A DNA stretch of 64,000 bases from assembly GCF_020782235.1 (NCBI RefSeq), contig NZ_JAJGNO010000002.1:124001-188000 (forward strand), read 5' to 3'. Below the pieces are notes generated by a model, which was given only the letters and a program-made list of their open reading frames with translations, had not been told where the DNA came from and made no database searches. The DNA is from Sphingobium naphthae (GTDB taxonomy: Bacteria; Pseudomonadota; Alphaproteobacteria; Sphingomonadales; Sphingomonadaceae). Below are positions 1 to 64,000 of this stretch, piece after piece. The translations under genes and the position numbers were made by a program. Position 1 is the stretch's first letter, and every line of letters starts with the position of its first letter.

Positions 1-3
1 GCC

Positions 4-1239
4 ATGCGGCAACTGATCCATAATTGCATGATCTTCGATGGAACGGGCAGCGCGTCCGTCCCGGGCGCCGTCCTGATCGAGGATGACCGGATCGCCGCCA
101 TCCTTCCCGCTGACGCCGCCATCGCGGATATTGAGGCCGACAGCGTCATCGATGGGCAGGGCGCAACGCTGATGCCCGGCATGGTCGACGCGCATACCCA
201 TCTGACCTGGGGCAGCTCGGTCGAGAAAATCTATCACCAGTTCATCCTGCCGCCCGAGGAACTGAAGGTCGCGGCCTGGCGCAACGCCCGTGTGCTGCTC
301 GACCATGGCTTTACCAGCCTCTATTCCGCCGGCGCGCTCAGCGACCGGATCGAACCCGAACTCGCCCGTGCGATCGAAGCGGGTGAAACGCCGGGGCCGC
401 GCTTCATCCCCTCGACCATCGAGCGCAGCCCCGAAGGCGGCGAGGGGGTCGAAACGGGGGATGTCTTCAACGGCCGCGGCCCCGACGCGATGCGCGCCTT
501 CGTCGCCTATTGCGCCGCCGAAGGGGTCAAGTCGCTGAAGCTCGTCATTTCGGGCGAGGACGCGCTCAAGCCCGGCACATCGGGCGACGTCCTCTATACC
601 GACGAGGAAATGGCGGCGGCGGGCAAGGCGGCGCGCGAAGCCGGCCTCTGGATCGCCACCCATGCTTATGCGCCCCGCGCCATCACCCTTGCGCTCGAAG
701 CGGGCGCACGCGTCCTCTATCACTGCTCTTATGCCGACGATGCCGCGATCGACGCGATGGCGGCGAAGAAGGACGAGATTTTCTATGCGCCCGGCCCTGG
801 CGTGTCCGTCGGCGCGCTCGAAGCCAATCCGCCGCCGCACATCGACATGAGCGCCATGAAGGCCAGCGCCGCCGAACGGATCGCGCTCGAAAAGGCGCTC
901 GTCCCCAAATTGAGGGCGCGGGGCGTGCGCATCCTGATCGGCGGCGACTATGGCTTCCCCTTCAACCCCAATGGCCGCAACGCCCGCGATCTGGAGCATT
1001 TCGTCACTCTCTACGGCTATACGCCCGCCGAAGCGCTGAGCGCCGCGACCATGCTGGGCGGCCAGCTGATGGGGTTGGACGTGGGCCAGGTGAAGCCGGG
1101 CTATCTTGCAGACCTGCTGCTGGTGGCGGGCGATCCGACCAGCGACGTGCGCATCCTGCAGGATCGGGACAATATCAAGATGATCATGCTGGGCGGACGG
1201 ATGCACAAATCACCCGCGCCCCAGCCCGTGGCCGCCTGA
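4..1239 (+). CDS. Amidohydrolase, imidazolonepropionase-like
   Basis: A 411-residue metal-dependent hydrolase of the amidohydrolase superfamily that would hydrolyse a C-N or ester/lactone bond in the cytoplasm. The N-terminal beta sandwich is followed by VDAHTHL (metal-binding His64 and His66), further histidines in WIATHAY and VLYHCSY, and an aspartate in IGGDYG, the usual ligand order of a TIM-barrel amidohydrolase. No signal peptide is visible. It is the first gene in the window and lies 16 bases before the ring hydroxylase, so it probably acts on a pathway substrate or product. The operon may begin upstream of the window. The substrate cannot be told from sequence. Confidence 0.85.
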   Translation: MRQLIHNCMIFDGTGSASVPGAVLIEDDRIAAILPADAAIADIEADSVIDGQGATLMPGMVDAHTHLTWGSSVEKIYHQFILPPEELKVAAWRNARVLLDHGFTSLYSAGALSDRIEPELARAIEAGETPGPRFIPSTIERSPEGGEGVETGDVFNGRGPDAMRAFVAYCAAEGVKSLKLVISGEDALKPGTSGDVLYTDEEMAAAGKAAREAGLWIATHAYAPRAITLALEAGARVLYHCSYADDAAIDAMAAKKDEIFYAPGPGVSVGALEANPPPHIDMSAMKASAAERIALEKALVPKLRARGVRILIGGDYGFPFNPNGRNARDLEHFVTLYGYTPAEALSAATMLGGQLMGLDVGQVKPGYLADLLLVAGDPTSDVRILQDRDNIKMIMLGGRMHKSPAPQPVAA

Positions 1240-1255
1240 CGGGAAAGACGCTTCC

Positions 1256-2767
1256 ATGTTCGACGTTGCGATCATCGGCTGCGGGCCGGTGGGGGCCTTT
1301 GCGGCCAATCTCCTTGGAAAATCGGGCCTGTCGGTCCTGGTGATCGAGCAGGAGGCCCATCCCTATCCGCTGCCGCGCGCGGTGCATCTCGACCATGAAA
1401 TGATGCGCCTGTTCCAGTCGGCGGGCGTGATTGATCGCGTCGCCGCGGACATGCGCGACACCGAAGGCCATCTTCATGTCGGCGCGGATCATGGCGTCAT
1501 CCGCTATATGGGCACGGTCGGTCGCGCGCGCCCCTATAGCTGGTCGAACGACTATTTCTTCTACCAGCCCGAACTCGAACAGCATCTGCGCGATGCGCTC
1601 GGCGCCTATCCCCGCCTATCTGTCCGCTTCGGTGTCGGCTTCGAAGGACTGGAGCAGGATGGCGAAACCGTCACGCTGCGCCTGTCCGACGGCGACCGGG
1701 CGCAGGCGCGCTACGTCATTGCCTGCGATGGGGCGCGCAGCGCCGTGCGCAAGGCGCTGGGCATCCGCCTCGACGATCTGGATTTCGAGGAGCCCTGGCT
1801 GGTGGTCGACGCCGAAGTGGATGGACCCGTCCGCTTCCCCGATCTGTGGGGCGTGCCGCCGGAGGCCGACCTGCAGAAATTGTCTGTCATGATGTGCGAT
1901 CCGCGCCGCCCGGCCACGATCGTGCCGGGGCGCGGCAATCACCGCCGCTGGGAATTCATGCTGCTGCCGGGCGAGGACGACCGGGCGATGATGCAGCCCG
2001 ACAAGGTCGCGGCCTTGGTCGAACCCTATCTCTCCGGGGTTCCGCACAAGGTGGTGCGCGCGGCGACCTATCGTTTCCACGGTCTGATCGCCGAGCGGTG
2101 GCGGCAGGGCGGCGTCTTTCTGGCCGGCGATGCCGCGCACCAGACGCCGCCCTTTTTCGGGCAGGGCATGTGCCATGGCCTTCGCGATGTCGCCAATCTG
2201 GCCTGGAAGCTCGAACTGGTGCTGAGCGGCCGCGCGCCGGAGGCGCTGCTCGACAGCTATCAGCACGAGCGCGACCCGCATGTCCGGGCCGTCATCTCCG
2301 CTGCCGTCGGCGCCGGCCGCTATATCTGCATGCTCGATGCCCAGGCTGCCGCCGATCGGGACTCGTCCATGCGCGAAGCGGCGAAGGGTGCGCAGCATGG
2401 CACCGCCGCCGACCTCATCCCGCCGATCGCGGCGGGCATCGTCGCCACCGACATGCCGGGTGCGGGCGAACGCTTCATCCAGCCGCAGGTGGGCGACCGG
2501 CTGCTCGACGATGTGACCGGCGGCGGCTGGCGCCTCTTCACGCCTTGGCCGCTCGCTCGCGATCAGGTCACCCTGATCGATCCCGCCACGCTGGACGATG
2601 GGGGCGCGATCGCCGCTTGGCTGGCCGCGCGCGATGTCGACGCGGTGCTCGTCCGCCCCGATCATTATGTGTTCGGCACCAGCCGCGGCGCACAAGGCGC
2701 TGCCGACCTTGTCGCTCGCCGCGACGCCCTGATCGCCGGAACCACCCCGCAGGAGATTGCCGCATGA
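1256..2767 (+). CDS. FAD-dependent aromatic monooxygenase, MhpA-like
   Basis: A 503-residue class A flavoprotein hydroxylase of the family that includes 3-(3-hydroxyphenyl)propionate hydroxylase. It should hydroxylate a phenolic ring using NAD(P)H and oxygen, preparing it for ring cleavage. Visible motifs are the Rossmann GCGPVG at residues 8-13 with Glu31, the ACDGARS motif for FAD/NAD(P)H binding, and the GD motif FLAGDAAHQ with Asp292. The length is typical, with a C-terminal thioredoxin-like extension. Its TGA overlaps the next start as ATGA, which indicates translational coupling. The neighbouring extradiol dioxygenase and FAH hydrolase support a phenolic substrate. Flavonoid A-ring hydroxylases are a plausible relative, but this is inference. 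Confidence 0.88.
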   Translation: MFDVAIIGCGPVGAFAANLLGKSGLSVLVIEQEAHPYPLPRAVHLDHEMMRLFQSAGVIDRVAADMRDTEGHLHVGADHGVIRYMGTVGRARPYSWSNDYFFYQPELEQHLRDALGAYPRLSVRFGVGFEGLEQDGETVTLRLSDGDRAQARYVIACDGARSAVRKALGIRLDDLDFEEPWLVVDAEVDGPVRFPDLWGVPPEADLQKLSVMMCDPRRPATIVPGRGNHRRWEFMLLPGEDDRAMMQPDKVAALVEPYLSGVPHKVVRAATYRFHGLIAERWRQGGVFLAGDAAHQTPPFFGQGMCHGLRDVANLAWKLELVLSGRAPEALLDSYQHERDPHVRAVISAAVGAGRYICMLDAQAAADRDSSMREAAKGAQHGTAADLIPPIAAGIVATDMPGAGERFIQPQVGDRLLDDVTGGGWRLFTPWPLARDQVTLIDPATLDDGGAIAAWLAARDVDAVLVRPDHYVFGTSRGAQGAADLVARRDALIAGTTPQEIAA

Positions 2768-3204
2768 GCCTCAGCCTCGCCCAGGCGCGCACCATCATTG
2801 ACGCCGCCCTTGCCCAGGGCCGGGCCGAAGGCGCGCAGCCGCTCGCCATCGTCATTCTCGACGCCGGTGCGCATCCCGTGGCCATGATGCGCGAGGATGG
2901 CGCCAGCCTGTTCCGCTTCGACATCGCCAAGGCCAAGGCGGCGGGGGCGCTGGGCATGGGCGCGGACACGCGCATCCTGGCGACGCGCGCCGCCGCCAAC
3001 CCCGTGTTTTTTCAAAGCATCGCAGCCGCCACCGGCCGCCTGGCTCTGTCCCCCGGCGGCGTCCTGATCCGTGACGCCGATGGCGCAACCCGCGGGGCGG
3101 TGATCGGCGCCGTGGGCATCAGCGGCGATACGGGCGACTGCGACGAAGCCTGCGCCATGGCCGGCATCCGCGCGGCCGGTCTTTCCCATGGAGATATGCA
3201 ATGA
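2764..3204 (+). CDS. GlcG/HbpS-like (DUF336) small protein
   Basis: A 146-residue protein with the GlcG/HbpS fold pattern: N-terminal helix (LAQARTIIDAALAQGR), the strand AIVILDAGAHPVAMMRED, SLFRFDIAKAKA, then a glycine-rich GAVGISG segment near the C-terminus. Such proteins occur in many catabolic operons. Some bind haem or cobalamin, but most have no proven reaction. The start is the ATG overlapping the previous stop (ATGA), and its own stop overlaps the next start the same way, so it is an integral operon member. A structural or accessory role for the adjacent oxygenases is inference. Confidence 0.82.
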   Translation: MSLSLAQARTIIDAALAQGRAEGAQPLAIVILDAGAHPVAMMREDGASLFRFDIAKAKAAGALGMGADTRILATRAAANPVFFQSIAAATGRLALSPGGVLIRDADGATRGAVIGAVGISGDTGDCDEACAMAGIRAAGLSHGDMQ

Positions 3205-4109
3205 AACTGCGCAGCATAGAACTGGCGCTGCCCCATGCCGGGGAAGCCGCGGCGTTCCTGACCGACATCTGGGGCATGGCGCCTGCGGGCGTCGAGGGCG
3301 ACACGCATTATCTGCGTGGATCGGGCGGCTTCCCCTATCTGGTCGGGCTGGCGGAATCGGCGGACGCCCATGTCCGCTCCACCACCTTCGTCTGCTCGGC
3401 CGAGCGACTGGAAACGCTCAAGCGCAGCGTCGCCGCTGCTGGCCTCCCCGCCACGCCGACTGTTTCGCAGGATCCGGGCGGCGGGCATGGCATCATCGTC
3501 GAACTGGCCGAAGGCGAATTGCTGCGCTTCCTCACCGATGCGCAGGATGTCGCGCCGATCGAGGGCCGGGACCTGCCAGTCAAGCTCACGCACGTTGTCT
3601 TCAACAGCGCCGACGCCGAGGCGACCGGGGATCTGGCGGAACGGGCGCTGGGCTTCCGCGTATCGGACCGGACCAAGGGCATGGTCTTCGTGCGCTGCAA
3701 CGACTCCCATCACAGCACTGCCTTTGCCCGCGCGGGCTTCGCTTCGCTCAATCACATCGCCTTTGAAATGGCGGACATGGACGCGGTGATGCGCGGCATC
3801 GGTCGTCTGCGCGACCAGAATATGGCGCCGGCATGGGGCCCCGGCCGCCATGGCCCCGGCGCCAATGTGTTCGCCTATTTCATTGCCCCCTTCGGCCCCG
3901 TCATCGAATTTTCCACTGCCGTGGAAAAGGTGCCGGAGGATTATCAGCCCGGCGCGCCAGAGGATTGGACCTGGCCCGAAGGCCGGATCGACCAATGGGG
4001 CATGTCCGACAAGGATTTCGCCGGCCTGCGCGCCGCCGAAGAGAAGTTCCGCCATCGCCGCGACTGGGAGCCCCAGCCGCTGGACATCCTGTCAGAGGAA
4101 AATCACTAA
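3201..4109 (+). CDS. VOC-superfamily extradiol-type ring-cleavage dioxygenase
   Basis: A 302-residue protein with two VOC modules, as in type I extradiol dioxygenases. The C-terminal module carries the expected Fe(II) ligands: His131 (KLTHVVF), His185 (LNHIAFEM) and Glu236 (VIEFST). It should open a catechol-like ring next to the diol produced by the upstream hydroxylase. The C-terminal tail is rich in Trp and acidic residues. Start and stop overlap both neighbours (ATGA upstream, TAATG downstream). Its position between a hydroxylase and an FAH hydrolase is the classical meta-cleavage order. The exact aromatic substrate is unknown. Confidence 0.85.
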   Translation: MKLRSIELALPHAGEAAAFLTDIWGMAPAGVEGDTHYLRGSGGFPYLVGLAESADAHVRSTTFVCSAERLETLKRSVAAAGLPATPTVSQDPGGGHGIIVELAEGELLRFLTDAQDVAPIEGRDLPVKLTHVVFNSADAEATGDLAERALGFRVSDRTKGMVFVRCNDSHHSTAFARAGFASLNHIAFEMADMDAVMRGIGRLRDQNMAPAWGPGRHGPGANVFAYFIAPFGPVIEFSTAVEKVPEDYQPGAPEDWTWPEGRIDQWGMSDKDFAGLRAAEEKFRHRRDWEPQPLDILSEENH

Positions 4110-4939
4110 TGCGTTATGTCAGCTTCCGCCGCCCGGACGGCACGCCCAGCTTCGGCCGCCTGGATGGCGAAACGATCGTCGAACTGGCGACCGACGCGAC
4201 ACTCAGCCTCAAGGCCGCGCTGACCGACGGCAGCCTGGCGACGCTGCCGGACGGCGCATCCTTCGCCGCCGCCGACATTGTCCTGCTGCCGGTCATTCCC
4301 GACCCCGCCAAGATCCTGTGCGTCGGCCTCAACTATGCCGAGCATGTCAAGGAAACCGGCCGCGAGCAGAAGGCGCATCCGGCTATTTTCGTGCGCTATG
4401 CGGACAGTCTGGTCGCCGATGGCCAGCCGATGGTGAAGCCGGCCGTGACCGATCGCTTCGACTATGAAGGGGAACTGGCGATCATCATCGGCAAGGCCGC
4501 GCACAAGGTGGCAGCAGCCGACGCCTGGTCCTATGTCGCGGGCTATGCCGCCTTCAACGACGGCAGCGCGCGCGACTGGCAGCGGCACAATATCCAGTTC
4601 ACGCCGGGCAAGACCTTTCCGGGTACGGGCGGCTTCGGCCCTGCGCTGGTGACGCCCGACGAGGTCGGGGACTTGGCCGCCCTGCGCGTCCAGACCCGCC
4701 TCAACGGGGAGATGGTGCAGGACCAGCCGGTCAGCGACATGATCTGGGATATTCCCACGGTGATCGAATATGTCAGCGCCTTCACCCCGCTCAGCCCCGG
4801 CGACGTCATCGCCACGGGTACGCCGGGCGGCGTCGGCGACAAGCGCAATCCGCCGCTTTACATGAAGGCGGGGGACAAGGTGGAAGTAACCATCGGCGCC
4901 GTCGGCACGCTCACCAACCGCATCATCGACGAACAATGA
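4109..4939 (+). CDS. Fumarylacetoacetate hydrolase family protein
   Basis: A 276-residue FAH-family enzyme expected to cleave a C-C bond of, or decarboxylate or isomerise, the ring-fission product. Family signatures are KILCVGLNYAEHVKE, the metal-binding DYEGELAIIIGK, and the GDVIATGTPGGVG loop near the C-terminus. The start is the ATG in TAATG overlapping the dioxygenase stop; a longer in-frame reading beginning at 3833 lies inside the dioxygenase gene and is not used. It completes a hydroxylase, dioxygenase, hydrolase series. A TonB receptor follows after 36 bases. Confidence 0.9.
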   Translation: MRYVSFRRPDGTPSFGRLDGETIVELATDATLSLKAALTDGSLATLPDGASFAAADIVLLPVIPDPAKILCVGLNYAEHVKETGREQKAHPAIFVRYADSLVADGQPMVKPAVTDRFDYEGELAIIIGKAAHKVAAADAWSYVAGYAAFNDGSARDWQRHNIQFTPGKTFPGTGGFGPALVTPDEVGDLAALRVQTRLNGEMVQDQPVSDMIWDIPTVIEYVSAFTPLSPGDVIATGTPGGVGDKRNPPLYMKAGDKVEVTIGAVGTLTNRIIDEQ

Positions 4940-4975
4940 CATCAACCCGAACATAAGAAGGGGAGAGGAATAATC

Positions 4976-7306
4976 ATGCGTAAGTTCATTTCGATCACTG
5001 CGCTGGCGGGAGCGAGCGTCCTCGCACTGGCTGCGCCCGCCGCGGCGCAGGATGCCGCGCCGCAGGACGCAGCGGAAACCCCGGCTGCGTCCGGCGTGGG
5101 CGCCGACATCGTCGTCACCGCGACCCGCCGCGCGGAACGCCTGCAGGATGTGCCGATTGCTGTGTCGGCCATCGGCGGCGATCAGCTGGCGGAAAGCGGC
5201 TTCCAGCGGCTGACCGACATCCAATATCAGTTTTCCGGGGTGCAGTTCGGCACGTCGCCCAATGACAGCGGCTTCCGCTTGCGCGGCGTCGGCACGGCAG
5301 GCGGCTTTTCCAGTTCGTCCGAACAGAATGTCGGCACCGTGGTCGACAATGTCGTCATCCCCTTCGGCAATCCGATCAACAGCCTGGGCGATCTGGAACG
5401 AGTCGAGGTGCTGAAAGGACCGCAAGGCACCCAGTTCGGCAAGAACGCCTCGTCGGGCGTTGTCAACATAACGACCAAGAAGCCGACATTCGACGCCATT
5501 GGCGGCAAGGTCTTCGCCTCCTATGGCGAACTGAATGAAGTCAACGTCAACGGCAATATCAACCTGCCGCTCAGCGCCAATAGCGCGCTCGGCGTCTTCG
5601 GTTTCTATCGCCGCAATGATGGGTTTCTCTACAACGCCACGCTGGACAAGGATTGGGGCGGGGAGGAAAGCTATGGCGCGCGCGCGAAATTGCTTTTCGA
5701 GCCGAGCGACACGCTCAGCATCTATCTGATCGGCGACTATTCCAAGATCGACCGCACGGGCCCGGGCCAGCTTTGGACGATCGCGCGTCTGCCCAGCTTC
5801 GCCAATCCGCTGATGGCGGCCCGCTTCGGCAATCTCGCTTCGCTGGGCATCGTGCCGGGCTTCGACAATAGCAAGTCGGCCGAGGAATATGAAAGCTATA
5901 CCAGCGAGCAGAATTACGGCGCATCGCTCGAGGTCAATCTGGGCCTGGGCGATTACAACCTGACCTCGATCACGGCCTGGCGTCGGTTGGACGAAGGGGA
6001 CCAGCGCTTCGCCATCGACGGCAGCAGCGTCCCTGTATTCACATCGCAGCAGACCGGCGTCGATCAGACATTTCTGTCGCAGGAACTGCGTATCACCTCG
6101 CCGGCGGGCAGCGCGCTCGAATTCACGTCGGGCGTCTACGGGTCCCGCCGCAAGGTCGGCGACGACAATGATTTCAACAAGTCGCAGCTTCGCCCGGCAG
6201 CGCCGTTCAACCCGTTCATCGTCAATATTTCAGGTGGACAGAGCAATACGCAGACCCGCTCTGACTCGCTTGCGGCCTTCTTCGACGGCAAGTTCAACGT
6301 CAGCGAACAGTTCGCGGTCATCGGCGGCCTGCGCTACCAATATGACTGGGTGAAATCGTCCAGCTTCTCGATCATCGACCCCGCCTATCCGCCGAGCCCT
6401 CCGGGGCCGCCGGTGGCCGGACAAGTCAACTATTACGAGCCCCGCCCGCTCGCCGAAGGATCGACGAAGAAGGGGGACTGGTCAGGACGCTTCGGCTTCC
6501 AGTTCAAGCCCGACCGGGATCTCATGCTCTATGGGACGATCGCGCGCGGCTATCTGGGACCGACGGTCACTTTTTCGGGGCTGACCGGACAGAAGGTCGA
6601 TGTGGGTCCACAGACGGTGCGCGACATCACTTTCGGCGTGAAGTCGCAGCTGTTCGACCGGGCCGTGACGCTCAACGCCAATATCTTCTTCGACAAATAT
6701 AATAATCTGCAGACATCGGTCTTCAATGGCCTGGAGTTCCTGACCGAAAATGCCGGTGGCTTCGAAGCCAACGGGTTCGAGATTGAAGGCTCCTGGCGCA
6801 TCAGCCCGGTCTTCTCGCTCAACGCCTCCTTCACCTATTCGGATACGAAGTTCACCGACTATGTGACGGCCTGCCCCGATGTCGTGAAGAGCGGCTACAC
6901 CTGCTATCTTGCCGAAGACGGTACCACCAGCCTGGTGCAGGCGGCCGGCGAGCCGCTCTCGGGTGCGCCCAAATATAGCGCGACCGCGGGCGCGGACGTA
7001 CGGCTGCCGATCAACGACAGGCTGACGTTCGACAGTTCTGCCAACTTCTATTATCGCAGCCGGGTGCAATATGCCGCGGTCCAAGCCTATACGTCGCAAC
7101 CGGGCTATGGGACGATCGGCCTCAACGCCGGTATCGGCCATCCGGATGGCAATTGGCGGATCGGCCTGTTCGCGCGCAATCTGCTCGACCAGCGTTTCCA
7201 TTCGTCGGTGATCGGCCTGCCGTTCAGCGATCCGGGCGGCCGCGTCAATTGGTTGACGCGCGAGGGGCGCCGCACGCTCGGCATATCGGCCGAAATGCGC
7301 TTCTGA
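4976..7306 (+). CDS. TonB-dependent outer-membrane receptor (aromatic cluster)
   Basis: A 776-residue receptor. A signal peptide (residues 1 to about 24, ending AAAAQ) precedes an ADIVVTATRRAERLQDVP plug-entry region, a plug domain with FRLRGVGTAG and LERVEVLKGPQGTQFGKNAS, and a 22-strand-type barrel ending in the aromatic EMRF. It would import a substrate across the outer membrane using TonB/ExbBD energy. No SusD-like partner is present, as expected for proteobacteria. It has a strong ribosome site (ggggagagg) and lies 36 bases after the FAH gene, so its substrate is probably the compound degraded by the upstream operon. A hairpin follows. Confidence 0.93.
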   Translation: MRKFISITALAGASVLALAAPAAAQDAAPQDAAETPAASGVGADIVVTATRRAERLQDVPIAVSAIGGDQLAESGFQRLTDIQYQFSGVQFGTSPNDSGFRLRGVGTAGGFSSSSEQNVGTVVDNVVIPFGNPINSLGDLERVEVLKGPQGTQFGKNASSGVVNITTKKPTFDAIGGKVFASYGELNEVNVNGNINLPLSANSALGVFGFYRRNDGFLYNATLDKDWGGEESYGARAKLLFEPSDTLSIYLIGDYSKIDRTGPGQLWTIARLPSFANPLMAARFGNLASLGIVPGFDNSKSAEEYESYTSEQNYGASLEVNLGLGDYNLTSITAWRRLDEGDQRFAIDGSSVPVFTSQQTGVDQTFLSQELRITSPAGSALEFTSGVYGSRRKVGDDNDFNKSQLRPAAPFNPFIVNISGGQSNTQTRSDSLAAFFDGKFNVSEQFAVIGGLRYQYDWVKSSSFSIIDPAYPPSPPGPPVAGQVNYYEPRPLAEGSTKKGDWSGRFGFQFKPDRDLMLYGTIARGYLGPTVTFSGLTGQKVDVGPQTVRDITFGVKSQLFDRAVTLNANIFFDKYNNLQTSVFNGLEFLTENAGGFEANGFEIEGSWRISPVFSLNASFTYSDTKFTDYVTACPDVVKSGYTCYLAEDGTTSLVQAAGEPLSGAPKYSATAGADVRLPINDRLTFDSSANFYYRSRVQYAAVQAYTSQPGYGTIGLNAGIGHPDGNWRIGLFARNLLDQRFHSSVIGLPFSDPGGRVNWLTREGRRTLGISAEMRF

Positions 7307-7314
7307 TGGATCCC

Positions 7315-7341
7315 GGGGGCGAACCTTCATGGTTCGTCCCC
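7315..7341 (+). terminator. Hairpin after the TonB receptor gene
   Basis: GGGGGCGAACC (7315-7325) pairs with GGTTCGTCCCC (7331-7341) across a 5-base loop, with a single G-U wobble. It starts 9 bases after the receptor stop. No T-run follows, so it may be a factor-dependent terminator, an attenuator or an mRNA-stabilising end rather than a classical intrinsic terminator. Confidence 0.5.
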
Positions 7342-7370
7342 GAACAGCAAGCATGAGGTAGGAGAGACGA

Positions 7371-8354
7371 ATGGCTGTAAGAAGCGGTTTGCTGTTGACG
7401 GCGCTTATCGTCTGTCTGGCCGGTGCCGCGCCGGCCCGCGCGGCAGCCTGTTCCGCGATGCGGTGGACGACGCTGGGGACGGCGGGCGGCCCGGTTCCGA
7501 CGGCGGACCGGGCGGAGCCATCCAATCTGCTGGTCGCCGGCGACCAGCAGATCCTGGTCGATACAGGCGATGGCACTGTCAACCAGCTTGCCGGGCTGGG
7601 CATGGACATGCGGCGCATCCGCACCGTCTTCATCAGCCATCTTCATCTGGATCATAGCGGCGGACTGGCTGCGGTTATTGGCCTACGCTGGATGAACCAG
7701 TTTCCCGGCCAACTGACCATCTATGGACCGCCCGGCATCAGGGAGGTGGTGGATGGCATCATCGCTTCTATGGCTCCCCCGGCACGGATCGGCTTCGGCC
7801 TCGGCACGCCGCCTCCCGGCGCTGGCGCATCCGTTCGGGCAGTCGAATTGCGGGGTGGCCAGATCGTGCCGCTTGGTGACGGCCTCACCGCGACGGCAGC
7901 GGCGAACAGCCACTTCGATCATGATGGGAAGCCCGACCCCTCAAACATCTCGTTCAGCTACCGCTTCGCGCTGGGCGATCGCAGCATCACCTATACAGGC
8001 GACACGGGCCCCAGCGATGCCGTCACTCGCCTGGCGTCAGGCACGGACATGCTGGTCAGCGAAGTCATCGATCTCGACCGGCTTCTAAAGGAGATCAAGC
8101 AGCGGCGCATCGACGCGCCATTGGAGATGTTAGCCGCAATGCAAAGACATCTGTCGACCCATCATCTTCTGCCAGTCGACGTCGGCGTCCTGGCGGCCGA
8201 GGCGAAGGTCGGCCGGGTCCTTCTTACTCATTTCGCCGTGCCCGGCCCCTTGAGCGAATCCGAACCGGCCCTGCGCGCCGGGATCGGCAAAAAGTTCAGC
8301 GGCCCGGTCGACCTCGCGCGTGATCTTTCCAGCTTCGATCTGGGCTGCCCATGA
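7371..8354 (+). CDS. Secreted metallo-beta-lactamase-fold hydrolase
   Basis: A 327-residue MBL-fold protein with a signal peptide (cleavage likely near ARA-AAC, residues 24-27). The dinuclear zinc motif HLHLDH is at residues 90-95, followed by a histidine in ANSHFDHDG, the bridging aspartate in TYTGDTGPSD and a late histidine in LLTHFAVPG. It should hydrolyse an ester, lactone or similar bond in the periplasm. The ribosome site is ggtaggagag. Its stop overlaps the next start (ATGA). It opens the esterase/glycosidase operon, so action on a glycosylated or lactone-containing phenolic is reasonable but unproven. Confidence 0.85.
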   Translation: MAVRSGLLLTALIVCLAGAAPARAAACSAMRWTTLGTAGGPVPTADRAEPSNLLVAGDQQILVDTGDGTVNQLAGLGMDMRRIRTVFISHLHLDHSGGLAAVIGLRWMNQFPGQLTIYGPPGIREVVDGIIASMAPPARIGFGLGTPPPGAGASVRAVELRGGQIVPLGDGLTATAAANSHFDHDGKPDPSNISFSYRFALGDRSITYTGDTGPSDAVTRLASGTDMLVSEVIDLDRLLKEIKQRRIDAPLEMLAAMQRHLSTHHLLPVDVGVLAAEAKVGRVLLTHFAVPGPLSESEPALRAGIGKKFSGPVDLARDLSSFDLGCP

Positions 8355-9196
8355 CTCGGTCGGCAATCCAAGCGATGGGCTTCGAGCTTGGGCCTGAGAT
8401 ACTCGAACAGTGCCGCGCCTTGTTCGACGCGGAACAACAGGTTTTGGCCGAGCGAATGCCCGTGTCCCAGGCCGATGTTCCTTATGGCCCGGAGGCGCGG
8501 CACCGGCTGGACCTCTATCGGCCAGAAGGCGGCGACAATGCTGCGCCGGTTCTCGTCTTCGTCCATGGCGGGGGGTTTCTGAAGGGGGACAAGGGCGGAG
8601 CGGATGCCTGGCCCAACGCCAATGTCGGGCGCATGGCCGCGCAGGCCGGCTTTCTGGGCGTCGTCATCAACTATCGGCTCGCCCCGGACCATGCCTGGCC
8701 GGCGGGGGCGGAGGACGTGGCGGCGGTCGTCGCCTGGCTGCGGGCGCATGCCGCCGATCATGGCGGCGATGCCGATCGCATCGTGCTGGCGGGAACATCG
8801 GCAGGCGCCGTGCATGTCGCGGGCTATCTCGGCCGGTCGGGCGACCGCGACATTCGCGCCGCCATCCTGCTCTCGGGCCTCTATGGCTACACCCCGCTCG
8901 ATGCGCGCGACATGCTCTATTATGGTGAGCCTGCGCTGTACCCCGATCGCATGCCAATGGAAGCGGTCGCCGCGACCAGCCTGCCGCTGCTCGTCGCCTG
9001 CGCGCAGTTCGACCCGCTCCGGTTCCAGGCGGAGTTTCTGGGCCTGATGCAGGACCGGCTCGCCCGCTATGGGACTATGCCGCGCGCGCTGATCCTTCCG
9101 GGCCATAATCATTACTCCATGCCCATGCATCTGGGCACTGCCGACCGGCGGCTCGCCGACGAAATCTGCGCCTTCGTGCGCGACACCACTGGCTGA
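8351..9196 (+). CDS. Alpha/beta hydrolase (HSL/BD-FAE-like esterase)
   Basis: A 281-residue carboxylesterase-type hydrolase. It shows the oxyanion motif VFVHGGGF (residues 70-76), a nucleophile elbow GTSAG with Ser150, Asp221 in AQFDPLRF and His252 or His254 in PGHNHYSM. No signal peptide is obvious, so it is probably cytoplasmic. The fold type resembles arylformamidase-like and bifunctional acetyl/feruloyl esterases. Coupled to the MBL gene by an ATGA overlap, it likely removes an acyl group from a plant-derived glycoside. Confidence 0.85.
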   Translation: MTRSAIQAMGFELGPEILEQCRALFDAEQQVLAERMPVSQADVPYGPEARHRLDLYRPEGGDNAAPVLVFVHGGGFLKGDKGGADAWPNANVGRMAAQAGFLGVVINYRLAPDHAWPAGAEDVAAVVAWLRAHAADHGGDADRIVLAGTSAGAVHVAGYLGRSGDRDIRAAILLSGLYGYTPLDARDMLYYGEPALYPDRMPMEAVAATSLPLLVACAQFDPLRFQAEFLGLMQDRLARYGTMPRALILPGHNHYSMPMHLGTADRRLADEICAFVRDTTG

Positions 9197-9223
9197 CGAA
9201 CATAAGAGAAGAGAGGGACTATC

Positions 9224-10528
9224 ATGCTGGATCGCCGCACCTTGTTAGCGACCGCCGCCGCGTTGATGGCTACGCCGGCGGCCGCCGCGCGCAAGCCGAC
9301 AAACCCTAAATTCCCCGAAGCTTTCCTGTGGGGCGCGGCCACGGCGCCGCACCAGATCGAGGGCAATAATATCGCGAGCGACCTGTGGTGGCTGGAAAAC
9401 CAGCAACCCACCATCTTCGCCCAGCCGTCGGGCGATGCCTGCAACAGCTTCGAATTGTGGGAAGCCGATCTCGACATCGTCAAGGCCATGGGCCTCAACT
9501 GCTATCGGTTCGGCATTGAATGGGCGCGGATCGAGCCGGAGAAGGGCCTCTTCAGCCAGGCGATGCTGGATCATTACAAGGCGGTGATCGACGGGTGCCG
9601 CGCGCGGGGGCTCACTCCGATCGTGACCTACAGCCACTTCACTGCCCCCCGCTGGTTCAGCGCCCAAGGCGGCTGGACCAATCCGGAAAGCGCGTCCCTC
9701 TTCGCGCGCTATTGCGACAAGGCGACGCGGGCGCTGGGGCAGGGAATCGACCGGGTCATCACCCTCAACGAACCCAATATCCTGCTGCTGCTCAAGCCCA
9801 TGCTGCCGCCCAAGGTCTGGGACATCCAGAAGCTGACGCTGGAAACCGCCGCGCGGCGGCTTGGCGTCGATCGGTTCGTCAGCGCCAATGTCGCTGGCCT
9901 GGACGATCTTCCCGCGCTTCAGTCCGGCCTGCTCGCCGCGCACAAGGCAGGCAAAGCGGCGATCAAGGCCGTGCGTTCCGATCTGCCGGTCGGCTTTTCG
10001 CTGGCGATGATGGACGATCAGGCAGTGGGCAAGGCGTCGGTTCGCGACCGGATGCGCCGCGAACTCTATGGGGAGTGGCTGGAACTGGCCAAAGCCGACG
10101 ATTTCATCGGCGTCCAGAATTATGAGCGCGCGCTCTGGGGCGACAAGGGCCGGCTGCCGGCGCCCAGCGGCGCGACCGTGAACTGGTCCGGCTCGGAAGT
10201 CTGGGGGCCTTCGCTGGGTGGTGCGGTCCGCTATGCCCATGAAGCGACCGGCGTACCCATCCTCGTGTCGGAACATGGCGTTGGCACGGACGATGATGCG
10301 ATCCGCGCCCGCTTCATTCCCGAAGCCTTGGCGGGGCTCAAGGCGGCGATGGATGATGGCGTGCCGGTGCTGGGCTATTGCCACTGGTCGCTGCTCGACA
10401 ATTTCGAGTGGATCTTTGGCTACAAGCCCAAATTCGGCCTCGTCAGCGTCGATCCGCAAAGCTTCGCCCGCACGCCCAAGCCCAGCGCCGCCATCTATGG
10501 CGCGATCGCGCGCCGCAACGCGCTGTAA
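9224..10528 (+). CDS. Glycoside hydrolase family 1 enzyme
   Basis: A 434-residue GH1 beta-glycosidase with a short N-terminal signal-like segment (residues 1-22). It has the family start FPEAFLWGAATAPHQIEG and the acid/base motif TLNEP (Glu183). The nucleophile should be Glu350, but the usual TENG appears as VSEHG. The late GH1 signature HWSLLDNFEW is intact. The altered residue after the nucleophile may signal a special aglycone or specificity. It follows two hydrolases and precedes an esterase and a rhamnosidase, which fits release of glucose from a disaccharide-bearing phenolic. The ribosome site gagaggg supports this start. Confidence 0.88.
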   Translation: MLDRRTLLATAAALMATPAAAARKPTNPKFPEAFLWGAATAPHQIEGNNIASDLWWLENQQPTIFAQPSGDACNSFELWEADLDIVKAMGLNCYRFGIEWARIEPEKGLFSQAMLDHYKAVIDGCRARGLTPIVTYSHFTAPRWFSAQGGWTNPESASLFARYCDKATRALGQGIDRVITLNEPNILLLLKPMLPPKVWDIQKLTLETAARRLGVDRFVSANVAGLDDLPALQSGLLAAHKAGKAAIKAVRSDLPVGFSLAMMDDQAVGKASVRDRMRRELYGEWLELAKADDFIGVQNYERALWGDKGRLPAPSGATVNWSGSEVWGPSLGGAVRYAHEATGVPILVSEHGVGTDDDAIRARFIPEALAGLKAAMDDGVPVLGYCHWSLLDNFEWIFGYKPKFGLVSVDPQSFARTPKPSAAIYGAIARRNAL

Positions 10529-10540
10529 GGAGGCAACCTC

Positions 10541-11449
10541 ATGAAGCGTCTGTCTTTCATCCTGTTGCCGCTGCTCGCATCACCTGCCGCCGCTCAGATG
10601 CCGCCACCCGTCCATGCCCAGGCTCCGGCAGAGCCGAATGCCATTCCCCTCTACCCCGACATGAAGGCGCCGAAGGGGACGACGGAAAACTGGGTCCGCT
10701 TCGGCGAAGATCTGGCTGTCCGCAACGTCACCGTGCCGACCCTGACGCCGGTGCTGCCTGATCCTGCCAAGGCGACCGGCGCGGCGGTGATCGTCGCTCC
10801 GGGCGGGGCCTTCATGATGCTGGCGATGCAGCATGAAGGCTGGAACGTCGCGCGGTGGCTGGCGGATCATGGCGTCACTGCCTTCGTGCTCAAATACCGC
10901 CTCAACCAGACGCCGGCCGACGATCAGGAAGCCGCCGCCTATATGGGCCAGCGCATCGCCGCTTCGCTGCGCGACCCCAGTGCGGCGCCCGCCATCACCG
11001 AGCCGCGCGCCACGCTCGACGCTCTGGCTGCGCTCAAGCTGGTGCGGGGCGGCGCAGACAAATGGGGCATCGATCCGCAGCGCGTAGGCATGATCGGCTT
11101 TTCCGCCGGCGCCATGACCACGCTGAACGCTGCGCTGGAGGGCAAGGGGGCCGATCGTCCCTCCTTCATCGGCTATGTCTATGGGCCGATGCTGGCGCGC
11201 GACGTGCCCGGGGGTGCGCCTCCGATGTTCGCGGCCATCGCCAATGACGACAGCCTGTTCCCCAATCCCTCCTATGCGCTCGTGGAAAGCTGGCGGCGCG
11301 CCAGGGTGCCCGTCGAACTCCACGCCTATGAGCGTGGCGATCATGGCTTTGGCACGGGAAAGCCCGGCACCACCAGCATGGGAGTGTTGCCGCAGTTCCT
11401 GTCCTGGCTGGACATGCACGGCTTGCTGCAAAGGTCGTCGGGGCAGTGA
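10541..11449 (+). CDS. Secreted alpha/beta hydrolase (carbohydrate esterase-like)
   Basis: A 302-residue esterase with signal peptide (residues 1-19, ASPAAAQ). It has the oxyanion segment IVAPGGAFMML, nucleophile elbow GFSAG (Ser188), Asp236 or Asp237 in ANDDSLF and His268 in RGDHGFG. This arrangement is typical of acetyl-xylan-esterase-like proteins found in glycan loci. It likely deacylates sugars in the periplasm before glycosidases act. A strong aaggagg ribosome site lies before the ATG. The following gene starts in a GTGA overlap. Confidence 0.87.
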   Translation: MKRLSFILLPLLASPAAAQMPPPVHAQAPAEPNAIPLYPDMKAPKGTTENWVRFGEDLAVRNVTVPTLTPVLPDPAKATGAAVIVAPGGAFMMLAMQHEGWNVARWLADHGVTAFVLKYRLNQTPADDQEAAAYMGQRIAASLRDPSAAPAITEPRATLDALAALKLVRGGADKWGIDPQRVGMIGFSAGAMTTLNAALEGKGADRPSFIGYVYGPMLARDVPGGAPPMFAAIANDDSLFPNPSYALVESWRRARVPVELHAYERGDHGFGTGKPGTTSMGVLPQFLSWLDMHGLLQRSSGQ

Positions 11450-11901
11450 CCGCCGCCGCTTCGATCCGGCGGGAAGCGGCGATCAGCTTCGCCATCAACG
11501 CCGCGCTCAGCCTTGCCTTCTTCCTCGGCCTCTACGGCTTCACGCCCCGCGCGCTCCGCTGGACGGCGCCTGACGGACTGGCGCTGGATTTCGTTCCCCA
11601 GAGCCTGGCCGTGGCGTTGATGAGCGCGCTGGTGCCCGCACTCATCGCCTGCAGGCGGCTCCGCAACGGGCCTCCCCTGCGCCCGATCCTGCTGCGCGCC
11701 GGCCTGTTCGCGATTGCCGGAGCCTGCCTCGGCGCGTTGTTGGCCCGTGTGGCCAGCGGAGCAGAACTGCCGGCCATTGCCTGGAGCACGGCGCTGGCCG
11801 GCAAGATGCTCTATGGCGGCGTGCTTGGCGCTCTGGTCGCCACGCTCGCGCTCCGGCCGTTGCTGGCGACTGCTACCGTTTCAACAAGAAAGATGCATTG
11901 A
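11446..11901 (+). CDS. Small integral membrane protein of unknown function
   Basis: A 151-residue hydrophobic protein with about four predicted membrane segments (around residues 13-30, 50-68, 82-100 and 112-140) separated by short basic loops. I do not recognise a family. The start is a GTG whose GTGA overlaps the stop of the esterase, and its stop overlaps the rhamnosidase ATG (TGATG), so it is translated as part of the operon. A role in transport or envelope anchoring for the rhamnoside system is inference. Confidence 0.7.
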   Translation: MTAAASIRREAAISFAINAALSLAFFLGLYGFTPRALRWTAPDGLALDFVPQSLAVALMSALVPALIACRRLRNGPPLRPILLRAGLFAIAGACLGALLARVASGAELPAIAWSTALAGKMLYGGVLGALVATLALRPLLATATVSTRKMH

Positions 11902-14900
11902 TGACTCGCCACAGCCTGCGCTTCGCCGCTCTGCTCGCCTGCACCCTGCTTAGCGGTCCGGCGCTTGCCGACGATCTGGCCGACGGCTTTCGCAATCCCC
12001 CGCAATCGGCGCGTCCGCGCGTCTGGTGGCATTGGATGAACGGCAATGTGACGAAGGACGGGATCGACAAGGATCTCGACTGGATGGCGCGAATCGGCAT
12101 TGGCGGCGTGCAGAATTTCGACGCCAATCTCCAGACGCCGCAGATCGTGCCCGAGCGGCTGACCTATATGACCGATGGCTGGAAGGACGCCTTCGGCCAT
12201 GCGGTGCGCACCGCCGACGCCAAGGGACTCGAATTCGCCATCGCCGCCTCGCCGGGCTGGAGCGAGACGGGCGGCCCCTGGGTCAAGCCGGAGGATGGTA
12301 TGAAGAAGCTGGTCTGGAGCGAGACGGACCTGCGGGGCGGCGCCCGCCTGACCGGTCCCTTGCCTCCGCCGCCTTCGGTGACGGGCCCGTTCCAGAGCGC
12401 CAGGTTCAGCGATCCGCTGGCCGGTGGCGAAGAAAGCGGCCCGCTGCCGCACCATTATGCCGATGCGCGCGTCCTCGCCTATCCCGTCAGCCTCAGGCCC
12501 TTGCCGCAGCCGCGCGTGACGCAGCGGGATGGCAGCGCCGTCGTGGCCGCGCCCCTGTTCGATCAGGATCTCGACACCGTGGCGCAGGTCAGCAAGGGCG
12601 ATGAGAGTGCGCCGGGCGCGCTGCTGCTCGATTATGGCAAGCCCGTCACCATCCGATCGGCCAGCCTGTTCGTGCCGCATGCCCGCCCGCCCTTCGGCGA
12701 CCCGGCCTACCGCCCGACCCTGGAGGCACAAACGCCGCAAGGTTGGCGGCCCATCGGTCGCTTCACCCTGACCGAAGTGGCCTCGACGATCAGCTTCGCA
12801 CCGGTCACGGCCCAGCGCTTTCGCTTGGTCCTGTCCGCCAATGACGCGCCCAAATCGCCCAGCTTGGGCGACGGCGCCCCCGGCGCGGTGCAGATCGACG
12901 TCTTCGCCCGACCCGCCAGCGCCACGCTGGGCATTGGCGACTTCCGTCTGTCGGCCGAAGCGAAGATCGACCAATATGAAGCCAAGGCGGGCTATGCGAT
13001 CCTGCCCGATTACACCGCGCTCGGCGGCGTCACCGCCACCGCACCTGCGATCGATCCCGCCAGCGTGATCGACCTGACCGACCGTTTGCGGCCGGACGGC
13101 ACGCTCGACTGGACGGCGCCCGCAGGCAGCGACTGGCATATCCTGCGCATGGGCTATTCGCTCACGGGCAAGACCAACCATCCCGCCACGCCCGAAGCGA
13201 CCGGCCTTGAAGTCGACAAATATGATGCCGGCGCCGTGCGCCGCTATCTGGAAACCTATCTTGGCATGTATCGCGATGCCGTCGGCGCGGACTGGATCGG
13301 CAAGAAGGGGATCAACGCGCTGCTGACCGACAGCATCGAAGTCGGCGCTTCCAACTGGACGCCGCGCATGGTCGAGGAATTCAAGGCCAGGCGCGGCTAT
13401 GACCCGGTGCCCTATCTGCCCACGCTGACCGGCGCGGTGGTGGGTTCGGCGGCCCGAAGCGATGCTTTCCTTCACGACTATCGCCAGACGCTGGCGGACC
13501 TCCTCGCCGACGCCCATTATGGCACGATCGCGAAAGTGGCGCATGAAAATGGCCTGATCCTGTATGGCGAAGCGCTGGAAAATGCGCGGCCCGTGCTGGG
13601 CGATGATCTTGCCATGCGCGCCCATGCCGATGTGCCCATGGGGGCGATGTGGACCTTCAACCGGGGCACCGCGCCGCGTCCCACGCTGATCGGCGACATG
13701 AAAGGAGCAGCGTCGGTCGCTCATATTTACGGCCAGAATATCGTGTCGGCCGAATCCATGACGTCGGCCTTTGCACCCTGGGCGTTTGCGCCTGCGGACC
13801 TCAAGCGCGTCATTGATCTGGAATTTGCGTCCGGGGTCAATCGGCCGATCGTCCATACGTCCGTGCACCAACCGGTCGATGACAAGCAGCCGGGTCTCAG
13901 CCTGATGATCTTCGGTCAATATTTCAATCGGCATGAAAGCTGGGCGGAAATGGCCAAGCCCTGGGTCGACTATATGGCGCGCACCGGCTTCCTGCTGCAG
14001 CAGGGGCGGGATCATGCCGACGTTGCTTATTTCTATGGCGAGGATCAGCCGATCACATCGCTGTTCGAACACGGCGTGCCGGCGGACCTGCCCACGCGCT
14101 ACGCTTATGATTTCGTCAATGCGGACATCGTGGCGAACCGGATGCGGGTCGAAAAGGGCGAACTGGTCGCCGGCGAGGCGCGCTACAAGGCGCTGTATCT
14201 TGGCGGGTCGAGCCGTGTTATGACGCTTGGCACGCTCCAGCGCATCGCCGCTCTGGTCGAACGGGGGGCGACGGTCATCGGCATGGCGCCGGAGCGCTCG
14301 CCAGCCCTTCAGGACGACCCCGCCGCTTTCCAGGCGCTCGTACGTCGATTGTGGGGCGGCGCTCCGCATGGCAAGGGGCGCGTAATCGCCAGCCAGCAGG
14401 TCGAGGCGGCGCTGGCGCAAACCGGCACCGGTCCCGATTTCCGCATCAGCGCCGGCGCATCCGATGCGGACTATCGTTTTGTCCATCGCAAGCTCGCCGG
14501 TGGCGACCTGTATTTCGTGAACAACCGCACCACCGACAGCGGCCGCATCGAAGCGCACTTCCGCGTGACCGGCAAGCGTCCCGAAATTTGGCGCGCGATG
14601 GACGGTAGGACGGCGCCGCTTTCCTACCGGGTCGAAGGATCGGAAACGGTCGTGCCGATCGACGTGGGAGCGGAGGACGCTTTCTTCATCCTCTTCCGCG
14701 CCGATGCGGATGCGCCTTCGGCAACGCTGCCCCAAGCGCAGCCACGTCAGCTGACGCGGCTCGACAGCCCCTGGACCGTGCAGTTCCAGCCAGGCCGCGG
14801 CGCGCCGGCGCGGATAGACATGCCGGCGCTGACGCCGCTTGACAGCAGTGCGGACAAGGGGGTGCGCTATTTCTCCGGCGTCGCGACCTACACCACGCGT

Positions 14901-15227
14901 TTCACCTTGCCGCACGGCGTCAAGGCTGGCGATCCGCTCTCCATCGACCTTGGACAGATTGGCGACGTGGCGGAGGTGCGCGTCAACGGGCAGCTTGCCG
15001 GCACCAGCTGGTTTGCGCCGTATCGGCTCGACATCGGCAAGCTGGTGAAGCCCGGCGCCAACATGCTTGAGGTGAAGGTCGCCAATCTGTGGGTCAACCG
15101 CCTGATCGGCGATCAGCAGCCGGATGCTGAGAAGATCAGCTTCACGGCCGCCCCGACCTACCGCCCCGATGCGCCCTTGCGGCCCTCGGGGCTGATCGGA
15201 CCAGTCACCCTCTGGACGCAGGACTGA
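11901..15227 (+). CDS. Alpha-L-rhamnosidase, glycoside hydrolase family 106
   Basis: A 1108-residue secreted enzyme that should remove terminal L-rhamnose from plant glycosides or glycans. A signal peptide (about residues 1-23) is followed by the GH106 hallmark PRVWWHWMNGNVT near residue 40 and LDWMARIGIGGVQ. Further in, DSIEVG carries Glu480, a candidate catalytic or calcium-site acid, and GEALEN lies near 557. The C-terminal beta domain (VEVRVNGQLAGTSW) resembles a sugar-binding jelly roll. The start is the ATG in the TGATG overlap; the TTG at 11898 is a track artefact. The length is normal for the family. It is the operon's likely key specificity determinant. Confidence 0.9.
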   Translation: MTRHSLRFAALLACTLLSGPALADDLADGFRNPPQSARPRVWWHWMNGNVTKDGIDKDLDWMARIGIGGVQNFDANLQTPQIVPERLTYMTDGWKDAFGHAVRTADAKGLEFAIAASPGWSETGGPWVKPEDGMKKLVWSETDLRGGARLTGPLPPPPSVTGPFQSARFSDPLAGGEESGPLPHHYADARVLAYPVSLRPLPQPRVTQRDGSAVVAAPLFDQDLDTVAQVSKGDESAPGALLLDYGKPVTIRSASLFVPHARPPFGDPAYRPTLEAQTPQGWRPIGRFTLTEVASTISFAPVTAQRFRLVLSANDAPKSPSLGDGAPGAVQIDVFARPASATLGIGDFRLSAEAKIDQYEAKAGYAILPDYTALGGVTATAPAIDPASVIDLTDRLRPDGTLDWTAPAGSDWHILRMGYSLTGKTNHPATPEATGLEVDKYDAGAVRRYLETYLGMYRDAVGADWIGKKGINALLTDSIEVGASNWTPRMVEEFKARRGYDPVPYLPTLTGAVVGSAARSDAFLHDYRQTLADLLADAHYGTIAKVAHENGLILYGEALENARPVLGDDLAMRAHADVPMGAMWTFNRGTAPRPTLIGDMKGAASVAHIYGQNIVSAESMTSAFAPWAFAPADLKRVIDLEFASGVNRPIVHTSVHQPVDDKQPGLSLMIFGQYFNRHESWAEMAKPWVDYMARTGFLLQQGRDHADVAYFYGEDQPITSLFEHGVPADLPTRYAYDFVNADIVANRMRVEKGELVAGEARYKALYLGGSSRVMTLGTLQRIAALVERGATVIGMAPERSPALQDDPAAFQALVRRLWGGAPHGKGRVIASQQVEAALAQTGTGPDFRISAGASDADYRFVHRKLAGGDLYFVNNRTTDSGRIEAHFRVTGKRPEIWRAMDGRTAPLSYRVEGSETVVPIDVGAEDAFFILFRADADAPSATLPQAQPRQLTRLDSPWTVQFQPGRGAPARIDMPALTPLDSSADKGVRYFSGVATYTTRFTLPHGVKAGDPLSIDLGQIGDVAEVRVNGQLAGTSWFAPYRLDIGKLVKPGANMLEVKVANLWVNRLIGDQQPDAEKISFTAAPTYRPDAPLRPSGLIGPVTLWTQD

Positions 15228-15277
15228 CGCGCGCCGGCGTCAGCCGCACCGGGATCGTTATGCAGTCGGAACTTTCT

Positions 15278-15304
15278 CTCCAGCAGCGCGCTTCGCTGCT
15301 GGAG
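15278..15304 (+). promoter_or_regulatory. Inverted repeat enclosing the ku ribosome site
   Basis: CTCCAGCAGC (15278-15287) and GCTGCTGGAG (15295-15304) form a perfect 10-bp stem with a 7-base loop. The 3' arm contains most of the ggagg ribosome site that lies 7 bases before the ku ATG, so folding would hide it. A GGAAC at 15268 with CGCT 16 bases later weakly resembles an alphaproteobacterial EcfG (general stress) promoter. If that promoter were used, the transcript would start inside the repeat and lack the 5' arm. Both readings are inference. Confidence 0.5.
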
Positions 15305-15312
15305 GTTCGTCC

Positions 15313-16215
15313 ATGGCTGCACGTGCATATTGGCAGGGTCAGATCCGTCTGGCCCTGGTCTCGATCCCGGTAGAAATCTACCCCGCCACCAAGTCCGGCG
15401 CGGCCGTGTCCTTCCGTCAGATTCACGAGCCCAGCGGCAAGCCGATCAAATATGAGAAGGTGGTGACCGGCGTCGGCCCCGTCGACCCCGAGGAAATCCT
15501 CAAGGGCTATGAGGTGTCCAAGGGCAATTATGTCCTGCTGGAGCAGGAGGAAATAGAAGCGGTCAAGATCGAGAGCCGCAAGACGCTGGAACTGGTCCAG
15601 TTCGTCGAAGCTGATGCGATCGACGTGCTCTATTATGAAAAACCCTATTTCGTTCTCCCTGCCGACGATCTGGCGGAGGAAGCCTATGCCGTGCTGCGCG
15701 ACGCGCTGCGGCGCACGAAGAAGGTGGGGCTTGGCCAATTGTCCGTGCGCGGGCGCGAACAGCTGGTATCGCTCAAGCCCTGCGGCCGCGGCCTCGTGCT
15801 GGAAGTGCTCCGCTACGCCGATGAGGTCACGCGCGCGCAGACCTATTTTCGCGGCTTGCCCGAAACGGAGGCGGACGCCGACCTGCTCGACCTGGCGACC
15901 ACCATCATCGAAAAGAAGACCGGTCCGTTCAAGCCCGAGGAATTTCACGACCGCTATGTCGATGCGCTGCAGCAGCTGATCGAAAAGAAGAAGAAGGCCA
16001 AGGGCAAGCGCGTCATCGAGGATGTCGAGGATGCCGCCCCGTCGCGCGGCGGCAATGTCATCGACCTGATGGCCGCGCTCAAGAAATCGGTCGGCGACAG
16101 CGGCGGCGCGGCAGCCAGGAAGCCGGCGGCGAAGAAAAAGGCGACCGGCGGCACCGCGACCAAATCCGCCGCATCCCGCACCCGGTCGACCAGCGCGCGC
16201 AAGAAGAGCGCCTGA
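15313..16215 (+). CDS. ku: Non-homologous end-joining protein Ku
   Basis: A 300-residue bacterial Ku that binds double-strand DNA ends as a homodimer and recruits LigD. It has the family start ARAYWQGQIRLALVSIPVEIY, the core beta-barrel region (SGKPIKYEKV, LVQFVEADAIDVLYYEKPYFV) and a C-terminal tail of about 45 residues rich in Lys, Ala, Ser and Thr, the type known to modulate DNA binding. The length is typical. It heads an operon with an MgtC-like gene (4 bases later) and ligD. The inverted repeat over its ribosome site may control translation. Confidence 0.97.
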   Translation: MAARAYWQGQIRLALVSIPVEIYPATKSGAAVSFRQIHEPSGKPIKYEKVVTGVGPVDPEEILKGYEVSKGNYVLLEQEEIEAVKIESRKTLELVQFVEADAIDVLYYEKPYFVLPADDLAEEAYAVLRDALRRTKKVGLGQLSVRGREQLVSLKPCGRGLVLEVLRYADEVTRAQTYFRGLPETEADADLLDLATTIIEKKTGPFKPEEFHDRYVDALQQLIEKKKKAKGKRVIEDVEDAAPSRGGNVIDLMAALKKSVGDSGGAAARKPAAKKKATGGTATKSAASRTRSTSARKKSA

Positions 16216-16219
16216 TCCC

Positions 16220-16699
16220 ATGATCTTGAATGCCGCCACACCGCTGCATGTCATCGATGGGCCGATCCTGCTGCGCCTGGGCGCGGCCGCGCTGCTCGGC
16301 CTGTTGCTGGGCCTCGACCGTGAACTGCGCGGCCATGCCGCCGGGCTGCGCACCCACGGCATCCTCTGTTTTACCTGTGCGCTCATGACGATCAGCGCGA
16401 TCGCGCTGCACAATCAGCTGACGGTCGAAGGAAATATCGATCCCCTGCGCATCTTCGAAGCCTCGGCCGCCTTCACCGGCATCATCGCCGCCGGCCTCAT
16501 CGTGTTCAACAAGGGGGAGGTCAAGAATCTGACCACCGCCGCGCATATCTGGCTGGCGGCGATGATCGGTATCGCCTGCGGCGCCGGACAGTGGCCGCTG
16601 GTCATCAGCGCCGCGATCGTCGCGGTGGTGATGCTGACCCTGCTCGGCATCGTCGAGCATCGCTGGCTGGGCAAGCGCCGGGCGGAGGACGAAGCATGA
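16220..16699 (+). CDS. MgtC/SapB family inner-membrane protein
   Basis: A 159-residue protein with four or five membrane segments and the MgtC/SapB signature LLLGLDREL followed by AAGLRTHGIL near residues 28-49. It lacks the cytoplasmic ACT-like domain of full-length MgtC, so it is the short form. Family members are linked to magnesium or acid stress and to control of membrane ATPases; the biochemical role is unsettled. It sits between ku (4-base gap) and ligD (ATGA overlap), an unusual partner for DNA repair genes. Confidence 0.88.
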   Translation: MILNAATPLHVIDGPILLRLGAAALLGLLLGLDRELRGHAAGLRTHGILCFTCALMTISAIALHNQLTVEGNIDPLRIFEASAAFTGIIAAGLIVFNKGEVKNLTTAAHIWLAAMIGIACGAGQWPLVISAAIVAVVMLTLLGIVEHRWLGKRRAEDEA

Positions 16700-19203
16700 C
16701 TGCCGCCAGGGATCCGCTCGCCACTTACAATGCCAAGCGGGATTTCGGCCGCACGCGCGAGCCCAAGGGCGAACTGGCGGCAAAGGGCGGCAATAGCTTC
16801 GTGGTCCAGAAACATGCCGCGACCCGCCTGCACTGGGACTTTCGGCTGGAGATTGACGGCGTCCTCAAAAGCTGGGCGGTGACTAAGGGGCCCAGCCTCG
16901 ATCCGGCCGACAAGCGGCTTGCCGTCCGGACGGAGGACCATCCGCTCAGCTATGGCGATTTCGAAGGGGTCATTCCCAAAGGCGAATATGGCGGTGGCAC
17001 GGTGATGCTCTGGGACCGGGGCAGTTGGGAGCCGGCCGCCGGCAAGAGCGCCAAGGATCTGGACAAGGGGCATCTCCATTTCGTCCTCCATGGCGAACGG
17101 ATGAAGGGCGAATGGCTGCTGGTGCGGATGAAGGGGCGCCCCGGCGAAAAGCGCGAGAACTGGTTGCTGCGCAAGGTGGAGGATGAGGCGGCCGATCCCG
17201 CCGGAGCTTTGGTCGATCGAGCGCTCAGCAGCGTGCTCACCGGCCGGTCGATGGCGGAGATCGCGGCGGACAAGCAGGCGGCGCAATCCCTCTCCGGCGC
17301 CAAAGGCCGGAAATTCGCCGAGAAGATGCAGTCGGCCCGCGATCACAATGCCGGCATGCGCCGCAAGAAGGGCAAGTCCGCCGGCAGTCCGCCGGCCTTT
17401 GTCGAACCGCAGCTCGCCACGCTCGTCGACAGCGTGCCCACAGGCAATGACTGGCTTCATGAAATCAAGTTCGATGGCTATCGCGCCATGGTGTCGGTGG
17501 CGGGAGAGAAGGTGCGCGTCTTCACCCGCAATGGGCTCGACTGGACCGAAAAATTTGCCGGGCTGGTGCGCACCCTCGCCGCGCTGGACCTGCCGCCCGC
17601 GCTGATCGACGGCGAAATCGTGGCTTTCGGCGCGGATGGAAACCCTAGCTTCTCCGCACTCCAGGCAGTGCTCAAGCGCGGTCATGGTGCCGAGCGCGAC
17701 GACGCGCCCTTGAGCTTCTTCGCCTTCGACCTTCTGTCGCTCGACGGCATGGACCTGCGGCCGCTGTCCACGATCGAGCGCAAGGAAAGGCTCGAATCGT
17801 TGCTGCGCGATGCGCAGCCGCCCATCCATGTCGCGGATCATGTCATCGGCGCGGGTGAACAGCTTTACCGATCGATGTGCGAAGCCGGGCAGGAAGGCAT
17901 CATCGCCAAGCGCGCCGACGCGCCCTATCGCTCGGCGCGCACCCGGAACTGGGTCAAGGTCAAATGCACCCGGCGACAGGAGTTCATCATCATCGGCTGG
18001 AGCCGCAGCAGCGCCAAGGGCCGCCCGTTCCGATCGCTGCTGCTGGCGCAGAAGGAGGGGCGAACCCTCGTCTACAAGGGCAAGGTCGGCACGGGCTTCG
18101 ACGCGGACACGATGCAGGACCTCGCCGATGCGATGGACCCGCTTGCCGTCGAGAAGGCGCCGCTCGATGTGCCGAGGACCGAAGCGCGCGGCGCTCGCTG
18201 GATCAAGCCGCAATTGGTGGCGGAGATTGCTTTCGCTGAATTCACCGGGGAAGGGCGCGTTCGCCACGCCAGCTTCCTTGGCCTGCGCGCCGACAAGAAG
18301 GCGAAGGACGTCAAGCCGGAGAAACCCGCGCCCGCGCCGCCACCGCAGCATGACGTGAAGATCAGCAGCGCGGAGCGCGTCATCTTTCCCGAAAGCGGCC
18401 AGACGAAGGGCGAACTGGCCGATTATTATGCGCGCATCGCGCCGCTGATGCTGCCGTTCGCCGCCAACCGGCCGATCAGCCTGGTGCGCTGCCCCCAGGG
18501 GCGGGCGAAGAAATGCTTCTTCCAAAAGCATGACAGCGGCGCATTCGGCAAGGCGGTGCATCAGGTGCCGATCCGCGAAAAGGACGGCGGCGCGGAGGAT
18601 TATCTCTATGTCGAGGATGCCGAAGGGCTGCTGACCTGCGTGCAGATGGGCACGATCGAATTTCATGGCTGGGGCAGTCGCGCCGATGCGGTGGAACTGC
18701 CCGATCGCATGATCTTCGACCTCGACCCGGACGAGGGGATGGACTTCGCCCGTGTCCGCGACGCGGCCCGCGACATTCGCGGCGCGCTCGGCGACCTGGG
18801 GCTCGTGTCCTTCGCCATGCTCTCGGGCGGCAAGGGCATCCATGTCGTCGTGCCGCTGACGCCCGGCCATGACTGGGCGGCGCACAAGGATTTTTCGTCC
18901 CGCTTCGCCCAGGCGCTGAGCGCCGCGGAGCCCGATCGCTTCGTCGCGACCATGAGCAAGGCCAAGCGCAAGGATCGGATCTTCATCGACTGGCTGCGCA
19001 ACCAGCGCGGCAGCACGGCGGTCCTGCCCTATTCCGCGCGCGCGCGGGCGGGCGCTCCGGTCGCTATCCCGATCGACTGGGATGAACTCGATGGGATCAA
19101 GGACGCGCATCCGTTCGGCATCGGGGATGTCGACCCGCTGCTGGAGCGAGCCGGCGCGCTCAAGGGCTGGGGCTTTGCCGCGCAAAAACTGCCTGACATC
19201 TGA
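16696..19203 (+). CDS. ligD: Multifunctional DNA ligase D
   Basis: An 835-residue NHEJ enzyme that processes and seals broken DNA ends with Ku. Domain order is 3'-phosphoesterase (about 35-155; HWDFRLEIDGVLKSWAV), ATP-dependent ligase (about 225-520; adenylated Lys258 in EIKFDGYR) and primase-polymerase (about 545-830; Asp675 and Asp677 in FDLDPDEG, SGGKGIHVVVPL). This is the phosphoesterase-ligase-polymerase order known from Pseudomonas LigD. The start is the ATG overlapping the MgtC stop; the longer in-frame reading from 16591 lies within that gene. All three modules look complete. Confidence 0.96.
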   Translation: MTAARDPLATYNAKRDFGRTREPKGELAAKGGNSFVVQKHAATRLHWDFRLEIDGVLKSWAVTKGPSLDPADKRLAVRTEDHPLSYGDFEGVIPKGEYGGGTVMLWDRGSWEPAAGKSAKDLDKGHLHFVLHGERMKGEWLLVRMKGRPGEKRENWLLRKVEDEAADPAGALVDRALSSVLTGRSMAEIAADKQAAQSLSGAKGRKFAEKMQSARDHNAGMRRKKGKSAGSPPAFVEPQLATLVDSVPTGNDWLHEIKFDGYRAMVSVAGEKVRVFTRNGLDWTEKFAGLVRTLAALDLPPALIDGEIVAFGADGNPSFSALQAVLKRGHGAERDDAPLSFFAFDLLSLDGMDLRPLSTIERKERLESLLRDAQPPIHVADHVIGAGEQLYRSMCEAGQEGIIAKRADAPYRSARTRNWVKVKCTRRQEFIIIGWSRSSAKGRPFRSLLLAQKEGRTLVYKGKVGTGFDADTMQDLADAMDPLAVEKAPLDVPRTEARGARWIKPQLVAEIAFAEFTGEGRVRHASFLGLRADKKAKDVKPEKPAPAPPPQHDVKISSAERVIFPESGQTKGELADYYARIAPLMLPFAANRPISLVRCPQGRAKKCFFQKHDSGAFGKAVHQVPIREKDGGAEDYLYVEDAEGLLTCVQMGTIEFHGWGSRADAVELPDRMIFDLDPDEGMDFARVRDAARDIRGALGDLGLVSFAMLSGGKGIHVVVPLTPGHDWAAHKDFSSRFAQALSAAEPDRFVATMSKAKRKDRIFIDWLRNQRGSTAVLPYSARARAGAPVAIPIDWDELDGIKDAHPFGIGDVDPLLERAGALKGWGFAAQKLPDI

Positions 19204-19211
19204 CAATTTGC

Positions 19212-19230
19212 GACCAGTGGCGGGCTGGTC
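19212..19230 (+). repeat. Short inverted repeat after ligD
   Basis: GACCAG (19212-19217) and CTGGTC (19225-19230) form a 6-bp stem with a 7-base loop, 9 bases after the ligD stop. There is no T-run. It may be a weak terminator or part of the promoter region of the next gene; nothing else stands out in the 108-base spacer. Confidence 0.3.
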
Positions 19231-19311
19231 ATGCAACTTCAGGACCAGATCGGGATTTTACCGCGCAGGCGCGTTGGGGGGCGTCGCCTGCTGCTGGAAG
19301 AGGATCATCGC

Positions 19312-20400
19312 ATGAAGATTGCCCAGATCGCCCCCCTCGCCGAAAGCGTGCCGCCCAAATTATATGGCGGGACGGAGCGTATCGTATCCTATATCACCGA
19401 GGAACTGGTCCATCAGGGGCATGACGTCACCCTCTTCGCCAGCGGCGATTCCGTCACCTCGGCCAAGCTGGTGCCGGTCACGAAAATGGCCCTGCGGCTC
19501 AATCCGCACGTCAAGGATCCGATCCCCCATCATATGATCCTGCTCGACGAGGTGCGCCGCCGCGCCGACGAGTTCGATATCCTGCATTTCCACATCGACC
19601 TGCTGCACATGCCGATGGTGCAGGACATGCTGGACCGCACCGTCACGACGCTGCACGGACGGCTCGACCTGCCCGACCTGGTGCCTTTTTACCGCGCCTT
19701 TCCCAATAGCTGCCTGGTGTCGATTTCCGACCATCAGCGCCTGCCGATGCCCCCGGTCAACTGGGGCGGCACCATCTATCATGGCCTGCCCACCGAGCTC
19801 TTGCCGCCGCGCACCGGCACCAACGATGGTTATCTGGCCTTCATCGGCCGCATCTCCCCTGAAAAACGCCCCGATCGCGCGATCCGCATCGCGGCGGAGG
19901 CCGGCATGCCGCTCAAGATCGCGGCCAAGATCGACGCGGTCGATCGCGCCTATTGGGACAGGGAGATCGAACCGCTGGTGCGGGCGCATCCCAATGTCGA
20001 ATATATCGGCGAAATCAATGAGCAGCAGAAGGCGGAGTTTCTGGGCAATGCGGGCGCGTTGCTGTTCCCGATCGACTGGCCCGAACCTTTCGGCCTGGTG
20101 ATGATCGAGGCGATGGCCTGCGCCACCCCGGTCATCGCCTTCCGCTGCGGATCGGTGCCTGAAATCATCGATCATGGCGTCTCCGGCTTCATCGTCGACA
20201 ATGAGGCGGAGGCCGTGGCGGCCGTGGGCAAGGCGCTCGCGCTCGACCGCATTGGGGTGCGCGCCGCTTTCGACGCACGGTTCACGGCCACACGGATGGC
20301 GCGGGATTATGTCAGCCTCTATGAAGATGTCATCGCAGGCCGGACGGCGCCGCGCCTCGGCACGATGCTGGGTGAGGGACCGGACCTGCTGGTAGCCTGA
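19312..20400 (+). CDS. Glycosyltransferase family 4 protein
   Basis: A 362-residue retaining GT-B glycosyltransferase. The N-terminal donor-fold start is MKIAQIAPLAESVPPKLYGG with GGTERIVSYITEEL, and the C-terminal half holds FIGRISPEKRPDRAI and the EX7E motif in EPFGLVMIEAMA. The start chosen is the ATG at 19312 because the alignment-like beginning MKIAQIAP is typical; an in-frame ATG at 19231 adds an unlikely basic leader. The next gene follows after 10 bases and encodes a debranching-type enzyme. This pair is common beside stress genes in alphaproteobacteria, and the product may be a stress-related glucan or glycoside (inference). Confidence 0.88.
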   Translation: MKIAQIAPLAESVPPKLYGGTERIVSYITEELVHQGHDVTLFASGDSVTSAKLVPVTKMALRLNPHVKDPIPHHMILLDEVRRRADEFDILHFHIDLLHMPMVQDMLDRTVTTLHGRLDLPDLVPFYRAFPNSCLVSISDHQRLPMPPVNWGGTIYHGLPTELLPPRTGTNDGYLAFIGRISPEKRPDRAIRIAAEAGMPLKIAAKIDAVDRAYWDREIEPLVRAHPNVEYIGEINEQQKAEFLGNAGALLFPIDWPEPFGLVMIEAMACATPVIAFRCGSVPEIIDHGVSGFIVDNEAEAVAAVGKALALDRIGVRAAFDARFTATRMARDYVSLYEDVIAGRTAPRLGTMLGEGPDLLVA

Positions 20401-20410
20401 GGGAGCACGC

Positions 20411-22627
20411 ATGACGCTGAGCCAGCCCAATCCCGCCATGGCCGATCTCGATCCGGGGCAGATGCTCTCGCAGGGACAGACGCAATTCTTCATCCCTGCG
20501 ACCGCCTCGCTGGCGGAGCGGCGGCCTCGGACGCTCAAACATGACGAAAGCTTCGCCGTGTTCGACCATAGCGGCGACGCCATCGCGGGGCCGGGCAGCC
20601 CGGAGGGCCTGTATCATCGCGATACCCGGCACCTCTCGCATCTGTATCTGACGGTGAACGGGCTGCGTCCGATCCTGCTCAGTTCGGCGGTGCGCGACGA
20701 CAATACGATGCTGACCTGCGATCTCGCCAATCCCGACTTTTTCGGCGAGGATGGGAGGCTCGCGGTCGAACATGACCTCATCCATTTGCGGCGGACGCGG
20801 TTCCTGTGGCGCGGCGCGGTCTATGAACGCGTGACGGTGCGCAATTTCGATACCGAGGAGCGCACCATCCAGGTCGATATCGGTTTCGCCGCCGATTTCG
20901 CCGATCTGTTCGAGATACGCGGCATGACGCGGCTGCGCCGCGGCGTCACCCGCGATCCTGACGTGGGCGAGGCGCAGGTGCGCCTGTCCTATGTCGGGCG
21001 CGATGACCTCGAACGCTCCACCCATATCCAGTTCGAACCCGCGCCCGATCAACTGACATCGACCGGCGCGCGGTTCGACGTCACCGTGCCGGCAGGCGAG
21101 CGCTGCACGCTCTTCATGCGCATCTGCTGCAATGAAGCGGAGCCTGCCGCCAGCCTGTCGTTCGAATTTCTCAAGACGCTGCGCGAAGCGATGCAGGGCG
21201 CGAAACAGGCGCAGGCCCGGGGCGGATCAATCCGGTCGTCCAACGCGCTGTTCAACGAGGTATCGCGCCGCTCCTTCTCCGACATCGCCATGCTGTCGAC
21301 GGAAACGGACTATGGTCCCTATCCCTATGCGGGCATTCCCTGGTTCAGCACGGTGTTCGGCCGCGACGCCATCATCACCGCGCTGGAGATGCTCTGGCTC
21401 GATCCGGCGCTGGCGCGCGGCGTGCTGGGCTATCTCGCCGCGCATCAGGCGACCAGCTTTGATCCCGCCGCCGATGCGGAGCCAGGCAAGATCCTGCACG
21501 AAGTTCGCCGCGGCGAAATGGCAGAGTTGGGCGAGGTGCCTTTCCGCCATTATTATGGCAGCATCGATTCCACGCCGCTCTTCATCATGCTGGCCGGGGC
21601 CTATCTCGATCGCACCGGCGACATCGGCTTTTTGCACGGCATCATGCCGCAGATCGAGGCCGCGCTCACCTGGATCGACGAGCATGGCGACCGGGATGGC
21701 GACGGCTTTATCGAATATGGCCGGCTGACCGATCAGGGCCTGCAAAATCAGGGCTGGAAGGACAGCCATGACAGCGTCTTCCATGCCGATGGCAGCATCG
21801 CGCGCGGGCCGATCGCGCTCGCCGAAGTGCAGGCCTATGTCTATGGCGCCTGGCAGGCAGCGGCCAGTCTGTTCGAAGCGGCCGGCGACGCGGTGCGGGC
21901 GACCGGCTATCGGGCGCGGGCGGATGAATTGCGCCACCGGTTCGACGCTGCCTTCTTCGACGCGACGCTCAACACCTATGTCCTCGCGCTGGACGGCGAC
22001 AAACGGCCTTGCCGGGTGCGCGCATCCAATGCAGGTCATGTCCTCTACACTGGCCTGGCGCTGGATGAGCGCGCCGCTGCCGTCGTGTCGACGCTCATGG
22101 CGCCGGCCTCCTTCTCCGGCTGGGGCGTGCGGACGGTTGCATCCACCGAAGCGCGCTATAATCCGATGAGCTATCATAATGGCTCGATTTGGCCTCATGA
22201 CAATGCGCTGATCGCCGCCGGATTTTCCCGCTACGGCTTTCGTCGCGAAGCCGCACGCATCTTCGAAGGGTTGTTCAGCGCCGCCACCTATGTCGACCTG
22301 ATGCGTCTACCCGAACTTTTCTGCGGCTTTCCGCGCCGTCGGTCGCAGGGCCCGACCTTCTATCCCGTCGCCTGCAGCCCGCAGGCCTGGTCGGCGGCGA
22401 CGCCATTGTCGCTGGTGCAATCCTGCCTGGGGCTTGGCTTCGATGTCGCGAAGGATGAAATCTGCCTGCGCGAACCGATCATGCCAGCCTTCCTGCAGCA
22501 ACTGACGGTGCGCGGACTTCAGATCGGAGCGGGCGCGGTCGACATCGGCTTCGACCGCATGGAGGACAAGGTGGTGGTGCGCCCGCTGGGCCGCTCGGGC
22601 AGCGCGCGCATCGTCACCATCGCCTGA
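20411..22627 (+). CDS. Amylo-alpha-1,6-glucosidase / glycogen debranching family protein
   Basis: A 738-residue cytoplasmic protein. The N-terminal glycogen-debranching-type domain (residues about 45-235, HDESFAVFDHSGDA, LYHRDTRHLSHLYL) is followed by an (alpha/alpha)6 catalytic barrel with WFSTVFGRDAIITALEML, a late YHNGSIWPHDNALIAAGFSRYG and a final CSPQAWSA. It should hydrolyse alpha-1,6 or related branch linkages in glucan or act on a related glycoside. A gagggag ribosome site lies in the 10 bases after the glycosyltransferase, so the two form an operon. It converges on fghA with only 9 bases between stops. Confidence 0.87.
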   Translation: MTLSQPNPAMADLDPGQMLSQGQTQFFIPATASLAERRPRTLKHDESFAVFDHSGDAIAGPGSPEGLYHRDTRHLSHLYLTVNGLRPILLSSAVRDDNTMLTCDLANPDFFGEDGRLAVEHDLIHLRRTRFLWRGAVYERVTVRNFDTEERTIQVDIGFAADFADLFEIRGMTRLRRGVTRDPDVGEAQVRLSYVGRDDLERSTHIQFEPAPDQLTSTGARFDVTVPAGERCTLFMRICCNEAEPAASLSFEFLKTLREAMQGAKQAQARGGSIRSSNALFNEVSRRSFSDIAMLSTETDYGPYPYAGIPWFSTVFGRDAIITALEMLWLDPALARGVLGYLAAHQATSFDPAADAEPGKILHEVRRGEMAELGEVPFRHYYGSIDSTPLFIMLAGAYLDRTGDIGFLHGIMPQIEAALTWIDEHGDRDGDGFIEYGRLTDQGLQNQGWKDSHDSVFHADGSIARGPIALAEVQAYVYGAWQAAASLFEAAGDAVRATGYRARADELRHRFDAAFFDATLNTYVLALDGDKRPCRVRASNAGHVLYTGLALDERAAAVVSTLMAPASFSGWGVRTVASTEARYNPMSYHNGSIWPHDNALIAAGFSRYGFRREAARIFEGLFSAATYVDLMRLPELFCGFPRRRSQGPTFYPVACSPQAWSAATPLSLVQSCLGLGFDVAKDEICLREPIMPAFLQQLTVRGLQIGAGAVDIGFDRMEDKVVVRPLGRSGSARIVTIA

Positions 22628-22639
22628 CCGCGGGGGTCA
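22625..22639. repeat. Palindrome joining two convergent stop codons
   Basis: TGACC (22625-22629) and GGTCA (22635-22639) form a perfect 5-bp inverted repeat with a 5-base loop. The left arm begins with the stop of the debranching enzyme gene and the right arm ends with the stop of fghA on the other strand. It is too short to be a convincing terminator alone. Confidence 0.3.
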
Positions 22640-23470
22640 CAGGTGCGCGGCGTGCCAGCGCAGGTGATCCTCCATGAAGGTGGAAATGAAATAATAGCTA
22701 TGGTCATAGCCGGGCTGCATCCGCAGGGTCAGGTCGATCCCTGCGGCGCGGCATGCCTCAGCCAGCAGCTCGGGCCGCAGCTGCTCGGCCAGGAACGGGT
22801 CGGCGTTCCCTTGGTCCACCAGAAGAGCGTCGATCCGCGCGCCATCCTCGATCAGCGCTACGGCATCATGTCGCCGCCACGCGGCCTGATCCGCGCCCAA
22901 GTAACCGGCCAGCGCCTTCTGCCCCCAGGGCACCTGCGAAGGCGCAACGATGGGCGCGAAGGCGGACGCCGCCTTGAACCTGTCCGGCAGGGAAAGGCCG
23001 ATCGTCAGCGCGCCATGGCCGCCCATGCTGTGGCCCATGATCGATTGCCGATCCATGTCAGCGGGAAACTGCGCCTCCAGCAACGCCGGCAATTCCTCGG
23101 TCACATAGGACCACATGCGATAATTGTCGGCGAAGGGCGGCTGCGTCGCATCGACATAAAAGCCTGCGCCAAGGCCGAAATCATAAGCACTATCGGCATC
23201 ATCCGCCACGCCCTCACCGCGCGGCGAGGTATCGGGGGCGACGAGGATCAGCCCCAGTTCCGCGCAGACCCGGCGATATTCGCCTTTTTCCGTGACATTG
23301 GCATGGGTGCAGGTCAGGCCGGACAGATACCAGACCACCGGCAAGCGCGCGCCCGGCTCGTGCGGCGGGACATAGACGGAAAAGACCATGTCGGTGCCGG
23401 TGGTGGAGGACGCGTGGCGATAGACGCCCTGCGTCCCGCCGAAAGCCTGATTGAGAGAGACTGTTTCCAT
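22637..23470 (-). CDS. fghA: S-formylglutathione hydrolase
   Basis: A 277-residue esterase-D-family serine hydrolase that converts S-formylglutathione to formate and glutathione, the last step of glutathione-dependent formaldehyde detoxification. It has the LSGLTCTHAN segment near residues 50-58 and the nucleophile elbow GHSMGGHGA with Ser148. The start METVSLNQAFGG at 23470 is preferred over an upstream in-frame ATG at 23503 because the family begins this way. It is the last gene of the adhC, VOC, fghA operon, 8 bases after the VOC gene. Confidence 0.95.
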   Translation of the reverse strand: METVSLNQAFGGTQGVYRHASSTTGTDMVFSVYVPPHEPGARLPVVWYLSGLTCTHANVTEKGEYRRVCAELGLILVAPDTSPRGEGVADDADSAYDFGLGAGFYVDATQPPFADNYRMWSYVTEELPALLEAQFPADMDRQSIMGHSMGGHGALTIGLSLPDRFKAASAFAPIVAPSQVPWGQKALAGYLGADQAAWRRHDAVALIEDGARIDALLVDQGNADPFLAEQLRPELLAEACRAAGIDLTLRMQPGYDHSYYFISTFMEDHLRWHAAHL

Positions 23471-23478
23471 GGATCGCC

Positions 23479-23859
23479 TCAGCCGACAGGATGGACGCCG
23501 CACAGCTTGTTGCCGGCGGGGTCGCGCAGATAGGCAAGGTAAAGCGGCCCGATCGGGCTTTGCCGGATACCCGGCGGATCTTCGCAGCTTGTCCCGCCAG
23601 CCGCCACGCCGGCGGCATGCCAGGCATCGGTCTGCTCGGGCGATGCCATGGTGAAGCCGATCGTGCCGCCATTGGCGTGGCAGGCAGGCTGCCCGTCGAT
23701 CGGGCGCGTCACCATGAACATGGCGCCATCATGCAGGTAGATGATGCGGCCCTTGTCATCCGTCATGCCCGGCTTGGCGCCGACAATGGCGAACAGGGCG
23801 TCGTAAAAGGCGCGCGAGGCATCGAGATCGTTCGATCCGACCATGACATGACTGAACAT
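23479..23859 (-). CDS. VOC family protein in the formaldehyde operon
   Basis: A 126-residue single-domain glyoxalase/VOC protein: FSHVMVGSNDLDASRAFYDAL at the start, AMFMVTRP centrally and LYLAYLRDPAGNKLCGVH at the end. A full enzyme would be a dimer. Some usual metal ligands are hard to place (His4 is present; the C-terminal glutamate typical of glyoxalase I is replaced in NKLCGV). It lies between adhC and fghA, with gaps of 14 and 8 bases, so co-expression with formaldehyde oxidation is clear, but its reaction is not. Confidence 0.85.
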   Translation of the reverse strand: MFSHVMVGSNDLDASRAFYDALFAIVGAKPGMTDDKGRIIYLHDGAMFMVTRPIDGQPACHANGGTIGFTMASPEQTDAWHAAGVAAGGTSCEDPPGIRQSPIGPLYLAYLRDPAGNKLCGVHPVG

Positions 23860-23873
23860 CTGGCTTCCTCCTG

Positions 23874-24986
<1,113 letters not shown>

Positions 24987-25062
24987 GCGGCAACTCCTGT
25001 GACAAGCGATTGCAGCCTCTACACCCGTCCGGGGCGGACTTGCCAACCCCTATTCGCAGTCA

Positions 25063-25449
25063 TCAAGCCTCTGTCTCTTCATAGAGTTCCAGCGGCAGGC
25101 CATCGGGGTCGCTGAAGAAAGTGAAGCGCTGGCCGGTATATTCGTCGATCCGGATCGGCTCGCATTCAACGCCATGACCCCCCAGGCGCGCGACTTCAGC
25201 GTCCAGGTCGGCGACGGCGAAGGACAGGTGGCGCAGCCCGCAGGCTTCCGGCCGGGTGGGGCGGGGCGGGGGCGCGGGGAAGGAAAAAAGCTCGATCCGC
25301 GCGTTGCCGGCATCGAGGTCGCATTTCCAGCTGTCTCGCGCCTCGCGATAGACCTCATGCACGACTGGAAGGCCAAGGATCGCGCTGTAGAAATGGCGCG
25401 ATCGGGCATAGTCCGAACCGATGATCGCAATATGATGAATGCCGCGCAT
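25063..25449 (-). CDS. VOC family protein, YaeR/GloA2-like
   Basis: A 128-residue glyoxalase-fold protein: GIHHIAIIGSDYARSRHFYSAILG, then ARIELFSFPAPPPRP and GLRHLSFAVADLDAEVARL, ending in FFSDPDGLPLELYEE. His5 or His6, Glu56, His76 and Glu124 (LPLELYEE) could form the metal site. It resembles the YaeR/SMU1112c-type lyases, whose substrates are undefined. It lies 9 bases after the ilvD stop on the same strand and is probably its downstream operon partner. Confidence 0.85.
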   Translation of the reverse strand: MRGIHHIAIIGSDYARSRHFYSAILGLPVVHEVYREARDSWKCDLDAGNARIELFSFPAPPPRPTRPEACGLRHLSFAVADLDAEVARLGGHGVECEPIRIDEYTGQRFTFFSDPDGLPLELYEETEA

Positions 25450-25458
25450 GGCTTGCGC

Positions 25459-27309
25459 TCAGCGCTCGATCTGGCTGACGTCGCGCACCGCACCCTTGGC
25501 GGCGTTGGTCGTCATCGCCGCATAGGCGCGCAACGCCGGGGACACGGCGCGCTTGCGGCCGAAGGGCTTCCACGCCTTGGCGCCCCGCGCTTCCATATCG
25601 GCGCGGCGCTCGGCCAGGATCGCGTCGTCCAGATCGACCTTGATGACGCGGGCGGGGATGTCGATCACGATCGGATCGCCCGTCTCGACCAGCGCGATCA
25701 GCCCGCCTTCGGCCGCTTCGGGCGAGACATGACCGATCGACAGGCCCGACGTTCCGCCGGAAAAACGCCCGTCCGTGATGAGCGCGCAGGCTTTTCCCAG
25801 ACCCTTCGACTTGAGGTAACTGGTGGGATAGAGCATTTCCTGCATGCCGGGCCCGCCCTTTGGCCCTTCATAACGGATGATGACGACATCGCCTGCCTTG
25901 ACTTCATTGCCCAGGATACCGGCGACCGCCGCGTCCTGGCTTTCGTAGACGCGCGCCGTTCCGTGGAAGACGAGGATGCTCTCGTCCACGCCCGCGGTCT
26001 TCACGATGCAGCCTTCGGGCGCGAGGTTGCCGAACAGCACGGCCAGGCCGCCATCCTTGGAAAAGGCATGTTCGGCAGAGCGGATGACGCCCTTCTCGCG
26101 GTCGCTGTCCAGTTCCTCCCAGCGCGCCGCCTGGCTGAAGGCGACCTGCGTCGGCACGCCGCCGGGCGCGGCGCGATAGAAATTGCGCACCTCTTCGCTG
26201 TTGGTGCGGCCGATGTCCCAGCGGGCGAGCGCATCGCCCATCGTGCGGCTGTGCACCGTTGGCAGGCTGGCGTCGATCAGCCCCGCGCGCTCCAGCTCGC
26301 CCAGGATCGCCATGATCCCGCCGGCGCGGTGGACATCCTCCATATGGACGTCGTTCTTCGCGGGCGCGACCTTGCAGAGGCAGGGCACGCGGCGCGACAG
26401 CCGGTCGATATCCGCCATGGTGAAATCGACGCCGCCTTCATGAGCGGCAGCGAGCAGGTGCAGCACCGTGTTGGACGATCCGCCCATGGCGATGTCCAGG
26501 CTCATCGCATTTTCGAAGGCGGCGTAGCTGGCGATGGACCGCGGCAGCACGCTGTCGTCATCCTGCTCATAATAGCGCTTGGTGATGTCGACGATCAGAT
26601 GCCCGGCCTCGCGGAACAGCCGCTCGCGGTCGGCGTGGGTGGCCAACGTCGATCCATTGCCGGGCAGTGACAGGCCCAGCGCTTCTGTCAGGCAATTCAT
26701 CGAATTGGCCGTGAACATGCCCGAACAGCTGCCGCAGGTCGGGCAGGCGGAGCGCTCGATCGTCTGCACTTCCTCGTCGGTATAGCTTTCGTCGGCGGCA
26801 ACGACCATCGCGTCGACCAGGTCGAGCGCCTGCTTCTTGCCGCGGACGACCGCCTTGCCCGCTTCCATCGGGCCGCCGGACACGAAGACGACCGGGATGT
26901 TGAGGCGCATGGCGGCCATCAGCATCCCCGGCGTGATCTTGTCGCAGTTGGAGATGCACACGATCGCGTCGGCGCAATGGGCGTTGACCATATATTCGAC
27001 GCTGTCGGCGATCAGGTCGCGGCTGGGCAGCGAATAGAGCATGCCGCCATGGCCCATGGCGATGCCGTCATCGACCGCGATGGTGTTGAATTCCTTGGCG
27101 ACGCCGCCGGCCGCCTCGATCTCGCGCGCGACCAGCTGCCCCAGATCCTTCAGATGGACATGGCCGGGCACGAACTGGGTGAAGCTGTTGGCGATGGCGA
27201 TGATCGGCTTGCCAAAATCCTCGTCCTTCATCCCCGTCGCGCGCCAAAGGCCACGCGCGCCCGCCATGTTGCGGCCGTGGGTGGTGGTGCGGGAACGATA
27301 GGCAGGCAT
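25459..27309 (-). CDS. ilvD: Dihydroxy-acid dehydratase
   Basis: A 616-residue [4Fe-4S] enzyme of branched-chain amino acid synthesis, converting 2,3-dihydroxy-isovalerate and its methylvalerate homologue to the 2-keto acids. It starts [21 protein letters not shown]. Cluster cysteines are Cys122 ([11 protein letters not shown]) and Cys195 (CPTCGSCSG), and Asp81 in [11 protein letters not shown] fits the magnesium site. The length matches the E. coli enzyme. Sugar-acid dehydratases belong to the same family, but they are usually shorter or diverged at the N-terminus, so IlvD is preferred. Confidence 0.95.
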
Positions 27310-27440
27310 GACTCGGGTCCTTCAGCGTATGGAGGCGGCTCCTCTACAGGCTGAGGTCAGGTATTGAAACAAATTATTCCTTCTGCCCCCGTGAGCTGTC
27401 ATTTTCTTGCGCTGGCTTCCGCTGAGCCGTCTTTCAGGAT

Positions 27441-27474
27441 GCCGCCGGATCGGCGTGCAGTCCGATCCGGCGGC
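27441..27474 (-). terminator. Perfect 13-bp stem-loop downstream of the GH97 gene
   Basis: GCCGCCGGATCGG (27441-27453) and CCGATCCGGCGGC (27462-27474) form a perfect 13-bp stem with an 8-base loop. It lies about 33 bases after the GH97 stop and follows a smaller hairpin. Neither strand has a T-run after it, so this may be a terminator without U-tract or a transcript-end stabiliser for the maltose operon. Confidence 0.55.
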
Positions 27475-27482
27475 GGGGGAGA

Positions 27483-27499
27483 CCGGCCTTCAAGGCCGG
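27483..27499 (-). terminator. Small hairpin directly after the GH97 stop
   Basis: CCGGCC (27483-27488) pairs with GGCCGG (27494-27499) around a TTCAA loop, 7 bases past the GH97 stop. Together with the larger stem-loop at 27441-27474 it makes a double-hairpin operon end. Confidence 0.4.
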
Positions 27500-27506
27500 A
27501 TGCGCA

Positions 27507-29561
27507 TCATCGTTGCGGGGTGAGGCGGATCGCGGCGCCACCGCCCGGCGCCAGCCATAATGTGTAGCTGTCGCCCTTGCGGACCGTGCGGGTTTCATAG
27601 GCGATGCGGTGGCGCGCCTCCGTCAGATAGGTTGCGCCTTCGCCGTCCTTGTAGATGGTGGCGCTATAGGCCTTGCCCGGCTCCAGCTGATCGAAGGTCA
27701 GCGATACCGTCCTGGCCGTCGCGTCATTGACGCCGCCGACATACCAGTCCGCGCTGCTGCGGTCCTTGCGCGCAAAGATCGCATAATCGCCGACCTCGCC
27801 CGCGATCAGGTGGCTTTCCGCCCAGTCGGCGGGCACCTGGCGGATAAACGCCAGTTCCTTGGGATATTTTGCCAGCGTCTCGATGAAATCGGCGGCCATC
27901 TGGATCGGCGAATAGATCGCCAGATAAAGGCCCAGTTGCTTGGCCAGGGTGGAGGCGAGCGGCGCGTGGTTGGCGCCTTCCAGGCTCAGCACGCCGGGGG
28001 TGAAGTCCATCGGCCCCGACAGCATGCGGGTATAGACCAGCGTCGGTTCATGGTCCGGCCCGTTGGCGAAGGCGCCCCAGGCATTATATTCCATGCCGCG
28101 CGCGCCTTCCCGCCCGACCCAGTTGGGGTAGGTGCGGCGCAGGCCCGTATCCTTGATCGGCTCATGCGCGTTCACCGCGACATGGTTGCGGGCGGCGGTC
28201 TCCACCACTTTCAGATGATGCTGCGCCATGCGCTGGCCGTCATGCCACTCCATCCGCCGCTGTCCCGCCGCATCGCCCGGCGCGATGATCCCGCCGGCGT
28301 CGGCGACATAGCCGGTCTTGACCACATCGACGCCCAAGCGTCCATAAAGCGCCATCGCGTCGTCCAGCTGCGCCTCATAATTGGCGATATTGCCGCCCGT
28401 TTCATGATGGCCGATCAGGCGGACGCCCTTCTTTCGCGCATAGGCGGCCAGGCCCGGCAGGTCGAAATCCGGCGTTGGCTGGGTGAAGCTGAAATCGTCG
28501 CCATGGCCGAACCATTCGCCGTTCCAGCCCTTGTCCCAGCCTTCGACCAGTACGCCGCGGAAGCCATGCTTCGCCGCGAAGTCGATATATTGCTTCGTCC
28601 GCTCGGTCGTCGCCCCATGTTTGGGGCCTTCCGCCCAGGACCAGTCGCCCCGGATCATGCCCCACCAGATGCCGATATATTTGGCCGGCGTGAACCAGCT
28701 GACGTCGCCCAGCTTGTTGGGCTCGTTGAGGTTCAGCTCCAGATCATTTTCAACCAGGCCCGCCGCATCGTCGGCGATGCGCATCGTGCGCCAGGGCGTG
28801 TTGAAGGGCAGGTCGCGCGTCACTCGCGCCGCCTGCGAAGACGGCGCCAGGGTCGTACGGAACTTGCGTCCATCCGCGCGCTTGAGCCAATAGCCGGCAT
28901 AATCGACCAGCGCGGCTTCATGGAAGCTCACATGCGTGCCGTCATCAAGACGCATGGTGATCGGCGTATGCGCGGTGGACACAGCGTCGATCGGCGTCTT
29001 CTGATAGACCTGCTCATAACGGTTCCACTCACCGCCGGGAATCCACCAGGCCGTGCCTTCGGGTGCGATGTCGAACTCGGTCGTCTCATCGGCGATGCGC
29101 ATCGTCTTGAGCCCCGGCTGTTCGGGCAGCTCGTAGCGGAAGCCCACACCGTCATCGAACAGGCGGAAGCGGATGTTCATCAGGCGATTGCCCTGCACAT
29201 CCGACTGGCGGAAGCGGACCAGCAGTTCATTATGATGGTCGGTGATGAAGCGACGTTCGCCCCAGGGCTGCTCCCATTTTTCCTTGCCGCTCGCCTTGTC
29301 CGATCCGATGATTGAGAAGCCCCGCGTCATGTTGAGCCCGTCGGTCAGCAGGAAGCCCAGCTTCGATGGCGCGATCAGCAGCTTGCCCTTGCGCGAAAGC
29401 GACCAGGTCGGGCGGCTGTCATTGTCGGTCGATATGGTCAGCAGGATGCTGCCGTCGGGCGACGTGGCGGTGACGGCGGGTTTGCTGTCCTGCGCCATCG
29501 CCGATGTCATCAGTGCGAGCGGCAGGGTCAGCGCGCAGGCGCGCAGCGCGGGGGTCAGCAT
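27507..29561 (-). CDS. Glycoside hydrolase family 97 alpha-glucosidase (SusB-like)
   Basis: A 684-residue secreted enzyme releasing glucose from maltodextrins. A signal peptide (residues 1-23, SAMAQ) is followed by the GH97 N-terminal beta domain, the catalytic barrel (GVLVEGWDKGWNG) and a C-terminal beta domain. Glutamates at 387 (HHETGG), 467 (HEPIK) and 491 (GMEYN) match the triad of the inverting enzyme SusB, including the 24-residue spacing of the last two; the retaining branch would have an aspartate nucleophile instead. A gaggag ribosome site lies 10 bases after the GH13 gene. It is the last gene of the maltose operon. Confidence 0.92.
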   Translation of the reverse strand: MLTPALRACALTLPLALMTSAMAQDSKPAVTATSPDGSILLTISTDNDSRPTWSLSRKGKLLIAPSKLGFLLTDGLNMTRGFSIIGSDKASGKEKWEQPWGERRFITDHHNELLVRFRQSDVQGNRLMNIRFRLFDDGVGFRYELPEQPGLKTMRIADETTEFDIAPEGTAWWIPGGEWNRYEQVYQKTPIDAVSTAHTPITMRLDDGTHVSFHEAALVDYAGYWLKRADGRKFRTTLAPSSQAARVTRDLPFNTPWRTMRIADDAAGLVENDLELNLNEPNKLGDVSWFTPAKYIGIWWGMIRGDWSWAEGPKHGATTERTKQYIDFAAKHGFRGVLVEGWDKGWNGEWFGHGDDFSFTQPTPDFDLPGLAAYARKKGVRLIGHHETGGNIANYEAQLDDAMALYGRLGVDVVKTGYVADAGGIIAPGDAAGQRRMEWHDGQRMAQHHLKVVETAARNHVAVNAHEPIKDTGLRRTYPNWVGREGARGMEYNAWGAFANGPDHEPTLVYTRMLSGPMDFTPGVLSLEGANHAPLASTLAKQLGLYLAIYSPIQMAADFIETLAKYPKELAFIRQVPADWAESHLIAGEVGDYAIFARKDRSSADWYVGGVNDATARTVSLTFDQLEPGKAYSATIYKDGEGATYLTEARHRIAYETRTVRKGDSYTLWLAPGGGAAIRLTPQR

Positions 29562-29571
29562 GACTTTCTCC

Positions 29572-31179
29572 TCATTCCTCGATCAGCAGCGCGCCATAAG
29601 CGGGCAAGATGCCAGGTGCGGCGCCATTGACGGCGCAGATGACGGGGTCGGCTCCGGCCGCCTCCAGCGGCCATTCTGCGGCCCGGTTCGACAGGTTGAA
29701 CAGGCAGAGCAGCGACTGGTCCTGCGTCCGTCGGCGGAACATCAACCGCTGCTCGTCCGCGATCAGCACGTCCAGCGCGCCATGGCGCAGCACCGGATGC
29801 GCCTTGCGCAGCGCGAGCAGGTCGCGGGTGAAGGCGAGCAGCGACTGGGGGTCGGCCTCCTGCGCGTCGACCGCAAGCGCCAGATGATCCTCCCCATGCG
29901 GCAGCCAGGGTTCTACGCTGGAAAAGCCCGCCTGCGCCGCGCCGGCGCTCCAGGGCAGCGGCGTGCGCGCGCCGTCGCGCGACAGGGTGAGCGGCCAGTT
30001 GGCGATCGCTTCGGGGTCCTGCAGCCGTTCGAAGGGAATATCGACCTGGGTGATGCCCAGTTCCTCGCCCTGATAAAGGATGGGGTTGCCGCGCAAAGCC
30101 ATCAGCAGCGCCATCTTGAGCCGCGCGAAGGCGGGGCGATCCTCGGGCGCGCACCAGCGTGACAGCGCGCGCGGCGCGTCATGATTTTCGAACGCCCAGC
30201 TAGGCCAGCCCATGCCCGGCTCATCGGGCCAGCGCTCGACCGTGTCCTTGACCAGAGCCGGCGTCAGCGCGGGAGCATAGAGGAAATTGAAGCCATAGGC
30301 GCTGTTGAGGCGCGTGTCCCCCGCCGTATAGGCCTTCATCTCCTTTTCGGCGAGGTCGCCGCCCACTTCCGCCATGGTGAACACGGCCCCATAGTTGTCG
30401 CACAGCGCCCGGATGCGCTCGACGAACCCGACGACGTCGGGATGCGACTGGTTGTAGCGGCGGATCTGGAAGTCGAAGGGGCGGGTGCGCGGCTTGCCAT
30501 CGTCCGGGGCAGGCGGATTGTCGCGCAATTGCGGGTCATGCATGGAATGGTTGAGCGCATCGAGGCGGAAGCCGTCGACGCCGCGGTCGAGCCAGAAGCG
30601 CATCGCGCCGAGCAACGCGTCCTGCACCGCATCCAGATGGACATTGAGCTGCGGCTGGCTGGCGAGGAATTGGTGCATATAATATTGGCCGCGCCGCGCG
30701 TCCCAGGTCCAGGCTGGTCCGCCGAACACCGACTGCCAGTTGTTGGGAGGGCTGCCGTCCGGCTTCGGATCTGCCCATACATACCAGTCCGCCTTGTCGC
30801 TCGACTTCCCCGCGCGGCTGTCCTGAAACCAGGCATGCAGATCGGACGTGTGCGCATATACCTGGTCGATGGTGACCTTGAGGCCCAGCTCATGGGCCCG
30901 CGCCACCAGCGCATCGAAATCGGCGATGGTGCCGAAGATCGGATCGACGCCGCAATAATCGGCAATGTCATAGCCGAAATCGCGCATCGGGGACGTGAAG
31001 AAGGGCGAAATCCAGATCGCATCGGCACCCAGCCTGGCGACATGCTCCAGCCGCTGCGTGATGCCGGCGAGATCGCCGATGCCGTCGCCATTACTGTCCT
31101 GGAAGCTGCGCGGGTAAATCTGGTAGATGACGGCGCCCTTCCACCAGGGAAGGTCGGTCGGGATCGGGTCAGGCATCAT
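29572..31179 (-). CDS. Alpha-glucosidase, GH13 (oligo-1,6-glucosidase type)
   Basis: A 535-residue cytoplasmic or leaderless GH13 enzyme beginning PWWKGAVIYQIYPRSFQDSNG. The catalytic residues are nucleophile Asp207 (GFRLDALNH), acid/base Glu271 (FTMAEVGG) and transition-state Asp334 (ENHDAPR). The metal-binding DSNGDGIGDL is at about 28-37. It should hydrolyse maltose and short malto- or isomalto-oligosaccharides. It lies 15 bases after the amylase gene and 10 bases before GH97. The start is ATGATG; the second ATG at 31176 is equally possible. Confidence 0.93.
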   Translation of the reverse strand: MMPDPIPTDLPWWKGAVIYQIYPRSFQDSNGDGIGDLAGITQRLEHVARLGADAIWISPFFTSPMRDFGYDIADYCGVDPIFGTIADFDALVARAHELGLKVTIDQVYAHTSDLHAWFQDSRAGKSSDKADWYVWADPKPDGSPPNNWQSVFGGPAWTWDARRGQYYMHQFLASQPQLNVHLDAVQDALLGAMRFWLDRGVDGFRLDALNHSMHDPQLRDNPPAPDDGKPRTRPFDFQIRRYNQSHPDVVGFVERIRALCDNYGAVFTMAEVGGDLAEKEMKAYTAGDTRLNSAYGFNFLYAPALTPALVKDTVERWPDEPGMGWPSWAFENHDAPRALSRWCAPEDRPAFARLKMALLMALRGNPILYQGEELGITQVDIPFERLQDPEAIANWPLTLSRDGARTPLPWSAGAAQAGFSSVEPWLPHGEDHLALAVDAQEADPQSLLAFTRDLLALRKAHPVLRHGALDVLIADEQRLMFRRRTQDQSLLCLFNLSNRAAEWPLEAAGADPVICAVNGAAPGILPAYGALLIEE

Positions 31180-31194
31180 GCGGTCTTCCGGGGA

Positions 31195-33021
31195 TCAGGG
31201 TTGGGCGGCGCAGACGGCATAGCCGAAGGCGGGCAGGGTAAGGGTCAGGCTGCCGGGCGCGGCAGCCATGGCGGGGCAATCGCCCGACAGGGGGGCGAAG
31301 TTCCGGCTGGCCGGATCGACCGCGACCTGAGTTGTCAGCGCCGTGTCGCTGGTGTTGAAGGCGATCAGCACTTCGCGGCCGTTGTCGGGATCGAAGCGGG
31401 AGACGGCGAAGAGTCCCGGCTTGTCCGAACTGGCGCGCACCGTGGTCGCGCCGCGCGACAGGGCCGGGGTTGCGCGGCGCAACTTGGCCAGCCGAGCGAT
31501 TTCGGCATAGACTGGATGATCGATGGCGAAATTGTCGGCTGCCGTTGTCGCGCTGGTGCCGACGAGCCGATCGCTATTATACTCCGCCACGCGCGAGGGG
31601 AACATGTCCTGCCGCGCCTGCTGGTCATTGCCCGTGCCGGCAAAGCCCTGCTCATCGCCATAATAGAGCGTCGGCACGCCGCGCAGGGTCAGCAGCATAG
31701 CGTGGCCGAGCAAAGTCCGCGCCAGCTCTTCGTCCGCGCCCATCTGCGGCCTAGCCTCACGCAGGAAGAAGGCGAAGCGCCCGGCGTCATGATTGCCCAG
31801 GAAAGTAGGCAGCTGCAGCGCCGCCGACGTGCCACCTTCATAGAGGACATCGTCCTGCGTCAGGCGCGCGAGCATGTCGGTGCCGCTCTTGCCGCTGGCC
31901 GCGTCCACCGCCGCGCGCATGAACGCGAAGTCGAGCACGGCCGGAAACCCGGCGTTGCGAGTCCAGCTCGCCAACAGAGCGGGATCATAGTCGCCCGTCG
32001 CGACTTCCCCGAAAATGTGGAAGTTCGGGATGCCCTTCGCGGCCGCATGGTGGCGGATGGCGGGGATGAAGGCGCGCCAGAATTGCGGGTTCACATGCTT
32101 GGCGGTGTCGATGCGATAGCCGTCGATGCCGAACCGGTCGATCCACCCCTTGTAGATGGCGATGAAGCCATCCACCACGCGCGGATTTTCGGTCGCCAGA
32201 TCGTCCAGACCGACAAAGTCGCCATATTGCGCGCTTTCGCCGCGCCAATCGGTGTCGCCGCGATTATGATAATAGACGGGATCGTTCAGCCAGGCTGGCA
32301 CCTTCGCCTTTTCCTCGCCCTTGGGAATGACCGGCGTGTAGGCGAAGGCGGGATCGGTCAGCTTTCCCCAGTTGGCGGGGCTTGCGTCGTCATCGCCCGC
32401 AAAGCCGCCGTTGATCGGCGCGCCGGTGACGCCGCCCCGGCGGGAAAAGGGATAGTCGGCCTTGGAGCGATATGGGGCCGCGCTTGCGGGGCTCTCGCGA
32501 TACTGGATGACGTCGGCGGTATGGTTGGCGATGATGTCCATATAGACTTTCATGCCGCGCGCATGAGCGGCGTCCACCAGCGCCCGAAAGTCCGCGTCCG
32601 TGCCGAAATGCGGGTCGACCTGCGTGAAGTCGGTCACCCAATAGCCATGATAGCCTGCGCTCTCCTGGCCGGGCCCGCCCTGCACGGGCTTGTTCTTGAA
32701 GATGGGCGCGAGCCAGATGGCGGTGGCGCCCAGCCCCTGAATATAGTCCAGCTTCGCGGTCAGCCCTTTGAGGTCGCCGCCATGGTAGAAGCCGCGCGAG
32801 GCGGGGTCATAGCCGGTCTGGAGCCGTCCGCCTTTCACGCCGCCCTTGTCGTTGCGCGGATCGCCATTGGCGAACCGGTCGGGCAGGACGAAATAGACGA
32901 TCTCCTGCACGGGCGTTCGCGCGCGCAGTTCCGACAGCGTGTCCGCGCGGGCCGACGCGGCGCTCAAGGCCACGAGGCTGGCGGCGGCCGTCACGATAAT
33001 GGTCGTGGCCGTTCGTCCCAT
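31195..33021 (-). CDS. Secreted alpha-amylase family protein (GH13)
   Basis: A 608-residue enzyme with signal peptide (residues 1-26, SARA). It starts the catalytic domain with VYFVLPDRFANGDP and shows Asp305 (GYRIDTAKHVN), Glu339 (HIFGEV) and Asp412 (LGNHDAGR). DIIANHTADV is the first conserved region. A C-terminal beta domain ends in a Cys-containing tail. It likely cleaves alpha-glucans in the periplasm or at the surface. The start is ATG 33021 because it gives a good signal peptide; the longer reading from 33090 overlaps the end of the receptor gene. It is the second gene of the operon, after the receptor. Confidence 0.93.
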   Translation of the reverse strand: MGRTATTIIVTAAASLVALSAASARADTLSELRARTPVQEIVYFVLPDRFANGDPRNDKGGVKGGRLQTGYDPASRGFYHGGDLKGLTAKLDYIQGLGATAIWLAPIFKNKPVQGGPGQESAGYHGYWVTDFTQVDPHFGTDADFRALVDAAHARGMKVYMDIIANHTADVIQYRESPASAAPYRSKADYPFSRRGGVTGAPINGGFAGDDDASPANWGKLTDPAFAYTPVIPKGEEKAKVPAWLNDPVYYHNRGDTDWRGESAQYGDFVGLDDLATENPRVVDGFIAIYKGWIDRFGIDGYRIDTAKHVNPQFWRAFIPAIRHHAAAKGIPNFHIFGEVATGDYDPALLASWTRNAGFPAVLDFAFMRAAVDAASGKSGTDMLARLTQDDVLYEGGTSAALQLPTFLGNHDAGRFAFFLREARPQMGADEELARTLLGHAMLLTLRGVPTLYYGDEQGFAGTGNDQQARQDMFPSRVAEYNSDRLVGTSATTAADNFAIDHPVYAEIARLAKLRRATPALSRGATTVRASSDKPGLFAVSRFDPDNGREVLIAFNTSDTALTTQVAVDPASRNFAPLSGDCPAMAAAPGSLTLTLPAFGYAVCAAQP

Positions 33022-33089
33022 CGGGAAACCCCTCTGCTTGACCCCCGTGAATGGCCGGCGGCTGGACGCCGCCGGCCCAACTCTACACA

Positions 33090-35798
33090 TCAGAAGCGGT
33101 AGTTGAAGCCCGCCATGAAGCGGCGGCCATAGCTTTGATAGTTGCGGATCTGGATCGAAGCGCCGGTGTCGACGGACACGAAGGGCTCATCGGTGAGATT
33201 CTGGCCCTGCAGGAAGAGCGACAGGCCTTCCAGCGCGCTGCCCTTCTGGAAGTCATAGCCGATCTGCCCGTCGACGATCGTCTCGCTCAGCGCGCGGCGC
33301 AATTCCCGCTCGCCGCCGAAGCCGACGAATTGGCCTACGAAGGAGGACCGGTAACGCACAGACCCGCGCGCCGAAAAGCCCCATTTTTCGAAGAACAGCG
33401 TGCCGTTCGCGACCCAGCGCGAATAATCGGGCAGGTCTTCCGCCGCTGCATCGACGCCGGGCCGGATGCTCGTCTTGGTATAGCCCGCGCCGCCGGTGAC
33501 GCCAAAGCCCTCCAGCGCGGGCGTGATCACTTCAAACGGCACGGTGCCCGCGATTTCGAAGCCATAGAGCTTGCCACCCGATCCGTTCACCGGTCGCGTG
33601 ATCGTGCCTTGCAGATCGGTGACGCCCGGCGGCAGGACGATCGGTAGGCCGGTATAGTCGAACGGCACCGTCTCGCGATAGACGTAGCTTTGCAGCTTCT
33701 TGTAGAAGAGCTGCAGGCCGACATAGCCCTTGGTGCCGAAATATTTTTCGAAATTGAGGTCCGCCGCCCAGGCGCGATAGGGGCGCAGCGTCGGCGTGCC
33801 GCCGGTGCCGGTGATGGTGCCGCTGTTGGTGTTGTAGCCATAATCCAGGCTGACCTTCATATCCTCGAAGCGGGGGCGCTGGATTTCGCGCGCGCCCGAC
33901 AGGCGGATGACGAAATCGCTCGGGAAGCGCAGCGACAGGTTGGCGCTGGGCAGGACATCCCAATAGGTCGCGCCGCGCGTCGTCGGCACCAGGTCGGCCG
34001 CCGCCAGATTCTGGAAGCCGCGCGACTTCTGCTCGGTATTCTGCGCCAGCACGCCCACATTGCCGGTCAGTTCGGCCGAGCCCACCGCGGCCTTGATGTC
34101 GGCCATCAGATAGGCGGACATCACGCGCTCGGTGACGGAATAGGCCTTGGCGGGCACATCCTTGCTGGGGTTTGCGGTCAGCACATAGACGCCGTCCTCC
34201 AGCAGCTGGAACGGGTCATAGGACAGGATCGGCCCGACGCCGATAATGTCCAGATCCGTGGCGCTCATCCGATATTGGTCGGGCAGCACCAGCGACGTAG
34301 CGCCATTGGCGAGGTTCAGGAAATATTCGTTGGGCGTCTTGGACTTGGTGCGATCGGTATAGCCCAGGCCCGCCGTCACCTTGGACAGGAAACCGCTGTC
34401 GACCTCCTTGCCGAACTCGATCTGATAGCTTTTCAGCTCATCATCGATGATGCGGTCGTTATAATAGCCCTCCTGATGGCCGAGCGGCGCGCCCGCGCCC
34501 CAGCCCAGCGGATCGGTCAGGACCATGAGGTCCGGATCGCTATAGTCCAGCTGGCTGCTGGTGAAGCGCGTGCCGGTGCGGGTGCTGACGAAATCCAGCG
34601 TGTCGGTCGCGCCCACACCGGGGCCATAGCCGGTGCCAGCATTGGTTTCGAGCGACAGCTCGCTGCGATCGGTGCGCGAATAGCCAAAGTCGAAACTGGC
34701 CGACCAGCCGTCGTCCCCGCTATATTTGGCGTTGAAGCCGCCCGAGAATATCTGCGACGTGCGTTCATAGCCATGGTTGTTCACCACCGCTTCGACATTG
34801 GTGAAGGTGCCGCTGTCGATGAAATTGCCGTCGCTCGTCGTGCTGCCGGGGACCAGCGTCGCGCTGGACCAGTAGAGCGGGAATTCCACGCCGCGCTTGA
34901 TCTGCTTGTCCTTGAAGTCGCCGTAGAAGCCATCGAAGGTCAGCATCAGCGTGTCGGTCGCCTGCACCTGCACGCTGCCCTGGATGCCCAGGCGCTTGAG
35001 CTGGGTGGACACGCCAAACGGCTTGACGCCGCCAATCACCTTCTCGCCATCGGGAGTGTCGGCATAGCCCCAGGCTTCGAACTCCTTGGACTGGTAGGGC
35101 TCGTCGCTATAGGCGACCGACAGGGCGACGCCGATGCGGTCGCCGGCAAACTGGTCGACATAGGTGCCGGTCAGGCGATAGCCCATATCCTTGCTGTCGG
35201 CGTTGACCTTGCCCAGGTCGGCATAGACGCCGCGTGCGCCGACGGCGACCAGCTGCTTGCCATAATCGAGCGGGCGGATGGTGCGGATGTCGACCGTGCC
35301 GACCAGCCCCTGATGGATGAGGTTGGCCTGCGGCGTCTTGTAGACATCCACGCGGCTGACGACTTCGGCGGGATATTGGTCGAACTCGACATTGCGCTGC
35401 TCTCCGGTCGACGTCTGCGGCCGGCCATTGAGCGTGGTCGAGGACAGGTCGGCGCTGGCGCCGCGGATCGCGATCGAATTGGCGCGGCCGAACAGGCGCT
35501 GCGATGTCAGGCCGGGCAGGCGAGCGATGGATTCGCCGATCGACGCGTCGGGCAGCTTGCCGATATCCTCAGCCGAAACCGATTCGACGATCGTCTGCGC
35601 ATTCTTCTTCACATTGACCGCATTCTCCAGCGCGGCGCGGAAACCGGTGACGACGATCGTGCTGGCAGGATCATCCTGCGGCGCGCTTTCGGCTTGGGGC
35701 GCGCTGTCCTGCGCCATGGCGGGCGCAGCGCCCGCCGCCGCGACGATCGCGAGCATGGAAGCGCCCAGCCACTGGGCGCGGTCGAAATGATTGGCCAC
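33090..35798 (-). CDS. TonB-dependent receptor for malto-oligosaccharides
   Basis: A 902-residue outer-membrane receptor. The start is taken as GTG at 35798, which has a ggggagagg ribosome site and gives a signal peptide (residues 1-29, PAMAQD). The linker STIVVTGFRAALENAVNVKKN leads into a plug (EDIGKLPDASIGESIARLPG, IAIRGASADLSSTTLNGR) and a barrel ending in FNYRF. This receptor class, with AQxIKxNA-like VKKNA and KLPD elements, is the proteobacterial glycan type. It is the first gene of the amylase/glucosidase/GH97 operon and diverges from a LacI regulator, so maltodextrin uptake is the likely role. The longer frame up to 36710 is antisense to lacI. Confidence 0.92.
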   Translation of the reverse strand: MANHFDRAQWLGASMLAIVAAAGAAPAMAQDSAPQAESAPQDDPASTIVVTGFRAALENAVNVKKNAQTIVESVSAEDIGKLPDASIGESIARLPGLTSQRLFGRANSIAIRGASADLSSTTLNGRPQTSTGEQRNVEFDQYPAEVVSRVDVYKTPQANLIHQGLVGTVDIRTIRPLDYGKQLVAVGARGVYADLGKVNADSKDMGYRLTGTYVDQFAGDRIGVALSVAYSDEPYQSKEFEAWGYADTPDGEKVIGGVKPFGVSTQLKRLGIQGSVQVQATDTLMLTFDGFYGDFKDKQIKRGVEFPLYWSSATLVPGSTTSDGNFIDSGTFTNVEAVVNNHGYERTSQIFSGGFNAKYSGDDGWSASFDFGYSRTDRSELSLETNAGTGYGPGVGATDTLDFVSTRTGTRFTSSQLDYSDPDLMVLTDPLGWGAGAPLGHQEGYYNDRIIDDELKSYQIEFGKEVDSGFLSKVTAGLGYTDRTKSKTPNEYFLNLANGATSLVLPDQYRMSATDLDIIGVGPILSYDPFQLLEDGVYVLTANPSKDVPAKAYSVTERVMSAYLMADIKAAVGSAELTGNVGVLAQNTEQKSRGFQNLAAADLVPTTRGATYWDVLPSANLSLRFPSDFVIRLSGAREIQRPRFEDMKVSLDYGYNTNSGTITGTGGTPTLRPYRAWAADLNFEKYFGTKGYVGLQLFYKKLQSYVYRETVPFDYTGLPIVLPPGVTDLQGTITRPVNGSGGKLYGFEIAGTVPFEVITPALEGFGVTGGAGYTKTSIRPGVDAAAEDLPDYSRWVANGTLFFEKWGFSARGSVRYRSSFVGQFVGFGGERELRRALSETIVDGQIGYDFQKGSALEGLSLFLQGQNLTDEPFVSVDTGASIQIRNYQSYGRRFMAGFNYRF

Positions 35799-35936
35799 TA
35801 TATCCTCTCCCCTTGCCACCGGCGATCCCTGTCGCAGCCGGCGCGAAACCCTTTGTCGGCCGCGCTGGTGGCCGTGTAGCGCCACTTCCCCGCGGTGGCG
35901 TCCATCTATGCCGCGTCGGCCGGAAGCCGCCATAGG

Positions 35937-35959
35937 GCATACGTATACGCATAATATGC
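35937..35959. promoter_or_regulatory. Candidate LacI-type operator between receptor and regulator
   Basis: The 279-base divergent region holds one AT-rich patch. It contains ATACGTAT (35939-35946), an 8-bp palindrome with the central CG typical of LacI-family operators, overlapping CGTATACG, then GCATA-A-TATGC (35949-35959). On the minus strand the second element reads TATTAT, a possible -10 box for the receptor operon, so a bound repressor would block it. The assignment is inference; the rest of the region is GC-rich and featureless to my eye. Confidence 0.45.
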
Positions 35960-36077
35960 AGCCGGCACGGGAAGCACGGCACTGTGGCCCCGGTGCAACG
36001 CGGAGGGGCGGGGCGAAGCTAGGCAATTGCGCCGCTTTGCCGAGGCTTCTACCAAGGGACACGCGCAGGAGACACAG

Positions 36078-37112
36078 ATGGGGCGGCAGCCGAGCAGCAA
36101 ACCGACCAGCTTCGACATCGCCTATCTGGCCGGCGTGTCGCAGCCCACGGTGAGCCGCGCCCTGCGGGGGTCGCGCTCCGTCAGCCTCGCTACCCGGCAG
36201 CGGATCGAAGCGATCGCGCGCGAGCTCAACTATTCGGTCGACAAGAACGCCTCCTCGCTGCGCTCGCAGCGCTCCAACACCATCGCGCTGCTCTTTTTCG
36301 AAGATCCGACGCCCGATGAATCCAACATCAACCCCTTCTTCCTGGCGATGCTGGGGTCGATTACCCGCCAATGCGCCGCCCATGGCCTGGACCTGCTGAT
36401 CTCCTTCCAGAAGATGGAGGATGACTGGCATGTCCGTTACCAGGATAGCCATCGCGCCGACGGGCTGATCCTCCTCGGCTATGGCGACTATACGCTCTAC
36501 AAGCAGCGGCTGGAGCAGCTGGTCGGCCATGGCACCCATTTCGTGCGCTGGGGGTCGGTCGGCGACGACAATATCGGGTCTACTGTGGGATCGGACAATG
36601 TCGGCGCGGGGCGGCTCGCCGGCGAGCATCTGCTGGCGCTCGGCCGGCGTCGCATCGCCTTTCTGGGCCATGCCGATGAACATTATCCCGAATTTGCGGA
36701 TCGCTACCAAGGCCTGTGCGCCGCCCTTCAGGCGCGGGGCATCACGCCCGATCCCTTGTTGCAGGTCGACGCCCTGACCGCCGAGGATGCAGGCCAGGCG
36801 GCCGCGCGAACGCTGATGGAGCGGGATGTCTCCTTCGACGCGATCTTCGCGGCCAGCGACCTGATCGCCATCGGCGCGATGCGCGCTCTGGCCGAAAAGG
36901 GGATGAGCATCCCGAAGAATGTGGCGATCGTCGGCTTTGATGACATCCCAGCCGCCAGCCTGACCAGCCCGCCGCTCACGACCATCATGCAGGATTTGAA
37001 GGGCGCCGGGGAGCTGCTCGTGGAAACGGTGCTGGCGCAGGTGGAAGGGCGCGCCCTTCCGCCCACCATGCTGCCCGCCCGCCTCGTCGTCCGGCGCAGC
37101 ACCAGCGGATGA
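36078..37112 (+). CDS. LacI-family transcriptional regulator of the maltose locus
   Basis: A 344-residue repressor. The N-terminal helix-turn-helix FDIAYLAGVSQPTVSRALRGSRSVS (about 9-33) and hinge LNYSVDKNASSLRS are followed by a periplasmic-binding-protein-like sensor domain (NTIALLFFEDPT, FDAIFAASDLIAIGAMRAL, VAIVGFDDIPAASLTSPPLTTIMQD). The start is ATG 36078, giving a normal leader; an in-frame upstream start at 36027 adds 17 residues with no family support. It diverges from the TonB/amylase operon and precedes a sugar transporter. It is probably a SusR-like maltodextrin regulator. Confidence 0.93.
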   Translation: MGRQPSSKPTSFDIAYLAGVSQPTVSRALRGSRSVSLATRQRIEAIARELNYSVDKNASSLRSQRSNTIALLFFEDPTPDESNINPFFLAMLGSITRQCAAHGLDLLISFQKMEDDWHVRYQDSHRADGLILLGYGDYTLYKQRLEQLVGHGTHFVRWGSVGDDNIGSTVGSDNVGAGRLAGEHLLALGRRRIAFLGHADEHYPEFADRYQGLCAALQARGITPDPLLQVDALTAEDAGQAAARTLMERDVSFDAIFAASDLIAIGAMRALAEKGMSIPKNVAIVGFDDIPAASLTSPPLTTIMQDLKGAGELLVETVLAQVEGRALPPTMLPARLVVRRSTSG

Positions 37113-37192
37113 CGGCTTCGCCCTGCCGCTGACAGTGAAGCGCTGCTGTCGCGAAACTGAAAGAATGCGCGCCTAGGCGGCGGCACAGGCGA

Positions 37193-37207
37193 GCCAGCGC
37201 CGCTGGC
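37193..37207. repeat. Palindrome upstream of the MFS gene
   Basis: GCCAGCG and CGCTGGC flank a single C, a perfect 7-bp inverted repeat in the 135-base gap between lacI and the transporter gene. It could be a small terminator stem or a regulator site. It is GC-rich and lacks the central CG-in-AT context of the divergent operator. Confidence 0.3.
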
Positions 37208-37247
37208 GTCCTTCACTCAGACCCTGGTGAGACCTTCCTTGTCGAAC

Positions 37248-38708
37248 ATGGCAACCGAGGCACGGATGCTCGCCTATTCCTCGGGCAATTTCGGCAAGGC
37301 GCTGCTCTTCTCCGGCGCGGACCTCACCATCCTGTTCCTGCTCACCGACGTGCTGGGACTCGGCGCAACGACCGCCGGGCTGATGATGCTGGTCGCCTTG
37401 TGCGGCGATCTTCTGTTCGATCTGGTGGCGGCGCGGCTGGTCATCCGGTTGCGGCGGGCGGGCAGGGGCTATCGCTGGCTGGTGGTCGCCGCGGCGACGC
37501 CCTGCGCTCTCGCCTTCGCGCTGCTCTACGCCATGCCGGCCCTGGGCGCGCGTCAGCTTTGGCCCTTGGCCGCCGCGCTGCTGATTTTCCGCGGCGCCTA
37601 TGCGGTGATCGACGTGCCGCACAATGCGCTGATGGCGCAGGTGGCGGGCGACAGCCGCGCGCGGGGCAGGGTGTCTGGCTATCGGCTGCTGTTCAGCACC
37701 ACCGCGGCGCTTACCATCGCGACGATCCTGACGCCGCTCGTCCAGCAGGCTGGCCGCGCGCAGGCATTCGATCGGCTGGCGGTGACAGGGGGCGCTGCGG
37801 CGGCGCTGTTCGCGCTCACCATGATCGCATGCGCCCTCGCGTCCAGCGGCGGGCGGCGCGACGTATCGGCTGCAAGCGATGGCATATCGGTGCCGTTGCG
37901 CGACCCGATGGTGCTGGGCATGGGGCTGCTGGCCATGCTGACCGGCTTTGCCGCGCCCAGCTTCGGCCGGATGCTGCTATATATCGGAAGCTATGTCGTG
38001 CATCGGCCCGATCTGGTGCCGACGCTGTTGTTGGCGGTGACCGCGGGGCAGTTCGCCGGCGTCATTGGCTGGACCGCATTGACGCACAGGTTCAGCAAGA
38101 GCCTCCTGCTGGCGGCAGGGCATGGCGTGAGCGCCGCCGGGCTCATCTTGTTCGCGCTCTGCCTCGCCTCTCCTCCCGCGCTGATCGCCTGCGCGGCCTT
38201 GATCGGCTTCGGCTTCGCCAGCGTCTTCATGCTCCCCTGGGGGCTGCTTGCCGATGCGGTCGATGTGGTCGAATGGCGCAGCGGGCGGCGTTTCGAAACG
38301 GGACTGTTCGCTTATTATCTCGTCGTCGTGAAGGCGAGCGGTGCGGCTTCCACGGCCTTGATCGGCTGGACTTTGGGCGCGCTCGGCTATGCGCCCGCCA
38401 TGCCGCAGGGCGGGACGGTGCAGGCCGGGATGCTAACGCTCGGTTTGGGCGTGCCGCTGGCCGGAGCGCTCGCCGCCATGGGTCTGCTGCGGCGCTTCGA
38501 CCTTGATCATGGCAGGCACGCCCGTCTGCTTGCCGCCTTGGCGCGTCGCCGCGCTCAGTCGGGTGCGGAGCCGGTTTCGGGATTGAAGCGCGGATTATCG
38601 AAATCGAGCGGCCCCGGCTTCACCTCGGCGGGGGGTGAGGCGCTCTCCGTCCAGGCGCGACAGACCATGTCGCGCAGCATCGCCGCCGCCGCCGCTGTCC
38701 GCTCATAG
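37248..38708 (+). CDS. MFS sugar transporter (GPH-like)
   Basis: A 486-residue inner-membrane protein with 12 hydrophobic segments, beginning LAYSSGNFGKALLFSGADLTILFLLTD. This start and the GYRLLFSTTAA and VDVVEWRSGRRFETGLF segments resemble glycoside-pentoside-hexuronide symporters. It should bring maltose or glucose into the cytoplasm. The start is ATG 37248. After the last helix (about residue 435) the protein continues for about 50 hydrophilic residues encoded antisense to the 3' end of the nuclease gene, which looks like read-through past a lost stop. The locus position after lacI supports a maltose role. Confidence 0.85.
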   Translation: MATEARMLAYSSGNFGKALLFSGADLTILFLLTDVLGLGATTAGLMMLVALCGDLLFDLVAARLVIRLRRAGRGYRWLVVAAATPCALAFALLYAMPALGARQLWPLAAALLIFRGAYAVIDVPHNALMAQVAGDSRARGRVSGYRLLFSTTAALTIATILTPLVQQAGRAQAFDRLAVTGGAAAALFALTMIACALASSGGRRDVSAASDGISVPLRDPMVLGMGLLAMLTGFAAPSFGRMLLYIGSYVVHRPDLVPTLLLAVTAGQFAGVIGWTALTHRFSKSLLLAAGHGVSAAGLILFALCLASPPALIACAALIGFGFASVFMLPWGLLADAVDVVEWRSGRRFETGLFAYYLVVVKASGAASTALIGWTLGALGYAPAMPQGGTVQAGMLTLGLGVPLAGALAAMGLLRRFDLDHGRHARLLAALARRRAQSGAEPVSGLKRGLSKSSGPGFTSAGGEALSVQARQTMSRSIAAAAAVRS

Positions 38709-39547
38709 ATCAGGGCGCGCACGTCGGGGTCGGCGAAATCGGCAAATCCGTCCCGCTTCTCCAGCTTGTAGACCGTCTCCACCTGATCGCCCGCTTCGTC
38801 GAGATAAGCGAGCACCGCATTGAACATGTCGCCGCTGCGGTGCCCCGGTGCGCCGATCCGGGGCGCGATGTCGGCCACGCTCAGCCCCATGCCGTCGACG
38901 AACTGGCTTTCGAACCGGCCATGGATGCTGCGGTCGCGCGTATAACCCTGGGGATTGTCGCCGATCCAACCGTCGGAATGGATCGAGTCATGCAGCGGCT
39001 GCCCGCCATCGCCGATATAATGGCCCAGGCGGATCGCCTGAAAGGCGCAATGCTGCTCGGGAAAAGCGGTGCTGGCGCCTTCCGCCTGCGCCTTGCGGAT
39101 CTGGCGCATGCACACGACCATCCGGTCATAGGCCTCGATCGCGGCATAGGGCAGGGTGCCGGTCCATCGCACATTGGTGCGCGCCGCCGTCGCCGGGTCA
39201 CTGTCCTTGATCTGCTCATGATGTTTGTAGAGCGCCAGGATGAATTCATAGCGCGAACGCGGGATCGGCCGGACGAAAGCGAATTGCTCCCGGAACCAGC
39301 CATGATTGGGATCTTCCTCGATCTTGGAGAAATTCTCCGACGCGCCGCGCCAGCTGTCGGGCAGCGAAGCGGAAGCGGCAATATAGGCGGCATGGCGGCG
39401 CAGGAACACCGGGCCATCGTCGGGAATGGCCTCGATCGCGGCGCGGTCGATCACCGCATGCGCGGTCCCGCCCCAGGCGCTTGCGGACTGGGGCAGCATC
39501 ATCGCCGCGCCGGACAGCGCGATGAGCGTGAGGGGCAGGACATGCAT
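38555..39547 (-). CDS. Secreted S1/P1-family nuclease
   Basis: A 330-residue zinc nuclease that would cut single-stranded DNA or RNA and may remove 3' phosphates. Signal cleavage after Ala24 would make Trp25 the mature N-terminus, as required for the trinuclear zinc site, and His30 matches His6 of P1 nuclease. Asp64 (LPDSW), His176 and Asp180 with His186 (LGHYIGDGGQPLH), and His209 with Glu213 (HGRFE) fit the remaining ligands. It is the third gene after the TonB receptor and DUF218 genes, with a gaggag ribosome site. Its last 154 bases overlap the end of the transporter gene on the opposite strand. Confidence 0.9.
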   Translation of the reverse strand: MHVLPLTLIALSGAAMMLPQSASAWGGTAHAVIDRAAIEAIPDDGPVFLRRHAAYIAASASLPDSWRGASENFSKIEEDPNHGWFREQFAFVRPIPRSRYEFILALYKHHEQIKDSDPATAARTNVRWTGTLPYAAIEAYDRMVVCMRQIRKAQAEGASTAFPEQHCAFQAIRLGHYIGDGGQPLHDSIHSDGWIGDNPQGYTRDRSIHGRFESQFVDGMGLSVADIAPRIGAPGHRSGDMFNAVLAYLDEAGDQVETVYKLEKRDGFADFADPDVRALIYERTAAAAAMLRDMVCRAWTESASPPAEVKPGPLDFDNPRFNPETGSAPD

Positions 39548-39558
39548 GGGCAGGCTCC

Positions 39559-40737
39559 TCAGGGGTCGAGCGGATCGCGCGGATCGACCCGGTTCGATTG
39601 GGGCAGGGGACGGAACAGCAATTCGGTGGGCGACAGCCGAGCGCCTATCGTGCCTGGCTGATAACCCAGTTCCCGTGTATTGCGCCGCACGAAGTCGCCG
39701 CTTTCGATCGACGCGCTTTGACTTGGGTTGCAGACGATCAGCGCATCCTTGTTCATCGGCGCGCGCAGCATCATCAACAAGCGCGCGGCGTTGCGCAAAT
39801 TGGTGGTGGTGTGTCGGGCATAGGGCTCGATGACGATCGCTTCGGCCGGTATGCCATAGCGGTCGATCAGCGCCTGGCGCATCTCCGCCGCTTCAGCGAA
39901 GGGCGTGGCGCGTGGATGGGCGCGCCCGCCGGTCAGGATGATGAACGGCGCTTCTCCTCGGGCGAACCGGTCGGCCGCCAGGCGCAGATGATATTTGCCG
40001 ACCGGGCTCAGCGCCATGCCTTCGATCTCCGGACCAATGCCGGTGACGATCATCGCGCTGTAGCGATAGCGGCTCCAGTCGATCGCTCGCGCCCGCTCCA
40101 TCGCGGCCCTGTTGGCGCCGCCATCGCGCGGCTCATAGCCGATTGCATCGGTCCGATCGCTGCCATCGAGCAGCGCCAGCGCATAGTCGAAGCTCGGATC
40201 CATCGCCTGCACCGATCCGGCGCGCGGCAGCGGCGCCAGCCATTGCGCCGCCCGCAGCCGCGCCTCCCGTTCACGCGGGTCGATCGCGCCCGCTCCGTCG
40301 ATGTCGGGATAAGGGGGCACGTCGCCCAGCCCATAGCTGCGCACGATCGCGTTGACCCCTGCCACTTCCCGGCCGGCCTGGGCGGCCAGTCCGTCGTCCG
40401 GCGCGGGCATGCCGTCCAAAGTGGCGGCCGCTCGCGTCAGCGCCTCGGCCTCTTCCGCCGTCCAGAGCATGGCATGGGCGATGCACAGGGGCGCGTCCGC
40501 GCAGGCGGCGCGCCGCGCCACCCGCGCCTGGAGCGCAGCGGACAGCGCCGGGTCGGCGCGCAGGGTGCGCATGTGGCGGGCATCCTCGCCGACCGCATCG
40601 AACAGGGGGAAAAGGCGCTGCGACAGCTGCGCGGCCAGCTGATCGCGCACTGCCCCGGCTTCAGCCGGGACAGTCGCCGTCGCGATCATCGCCATCGTCA
40701 CGACCGGGGCGGCCATGTGCAGGATGCTGCGCATCAT
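39559..40737 (-). CDS. Periplasmic YdcF/SanA-like DUF218 protein with extra N-terminal region
   Basis: A 392-residue protein. A signal peptide (about 1-26, PAEA) is followed by about 180 residues I do not recognise (alpha-helical, TLRADPALSAALQARV) and then a DUF218 domain: YSAMIVTGIGPEIEG, LRLAADRFARGEAPFIILTGG, EAIVIEPYARHTTTNLRNA. DUF218 proteins are small Rossmann-like proteins tied to envelope functions, but their chemistry is not established. The start is the ATG in a TGATG overlap with the receptor stop (the GTG at 40740 is less likely). It lies between a TonB receptor and a secreted nuclease, so an envelope step in substrate handling is inferred. Confidence 0.8.
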   Translation of the reverse strand: MMRSILHMAAPVVTMAMIATATVPAEAGAVRDQLAAQLSQRLFPLFDAVGEDARHMRTLRADPALSAALQARVARRAACADAPLCIAHAMLWTAEEAEALTRAAATLDGMPAPDDGLAAQAGREVAGVNAIVRSYGLGDVPPYPDIDGAGAIDPREREARLRAAQWLAPLPRAGSVQAMDPSFDYALALLDGSDRTDAIGYEPRDGGANRAAMERARAIDWSRYRYSAMIVTGIGPEIEGMALSPVGKYHLRLAADRFARGEAPFIILTGGRAHPRATPFAEAAEMRQALIDRYGIPAEAIVIEPYARHTTTNLRNAARLLMMLRAPMNKDALIVCNPSQSASIESGDFVRRNTRELGYQPGTIGARLSPTELLFRPLPQSNRVDPRDPLDP

Positions 40738-43223
40738 CACCAGGACTTGCTGATGACGAGGCGGAAGTTGCGACCGAAGATCGGACGGCCGTAGATCGCC
40801 TCCGAACTTCCCTGACCCGCAAGCGAGTCGGTGCGGGTATTGCCTTCGGTCAGGCCATGGGCATTGAACAGATTGTCGCCCACGATCTGCAGCTGCCAGC
40901 TGCCCCGCCGCGCGGTGACACCCGCGCCCACCGTCCCATAGGAGGGAAGGGCGGTGTTGTTGTAGAGGTCGACATAGCGCTTGCCCATATAGGTGTAGCG
41001 GCCATAGACCGACACGTCCGTCTCCCCGGTCTGGAAGTCGAAACTCGGACGGATATTGCCATAAATCTTGGGCTGGCGAACGATCTGGTTGCCTTCTGCC
41101 TGCTCCGGGTCGGCCCCGGTCGCGCTCTCGAAATTCTTGTATTTGGGGTCGCTGATCGTCAGGGCGCCGTTCAGCGTGAACCAGGGTGTCACCGCCAGGC
41201 TGCCGTCGAACTCGACGCCCTTGACCTGCGCTTCGCCGATGAAGGGTACGTTGACGTCGTTGCGGCCGGTGGTCGGGTCATAGGCCAGGAAGGACGCGTT
41301 CAGCGGGTCGAAATTGGTGTAGAAACCGGTGATGTAGAGGTAGGATCGGCCGAAGGCGAGCTTGAGCCCGGCTTCATATTGATCCGCGACCGTGGTGATG
41401 ATCGTCGGGTTGATGCTCATCACCGTCTGCACATTGGGCGGCGTTTCCAGGTGCGACGCGCGGCCATAGACGCCGATGTTGCGGCTGAAGTCGTAATTGG
41501 CGCCGATCGTCCAGTTGGTGACCTCGGTCTTGCGCTTCTGGTTCAGGATGACGCCGGTGAAGGCGCGGGTGGTGTCGTCCGCCAGCGTCGCTCCGTCGCC
41601 CAGATCCGCTTGTTCGGTCAGCGCCGCCCAGCCCTTGTAGCTGTAGCGTTCATGGCGAATGCCGCCATCGATGCGCAGGCCGGGCACGATCTCCCAGGTG
41701 TCGTTGGCGTAGATGGCGAACATCTTGGCGTCGCTGTCGCCCTGGTTCAGCGTCGCGGCATAGTTGAGCACGCCATTGTCGGTGACGCGGCCGATTTCCG
41801 CGCCGGTGGCGTCGTAGGCGACCAAATCCAGCGTCTGCGGCTGTCCAGCGACCTCGATCAGGTAATTCTGATAGAGCGTCCGGCTGTCCTCGCCATACAG
41901 GCTGCCATAAAGGCCCAGCTTGATGTCATGGCTGCCGATGCCGGTGTCGAACTTGCGCGCGACCGATAGATTGGCCTGGGCCGAATAGAATTTGGAATGA
42001 ATGTCGCGATACTGGCCCTGCATGACCAGCCCCGACTTGGCATAGGGATCATAGGCGGTGTTCGTGCCGGCGAGCACATAGCCGAAGCTGTCGACCGCGC
42101 CGAAGGCGGCGCTGGCGCGGGACAGATAACCGGCGGCGAACGCATCGGCGTCGGCCGGGTTGGTGGTGGAATAGAAGGCGGTGAAATCCAGCTTGCCCTG
42201 GGTGTAGCCGGCCTTGGCGGAGACCAGCCAGCCGTCGAAATCCCCTTCATATTGCGCGCCGAAATTGACCATCTGCATATGGCGGCCATCGGACAGGTCG
42301 CTGTTGCGGCTCTGGACCTGGCCGTTGCCGTCGCGATATTTGAGATTGACGTTGCGGAAGGCCGGCGAGTTCATCGTCCCTTCGAAATAGTCGATATAGG
42401 GATCAAGCGAACGGCTGGGGTCGCGCGGGTCGGCGATCGGGATCGGCAGGTAGAAGACATTGTGATCGTTGACATAGTTCAGGTTCAGCTTGATGAACCC
42501 ATTGTCGGTGACATGCTTGATGTTCGCGCGGATCTGGCCGCCCTTGTCATTGGGGAAGCCATTGTCGCGATAGCCGTCATGATAGCGGAGGAAGCCGCCC
42601 ACCGCATAATAGGTGTCCTCGCTGATCGGGCCGGCCTGATAGGCGTCGAGGCGAAAGAGGCCGGTATCGCCCAGCGTCACCTGCGCCTTGCCGCGCGGAT
42701 CGTCGCTGCCGGTCACGGTGATGGCGTTGATGATTGCGCCCGAATAGCTTGCATAGACGGGCGCGGGGCCGCCGCGCACCACTTCGACGCGATCGGTCAT
42801 CAGGTCCTGCTTCAGGATCGCGTCGCCGCGGAAGAAGACCCCGTCATTTTCGTGGAACAGCGGCAGCCCGTCCTGCTGGAAGCTCACGAACCCGCCATCA
42901 TTGGGCAGGCCGCGGATGCGATAGATATTCTGCACCTCGCCGCCGGTGATTTCCGTCTGGAATCCGGGCAGCTGGCCGATCAGGTCGGCGAAGTTCACCG
43001 GCGCGATCTTCTCGACATCTTCCTGCGACACGGTGTTGATTGCATAGGACACGTCGAAGCGGCGCTGCGCGCGGGTCGATCCGGTGACGATGATGTCGCT
43101 GGGCGCATCGCCGGTGGCGTCGGCGGCCGGCGTCGCGTCCGGTCCTTGGGCGTAAGCGGGCGCGGAAGCGACGGAGCAAAGCGCGGCGAGCGCCGTGCCG
43201 GTGGCGAGAATCGATTTGATCAT
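40737..43223 (-). CDS. TonB-dependent receptor in the nuclease operon
   Basis: An 828-residue outer-membrane receptor with signal peptide (residues 1-25, PAYAQ), SDIIVTGSTRAQRRFDVSYA, a plug with YRIRGLPNDGGFVSFQQDG and DRVEVVRGGPAPVYASYSG, and a barrel ending FRLVISKSW. The start ATG 43223 gives MIKSILATGTALAAL; the much longer frame to 44444 is antisense to the regulator. The plug sequence differs from the glycan-type receptors in the window, suggesting a different ligand class. It heads an operon with DUF218 and S1/P1 nuclease genes and diverges from a ROK regulator. Confidence 0.91.
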   Translation of the reverse strand: MIKSILATGTALAALCSVASAPAYAQGPDATPAADATGDAPSDIIVTGSTRAQRRFDVSYAINTVSQEDVEKIAPVNFADLIGQLPGFQTEITGGEVQNIYRIRGLPNDGGFVSFQQDGLPLFHENDGVFFRGDAILKQDLMTDRVEVVRGGPAPVYASYSGAIINAITVTGSDDPRGKAQVTLGDTGLFRLDAYQAGPISEDTYYAVGGFLRYHDGYRDNGFPNDKGGQIRANIKHVTDNGFIKLNLNYVNDHNVFYLPIPIADPRDPSRSLDPYIDYFEGTMNSPAFRNVNLKYRDGNGQVQSRNSDLSDGRHMQMVNFGAQYEGDFDGWLVSAKAGYTQGKLDFTAFYSTTNPADADAFAAGYLSRASAAFGAVDSFGYVLAGTNTAYDPYAKSGLVMQGQYRDIHSKFYSAQANLSVARKFDTGIGSHDIKLGLYGSLYGEDSRTLYQNYLIEVAGQPQTLDLVAYDATGAEIGRVTDNGVLNYAATLNQGDSDAKMFAIYANDTWEIVPGLRIDGGIRHERYSYKGWAALTEQADLGDGATLADDTTRAFTGVILNQKRKTEVTNWTIGANYDFSRNIGVYGRASHLETPPNVQTVMSINPTIITTVADQYEAGLKLAFGRSYLYITGFYTNFDPLNASFLAYDPTTGRNDVNVPFIGEAQVKGVEFDGSLAVTPWFTLNGALTISDPKYKNFESATGADPEQAEGNQIVRQPKIYGNIRPSFDFQTGETDVSVYGRYTYMGKRYVDLYNNTALPSYGTVGAGVTARRGSWQLQIVGDNLFNAHGLTEGNTRTDSLAGQGSSEAIYGRPIFGRNFRLVISKSW

Positions 43224-43285
43224 GGTGAGAGACCCCCTGTGGCTTGGTTGGGAGCGCCTCTGGTCGCGCACTATGACGTTTTTAA

Positions 43286-43303
43286 TTATTGTTGTGAAAA
43301 TAA
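43286..43303. promoter_or_regulatory. Candidate ROK-regulator operator
   Basis: The 129-base divergent region has a sharply AT-rich tract (about 43278-43310) unlike its GC-rich surroundings. In it, TTATT (43286-43290) and AATAA (43299-43303) form an inverted repeat with an 8-base gap, resembling the A/T half-sites bound by NagC/Mlc-type ROK repressors. It probably overlaps the receptor promoter. The assignment is inference. Confidence 0.4.
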
Positions 43304-43352
43304 ATAAAAGCACATAGGGCGCGGCGTGGTCGAAGCCCATAGGTGACCTGCC

Positions 43353-44465
43353 ATGCATTTCCCCTCGCTGGACAAGGACCAGCGCCGCATTCTTCAGGCG
43401 CTGCGCCGCCTGGGATCGCTGTCGCGCTCGGCGCTGGCGATCGAACTGGAAATGAGCGCAACGGCGCTCACTCGGCTGTCGCGCGACTTGCTTTCGCTGG
43501 GCCTGATAGAGGAAGTGCCCGACAATGGCGCGCAGGGGCGCGGTCGCCCGGCGGTGCCGCTGCGACTCGCGGCCGGCGGCGGCTATGCGGTGGGCGCGAC
43601 CGCGCACAGGGGCATGCTGGATGTCGCGCTGGTTGATTTTACCGGCACGACCATCGCCGCGCATCACGAAGCGACCGATCCCCTCGATCCGCAGGCCTTT
43701 GCCCGCCGCGTGCGGCAATTGACTCACATGCTGGTCGATCGTCACGGGCTGCTGGGGCGACGAATGCTCGGCATCGGCATCGCGGTTCCCGGCCCGTCGC
43801 TCTCCGCCGCGGGCGATCGCTGGAGCGTGGTGGATGTGCTGCCCGGCTGGCGCGACGCACCCTTGCGGGACATTTTCTCGACCGAGATGGGCTGGCCGCT
43901 CTGGATCGAAAATGACGCCAATGCGGCTGCCATCGCCGAATTCTACCTGGGCGGCCTGATCCGTGATTTTTCCACGCTGGTCGTCCTGCTGCTGGGCTTC
44001 GGCATCGGCGCCGGCGTCATCACCGACGGGCGGCTGGTGCGCGGTCAATATGGCGTCGCGGGAGAGATTGGCTGCCTTTTTCCGGGTCATCTGCCGCGGC
44101 CGAGCCCGCTCGATCTGCTGGCGACGCTGCGCGCGGACGGATGCGCCCTGACCTCGCTCGCCGACATTGATTTCGCCGATCCCGCACAGACGCCGACGAT
44201 CCTGCGCTGGCTCGACCGTGCGGCGCATCAGCTGGAAACGGTCTGCAACACCGCCTTCGCCTGGCTGGACCCGGGCGCGATCATGCTGGCCGGCACCTTG
44301 CCGCCGGTCATCCTTCAGGGGCTGGCGGACCGGCTGCATGGCGCCGACCTCGTCACCACCGTCTTTCAGCGCCGCCCCCCCGTGCGCGTCTCCGCGCTGC
44401 GCGGATCGCCGATCACCCTGGGCGCGGCCCTGTTGCCGATCCATGCGCTGTCGGTGGACCCCTGA
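43353..44465 (+). CDS. ROK-family transcriptional regulator with degenerate motifs
   Basis: A 370-residue regulator. The N-terminal winged helix (RRILQALRRLGSLSRSALAIELEMSATALTR, about residues 11-40) is followed by a ROK domain with GIGIAVPGPS, IENDANAAAIAEFY and GFGIGAGVITDGRLVRG. The expected DxGxT ATP motif is missing (GATAHRGML instead), and the zinc motif GExGH with CxCGxxGC is reduced to GEIGCLFPGH without the cysteine cluster. It should bind a ligand and DNA but is unlikely to phosphorylate sugars. It diverges from the TonB/nuclease operon and probably controls it. Confidence 0.87.
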   Translation: MHFPSLDKDQRRILQALRRLGSLSRSALAIELEMSATALTRLSRDLLSLGLIEEVPDNGAQGRGRPAVPLRLAAGGGYAVGATAHRGMLDVALVDFTGTTIAAHHEATDPLDPQAFARRVRQLTHMLVDRHGLLGRRMLGIGIAVPGPSLSAAGDRWSVVDVLPGWRDAPLRDIFSTEMGWPLWIENDANAAAIAEFYLGGLIRDFSTLVVLLLGFGIGAGVITDGRLVRGQYGVAGEIGCLFPGHLPRPSPLDLLATLRADGCALTSLADIDFADPAQTPTILRWLDRAAHQLETVCNTAFAWLDPGAIMLAGTLPPVILQGLADRLHGADLVTTVFQRRPPVRVSALRGSPITLGAALLPIHALSVDP

Positions 44466-44551
44466 GCCCGCTGCACTGCAACCTGAATGTCATCGACGCG
44501 CCCTAGCAAGAATTTGGTCACAATTCCGACCGAGCGAAGGGGACGAATCGA

Positions 44552-46159
44552 ATGAGTGCAACGATCGCCATGGAAGGCGACGCCGGCAGGCCTGACCTCG
44601 ACAAGGGGCTGGGTCTGGTCGGAACGATCGGATTCGTCGCGGCGATCCTCGTCGCCCTGCTCTATGTCGCCTACAGCATCTATGCCGATGCCAGCGCGGC
44701 GGGGGTGGAGCCGACCACCTATCTGCCCTTCATCCTGCTGTTCGTGGCGCTGCTCATTGCGTTGGGCTTTGAATTCGTGAACGGTTTTCATGACACCGCC
44801 AATGCGGTGGCGACGGTCATCTACACCAACGCCATGCCGGCCAATGTGGCGGTCGTCTGGTCGGGCTTCTTCAATTTCCTGGGCGTGCTGCTCTCGACCG
44901 GCGCGGTCGCCTTCGGCATAGTCTCGCTGCTGCCGGTCGAACTCATCCTGCAGGTCGGGTCCAGCGCCGGTTTCGCCATGGTGTTCGCGCTGCTGATCGC
45001 GGCGATCCTGTGGAATCTCGCCACCTGGTGGCTGGGCATTCCCTCCTCCAGTTCGCACACGCTGATCGGATCGATCATCGGCGTGGGCGTCGCCAATGCG
45101 ATGATGCATGGCAAGAGCGGCACGGCCGGCGTCGATTGGAGCAAGGCGACCGAAATCGGCCAGGCGCTGCTCTTCTCGCCCCTGGTCGGCTTCGGCGTGG
45201 CCGCCTTGCTGTTCCTCGCGATGAAGATCCTCATCCGCAAGGAAGAGCTGTATCGCGAACCCAAGGATGGCGTGCCCCCACCGCCCTGGATCCGCGCGCT
45301 GCTGATCTTCACCTGCACTGGCGTCAGCTTCGCCCATGGGTCCAATGACGGGCAGAAGGGGATGGGCCTCATCATGCTGATCCTGATCGGCACCGTGCCC
45401 ACCGCCTATGCCCTCAATCGCGCCGTTCCCGAACGCTATACGATCGAGTTCCACCAGAATTCCCTCGCTGCGGCGGCGGCTCTGGGCGTGCCACCGACGG
45501 CCGGGGCGGACCCGGCGCTGGGTCGCCGCGAAATCACGCGCTATATCGCCGACCGTCAATTGTCGGACGCGACGCTGCCCGCGCTTTCCGTGCTGATCCG
45601 CGACGTCGATCGTCAGGTCAGTGAATATGGATCGCTCGCCAAGGTGCCGGCCGCCGCCGTCAGCAATATCCGCAACGACATGTATCTGTCGGCCGAAGCC
45701 ATCAAGCGGCTGGGCAAGGACGAGCGCGCCGGCCTGTCCGACGCCGCCAACACGACGCTGGCGACCTATCGCGGGTCGCTGGATGCCGGTACGCGCTTCA
45801 TCCCCACCTGGGTGAAAGTCGCCGTCGCCTTCGCGCTTGGTCTCGGCACGATGGTCGGCTGGAAGCGGATCGTCGTGACGGTCGGCGAAAAGATCGGCAA
45901 GTCGCACCTTACTTATGCCCAGGGTGCATCGGCCGAACTGGTGGCCATGGGTACGATCCTGGGCGCGGACCATCTGGGGCTGCCGGTGTCGACCACCCAT
46001 GTCCTGTCGTCCGGCGTGGCCGGCACGATGGCCGCGAACCGCTCCGGACTGCAGATGAGCACCATCCGCAATCTCGCCATCGCCTGGGTGTTGACCCTGC
46101 CGGTTTCGATCGCGCTGGCGGGCTTTCTCTACATGCTCTTCTCGCAGATCATCGCCTGA
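44552..46159 (+). CDS. pit: Inorganic phosphate transporter, Pit family
   Basis: A 535-residue inner-membrane low-affinity phosphate symporter. The two family signatures are present: GFEFVNGFHDTANAVATVIYTNA (about 72-94) and GVSFAHGSNDGQKGMGL (about 256-272), with a late VSTTHVLSSGVAGTMAA. A hydrophilic loop of about 110 residues lies between the second signature and the final helices, as in many proteobacterial Pit proteins. A gaaggggacg ribosome site precedes the ATG. It lies 86 bases after the ROK regulator and may be independent; no clear Pho box is visible. Confidence 0.93.
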   Translation: MSATIAMEGDAGRPDLDKGLGLVGTIGFVAAILVALLYVAYSIYADASAAGVEPTTYLPFILLFVALLIALGFEFVNGFHDTANAVATVIYTNAMPANVAVVWSGFFNFLGVLLSTGAVAFGIVSLLPVELILQVGSSAGFAMVFALLIAAILWNLATWWLGIPSSSSHTLIGSIIGVGVANAMMHGKSGTAGVDWSKATEIGQALLFSPLVGFGVAALLFLAMKILIRKEELYREPKDGVPPPPWIRALLIFTCTGVSFAHGSNDGQKGMGLIMLILIGTVPTAYALNRAVPERYTIEFHQNSLAAAAALGVPPTAGADPALGRREITRYIADRQLSDATLPALSVLIRDVDRQVSEYGSLAKVPAAAVSNIRNDMYLSAEAIKRLGKDERAGLSDAANTTLATYRGSLDAGTRFIPTWVKVAVAFALGLGTMVGWKRIVVTVGEKIGKSHLTYAQGASAELVAMGTILGADHLGLPVSTTHVLSSGVAGTMAANRSGLQMSTIRNLAIAWVLTLPVSIALAGFLYMLFSQIIA

Positions 46160-46182
46160 CGGCCTGATCCGGGCAAGGCGCG

Positions 46183-46974
46183 TCAGGCGTTCGCTGGCTC
46201 CAGGCCCGCGATCAATCCCAGCACCTTGTCCGCATGCTCCTTGCGGCAGATGAGCAGGTCGGGCAGGTAGACGTCCCGCTGATTATAGACCAGCGGGCTG
46301 CCATCGATCCGGCTGGCATGAAGGCCGTGCGCCAGTGCGACCGCCGCCGGCGCCATGCTGTCCCACTCATATTGGCCGCCGCTGTGCAGGTAAATGTCGG
46401 CCTGCCCCAGGATCACCGCCATCGCCTTGGCGCCGGCGCTGCCCATCGGCACCAACTCCGCATCCAGCGCGTCCGCCACCGCCACCGCCTCGGCAGCGGG
46501 ACGGGTGCGGCTGACGACCATGCGCAATTTTTCGGGCGCGGGCGGCAGCGGACGAGGCTGGTCGGATCGCAGCACGGTGCCACCGCCCGTGCCCGTCAGG
46601 TCCAGCCCCGGCAGCGCCACCGCGCCGATCGTCGGCGCGCCGTTCACCGCCATGCCGACATGCACGGCCCAGTCGGCGCGGGCCTCGCCATATTCCCGCG
46701 TCCCATCGACCGGGTCGACGATCCACACCCGCTCCTTGTCGATCCGCGCTGCGTTGTCCTTTTCTTCTTCGGACAGCAGTCCATCGTCGGGCCGCGCCTC
46801 GCGCAAGGCGTGGCACAGAAACTGGTTGGCGGTCTGATCGCCGGCCTTGCCCAGCGCCTTGGGGCTGAACAGCCCGGACGATCGCACCTCCACCAGGATG
46901 CGGCCGGCCACTTCGGCCAGATGCGCCGCCAGATCGGCATCGCTCATCGTCTTGGGATCGACAATGCCGCTCAC
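46183..46974 (-). CDS. cysQ: 3'(2'),5'-bisphosphate nucleotidase CysQ
   Basis: A 263-residue magnesium-dependent phosphatase of the inositol monophosphatase fold that removes the 3' phosphate from PAP or PAPS. Motifs are LSEEEKD (Glu68-70 region), [13 protein letters not shown] (metal-binding Asp86, Asp89) and [19 protein letters not shown] near residue 205. The start is a GTG in a GTGA overlap with the cysNC stop. An in-frame ATG at 46947 ([10 protein letters not shown]) is a serious alternative. Its position after cysNC indicates a role in sulfate activation flux. Confidence 0.92.
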
Positions 46975-48890
46975 GGGATCAGCCTCGCGACGATCGCGTC
47001 GGCCGCTTCGTCGGCAGTCATGACGGTCGTGTCGATCCGCATTTCCGGGTCCTGCGGCGGCTCATAGGGGCTGTCGATGCCGGTGAAATTCTTGAGCTCG
47101 CCCGACCGCGCCTTCTTGTAGAGGCCCTTGACGTCCCGCTTCTCCGCCTCGGCTAGCGGCGTGTCGATATGCACCTCGAAAAACTCGCCCGGCTGCATCA
47201 TCTGCCGCACCATGTCGCGCTCGGAGCGGAAGGGCGAGATGAAGGCGGTGATGACGATCAGGCCCGCGTCGGTCATCAGCTTGGCGACTTCGCCCACGCG
47301 GCGGATATTCTCCACCCGATCGGCGTCGGTAAAGCCCAGATCCTTGTTGAGGCCATGGCGGACATTGTCGCCGTCGAGCAGGAAGGTGTGGCGGTTCATC
47401 CGCGCCAGCTTCTTCTCGACCAGGTTGGCGATGGTCGACTTGCCCGCGCCCGAAAGCCCGGTGAACCACAGCACGGCGGGCTTCTGGTTCTTCAGCCGAG
47501 CGTGGAAATCGCGGCTGACGTCGGTTGCCTGCCAATGGACATTCTGCGCGCGCCGCAGGCTGAAATGCAGCATGCCCGCGGCAACGGTGGCGTTGCTGAT
47601 CTTGTCGATCAGGATGAAGCCGCCCAGCGTTCGATTATCGGCATAGGGTTCAAACACGATCTGCCTGTCGGTCGACAGGTTGGCAACGCCGATGGCGTTG
47701 AGTTCCAGCGTCTTGGCCGCCAGATGCTCCATCGTGTTGACGTTGACCTGATATTTGGGCTGCTGGATCGTGGCCGTCACGGTCTGCGCGCCGATCTTGA
47801 GCCAATAGGCGCGGCCCGGCAGCATTTCCTCGTCCGCCATCCACACGATCGTCGCTTCGAACTGGTCGGCCGCCTGGGGCGGATTGTCCGCAAGCGCGAT
47901 CACGTCGCCGCGCGAACAGTCGATCTCATCGGCAAAACACAGCGTCACCGACTGACCGGCGACCGCCTGTTCCAGATCGCCATCCAGCGTAACGATCCGC
48001 GTGACCTTGCTGGTCTTGCCCGACGGCAGCACGCGCACCGCATCGCCCGGCTTCACGCTGCCGGTGGCGATCAGCCCCGAAAAGCCGCGAAAGTCGAGAT
48101 TGGGGCGATTGACCCATTGCACCGGCATTCGGAACGGCTTGTCCGCGTCGGTCGCGCTGTTGACTTCGACCGTCTCCAGATGCTCGATCAGGCTTGGCCC
48201 GTTGTACCAGGGCGTATTGGCCGACGCGGCGGTGATATTGTCGCCCTTGAACCCGGAAATGGGCATGGCGGTGAAGGCGGTGATGCCGATCGAGGTCGCG
48301 AATTCGGTATAATCCTCGACGATGGCGTCGAACACCGACTGGTCATAGCCGACCAGGTCCATCTTGTTGACGGCCAGCACGATGTTCCGGATGCCGATCA
48401 GATGCGCCAGATAGCTGTGCCGGCGCGTCTGGGTCAGCACGCCCTTGCGTGCGTCGATCAGGATCACGGCCAGGTCGGCGGTCGATGCGCCGGTCACCAT
48501 GTTGCGCGTATATTGTTCGTGGCCGGGCGTGTCGGCGACGATGAACTTGCGCTTTTCGGTCGCGAAGAAGCGATAGGCGACGTCGATCGTGATGCCCTGT
48601 TCGCGTTCGGCGGCAAGCCCGTCGACCAGCAGGGCGAAGTCGATCTCCTGCCCCTGCGTGCCCACCTTGCGCGAATCCGACTGCAGCGCTTCCAACTGAT
48701 CCTCGAAGATCATCTTGCTGTCGTAGAGCAGGCGGCCGATCAGCGTCGATTTGCCGTCATCCACCGATCCGCAGGTGATGAAGCGCAGCATCGTCTTGTG
48801 CTCATGCACCTTCAGATACTGGTCGATGTCCTGCGCGATCAGGGCATCGGTCTTGTAGATGGGTTCGTCCATGGTGGTGGTGTCGGACAT
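46971..48890 (-). CDS. cysNC: Bifunctional sulfate adenylyltransferase subunit 1 / APS kinase
   Basis: A 639-residue fusion. The N-terminal EF-Tu-like GTPase (GSVDDGKST at 41-49, [16 protein letters not shown]) drives ATP sulfurylase together with CysD. The C-terminal APS kinase (GLSGAGKST at 478-486, [15 protein letters not shown]) makes PAPS. The start [15 protein letters not shown] at 48890 is chosen over an in-frame upstream start at 48968, which would add a leader from the spacer. It is followed by cysQ. No PAPS reductase or sulfite reductase gene is in the window. Confidence 0.96.
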
Positions 48891-48952
48891 GATGGTTTCT
48901 TTCACCGTTTGCCCCCGACCGTGTCGAAGGGGCTGTAATTCCTGAAGACAAG

Positions 48953-48981
48953 GGCCGGGCGTCGACAAGCTCGGCCCGGCC
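48953..48981. repeat. GC-rich inverted repeat in the cysD-cysNC spacer
   Basis: GGCCGGGC (48953-48960) and GCCCGGCC (48974-48981) form a perfect 8-bp stem with a 13-base loop reading GTCGACAAGCTCG. The loop resembles the core of the TCGACAAGCTC-type dispersed palindromes common in sphingomonad intergenic regions. It sits in the 108 bases between cysD and cysNC and may tune their relative expression. Confidence 0.4.
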
Positions 48982-48998
48982 GGAAGCGGGCTATCTCG

Positions 48999-49910
48999 TC
49001 AGAAATAACCTTCCTGCTTCTTCTTCTCCATGCCCGCGCCGCCGGCGTCCTTGTCGATGGCGCGGCCTTGGCGTTCCGACGTGGTGGTCAGCAGCGTCTC
49101 CTGGATCACCTCGGGCAGCGTCTGGGCTTCGCTTTCGACCGCGCCGGTCAGCGGATAGCAGCCCAGCGTGCGGAACCGGATCGATCGCATCACCGGCTCC
49201 TCGCCCGGCTGCAGCGGGAACCGATCGTCATCGACCATCAGCAACATGCCGTCCCGCTCGACCGTGGGGCGCGGCTGGGCGAAATAGAGCGGCACGATCG
49301 GCACGTCGTTCAGATGGATGTATTGCCAGATGTCGAGCTCGGTCCAGTTGCTGATCGGGAAGACGCGGATGCTTTCGCCCTTGTTCTTGCGGGCATTGTA
49401 GAGGTTCCAGAGCTCGGGGCGCTGGTTCTTGGGGTCCCAGCCATGCGATGCGGTGCGGAAGGAGAAGATGCGCTCCTTGGCGCGGCTCTTTTCCTCGTCG
49501 CGCCGCGCGCCGCCAAAGGCCGCGTCGAACCCGTAGAGGTTGAGCGCTTGTTTCAACCCTTCCGTCTTCCACATGTCGGTGTGGAGCGGCCCATGGTCGA
49601 AGGGATTGATGCCCCGCTCCTTGGCCTCGGGATTCTGGTAGACCAGCAACTCCATCCCGCTTTCGCGCGCCATCCGGTCACGCAGTTCATACATCGCCCG
49701 AAATTTCCAGGTCGTGTCGACATGCAGCAGCGGGAAGGGCGGCGGCGAGGGGTAGAAGGCCTTGCGCGCCAGGTGCAGCATGACGGCGCTGTCCTTGCCC
49801 ACCGAATAGAGCATTACCGGCTTTTCCGCCTCCGACACCACTTCACGCAGGATGTGGATGCTCTCGGCTTCGAGTCGCTCCAAATGGGTCAGGGTCTTGG
49901 TATCGAGCAT
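48999..49910 (-). CDS. cysD: Sulfate adenylyltransferase subunit 2
   Basis: A 303-residue catalytic subunit of ATP sulfurylase, forming APS from sulfate and ATP with CysN. It begins [18 protein letters not shown] and carries the PP-loop [13 protein letters not shown] near residues 36-48, then HVDTTWKF and [18 protein letters not shown]. The start ATG 49910 gives the family N-terminus; the longer in-frame reading to 50216 is antisense to the divergent regulator. It is the first gene of the cysD, cysNC, cysQ cluster. Confidence 0.96.
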
Positions 49911-49964
49911 GGTTTCTCCACGACAGGGCTGATCTTCTCTTGCATGCCACACCGGCCGATTGAC

Positions 49965-49978
49965 CTCCCATATGGGAG
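49965..49978. promoter_or_regulatory. Perfect 14-bp palindrome between cysD and a LuxR-type gene
   Basis: CTCCCAT-ATGGGAG is a perfect palindrome with no gap, located 54 bases before the cysD start and 17 bases before the likely start of the divergent regulator. It is a good candidate operator controlling one or both genes. The right half includes an ATG in frame with the regulator, so that ATG is a possible alternative start. Confidence 0.5.
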
Positions 49979-49995
49979 TGTGCCAGAAAACAGCC

Positions 49996-51069
49996 ATGCG
50001 GATGATGAACACCGGTGAGGGCGATCTGCTGGCGGCGCTGCACGACGGCCTGTCGGACCAGCCCTTGTGGAGCCGCTTTCTCGATATGCTGGCAAATGCG
50101 ACGGGCGCATCGGGCGCGAGCTTGCTGCTGCGCCCGCAGGAAGGGCCGATCGTGCACCTCTCCTCCGGTCGCATGCTGCCGCCTGTTTTGCAGCAGCGCT
50201 TTACCGACACCGCCAACGCGGCTGTTCTGATGCGGGAAGGGCGGGTCTATGCCCTGCCCGAACTGATCCCTGATGAGGATGATGCGACGATCATACCGGC
50301 GCTGGAGGCGCAGGGGCTTGCACATATACGCAGCCTACGGCTGACCGACGCGAGCGCGACGGACGCCTGGCTGACCATCGCTGGCGATCGGGGCTTTGGC
50401 GCGGCGGCGGGATCGCTGCTCAGCCGGCTCGGGACGCATCTGAAGATCGCGCTCAACAACCTCCTGGCGCTGGAACGCGAACGGCGCCAGGCCTCCATTT
50501 CGTCGGAAATGATGGGGCGGCTGAACTTCGGGTGGCTGACCATCGACGCACGCTGCCGGATCGTCGATCAATCGCCCAATGTGCAGGAGATTTTCCGTCG
50601 CACGTCGCTGCTGCGTCATGGCCGCTATGATCGGCTGACCTTCGCGTCCGCGGCCATCGACCGGGATGTGGCGGCGCTGGCCAAGGCGTTCGCGCATGAC
50701 GTCCATGGGCGCCCCCGCGCCTTCCGCCTCAGCCAGGACCCCTGGATGGACATGTTCGTCACGCCCATGCCCGACCGCCGGCCATCGACCGGGTCTCAGC
50801 CGGTGGCAATGCTGTATCTGAGCGGCGACCGTTGGTCGCGGGACGACCGGTGCGAGCAGTTGACCGATCTTTTCGGCCTGCTGCCCAGCGAGGCGCGGCT
50901 CGCCTGGGCGATGGCGCAGGGTCGCTCCATCGCCGAAGCCGCGCAGGATCTGGGGCTGACCGTCGAGACCGCCCGCAACTATTCGAAGAAAATCTATTCC
51001 AAGACCGGGGCGGGCGGGCAGGCCGACTTGGTCCGCATCATCTTCACCAGCGTGCTGGCGATCATCTGA
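49996..51069 (+). CDS. LuxR-type helix-turn-helix transcriptional regulator
   Basis: A 357-residue protein with an N-terminal sensor-like half of unknown type ([24 protein letters not shown]) and a C-terminal LuxR-like DNA-binding domain: [28 protein letters not shown] and [16 protein letters not shown], with the last helices near residue 340. There is no recognisable receiver or autoinducer domain. The start is uncertain: 49996 is chosen, with ATGs at 49972 and 50002 also in frame and no strong ribosome site. It diverges from cysD, but a role in sulfur control is only inference. Confidence 0.8.
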
Positions 51070-51106
51070 CGTCGCGCCGACGCGCGCTGCCCGCTATAGC
51101 CGCGGC

Positions 51107-51976
51107 ATGAGCGAATTTTCCTATCGGCGCGTCGGCATGATCGGCAGCGGCCGGGTCGCGCGCGCCATGGGTCGTGCGCTCGCGCCGCACAGCGCCCATC
51201 CTCTGCTCTTCTGGGGCCGGGACCGCGAACGGACGGGGCAGGCCGCCGCCAGCGCAGATGGCCATGTCGCGACCGACGAAGCGGACCTGGTTCGATCCTG
51301 CGACCTGATCATCCTTGCGATCTCCGACGACGCGATCGCTCCGGTTGCGCTCGCCCTGGCAAAGACGCCGCTCCCATCGCCGCCGCCCCTGATCGTCCAT
51401 GTCAGCGGCGCCAGCGGCGTTGCGCCGCTCGACCCGCTACGCGCGGCTGGGGCACTGACCGCCGCGATCCACCCGGCGATGACCTTTACGGGCGATCCGG
51501 CCGCCGAAGCGGCGCGCATGCAGGGCGCCGCCTTCGCGGTCACCGGGTCGAGCAGCGCCGCCATGGCGCAGGCGCAGGCGCTCGTCGCCCTGCTCGGCGG
51601 CGTTTCGGAGGTCGTGGAGGAAGAGCAGCGCGCCCTCTATCATGCCGCCCTCTCCCACGCCGCCAACCATATGGTGACGCTGATCGCGGGCGCAGGCCAG
51701 GCTCTGTCCGCGGCGGGGATCGGCGACCCGGCCGGCTTGCTCGCGCCGCTGGTCCGCGCCACGCTGGACAATACGCTCGCCATGGGGTTCGACGCCCTGT
51801 CCGGCCCGCTGCTGCGCGGGGACGCGCAAACGATCCGCGAGCATCTGCTGGCGCTCGACCGGGATTGCCCGCGCCTGCTCCCCGCCTATCGCGCCATGGC
51901 GAAAGCCACTCTGGAGGAACTGGACCGCAACGGCGAGCGCCCTTCAAGCCCAGCCATGCGCGCCCTGCTGGACTGA
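51107..51976 (+). CDS. Rossmann-like and DUF2520 domain protein
   Basis: A 289-residue cytoplasmic protein. The N-terminal NAD(P)-binding fold (VGMIGSGRVARAMGRAL, residues about 9-25) resembles ketopantoate/6-phosphogluconate reductases, and HVSGASGVAPLDPLR with AIHPAMTF is characteristic of the family. The all-alpha C-terminal DUF2520 domain holds YHAALSHAANHMVTLI. It is probably an oxidoreductase, but the substrate is not known. It stands alone between the regulator and the glycan operon and converges on the GH1 gene with an 17-base gap. Confidence 0.85.
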   Translation: MSEFSYRRVGMIGSGRVARAMGRALAPHSAHPLLFWGRDRERTGQAAASADGHVATDEADLVRSCDLIILAISDDAIAPVALALAKTPLPSPPPLIVHVSGASGVAPLDPLRAAGALTAAIHPAMTFTGDPAAEAARMQGAAFAVTGSSSAAMAQAQALVALLGGVSEVVEEEQRALYHAALSHAANHMVTLIAGAGQALSAAGIGDPAGLLAPLVRATLDNTLAMGFDALSGPLLRGDAQTIREHLLALDRDCPRLLPAYRAMAKATLEELDRNGERPSSPAMRALLD

Positions 51977-51993
51977 CGCCGCGCCCGCGCCGA

Positions 51994-53457
51994 TCAGACC
52001 AGCCTGTTCGTCCGCACCAGCTCCCGATACCAGTCCGCCGACAATTTGGGCGTGCGCTTCTGCGTCTTGAAGTCGACATGGTGGATGCCGAACAGCTTGG
52101 TATAGCCGTCCTCCCATTCGAAATTGTCCATCAGGCTCCAGACGAAATAGCCCTTTACCGGCAAGCCCTCGCGCGCGGCGCGCTGGAGGTGCGTGATGTA
52201 GTTGCGCAGATACATGACGCGATCGGCGTCATAGACGCGGCCGTCCGGGGCCAGCTGGTCGTCGGTCGAGCAGCCATTTTCGGAGATGTAGAGCGCCTTG
52301 GGCTTCCACATCTCGCTGATCGCGCGAATGCCCCAATAGATGACCTCCGGGCTGACATAGAGCCAGGGCGAGGCCATGCGCGGCGACTGCGGCAGGCGGG
52401 GGAGGATGTCATAGCCGCCGGGCTTGGACGCATCGGCCCGCACCGTGTTGCCGGTGTAGACATTGATCGACAGGAAATCGAGCGGGCTGCCGATCGCCTT
52501 CATGTCGCCAGGCTTGACTAGGGGCGCATCCTTGCCCTGTGCTGCGAGATATGTGTCGCGATAGCCGCCTTCCATGATGGCGGTGAGGAACATGGCGTTT
52601 TCCTCACGCACCGCCTTCTTCACCGCATCGATATGCTCGGTGGTCTCGATCGCGGGGACATAGATGTTGGGATTGTCCGCGATGCCGACCAATGTTCCTG
52701 GCTTGGCCGCCGCCCGGATCGCCTGCACGCCAAGCCCGTGCGCGAGCACGCCATGGTGGCGCACCTGATTGACCTCGCCCATCGGCAGCTTGAGTCCGGG
52801 CGCCTTGCCGCCGGTCATGTAGCTGAGATCCGTGAAGCAGCGCAGTTCGTTCACCGTCATGAACTGCTTCACTCGGTCGCTCAGCCGCGCCGCCATATAG
52901 CCGGCATAGTCGGCAAAGGCGTAGGCCGTGTCGCGATTCTGCCATCCGCCCGGAAGCGCGTGCGGCAGATCCCAGTGGAACAGCGTGACGTGCGGCGTGA
53001 TGCCGGCGGCGAGCAGTCCGTCGACCAGCCGGTCATAATAGGCGACGCCCTTGGCATTGGGCTGACCCTTGCCGTCGGGGAAGATCCGAGACCAGGCGAT
53101 GGAGAAGCGATAGGCCTTGACGCCCAGCGCCTGCAGCAACGCGATATCGTCCTGATACCGATGATAGCTGTCGCAGGCGACATCGCCCGTATCGCCATTG
53201 GCGACCTTGCCGGGCGTGTGCGAGAAGACGTCCCAGTTGGTCAGGCCGCGACCATCGGCCTTGACCGCGCCCTCGATCTGGTAGGCGGCCGTGGCTGCGC
53301 CCCACAGGAAATCATCCGGAAAGCGCATGGGATCCGACGGTGTCGGCGCGGATGCCGCGCGGCTCTGCGCGCCAAGCGCGGCACTTCCCGTCAGGGAAGC
53401 ACCCAGGGCGGCGGCGCCCAGACCCAGGCCGAGTTCGCGGCGATTAATGCCTGTCAT
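51994..53457 (-). CDS. Beta-glucosidase, GH1, secreted
   Basis: A 487-residue GH1 enzyme with a Tat-like leader (NRRELGLGLGAAALGASLTG, residues 5-24). The family start FPDDFLWGAATAAYQIEG is at 46-63, acid/base Glu204 sits in FMTVNELRC where most members have TxNEP, and nucleophile Glu393 is in the normal ISENG. FVWSLMDNFEWEDGY closes the barrel. It likely removes beta-linked glucose, or another sugar, from oligosaccharides after side chains are cut. It is the last gene of the seven-gene operon, with an aaggag ribosome site 12 bases after GH31. Confidence 0.92.
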   Translation of the reverse strand: MTGINRRELGLGLGAAALGASLTGSAALGAQSRAASAPTPSDPMRFPDDFLWGAATAAYQIEGAVKADGRGLTNWDVFSHTPGKVANGDTGDVACDSYHRYQDDIALLQALGVKAYRFSIAWSRIFPDGKGQPNAKGVAYYDRLVDGLLAAGITPHVTLFHWDLPHALPGGWQNRDTAYAFADYAGYMAARLSDRVKQFMTVNELRCFTDLSYMTGGKAPGLKLPMGEVNQVRHHGVLAHGLGVQAIRAAAKPGTLVGIADNPNIYVPAIETTEHIDAVKKAVREENAMFLTAIMEGGYRDTYLAAQGKDAPLVKPGDMKAIGSPLDFLSINVYTGNTVRADASKPGGYDILPRLPQSPRMASPWLYVSPEVIYWGIRAISEMWKPKALYISENGCSTDDQLAPDGRVYDADRVMYLRNYITHLQRAAREGLPVKGYFVWSLMDNFEWEDGYTKLFGIHHVDFKTQKRTPKLSADWYRELVRTNRLV

Positions 53458-53469
53458 GCGGATAGCTCC

Positions 53470-55830
53470 TTATTGGCCCACGATCTGAACGAGCCCGCTG
53501 ATCGCCTGGCCGGTGGGCAGTTTCGATGTGCTGGTGAGCGACCGGCTCTGGTCATTCCACACCAGCTCCGCCTTCATGCCGCCCTTGCGATAGCCATTGG
53601 TGGTGCCGTCATCGTCATACAGGACGAAGCGGGCATCGGCGCCTGGATAGACCCGGATCGCCTCCAGCGCCTGGCGCTCGGCCGTGCTCTTGACCTGAAC
53701 GCCCGTGGGGATGATCGATCCCGCCTTCACGAACAGCGGCATGCGACTGATTGGCGCGTCGGCCTCGATCGTCTGCCCGCCTTCATAACGCTGGTTGGTC
53801 CAATAATCATACCAGGCTGTCCCCGCCGGCAGATAAACCGGGCGCTTGGTCTGGCCCTGTTCGGTTACTGGCGCGACCAGGAAGGCGGGGCCGAACATAT
53901 ATTGATCGCCGATCGTCGCCACTTTGGGATCGTTCGGAAAATCCATGAACAGCGCGCGCATGAAAGGCGCGCCGCTGTCATAGGTGTGACGCCCCAACGA
54001 ATAGATATAGGGCATCAGCGTGTAGCGCAGGCGCAGCCAGTCGGCCAGGATCGGCTCGGCCGCCTTGCCATAGGTCCATAATTCCGTGTCGGGTCGCTGG
54101 CCGTGGATGCGCAGGGTCGGCGTGAAGACGCTATATTGGAACCAGCGCACGAACAGTTCGGGATAGTCGACATAGTCCATGCTCGCTGCCGTCATGCCGG
54201 TGGGGTCGAGCAGCACGGGATGCTGCGGCGCCGGGCCGCTCGGCCACTGCCAGCCGCCGATGTCGCTGCCCCAATAAGCCAATCCGGACGCGGTGAAGTT
54301 GAGGCCGGCCGGCACTTGCCGCCGCAGTGCTTTCCAGGTCGACTTGACGTCCGACGACCAGAACAGGCCGCCATTGCGCTGCGCGCCCAGATAAGCGGCA
54401 CGGGCCAGGATCATGTTGCGGAAATCGGGGCGATCGCGTTCCGATCCTTCGGCGACGCCGCTGGTATGAACCAGCGGGAAGAGGTTGCGGTAGCGGTCGC
54501 CTGATCCGATCGAGAAGAAATAGCCTTCCGGGATCACGTCCGGTTCCGTCTCGTCGAGCCAGAACCAGTCAAAGCCCTGCGACGCGATATTGTCGCGGAT
54601 CTTGCCCCAGAACCATTGCCGCGCTTCGGGATTGGTGCTGTCGATCAGCGCGCCGGCGCGGTCGTTGCGGACGGGCAGGCCGTCCACCGGATTGCCGTCC
54701 TTGTCCTTCAGCAGCCAGCCCTTGGCGGCCAGCATGTCGAAATAGCGCGATTCGCGCTCGAAGCGCGGCCAGACGCTGACGATGGAGCGCATGCCCATGG
54801 CGTTCAATTGGTCGTTCATCCCCTTGGGATCGGGGAAATAGGTGCGGTCGATGTCCAGCTGCCCCATCCGGGTCCAGTAGAACCAGTCGAGCACCATCAC
54901 ATCGAGCGGATAGCCGCGGTCGCGATAGCCTTTGGCGACGTTGAGCAGTTCCTGCTGGCTCTCGTAACGCGCCTTGCTCTGGATCAGGCCGAACCCCGCC
55001 TTCGGGGGCAACGGCGTCTCGCCGGTCAGCTTGGCGTAGCCTGCATAGATGTCGTCGGTCGTCTCGCCGGAAATGACGAAGAAGGAAACGCGCTCGCCGA
55101 CCTGGCTCTGCCAGCGCGTGCTGCTGTGCAGGCCGGGCCACACCAGCGTGCGCGCCGGATTGTCCCAGACGATGCCATAGCCCTTGTTCGTCACCATGAA
55201 GGGCACGCAAACGGTTTCGCCCGCAGGCGCGTCATAATAATGTTTGCAGTCGATCTCTCGCCCTTTGAGGTCGAGCATGCCTTCCTGGTTCTGGCCCAGG
55301 CCATAATAATGTTCGTCCGCCGGCGCGTCGAAGCTGGCGCCCACCTTGAACGTGTCTTCGCCGTTCACGCTGTGCGGCGCCATTTCCCAACCGGTCATCT
55401 TCGTCAGCAGCTTGCCCTGCGCATTGCTGACGGACAGGCTGACGGGCGGCAGCGACGGCGCGAAATAGCGCTCCATCTGCGTCGGCGCCTTGGGCCAAGG
55501 CTGGGCATCGACTGTCAGGGTGAGCGCGGACGAACGGAAGATGTCGGCACCGCCTTCGCTGCTGTGAGTCCAGCCCGCCGCATTCGACGCGGCTATCGGG
55601 CCGGGGCCGGGGGCTGCTTCGGCCAAAGACTTGTCGAGCGCGATCGTCACGCGCACGATGTTGGGCGCATAGGGTTCGATCGCAACGCGGCTGCCGTGGC
55701 GATCGAGCAGCGCCATCGGCTCGGCGATGGCGGGCGCGGTCAAACCGATGCCGGATACGCCCAATGCGATCGCCGCCAGCGTCGCCTTGATGCCTTTTGC
55801 TTTCATCCCTCTATTTCCCTGTTTCTGCAT
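53470..55830 (-). CDS. GH31 glycosidase, alpha-xylosidase-like
   Basis: A 786-residue secreted enzyme. A signal peptide (residues about 9-36, APAIAE) is followed by an N-terminal beta domain, the catalytic barrel with LDVMVLDWFYWTRMG, nucleophile Asp426 (FDWFWLDETEPD), acid/base aspartate in LFWSSDVKSTW, and two C-terminal beta domains. The WxxMG and short loops are more like alpha-xylosidases than alpha-glucosidases, which is a tentative reading. Its ATG overlaps the fucosidase stop (TAATG). An in-frame ATG at 55806 also has a gaggg next to it. Confidence 0.87.
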   Translation of the reverse strand: MQKQGNRGMKAKGIKATLAAIALGVSGIGLTAPAIAEPMALLDRHGSRVAIEPYAPNIVRVTIALDKSLAEAAPGPGPIAASNAAGWTHSSEGGADIFRSSALTLTVDAQPWPKAPTQMERYFAPSLPPVSLSVSNAQGKLLTKMTGWEMAPHSVNGEDTFKVGASFDAPADEHYYGLGQNQEGMLDLKGREIDCKHYYDAPAGETVCVPFMVTNKGYGIVWDNPARTLVWPGLHSSTRWQSQVGERVSFFVISGETTDDIYAGYAKLTGETPLPPKAGFGLIQSKARYESQQELLNVAKGYRDRGYPLDVMVLDWFYWTRMGQLDIDRTYFPDPKGMNDQLNAMGMRSIVSVWPRFERESRYFDMLAAKGWLLKDKDGNPVDGLPVRNDRAGALIDSTNPEARQWFWGKIRDNIASQGFDWFWLDETEPDVIPEGYFFSIGSGDRYRNLFPLVHTSGVAEGSERDRPDFRNMILARAAYLGAQRNGGLFWSSDVKSTWKALRRQVPAGLNFTASGLAYWGSDIGGWQWPSGPAPQHPVLLDPTGMTAASMDYVDYPELFVRWFQYSVFTPTLRIHGQRPDTELWTYGKAAEPILADWLRLRYTLMPYIYSLGRHTYDSGAPFMRALFMDFPNDPKVATIGDQYMFGPAFLVAPVTEQGQTKRPVYLPAGTAWYDYWTNQRYEGGQTIEADAPISRMPLFVKAGSIIPTGVQVKSTAERQALEAIRVYPGADARFVLYDDDGTTNGYRKGGMKAELVWNDQSRSLTSTSKLPTGQAISGLVQIVGQ

Positions 55831-57458
55831 TAAACCAGGCCCCGTCCCTCGATACGGACAGTGGGCACGAAACCGTCATTGCGCGGCATGTCGATGTGCA
55901 GGCCCGCCGCATCCTGCCGGAAGGCAAGCGGACCGCCGCCCAGCAGCGTCACCTGTCCGATCTGACCCGCGGCGGGCCTGCGCGCCAGTGAGCGGATAGT
56001 CGTAGGCCCGCCCGCACGCCCCAGGAACAGCGCGTAAAGCGCGCCCTTGTTGGTGGTGAAGCGGATGTCCTGCGCCGTGAAGGGCTTGGCCTTTTCTTCA
56101 TTCTGCATGCCCGCGACCAGTTGCGTCGGGCCTTCGCCATAGCGACGCCAGGGGCGCGACCCGAAAATCGCCTCGCCCCCATGCGTCATCCACTCGGCCA
56201 TGGCGTCCAGTATCTTCTCCTCCTCCGCATCGATCGACCCGTCGCCGGGCTGAGGAATGGACAGGAGGAGATTGCCGTTCTTGGACACGACATCAGCGAG
56301 GCGCTGGATAACCTCTTCGGCCGTCTTGTAGCTTTTGTCGTTCAGCCGCGCGACATTGTAGAACCAGTCGCCGATGCAGGTGTCGGTCTGCCACGGCTCG
56401 TCCCACAAATGATCGGTAAATCCGCGCTCGACATCCTCCACCATGGCGAAACGCGCATAAGGCTTCAGCTTCTTGCCCGTCAGCACGACATCGATGTCGC
56501 CATGCCACTGGATCGATCGATTATAATAGTCGGCCGCCGCCTCCAGCCCCACCGGGCCGAAGGGAAGCTCATGATCGTCCATATAGACGAGGTCGGGCTT
56601 ATATTTGTCGACCAGGTCGGTCTGGCGCAGTAGCCAGCGAGTGACATAGGCCGGATCATCCTTGGGCCCGGTTTCGATCCACTGGCCATTATGCGCGTCA
56701 TGCCAGCTGTTCATCGCCTCGATCGTGTCGATGCCATCGGGCAGCACGGTATGGCCGCCGGTATAGAGCTCCTGCGGATCGAGCCCCTCCCACCACTGGC
56801 CCTTGCCGTCGCTCCTGCGCAGGCGAAAGGCGTCGTAGCGCTCGCCCTTTCGCGCGCCGACCGGATCATAGCCATAGGCCGGCTGATACCAGTGCCACGC
56901 ATGGGCGGCATGGTTGGACACGCCGAACTTCAAGCCGGCCCGCCGCGCCGCCTTCTCCCAGATGCCGACCACATCCTTCTTCGGCCCCACACGCAGGCTG
57001 TTCCAGGCGTGGTAGCGGCTGTCATAGCAGTCGAGATTGTCATGATGGCAGGCAAGCGCCATGAAATAGCGCGCTCCGGCTTTCTGATAGCGGGCGATCA
57101 GCGCATCGGGGTCCCACCGCTCCGCGGTCCACAAATTCTGGATGTCCTTCATCCCCGCGACCGACGGATGGCCGTAGGTCTTGCGATGATGGTCATACAT
57201 GGGGTGGCCCTGCATATACATGAAGCGGCCATACCAGTCGCCCTGCTGCGGCACCGATTGCGGCCCCCAATGCGACCAGAGCCCCAGCTTGGCGTCGCGG
57301 AACCAGTCGGGATAGCGATAATGGCTGACCAGCGAACCCCATGTCGGGCGAACCGGCCCGGCGGCCGTGCCCATCGGACTCGCCCCCCGCGCCGCGCGGG
57401 CAAGGCCCAGCGCCGCCGCGCCGGCGAGGAAGGAGCGACGGCCAAGATCCTGCATCAT
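55830..57458 (-). CDS. Alpha-L-fucosidase, GH29, Tat-exported
   Basis: A 542-residue enzyme that removes alpha-L-fucose from glycans. A twin-arginine leader (GRRSFLAGAAALG, residues 6-18) is followed by the GH29 barrel: WFRDAKLGLWSHWGPQSVP (52-70), YFMALACHHDNLDCYDSRYHAWNS and the nucleophile region DLVYMDDHELPF, with Asp294 the likely nucleophile. NGNLLLSIPQPGDGSID is the conserved end of the catalytic domain, then a beta domain. The start overlaps the SGNH stop (ATGA). It directs attention to fucosylated substrates, in line with the fuconolactonase at the window's end. Confidence 0.93.
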   Translation of the reverse strand: MMQDLGRRSFLAGAAALGLARAARGASPMGTAAGPVRPTWGSLVSHYRYPDWFRDAKLGLWSHWGPQSVPQQGDWYGRFMYMQGHPMYDHHRKTYGHPSVAGMKDIQNLWTAERWDPDALIARYQKAGARYFMALACHHDNLDCYDSRYHAWNSLRVGPKKDVVGIWEKAARRAGLKFGVSNHAAHAWHWYQPAYGYDPVGARKGERYDAFRLRRSDGKGQWWEGLDPQELYTGGHTVLPDGIDTIEAMNSWHDAHNGQWIETGPKDDPAYVTRWLLRQTDLVDKYKPDLVYMDDHELPFGPVGLEAAADYYNRSIQWHGDIDVVLTGKKLKPYARFAMVEDVERGFTDHLWDEPWQTDTCIGDWFYNVARLNDKSYKTAEEVIQRLADVVSKNGNLLLSIPQPGDGSIDAEEEKILDAMAEWMTHGGEAIFGSRPWRRYGEGPTQLVAGMQNEEKAKPFTAQDIRFTTNKGALYALFLGRAGGPTTIRSLARRPAAGQIGQVTLLGGGPLAFRQDAAGLHIDMPRNDGFVPTVRIEGRGLV

Positions 57459-58261
57459 TTGCTCTCTCCCAGAGTGCGGGCGATGGCGGCTTCGGCCAGA
57501 GGCCGCATCATGGCGTATCCCGCCTTGGTCGGATGCACGCCGTCGCTCGACAGGCCCGGCTTCATCGCCCCGTCGGGCTGCGCCATGGCGCTATGATAAT
57601 CGACGAAGGTGAAGCCGTTCGCGCGCGCATAGTCCGCCAGCCAGCGGTTGATCGCGGCGATCTGCGGCGCGGGCTTCATGTCCGGGCTCCAGGGAAAGGC
57701 GGCGGCCGGCGGCACGGAGGCGATGATGACCTTGATGCCGTGCGCGCGCGCGAGGTCGGCCATCGACTGAACATGGCCCAGCACCGTCTCCATCGTCGCC
57801 GCGCCGGTGTTGCCGGCGATGTCGTTGGTCATCGCCATGATGTGCACCGCTTGGGGCCGCAGGGCGATCACGTCATCGCGGAACCGGACCAGCATCTGCG
57901 CCGTGGTCTCGCCGCTGATCCCGCGATCCACCAGCCCATCGGTGAACATCGAGGGATCCTCGTTGATCCAGTTGTCGGTGATGGAATCGCCCATGAAGAC
58001 GACGCGGACCTTCTGCCCGGCGAGCGCCCTGTTGTCGGCGGCATAGCGACAGTGCTGGCCGAAATCGCGGGTGAGCATATGGAGGTTCCACATTGTCCAG
58101 CCCGCCTCGTCCGACGGTTTGGGATGGACGGGGCAGGGGTCGGCGACGATGCCGACCGGATCGTCGGCATGGGGGTCGCCGGGCACCTTGGTTTCGGCGA
58201 ACACCGGAGCCGTCAGCGTGAACGCGCCGACAAGGCCGGCGGCAAGCCATATTTTCATCAT
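57455..58261 (-). CDS. SGNH/GDSL-family esterase, intact copy
   Basis: A 268-residue secreted esterase with signal peptide (residues 1-22, PVFA). The GDSL block VRVVFMGDSITDNW gives Ser93, the block III asparagine is in MAMTNDIAG, and Asp240 and His243 are in SSDGVHPT. It resembles lipase/acetylhydrolases that deacetylate plant glycans. It is clearly paralogous to the next upstream gene. ATGA overlaps at both ends place it in the operon. Confidence 0.91.
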   Translation of the reverse strand: MMKIWLAAGLVGAFTLTAPVFAETKVPGDPHADDPVGIVADPCPVHPKPSDEAGWTMWNLHMLTRDFGQHCRYAADNRALAGQKVRVVFMGDSITDNWINEDPSMFTDGLVDRGISGETTAQMLVRFRDDVIALRPQAVHIMAMTNDIAGNTGAATMETVLGHVQSMADLARAHGIKVIIASVPPAAAFPWSPDMKPAPQIAAINRWLADYARANGFTFVDYHSAMAQPDGAMKPGLSSDGVHPTKAGYAMMRPLAEAAIARTLGESK

Positions 58262-59060
58262 CGTCCTGTCTCCCCCAGCGCGCGATCGATCGCCCGCTGG
58301 GCGATCGGCGCCATCACGGCATAGCCATTGGCGAGCGGATGCACGCCGTCCTGCGTATAGGCCGCCTTCATCAGGCCGCGCCCGTCCACCATCGCGGCAT
58401 GATAGTCGGCGTAGACATAGCCGCGCCGGGCGCAGAAGGCTTGCAGCCAGCCGTTGAGCGCGACCAGTTCCGCAGGCTTGCGCTCCTGCACGACGTCCCT
58501 CGCGGCCGGGCTATAGTCATTCACCGGCAGGATGGAGCCGAAGATGACCCGGATATGGTGAGCGTCGGCAATATCGGCCATCGCTTCCCAGTTCGCCTCG
58601 ATCTGCTCGGGGCTTTCCTCCTGCAAAAAACCCTGCACATCATTGATGCCCGCCAGGATCAGGACGGCGCTGGGGTTCAGCGCCACCACATCCTGGTGGA
58701 AGCGCAACAGCATCTGCGCCGTCACCTGGCTGCCGATGCCGCGGTTGACGTAGGGCTTGCCGGGAAAGCTGGCGGCAAGGTTCCAGCGGTCGGTGATGGA
58801 ATCGCCCAAGAAGACGACGCGCTGCTCGCCGGGCCGGGCCGGGGCGCGGGCAGGGCGGCATTGGCGGGGGCGTAGAGATAGCGTTCGCCAAAATCGCGCA
58901 TCAGGCTGGGCACCAGCTTCGCGCGAAAGGGGCCAAGCCAGGGCCCCCATTGTTTCTCCACTACGGCGCGGCGCGCGGGAGAGCTTTGATAGGCCTCGGG
59001 CTCCGCCTGGACGGGCGCGGCCACCAGGCCAAGAAGCAGCAGAAGGGACCAGCGCGTCAT
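58258..59060 (-). pseudogene. SGNH/GDSL-family esterase, frameshifted copy
   Basis: The gene starts at 59060 with a signal peptide (MTRWSLLLLLGLVAAPVQA) and reads RDFGERYLYAPANAALPAPRPG, matching its paralogue's RDFGQHCRYAADNRAL. It then loses frame near 58831-58840 and stops at 58722 after 112 codons. The rest (GEQRVVFLGDSITDRW, ILILAGIND-like LILAGINDVQG, QDGVHPLANGY) is intact in another frame down to 58258. Removing one GGGCC unit, or adding one base, restores a full paralogue of about 265 residues. It may be a true mutation, phase variation or a sequencing error. ATGA overlaps with both neighbours persist. Confidence 0.8.
58831..58840. repeat. 5-bp tandem duplication at the frameshift
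   Basis: Two copies of GGGCC lie in a GC-only tract exactly where the SGNH gene changes frame. Deleting one copy restores the reading APRPGEQR, which joins the two halves as in the paralogue. Confidence 0.65.
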
Positions 59061-60013
59061 GCGGGAATGACGCCGTGGCTCGCCAGGAAGGTCGCAAAAA
59101 GGTCGGGCCAGGCCGCCGCCTGCATCGTTCTTGGCAGGCGCACGCCAAAGCCATGGCCGCCATCCTGGAAGATATGCAGCGCGACCGGACGTTTGGCGGC
59201 CTCCATCGCCTGGAAGAGCGCGATGCTGTTGGCCGGCGGCACCAGGCCGTCGTCGCTCGCATGCACCAGGAACAGGGGCGGGGTTCGCGCATCCACCCGC
59301 CGCTCGACCGATCGCGCGATCCGCATCGCCGGGGAAGCATCGGGGCCCAGAAGATTGTCGCGCGAGCCGCCATGGGTGAAGGGCGCCTCCAGGCTGACCA
59401 CGGGATAGAGGAGGCCGGCAACGTCCGGCCGCGCCTCCTGGCGATCGGCTTCATCCACGGGGGCATAGACCTGTTCGGCGTGGCGCGTGGCAAGCGAGCC
59501 GGCGAGATGGCCGCCGGCCGAAAAGCCAAGGACGCCCACCCGCTTTACGTCGACAGCTCGCGCGCGGATCAGGCGCATGGCGCGTTGCGCATCCTGCAAG
59601 GGCACATCCTCGCGCTGCGTCCAGCCTTCGCCGGGCAGCCGGTAGAGCAGGATGAAGGCGGTGATCCCGCGCGCATTCAGCCAATCGGCCTGGCTGACGC
59701 CCTCATTGTCATAGGACAGGAAGCCATAGCCGCCGCCCGGCAGGACCAGCATCGCCGCGCCATTGGGGCGGGCGGGGCGACGGACGACCAGGATGGGCTG
59801 CGCAATGCCCGTCACGAAGCGGTCGGGATGAGCGGGGTCCTTCGACTGGTCGTCCACCTTGCGGACGATGGGCGCGCCGGTGTCGCCGGGGGGCGGGCCG
59901 GGCCATAGCTCCACGATTTCGTCCTGGGCGCTGGTCTGGCCGCGGGCGATCGCCGGCATCGCGGCGAGCCCGGCCGCTGCGATCAGCGCCGATCGGCGAT
60001 CAAGGGTCGTCAT
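59057..60013 (-). CDS. Secreted alpha/beta hydrolase (acetyl-esterase-like)
   Basis: A 318-residue enzyme with a Tat-like leader (DRRSALIAAAGLAAMPAIA, residues 5-23). Oxyanion motif LVLPGGGYGFLS, nucleophile elbow GFSAGGH (Ser165), Asp254 or Asp255 in HASDDGLVP and His287 in DGGHGFG mark a BD-FAE/xylan-esterase-like protein. ELWPGPPPGD is the usual mature start. The ATG at 60013 overlaps the IclR stop (ATGA), and its stop overlaps the frameshifted SGNH start. It probably deacetylates hemicellulose oligosaccharides. Confidence 0.9.
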   Translation of the reverse strand: MTTLDRRSALIAAAGLAAMPAIARGQTSAQDEIVELWPGPPPGDTGAPIVRKVDDQSKDPAHPDRFVTGIAQPILVVRRPARPNGAAMLVLPGGGYGFLSYDNEGVSQADWLNARGITAFILLYRLPGEGWTQREDVPLQDAQRAMRLIRARAVDVKRVGVLGFSAGGHLAGSLATRHAEQVYAPVDEADRQEARPDVAGLLYPVVSLEAPFTHGGSRDNLLGPDASPAMRIARSVERRVDARTPPLFLVHASDDGLVPPANSIALFQAMEAAKRPVALHIFQDGGHGFGVRLPRTMQAAAWPDLFATFLASHGVIPA

Positions 60014-60804
60014 GCGTCCTTCTCCTCCTTTTCGCGCCGACGCGTCGGCGCCGCGACGATGGGCGAGAGCGCCGCGCCGATGATGCGCGCGGCCTCGCGC
60101 ACATGGTCGCTGCACGCCGCCATCGTCGCGCGGTTCGCGGGCCCGTCGACATAGGGCATGGTCAGCGCCGCGCGCGCCACATCGCCGACCAGGATCGGCG
60201 CGGACAGATCGGTGATGCCGGTCAGCATCGGACTGGGCGAATTGGCCCCGCCCGCCGCTACGGCCGCGTCCAGTCGCGCGGTGAGTACGCCGGCGTCGAA
60301 TTCGCCGCCGGCGTTGCGCACGTCCTCCAGCATCGCCGCGCGCGATTCGGGCGGCTGGAAGGCGAGCAGGATGCGCCCCGAGTTGGAGCGGTGAAGCGGC
60401 CGGCGATAGCCCACGCGCACGGCAAAGCCCGAAAGACCGGGCGCCTCGATCGCGATAATGACCACCATTTCCGCGCCCGATGCGACGCCCAGATGACAAC
60501 TCTGCCCGGCCTTGCGGGCCAGTTCCTGCATCACCGGCAAGGCGGTGGAGGCAAGATCCCGAACCGGCGGCTGGCTCATGCCCAATGCGAAGAGGCGATT
60601 GGTGAGGCGATAGCCGTCCTCGGCGCGCGCGATATAGCCATGTTCCTCCAGCACCTGGAGCATGCGGAAAATCTCGCTGACCGATCGACCCAAGGCTGCC
60701 GAAATGTCGGACATGATGAGCGGCTCGCTGGCGGCGGCGAGCAGTTCGATGATCTCCAGCCCCTTCTTCAGGGCCGGCGCCTGATAGCGCGTCTTTTCGG
60801 TCAT
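60010..60804 (-). CDS. IclR-family transcriptional regulator
   Basis: A 264-residue regulator. The winged helix (PALKKGLEIIELLAAASEPLIMSDISAALGRSVSEIFRMLQVLEEHGYI, about 10-58) is followed by the IclR effector domain (FAVRVGYRRPLHRSNSGRILLAFQP, ITDLSAPILVGDVARAALTMPYV). The start MTEKTRY at 60804 has a strong gggaggggacgg site; an in-frame ATG at 60852 is less likely. It is the first gene of the glycan operon and faces the TonB receptor gene, so it probably controls both and senses a sugar or sugar-acid product. Confidence 0.92.
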   Translation of the reverse strand: MTEKTRYQAPALKKGLEIIELLAAASEPLIMSDISAALGRSVSEIFRMLQVLEEHGYIARAEDGYRLTNRLFALGMSQPPVRDLASTALPVMQELARKAGQSCHLGVASGAEMVVIIAIEAPGLSGFAVRVGYRRPLHRSNSGRILLAFQPPESRAAMLEDVRNAGGEFDAGVLTARLDAAVAAGGANSPSPMLTGITDLSAPILVGDVARAALTMPYVDGPANRATMAACSDHVREAARIIGAALSPIVAAPTRRREKEEKDA

Positions 60805-60870
60805 CCGTCCCCTCCCTGCGTCGCGCGTTGCATCGCTGCCTGTCGCGATCATCTAGACGTGATCCAGATA

Positions 60871-60892
60871 TGAAATCAATTTTTATATTTCA
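60871..60892. promoter_or_regulatory. Candidate IclR operator in the divergent promoter region
   Basis: TGAAAT (60871-60876) and ATTTCA (60887-60892) are a perfect inverted repeat with a 10-base AT-rich gap, in an AT-rich island of the otherwise GC-rich 238-base region. The half-sites resemble the GAAAT/ATTTC core bound by IclR-type proteins. It lies 67 bases before the iclR start and about 150 before the receptor start. The rest of the region holds only a weak stem (60973-60978 with 60987-60992, CGCCGC/GCGGCG) in the receptor leader. Confidence 0.5.
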
Positions 60893-61042
60893 CAAATGCG
60901 ATTGTGGGAGTATTGGGAAGCCGTCGTGGTACCGCTCTCAAGCGTGGCTGCGATGGATTCAGGGAAGTGGTTCGCCGCGAAAATGTGCGGCGCGAATCGA
61001 TCAGCGCCCCCGTTCAAGGGGCCAGGGAGAGGAAAGGGTTTC

Positions 61043-63745
61043 ATGTCCAGGATGACTCACACGCCGCGTCGCGCCGCCTTGCTGACGGGGATTTCGATCG
61101 CCAGCCTGCTGCTGGCCGGCCAAGCCTTCGCACAGGACGCCGCCGCCGCGCCGCAGGAAGCGCCCGCTGACGACACGGCAGCAATCGTCGTCACCGGCGT
61201 GCGCGCCAGCCTGTCGAGCGCCCAGTCGATCAAGCGCAATTCCGACGTCATCGTCGATTCCATCGTCGCCGAAGACATCGGCAAGCTGCCCGACCGCAAC
61301 GTCGCCGAAGCCTTGCAGCGCATCCCGGGCATTCAGGTGCAGCGCCAATATGGCGAGGGCAGCTCGGTCGCGATCCGCGGTCTGACGCAGGTCCGCACCG
61401 AACTCAACGGACGCGACATCTTCACCGCGAGCGGCGCCAATCAGCTCAGCCTGGAGGATATCCCCTCCGAGCTGCTGGCCGGTATCGACGTCTACAAGAA
61501 CCCGTCGGCCGATCTGATCGAGGACCAGCTGTCCGGCACGATCAATTTCCGCACGCGTAAGCCCTTCGACTTCGACGGGTTCAAGGCGGCGGCGACGCTG
61601 ACGCAAAGCCATTTCGACCTGGTCGACAAGTTCAAGCCTTCCGCGTCGCTGCTGCTGAGCGACCGGTGGGAAACGGGCATTGGCGAAATCGGCATTCTTG
61701 CCAGCGTCTCCTACCAGAAAACCGCGTTCCGCCAGGACACCATCTCGACCGAGCCCTTCTATACGCTCGACCCGAGCGTAGCGGCCGACGCCGCCGTGCT
61801 GGAGACGCTTGGCCGCACTGGCCAGACGACCACGCTCCCCCATGGCACCGGCATCGGCGAGGTCTATGGCGACAGGCGTCGCCTGGGCACCGACATCGCG
61901 GTCCAGTGGCGCCCCAGCGACACGCTGGAAGTCACTGCCGAAGTCTTCCGCTCGGACTTCAAGTTCCGCTTCGATGATTACAGCTTCTTCGCCTATACCT
62001 CGACCAATGCGATCGTGCCGCAGCCCGGCGCGCCCTTCACCTATGCCGACAATGGCGATTTCCAGAGCGGCACCTTCATCGACCTGCCGATCGGCAACAA
62101 CACCAGCGCGCAGACACGCCGGTCGAAGACCACGGACTATTCGCTGAACCTGAAATGGAAGGCGACGCCCAACCTCACGATCAGCGCCGATGGTCAATAT
62201 GTCGACGCGACGACCAAGAACCTCCGGTCGATCTTCGGGCTGAACGGCACCGCCGACACGCTCTACCAGGATATTTCCGGATCGGTGCCGGTCGTGAATA
62301 TCGGGTCGTCCACTGGCCTCACCAATGTCGCGACCTACAACAGCGCCTTCTATCTCGACAATCTCAACGAATCCAAAGCGTCGGACAAGACGGCGCGGCT
62401 TGATGCCGAATATCGTTTCGACGCCGGCATCCTCTCGTCGATCAAGGCGGGGCTGCGCTACGCCGACCGTCGCAACAAGACGATCGATACCGGCTATCGC
62501 TACACCGGGCTGTCCGCAATTCCGACCGAGTTGGAGACGGTGGACCTCAGCGACTTCTTCCGCGGCGACGCCGATCTGTTCGGCGACATCATCGCGTTCA
62601 ATCGCGGCATCATCCGCAATTATGGGCAGACGCTGGACGTGCTGGGCATCGACGGCCCGCCCGCCTATGTGCAGAGTGGCACCAACCAGCAGCGGCAGAA
62701 GACCTATACCGGCTATGCCACGGCATTCTTCCGGGCCGATCCAGTCGATGGCAATATCGGCGTTCGCGTCGTGCGCACCGATCTGGACGTGTCGGGCTAT
62801 TATCAGCAGACGCCCATCGTCATCGACGAAAACGGGAATGAGACGAACGGCCCCACCGTGTTCAACCCGATCGCGGTGTCGCAAAGCTACACGTCGGTCC
62901 TGCCAAGTCTGAACCTGCGGGTGCATCTGACCGACAATCTGCAGTTCCGTTTCGCCGCCGCCAAGAATATCTCGCGGCCCAGCTTCCTGCAGCTCAACCC
63001 CAGCCTCACCATCACCGAGCCGGGCAGCGCGCAGCAGGATCAGGTGCACACGGCATCGGGCGGCAACCCCTATCTGAAGCCGATGAAGTCGGACAATCTC
63101 GACGCATCTCTGGAATGGTATTTCTCGCGCACCGGATCGCTCACTGCGGCCGCATTCTACAAACGCATCAAAAACTATATCCAGACGGCCGTCGCGACGC
63201 GCACCGTCACCTTCGACAATGGCAACAGCTATGATTATGAAGTGACGTCCTACAACAACGTCGCGACCGGCAAGGTGAAGGGCTTCGAACTCGCCTATCA
63301 GCAATTTTTCGACTTCCTGCCGGGACCGTTGAGCGGCCTCGGTATGCAGGCGAACTTCACCTATGTCGATTCGCAGGCACCGTCGCCGGCGACCGCGGGC
63401 CCGGTGACCAATGTGCCGCTCGAACTGCTGTCGAAATATAACTATAATCTAGTCGGCATCTACGAGCAGGGCGGCGTATCGGCGCGCGTTGCCTATAACT
63501 GGCGCAGCAAATATGTCGTGACGACGGCGGGCAACGGAACCGGCAATCTGCCGATCTTCAACGAGCCCTTCGGCCAGCTGGATGCATCGATCAGCTATGA
63601 TGTCACGCCGGAATTCACGCTGACGCTCGACGGGGTGAACCTGACCAATACCCGCCGCGCGACCTATTTCGGTATCGACAGCCGGCCGCGCGACGTGGTG
63701 GTCAATGATCGCCGCATCAGCCTGACGGCGCGGATCACCTATTGA
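61043..63745 (+). CDS. TonB-dependent receptor of the fucose/hemicellulose locus
   Basis: A 900-residue outer-membrane receptor with signal peptide (about 1-31, GQAFAQD), AIVVTGVRASLSSAQSIKRNSDVIVDSI, a plug (EDIGKLPDRNVAEALQRIPG, SVAIRGLTQVRTELNGRD) and a barrel ending SLTARITY. The SIKRNSDVIVDSIVAEDIGKLPD block marks the proteobacterial glycan-type receptor. The start is ATG 61043 with agggagagg 9 bases upstream; the longer frame from 60896 lacks support. It faces the IclR-led glycosidase operon and likely imports the oligosaccharide processed by it. Confidence 0.93.
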   Translation: MSRMTHTPRRAALLTGISIASLLLAGQAFAQDAAAAPQEAPADDTAAIVVTGVRASLSSAQSIKRNSDVIVDSIVAEDIGKLPDRNVAEALQRIPGIQVQRQYGEGSSVAIRGLTQVRTELNGRDIFTASGANQLSLEDIPSELLAGIDVYKNPSADLIEDQLSGTINFRTRKPFDFDGFKAAATLTQSHFDLVDKFKPSASLLLSDRWETGIGEIGILASVSYQKTAFRQDTISTEPFYTLDPSVAADAAVLETLGRTGQTTTLPHGTGIGEVYGDRRRLGTDIAVQWRPSDTLEVTAEVFRSDFKFRFDDYSFFAYTSTNAIVPQPGAPFTYADNGDFQSGTFIDLPIGNNTSAQTRRSKTTDYSLNLKWKATPNLTISADGQYVDATTKNLRSIFGLNGTADTLYQDISGSVPVVNIGSSTGLTNVATYNSAFYLDNLNESKASDKTARLDAEYRFDAGILSSIKAGLRYADRRNKTIDTGYRYTGLSAIPTELETVDLSDFFRGDADLFGDIIAFNRGIIRNYGQTLDVLGIDGPPAYVQSGTNQQRQKTYTGYATAFFRADPVDGNIGVRVVRTDLDVSGYYQQTPIVIDENGNETNGPTVFNPIAVSQSYTSVLPSLNLRVHLTDNLQFRFAAAKNISRPSFLQLNPSLTITEPGSAQQDQVHTASGGNPYLKPMKSDNLDASLEWYFSRTGSLTAAAFYKRIKNYIQTAVATRTVTFDNGNSYDYEVTSYNNVATGKVKGFELAYQQFFDFLPGPLSGLGMQANFTYVDSQAPSPATAGPVTNVPLELLSKYNYNLVGIYEQGGVSARVAYNWRSKYVVTTAGNGTGNLPIFNEPFGQLDASISYDVTPEFTLTLDGVNLTNTRRATYFGIDSRPRDVVVNDRRISLTARITY

Positions 63746-63817
63746 TCCGCAGGTCGCCTCCATCCCGCCAGCGTTGCGCCTTATGGCACAGCCCAGCGGG
63801 AGCGGGCGCATAGGCCG

Positions 63818-64000
63818 ATGATTGACGCCCATGTCCATCTCTGGCGGATCGGTCGCAATGACTGCCGCTGGCCCGGCCCCGATCTCGCGGCGATCCACCG
63901 CGATTTCGAGGTGGCGGAGCTGCTGGAGGAAGTGAACGCGGGCGGCATGGCGCAAGCCCTGTTGGTGCAGAGCCAGGAGTCGGAGGCGGACACGCGCTGG
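63818..64000 (+). CDS. Amidohydrolase, fuconolactonase-like (partial, runs off the window)
   Basis: The first 61 codons are present: MIDAHVHLWRIGRNDCRWPG, with the HxH metal motif at His5 and His7, then EVNAGGMAQALLVQSQESEADTRW. This is the N-terminus of the COG3618 TIM-barrel lactone hydrolases, which include L-fuconolactone and related sugar-lactone hydrolases. It lies 72 bases after the receptor. With the GH29 fucosidase this implies oxidative fucose degradation, continuing to the right of the window. Confidence 0.8.
   Translation, partial: MIDAHVHLWRIGRNDCRWPGPDLAAIHRDFEVAELLEEVNAGGMAQALLVQSQESEADTRW

Follow-up and report, generated by a model that had tools for sequence, protein, structure and literature searches.

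Gene content and packing of the island

Flavonoid glycosides are common plant phenolics, and the question raised by this locus of Sphingobium naphthae is whether the glycosidase genes and the ring-cleavage genes that lie in it serve one catabolic system and, if they do, which substrate that system takes. In the window, which is the whole stretch of 64,000 nucleotides that was analyzed, the list of open reading frames and profile searches place twelve genes, all on the + strand, at 4-15227. All the genes claimed there by the first-pass annotation, which was made from the sequence alone, were found, but it had overlooked the amidohydrolase, the HbpS-like gene and the small membrane protein, all in the window, and a LysR regulator just outside it. 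The genes are:

4-1239, +: amidohydrolase (AHyd), 411 aa, PF01979, subtype-I metal site
1256-2767, +: FAD-dependent aromatic hydroxylase, MhpA-like, 503 aa, PF01494, NF004829
2764-3204, +: HbpS/GlcG-like protein, 146 aa, PF03928, no role assigned
3201-4109, +: type I extradiol dioxygenase (EDO), 302 aa, PF00903
4109-4939, +: FAH-family hydrolase, HpcE/acylpyruvase-like, 276 aa, PF01557
4976-7306, +: TonB-dependent receptor, 776 aa, PF00593 and PF07715
7371-8354, +: metallo-beta-lactamase-fold (MBL) hydrolase, PF12706, signal-like N-terminus by eye
8351-9196, +: Esterase 1, feruloyl-esterase-like, no signal peptide by eye
9224-10528, +: GH1 beta-glycosidase, 434 aa, PF00232, Tat-like signal by eye
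10541-11449, +: Esterase 2, PF07859, signal-like N-terminus by eye
11446-11901, +: small hydrophobic protein without a family match, roughly four membrane spans by eye
11901-15227, +: GH106 alpha-L-rhamnosidase, 1108 aa, PF17132, predicted to be secreted (signal by eye)
contig 123024-123920: LysR regulator, 83 bp upstream of the island, outside the window

Neighboring island genes range from overlapping by 1-4 bp to being separated by gaps of 64 bp; the gap listing used starts at 4106 for the FAH gene and 11898 for the GH106 gene, the ATG starts being 4109 and 11901. A scan for promoter and terminator consensus sequences gave 3 and 8 sites compared to 2.2 and 8.2 in shuffles, which is no excess, and there was no Rfam match at gathering scores and no tRNA. 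Among the literature matches listed, which were open-licence PubMed Central papers, there was no description of the island, its enzymes or the route.

The ring-side and sugar-side enzymes

The amidohydrolase scored 100 bits against PF01979 (cut-off 25), and its residues H64, H66, K179, H220, H240 and D315 are invariant in all of the 59-61 sequences that have a residue at those positions, residue conservation being counted here and below over at most 60 homologues per gene. Its predicted fold is nearest to those of Xaa-Pro dipeptidase, arginine carboxypeptidase and ochratoxinase, with 22-27% identity. In a cross-taxon sample, in which 80 of 129 confirmed loci were kept, it was found in 68 of the 80 and is a core gene of the type-A island. 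The FAD hydroxylase reached 482.2 bits with the NCBIfam model NF004829 (cut-off 390) and falls in an MhpA-like subfamily, and the HbpS-like protein (PF03928, 97 bits, cut-off 25) is present in 74 of the 80 loci. The metal residues His131, His185 and Glu236 that had been claimed for the EDO are indeed there and do not vary among the 61 sequences aligned (that of the window and 60 of 67 homologues); this 2-His-1-Glu site in a VOC fold identifies a type I extradiol dioxygenase. Its nearest solved structure is 3b59, and it reached no NCBIfam equivalog cut-off (best 59.7 against 320), so no substrate is named. The best solved relatives of the FAH hydrolase, for which the PF01557 scan was done on the longer reading frame 3833-4939, are 6j57, 8sky and 1gtt, with 8gsr also among its relatives.

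A non-orthologous TonB receptor occupies the receptor slot in 31 of the 54 loci that have a receptor directly after the FAH gene, a count from which 11 loci were left out for want of a usable FAH call and 15 because a different gene follows FAH. The MBL hydrolase was found in 13 of the 80 loci at the thresholds used, Esterase 1 in 71, Esterase 2 in 29, and homologues of the small hydrophobic protein, which has no Pfam or NCBIfam match, in 34. Esterase 1 is closest by both sequence and fold to 4zrs, a cloned feruloyl esterase (38% identity, TMq 0.89). Esterase 2 scored 42 bits against PF07859 (cut-off 25), and its NCBIfam matches to AcxylEst and PaeX are far under the cut-off. The GH1 enzyme belongs to its family by PF00232 (190 bits, cut-off 22.6), has 4r27 as its nearest solved structure, and keeps E183 (NEP) and E350 (SEHG) in 61 of 61 aligned sequences, the two glutamates that serve as acid/base and nucleophile in this family. 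A relative of this enzyme prefers sophorose, which counts against a flavonoid rhamnoglucoside as substrate. The GH106 enzyme is a clear family member (PF17132, 1021 bits, cut-off 29) and matches 6q2f near full length, over residues 25-1104. Its E618 aligns with E593 of BT_0986, reported to be the catalytic base (PMC6828813); a contrary point is that E561 of BT_0986 aligns with alanine both in the window's GH106 and in 6q2f. A GH106 of a tomato-root Sphingobium is reported to act on steroidal saponins (PMC10653915), and thus GH106 enzymes can serve substrates other than flavonoid rhamnosides.

Co-inheritance of the two halves

The first-pass annotation had proposed that the two sugars of a rhamnosylated phenolic are removed and its ring cleaved by one system, and had asked for the co-occurrence of the two gene sets in relatives to be checked. 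Orthologues of the hydroxylase (at least 78% identity) and of GH106 (at least 71%) were both present in 39 of 94 genus genomes and both absent from 55, and in none was one present alone. The pairs are 6.6-9.1 kb apart in 36 of the 39. These genome searches scored the first candidates only (5 per genome genus-wide and 6 family-wide), and a few absences may be misses. The proposal of one system is supported by this result, and both halves also recur together in other genera. The co-inheritance of glycosidase and ring-cleavage genes expected of a flavonoid glycoside catabolic operon is thus observed in the genus for the hydroxylase and GH106.

In the 67 loci with full context, the FAH gene was present in 66, EDO in 62, HbpS in 62, Esterase 1 in 61, the amidohydrolase in 58, GH1 in 56 and GH106 in 39. 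GH106 was found anywhere in the genome in 68 of the 76 carrier genomes examined compared to 7 of the 115 family genomes that have no hydroxylase orthologue. In 11 of the 67 loci, however, the hydroxylase and EDO genes, in 10 cases together with FAH, have no GH1 or GH106 in their vicinity, and a search of the whole genome at E 1e-60 gave no GH106 for 7 of these 11, so the ring module exists apart from the sugar module too. Many genes of marine gammaproteobacteria escaped the gene caller, whose training sequence was GC-rich, and the counts over 80 loci were taken from the tblastn table; the count of rhamnose genes in the flanks may be an underestimate, and several gammaproteobacterial loci are absent from the trees.

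A sister form of the island and the PP1Y rhamnosidase locus

In Sphingomonas, for example S. montana W16RD, and in Croceibacterium a sister form of the island carries a quercetin 2,3-dioxygenase that matches 2h0v (1.3e-39). This quercetinase is present in 6 of the 80 loci and never shares a locus with the amidohydrolase. Of 119 family genomes, two gave strong bicupin quercetinase matches, G029 and G045, each of which has the sister form, and none was found in the S. naphthae genome at E 0.001 with the same query that detects relatives elsewhere. In the FAH tree the sister form is not one clade, 2 changes being needed instead of 1, so that the reading of it as a single clade comes from the hydroxylase tree alone, which was built from 76 rows.

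On a plasmid of Novosphingobium PP1Y the row of genes is rhamnose genes, GH106, LysR, amidohydrolase, FAD hydroxylase, HbpS, EDO, FAH, receptor, MBL, Esterase 1 and GH1. Two 100-residue stretches of 6q2f, which we take to be the protein called RHA-P, are identical letter for letter in the GH106 gene of this plasmid. The cloned PP1Y rhamnosidase is reported to be active on naringin, rutin and neohesperidin dihydrochalcone (PMC6710449), and by its relation to this enzyme the window's GH106 may also act on flavonoid rhamnosides. The synteny with the PP1Y rhamnosidase and the presence of quercetinase in the sister form point to flavonoids as the substrate class.

Proposed function and alternative explanations

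From gene content and context, the twelve genes probably constitute one catabolic operon, linked to a LysR gene and serving the use of plant flavonoid rhamnoglucosides, for which we infer the following reactions, their locations and the phloroglucinol nature of the ring. The TonB receptor would import the flavonoid glycoside, and in the periplasm GH106 would remove rhamnose, GH1 glucose and Esterase 2 acyl groups. The aglycone would pass into the cytoplasm to be opened, here by the amidohydrolase and in the sister form by quercetinase, and an aromatic ester would be hydrolyzed there by Esterase 1. The FAD hydroxylase would then put a hydroxyl on a phloroglucinol-type ring, EDO would cleave the hydroxylated ring, and the FAH hydrolase would split the resulting 2,4-diketo acid. 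That these three enzymes degrade a phloroglucinol-type ring is the route we prefer, tentatively, as its likelihood falls somewhat short of even. The solved relatives of the amidohydrolase, which are peptidases and amide hydrolases, count against its role in aglycone opening. Two proteins encoded next to fde-like genes have no close homologues in the genome, the only matches being a HisD-like one of 37% and a flavoprotein of 27%, and the genome has no bicupin quercetinase match either, so that in S. naphthae the amidohydrolase is a candidate for the opening step. A bolder reading, which we regard as doubtful, is that hydroxylase, EDO and FAH form an undescribed aerobic phloroglucinol pathway fed by exchangeable front ends, namely quercetinase and a depside esterase in one lineage and the amidohydrolase, as a new kind of flavonoid-opening hydrolase, in the other; phloroglucinol would be converted to 1,2,3,5-tetrahydroxybenzene, then to a 2,4-dioxoadipate-type acid, and finally to pyruvate and malonate.

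Released rhamnose would be metabolized by an Lra-type pathway encoded at another place in the genome, where Lra1, L-rhamnonate dehydratase, Lra6 and RhaT are above cut-off; no rhamnose isomerase was found in the S. naphthae genome, and the Lra-type set was found instead. With 8gsr among its relatives and 156-157 bits to NF053535, the FAH protein could be taken for the 2,4-diketo-3-deoxy-L-rhamnonate hydrolase of the rhamnose pathway and not a ring-cleavage enzyme. This is extremely improbable and was rejected, since 157 bits is far below the cut-off of 500, a true member scoring 543 lies elsewhere beside Lra1 and the dehydratase, and the FAH gene is kept even where a locus contains genes for rhamnose isomerase and aldolase. 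It could also be argued from the 11 loci with a ring set only, from the 7 family genomes with GH106 and no hydroxylase orthologue, and from the saponin-active GH106, that two unrelated operons adjoin here, a phenol-cleavage set and a rhamnosidase set for a polysaccharide or saponin. The linkage in 39 of 39 genus genomes, the single strand with gaps no wider than 64 bp, and the grouping of the same genes in different orders, as with GH106 upstream in Novosphingobium, make this very improbable.

Within one operon, the substrate could be another phenolic rhamnoglucoside. One example is the phenylethanoid glycosides, acteoside among them, in which rhamnose and glucose are combined with a caffeoyl ester, and a feruloyl-esterase-like Esterase 1, GH1 and GH106 share the operon with a hydroxylase of an MhpA-like subfamily. 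We find this improbable because of the quercetinase in the sister form, the context of the PP1Y rhamnosidase, and the apparent lack of a signal peptide in Esterase 1, which would then not be expected to act on an imported glycoside in the periplasm. A variant inside the flavonoid rhamnoglucoside class, the likelihood of which overlaps with that of the class, is that ring A is attacked first, with the hydroxylase acting on the intact aglycone, the dioxygenase cleaving the A ring, and the amidohydrolase opening a later pyrone or other intermediate. FdeED (PMC8552027) and IfcA (PMC11069340) are reported to hydroxylate C8 of intact flavonoids, and fde-like genes adjoin homologues of the island operon in N. 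aromaticivorans and Massilia. We nevertheless consider this order of attack rather unlikely, as in Massilia, where both sets lie side by side, the fde-like hydroxylase has only 27% identity to that of the window, and close relatives of the hydroxylase and FAH adjoin the C-ring-opening quercetinase in the sister form, where the intact aglycone would already have been opened.

Significance and comparison with known systems

If the flavonoid rhamnoglucoside operon that we favor is correct, it explains the purpose of the well-studied Novosphingobium PP1Y rhamnosidase, gives sphingomonads a sugar-to-ring route within one operon, and offers a genetic handle on the aerobic breakdown of the flavonoid skeleton, a process for which the papers cited here name fde and ifc. 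Two proteins without an assigned function, the amidohydrolase and the small membrane protein, are candidates worth assaying.

The analogy with the fde naringenin cluster of Herbaspirillum drawn in the first-pass annotation holds for the kinds of enzymes, an FAD hydroxylase and an extradiol dioxygenase together with, according to that annotation, an FAH-type hydrolase. It does not extend to orthology: compared through the Massilia fde-like set only, the two hydroxylases are not orthologous (27%), and the fde-like Rieske protein has no homologue in the window at the thresholds used, so that this comparison does not place the island in the fde pathway. The ifc isoflavone cluster of Variovorax likewise has an FAD hydroxylase and a glyoxalase-type dioxygenase (PMC11069340), a likeness taken from the published description, and unlike it the island has no IfcD-type cupin in its set of twelve genes. 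The bicupin quercetin 2,3-dioxygenase route of QdoI/YxaG is shared by the sister form and not by the genome of the window. The PP1Y locus differs in having rhamnose isomerase-type genes within it and GH106 upstream, whereas here GH106 is at the island end and an Lra-type rhamnose set lies elsewhere in the genome, but its GH106 is 56% identical to that of the window and stands beside the same operon genes.

Gene content and packing of the island

ORF calling and profile searches placed all twelve genes of the island on one strand at 4-15227, and the first-pass annotation was thus right about the genes that it had listed there. The genes follow in the order amidohydrolase, FAD-dependent hydroxylase, HbpS/GlcG-like protein (HbpS), extradiol dioxygenase (EDO), FAH-family hydrolase (FAH), TonB receptor, metallo-beta-lactamase-fold hydrolase (MBL), Esterase 1, GH1, Esterase 2, a small hydrophobic protein and GH106. 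Neighbors either share a few bases or are separated by gaps of at most 64 bp, the packing that a single transcription unit would show. Scans for promoter and terminator consensus sequences were uninformative. The Ku and LigD genes that follow were taken as not belonging to it.

Island and flanking genes
83 bp upstream of the island, outside the window; same strand; LysR gene
4-15227; + strand; island, all twelve genes
15313-19203; same strand, 85 bp after GH106; Ku and LigD genes (non-homologous end joining)

The small hydrophobic protein (11446-11901) had no family match but has homologues in 34 of the 80 loci surveyed below, and it is possibly part of an aglycone or sugar transporter.

Linkage of the ring and sugar genes

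It had been proposed from the sequence that the ring-cleavage genes and the GH106/GH1 genes form one system for a rhamnosylated phenolic, and in relatives the two halves do occur together. When 94 genomes of the window's genus were searched, scoring at most 5 candidates per genome, the hydroxylase (at least 78% identity) was found in 39 and a GH106 orthologue (at least 71%) in the same 39. In 36 of these 39 pairs the two genes share a contig and are 6.6-9.1 kb apart; one of the remaining pairs is at opposite contig ends and two are split over different contigs. Among the other 55 genomes, 45 gave no hit to either gene at E 1e-100, eight had only GH106 relatives (58% or less) and two had only a hydroxylase relative (43-44%). 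The linkage is significant by Fisher's exact test at 2e-27, uncorrected for relatedness.

In a sample of 119 family genomes that includes the window's own, three further genomes (G025, G029 and G045) have a close orthologue of the hydroxylase (69-70% identity). Each of them also carries GH106 at E 1e-60 or better, a level reached in 10 of the 118 genomes other than the window's own and in 7 of the 115 that lack a hydroxylase orthologue. G029 and G045 preserve the gene order LysR, hydroxylase, (HbpS in G029), FAH, receptor, Esterase 1, GH1, Esterase 2. The G025 assembly is split into about 380 contigs; its amidohydrolase and hydroxylase are at a contig end and its GH106 is on another contig.

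A genome_contigs scan of 84,980 species genomes gave 129 confirmed loci, of which 80 were used, mostly from Sphingobium, Novosphingobium and Sphingomonas but also from Caulobacter, Niveispirillum, Aurantiacibacter and marine gammaproteobacteria. With set identity thresholds per gene, the 67 loci with 8 kb or more of upstream and 9 kb or more of downstream sequence around the hydroxylase carried FAH in 66, EDO and HbpS in 62 each, Esterase 1 in 61, amidohydrolase in 58, LysR in 57, GH1 in 56, GH106 in 39 and Esterase 2 in 27; the small hydrophobic protein was in 31, the orthologous receptor in 25, MBL in 11 and quercetinase in 5. Neither GH1 nor GH106 was present in 11 of the 67, which shows that the modules are able to separate. 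Counted by record title there were 78 carrier genomes, since two locus pairs share an assembly, and GH106 was inside the locus in 45. Of the other 33, 31 were searched and 23 had GH106 elsewhere (E 1e-60), one of them only as a 36% relative. Thus, GH106 was present in 68 of 76 carrier genomes examined versus the 7 of 115 family genomes. The genus result is nevertheless the cleaner evidence because the survey carriers and the family sample differ in taxonomy.

Rhamnose catabolism genes lie beside at least 14 of the 80 loci (representatives were scored, the others assigned by clustering or by eye). The window's genome has an Lra-type L-rhamnose set on another contig (C2:54001-74000), in which Lra1, L-rhamnonate dehydratase, Lra6 and RhaT scored above cut-offs and a lactonase-like gene scored under its cut-off.

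At the receptor position (4976-7306; same place in L057-L136) the gene is swapped between relatives. In 54 loci a TonB receptor directly follows FAH, 23 of them orthologous (52-92% identity) and 31 non-orthologous (24-31%), and in Sphingobium the flanking genes remain highly similar despite the exchange. MBL seems to travel with the orthologous receptor (4976-8354): among the nine loci whose MBL reaches 60% or more, this receptor is present in eight, and the ninth gave no receptor match.

The PP1Y locus and the quercetinase-bearing sister type

On megaplasmid Mpl of Novosphingobium sp. PP1Y the main row runs rhamnulose-phosphate aldolase-like, Esterase 2, rhamnose isomerase-like, GH106, LysR, amidohydrolase, hydroxylase, HbpS, EDO, FAH, receptor, MBL, Esterase 1 and GH1, preceded on the other strand by rhamnose transporter-like, lactate dehydrogenase and kinase-like genes. 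The dehydrogenase was scored directly; the aldolase, isomerase and transporter were named by resemblance to scored relatives, and the kinase-like gene, which had no NCBIfam match, by eye. The locus shares with the island and its upstream LysR gene the amidohydrolase, hydroxylase, HbpS, EDO, FAH, receptor, MBL, Esterase 1, GH1, Esterase 2, GH106 and LysR, but its GH106 precedes LysR with rhamnose-type genes alongside, whereas in the island GH106 is last. Two of three 100-residue stretches of this GH106 were identical to PDB 6q2f and the third fell outside the called frame; as far as tested, the gene encodes the protein of 6q2f. The cloned PP1Y rhamnosidase is reported to hydrolyse naringin, rutin and neohesperidin dihydrochalcone (PMC6710449).

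A sister type was found in six of the 80 loci, all Sphingomonas (L131 being the same contig as G029), and in G045 (Croceibacterium). In place of the amidohydrolase and its EDO, these loci have a bicupin quercetinase and another EDO. Against solved structures the quercetinase hits QdoI/YxaG at about 1e-39, and the G045 plasmid record annotates the gene as quercetin 2,3-dioxygenase family. Strong matches were confined to 2 of the 119 family genomes (G029, G045), and six others had weak ones (4e-5 to 1e-3). The amidohydrolase (68 of 80 loci) and quercetinase (6 of 80) never occur in one locus, and the six loci with neither include some that are incomplete at their ends. Three of the six sister-type loci carry an extra protein, which we take to be decarboxylase-like and whose Pfam matches are of the periplasmic-binding type only. 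The sister type is one clade in the hydroxylase tree (97/84) and does not form one clade in the FAH tree.

Proposed route

By eye, signal-like N-termini are present in GH106, GH1, Esterase 2 and MBL and absent from Esterase 1, the amidohydrolase and HbpS. For Esterase 1 the nearest relative, both in sequence and in predicted fold (pLDDT 92.9), is a cloned feruloyl esterase. This would fit an aromatic ester in the cytoplasm as substrate, e.g. a depside, the product of quercetinase. In its model (pLDDT 85.2) the amidohydrolase is similar to Xaa-Pro dipeptidase, arginine carboxypeptidases and ochratoxinases, with 22-27% identity, and the complete metal site is retained. FAH relatives act on 2,4-diketo acids. 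Both front ends may deliver a shared ring product such as phloroglucinol or its carboxylate; since close relatives of the hydroxylase and FAH serve amidohydrolase and quercetinase alike, such a product would be the simplest common substrate, and ring-gene loci without sugar genes fit it.

Taken together, the linkage within the genus, the context of the PP1Y rhamnosidase, the sister-type quercetinase and the rhamnose catabolism genes beside some loci and in the window's genome support the island as a candidate flavonoid rhamnoglucoside operon, and at that level the first-pass interpretation is supported. Literature searches on the island, its enzymes or route gave no description of it.

A second sugar island begins at 51994 and runs to 64000 and on past the window (L137), with GH1, alpha-L-fucosidase, GDSL esterase, IclR regulator and receptor-like genes, followed beyond the window by lactonase-, aldo/keto reductase-, dehydratase- and mutarotase-like genes named by eye. 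It probably serves fucoside use.

Comparison with the fde and ifc clusters

Hydroxylation of flavonoids at C8 and cleavage of the A ring are described in two reports (PMC11069340, PMC8552027). In Massilia putida a set made up of FAD hydroxylase, Rieske protein, VOC protein, HisD, SDR and FAH, and termed fde-like for this content, directly adjoins homologues of the operon (hydroxylase 41%, FAH 45%, HbpS 50%, and an EDO 51% identical to that of the sister type), and on pNL2 of N. aromaticivorans (13126-30656) an fde-related set adjoins the amidohydrolase-to-Esterase 1 genes. Six of the 80 loci (L094, L101, L112, L119, L120, L121) also contain proteins of these neighboring sets, mostly one or two each, and the window's genome has no close homologues of the two fde-neighbor proteins searched for. 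In one genome (L042, G103) a 53%-identical GH106 lies near an fde/ifc-like set (HisD, FAH, cupin, SDR) where the island operon is absent. The window's hydroxylase is only 27% identical to that of the Massilia fde-like set. The fde-like sets and the island are distinct modules that are sometimes found together, which lends weight to the flavonoid reading and makes simple fde homology less likely.
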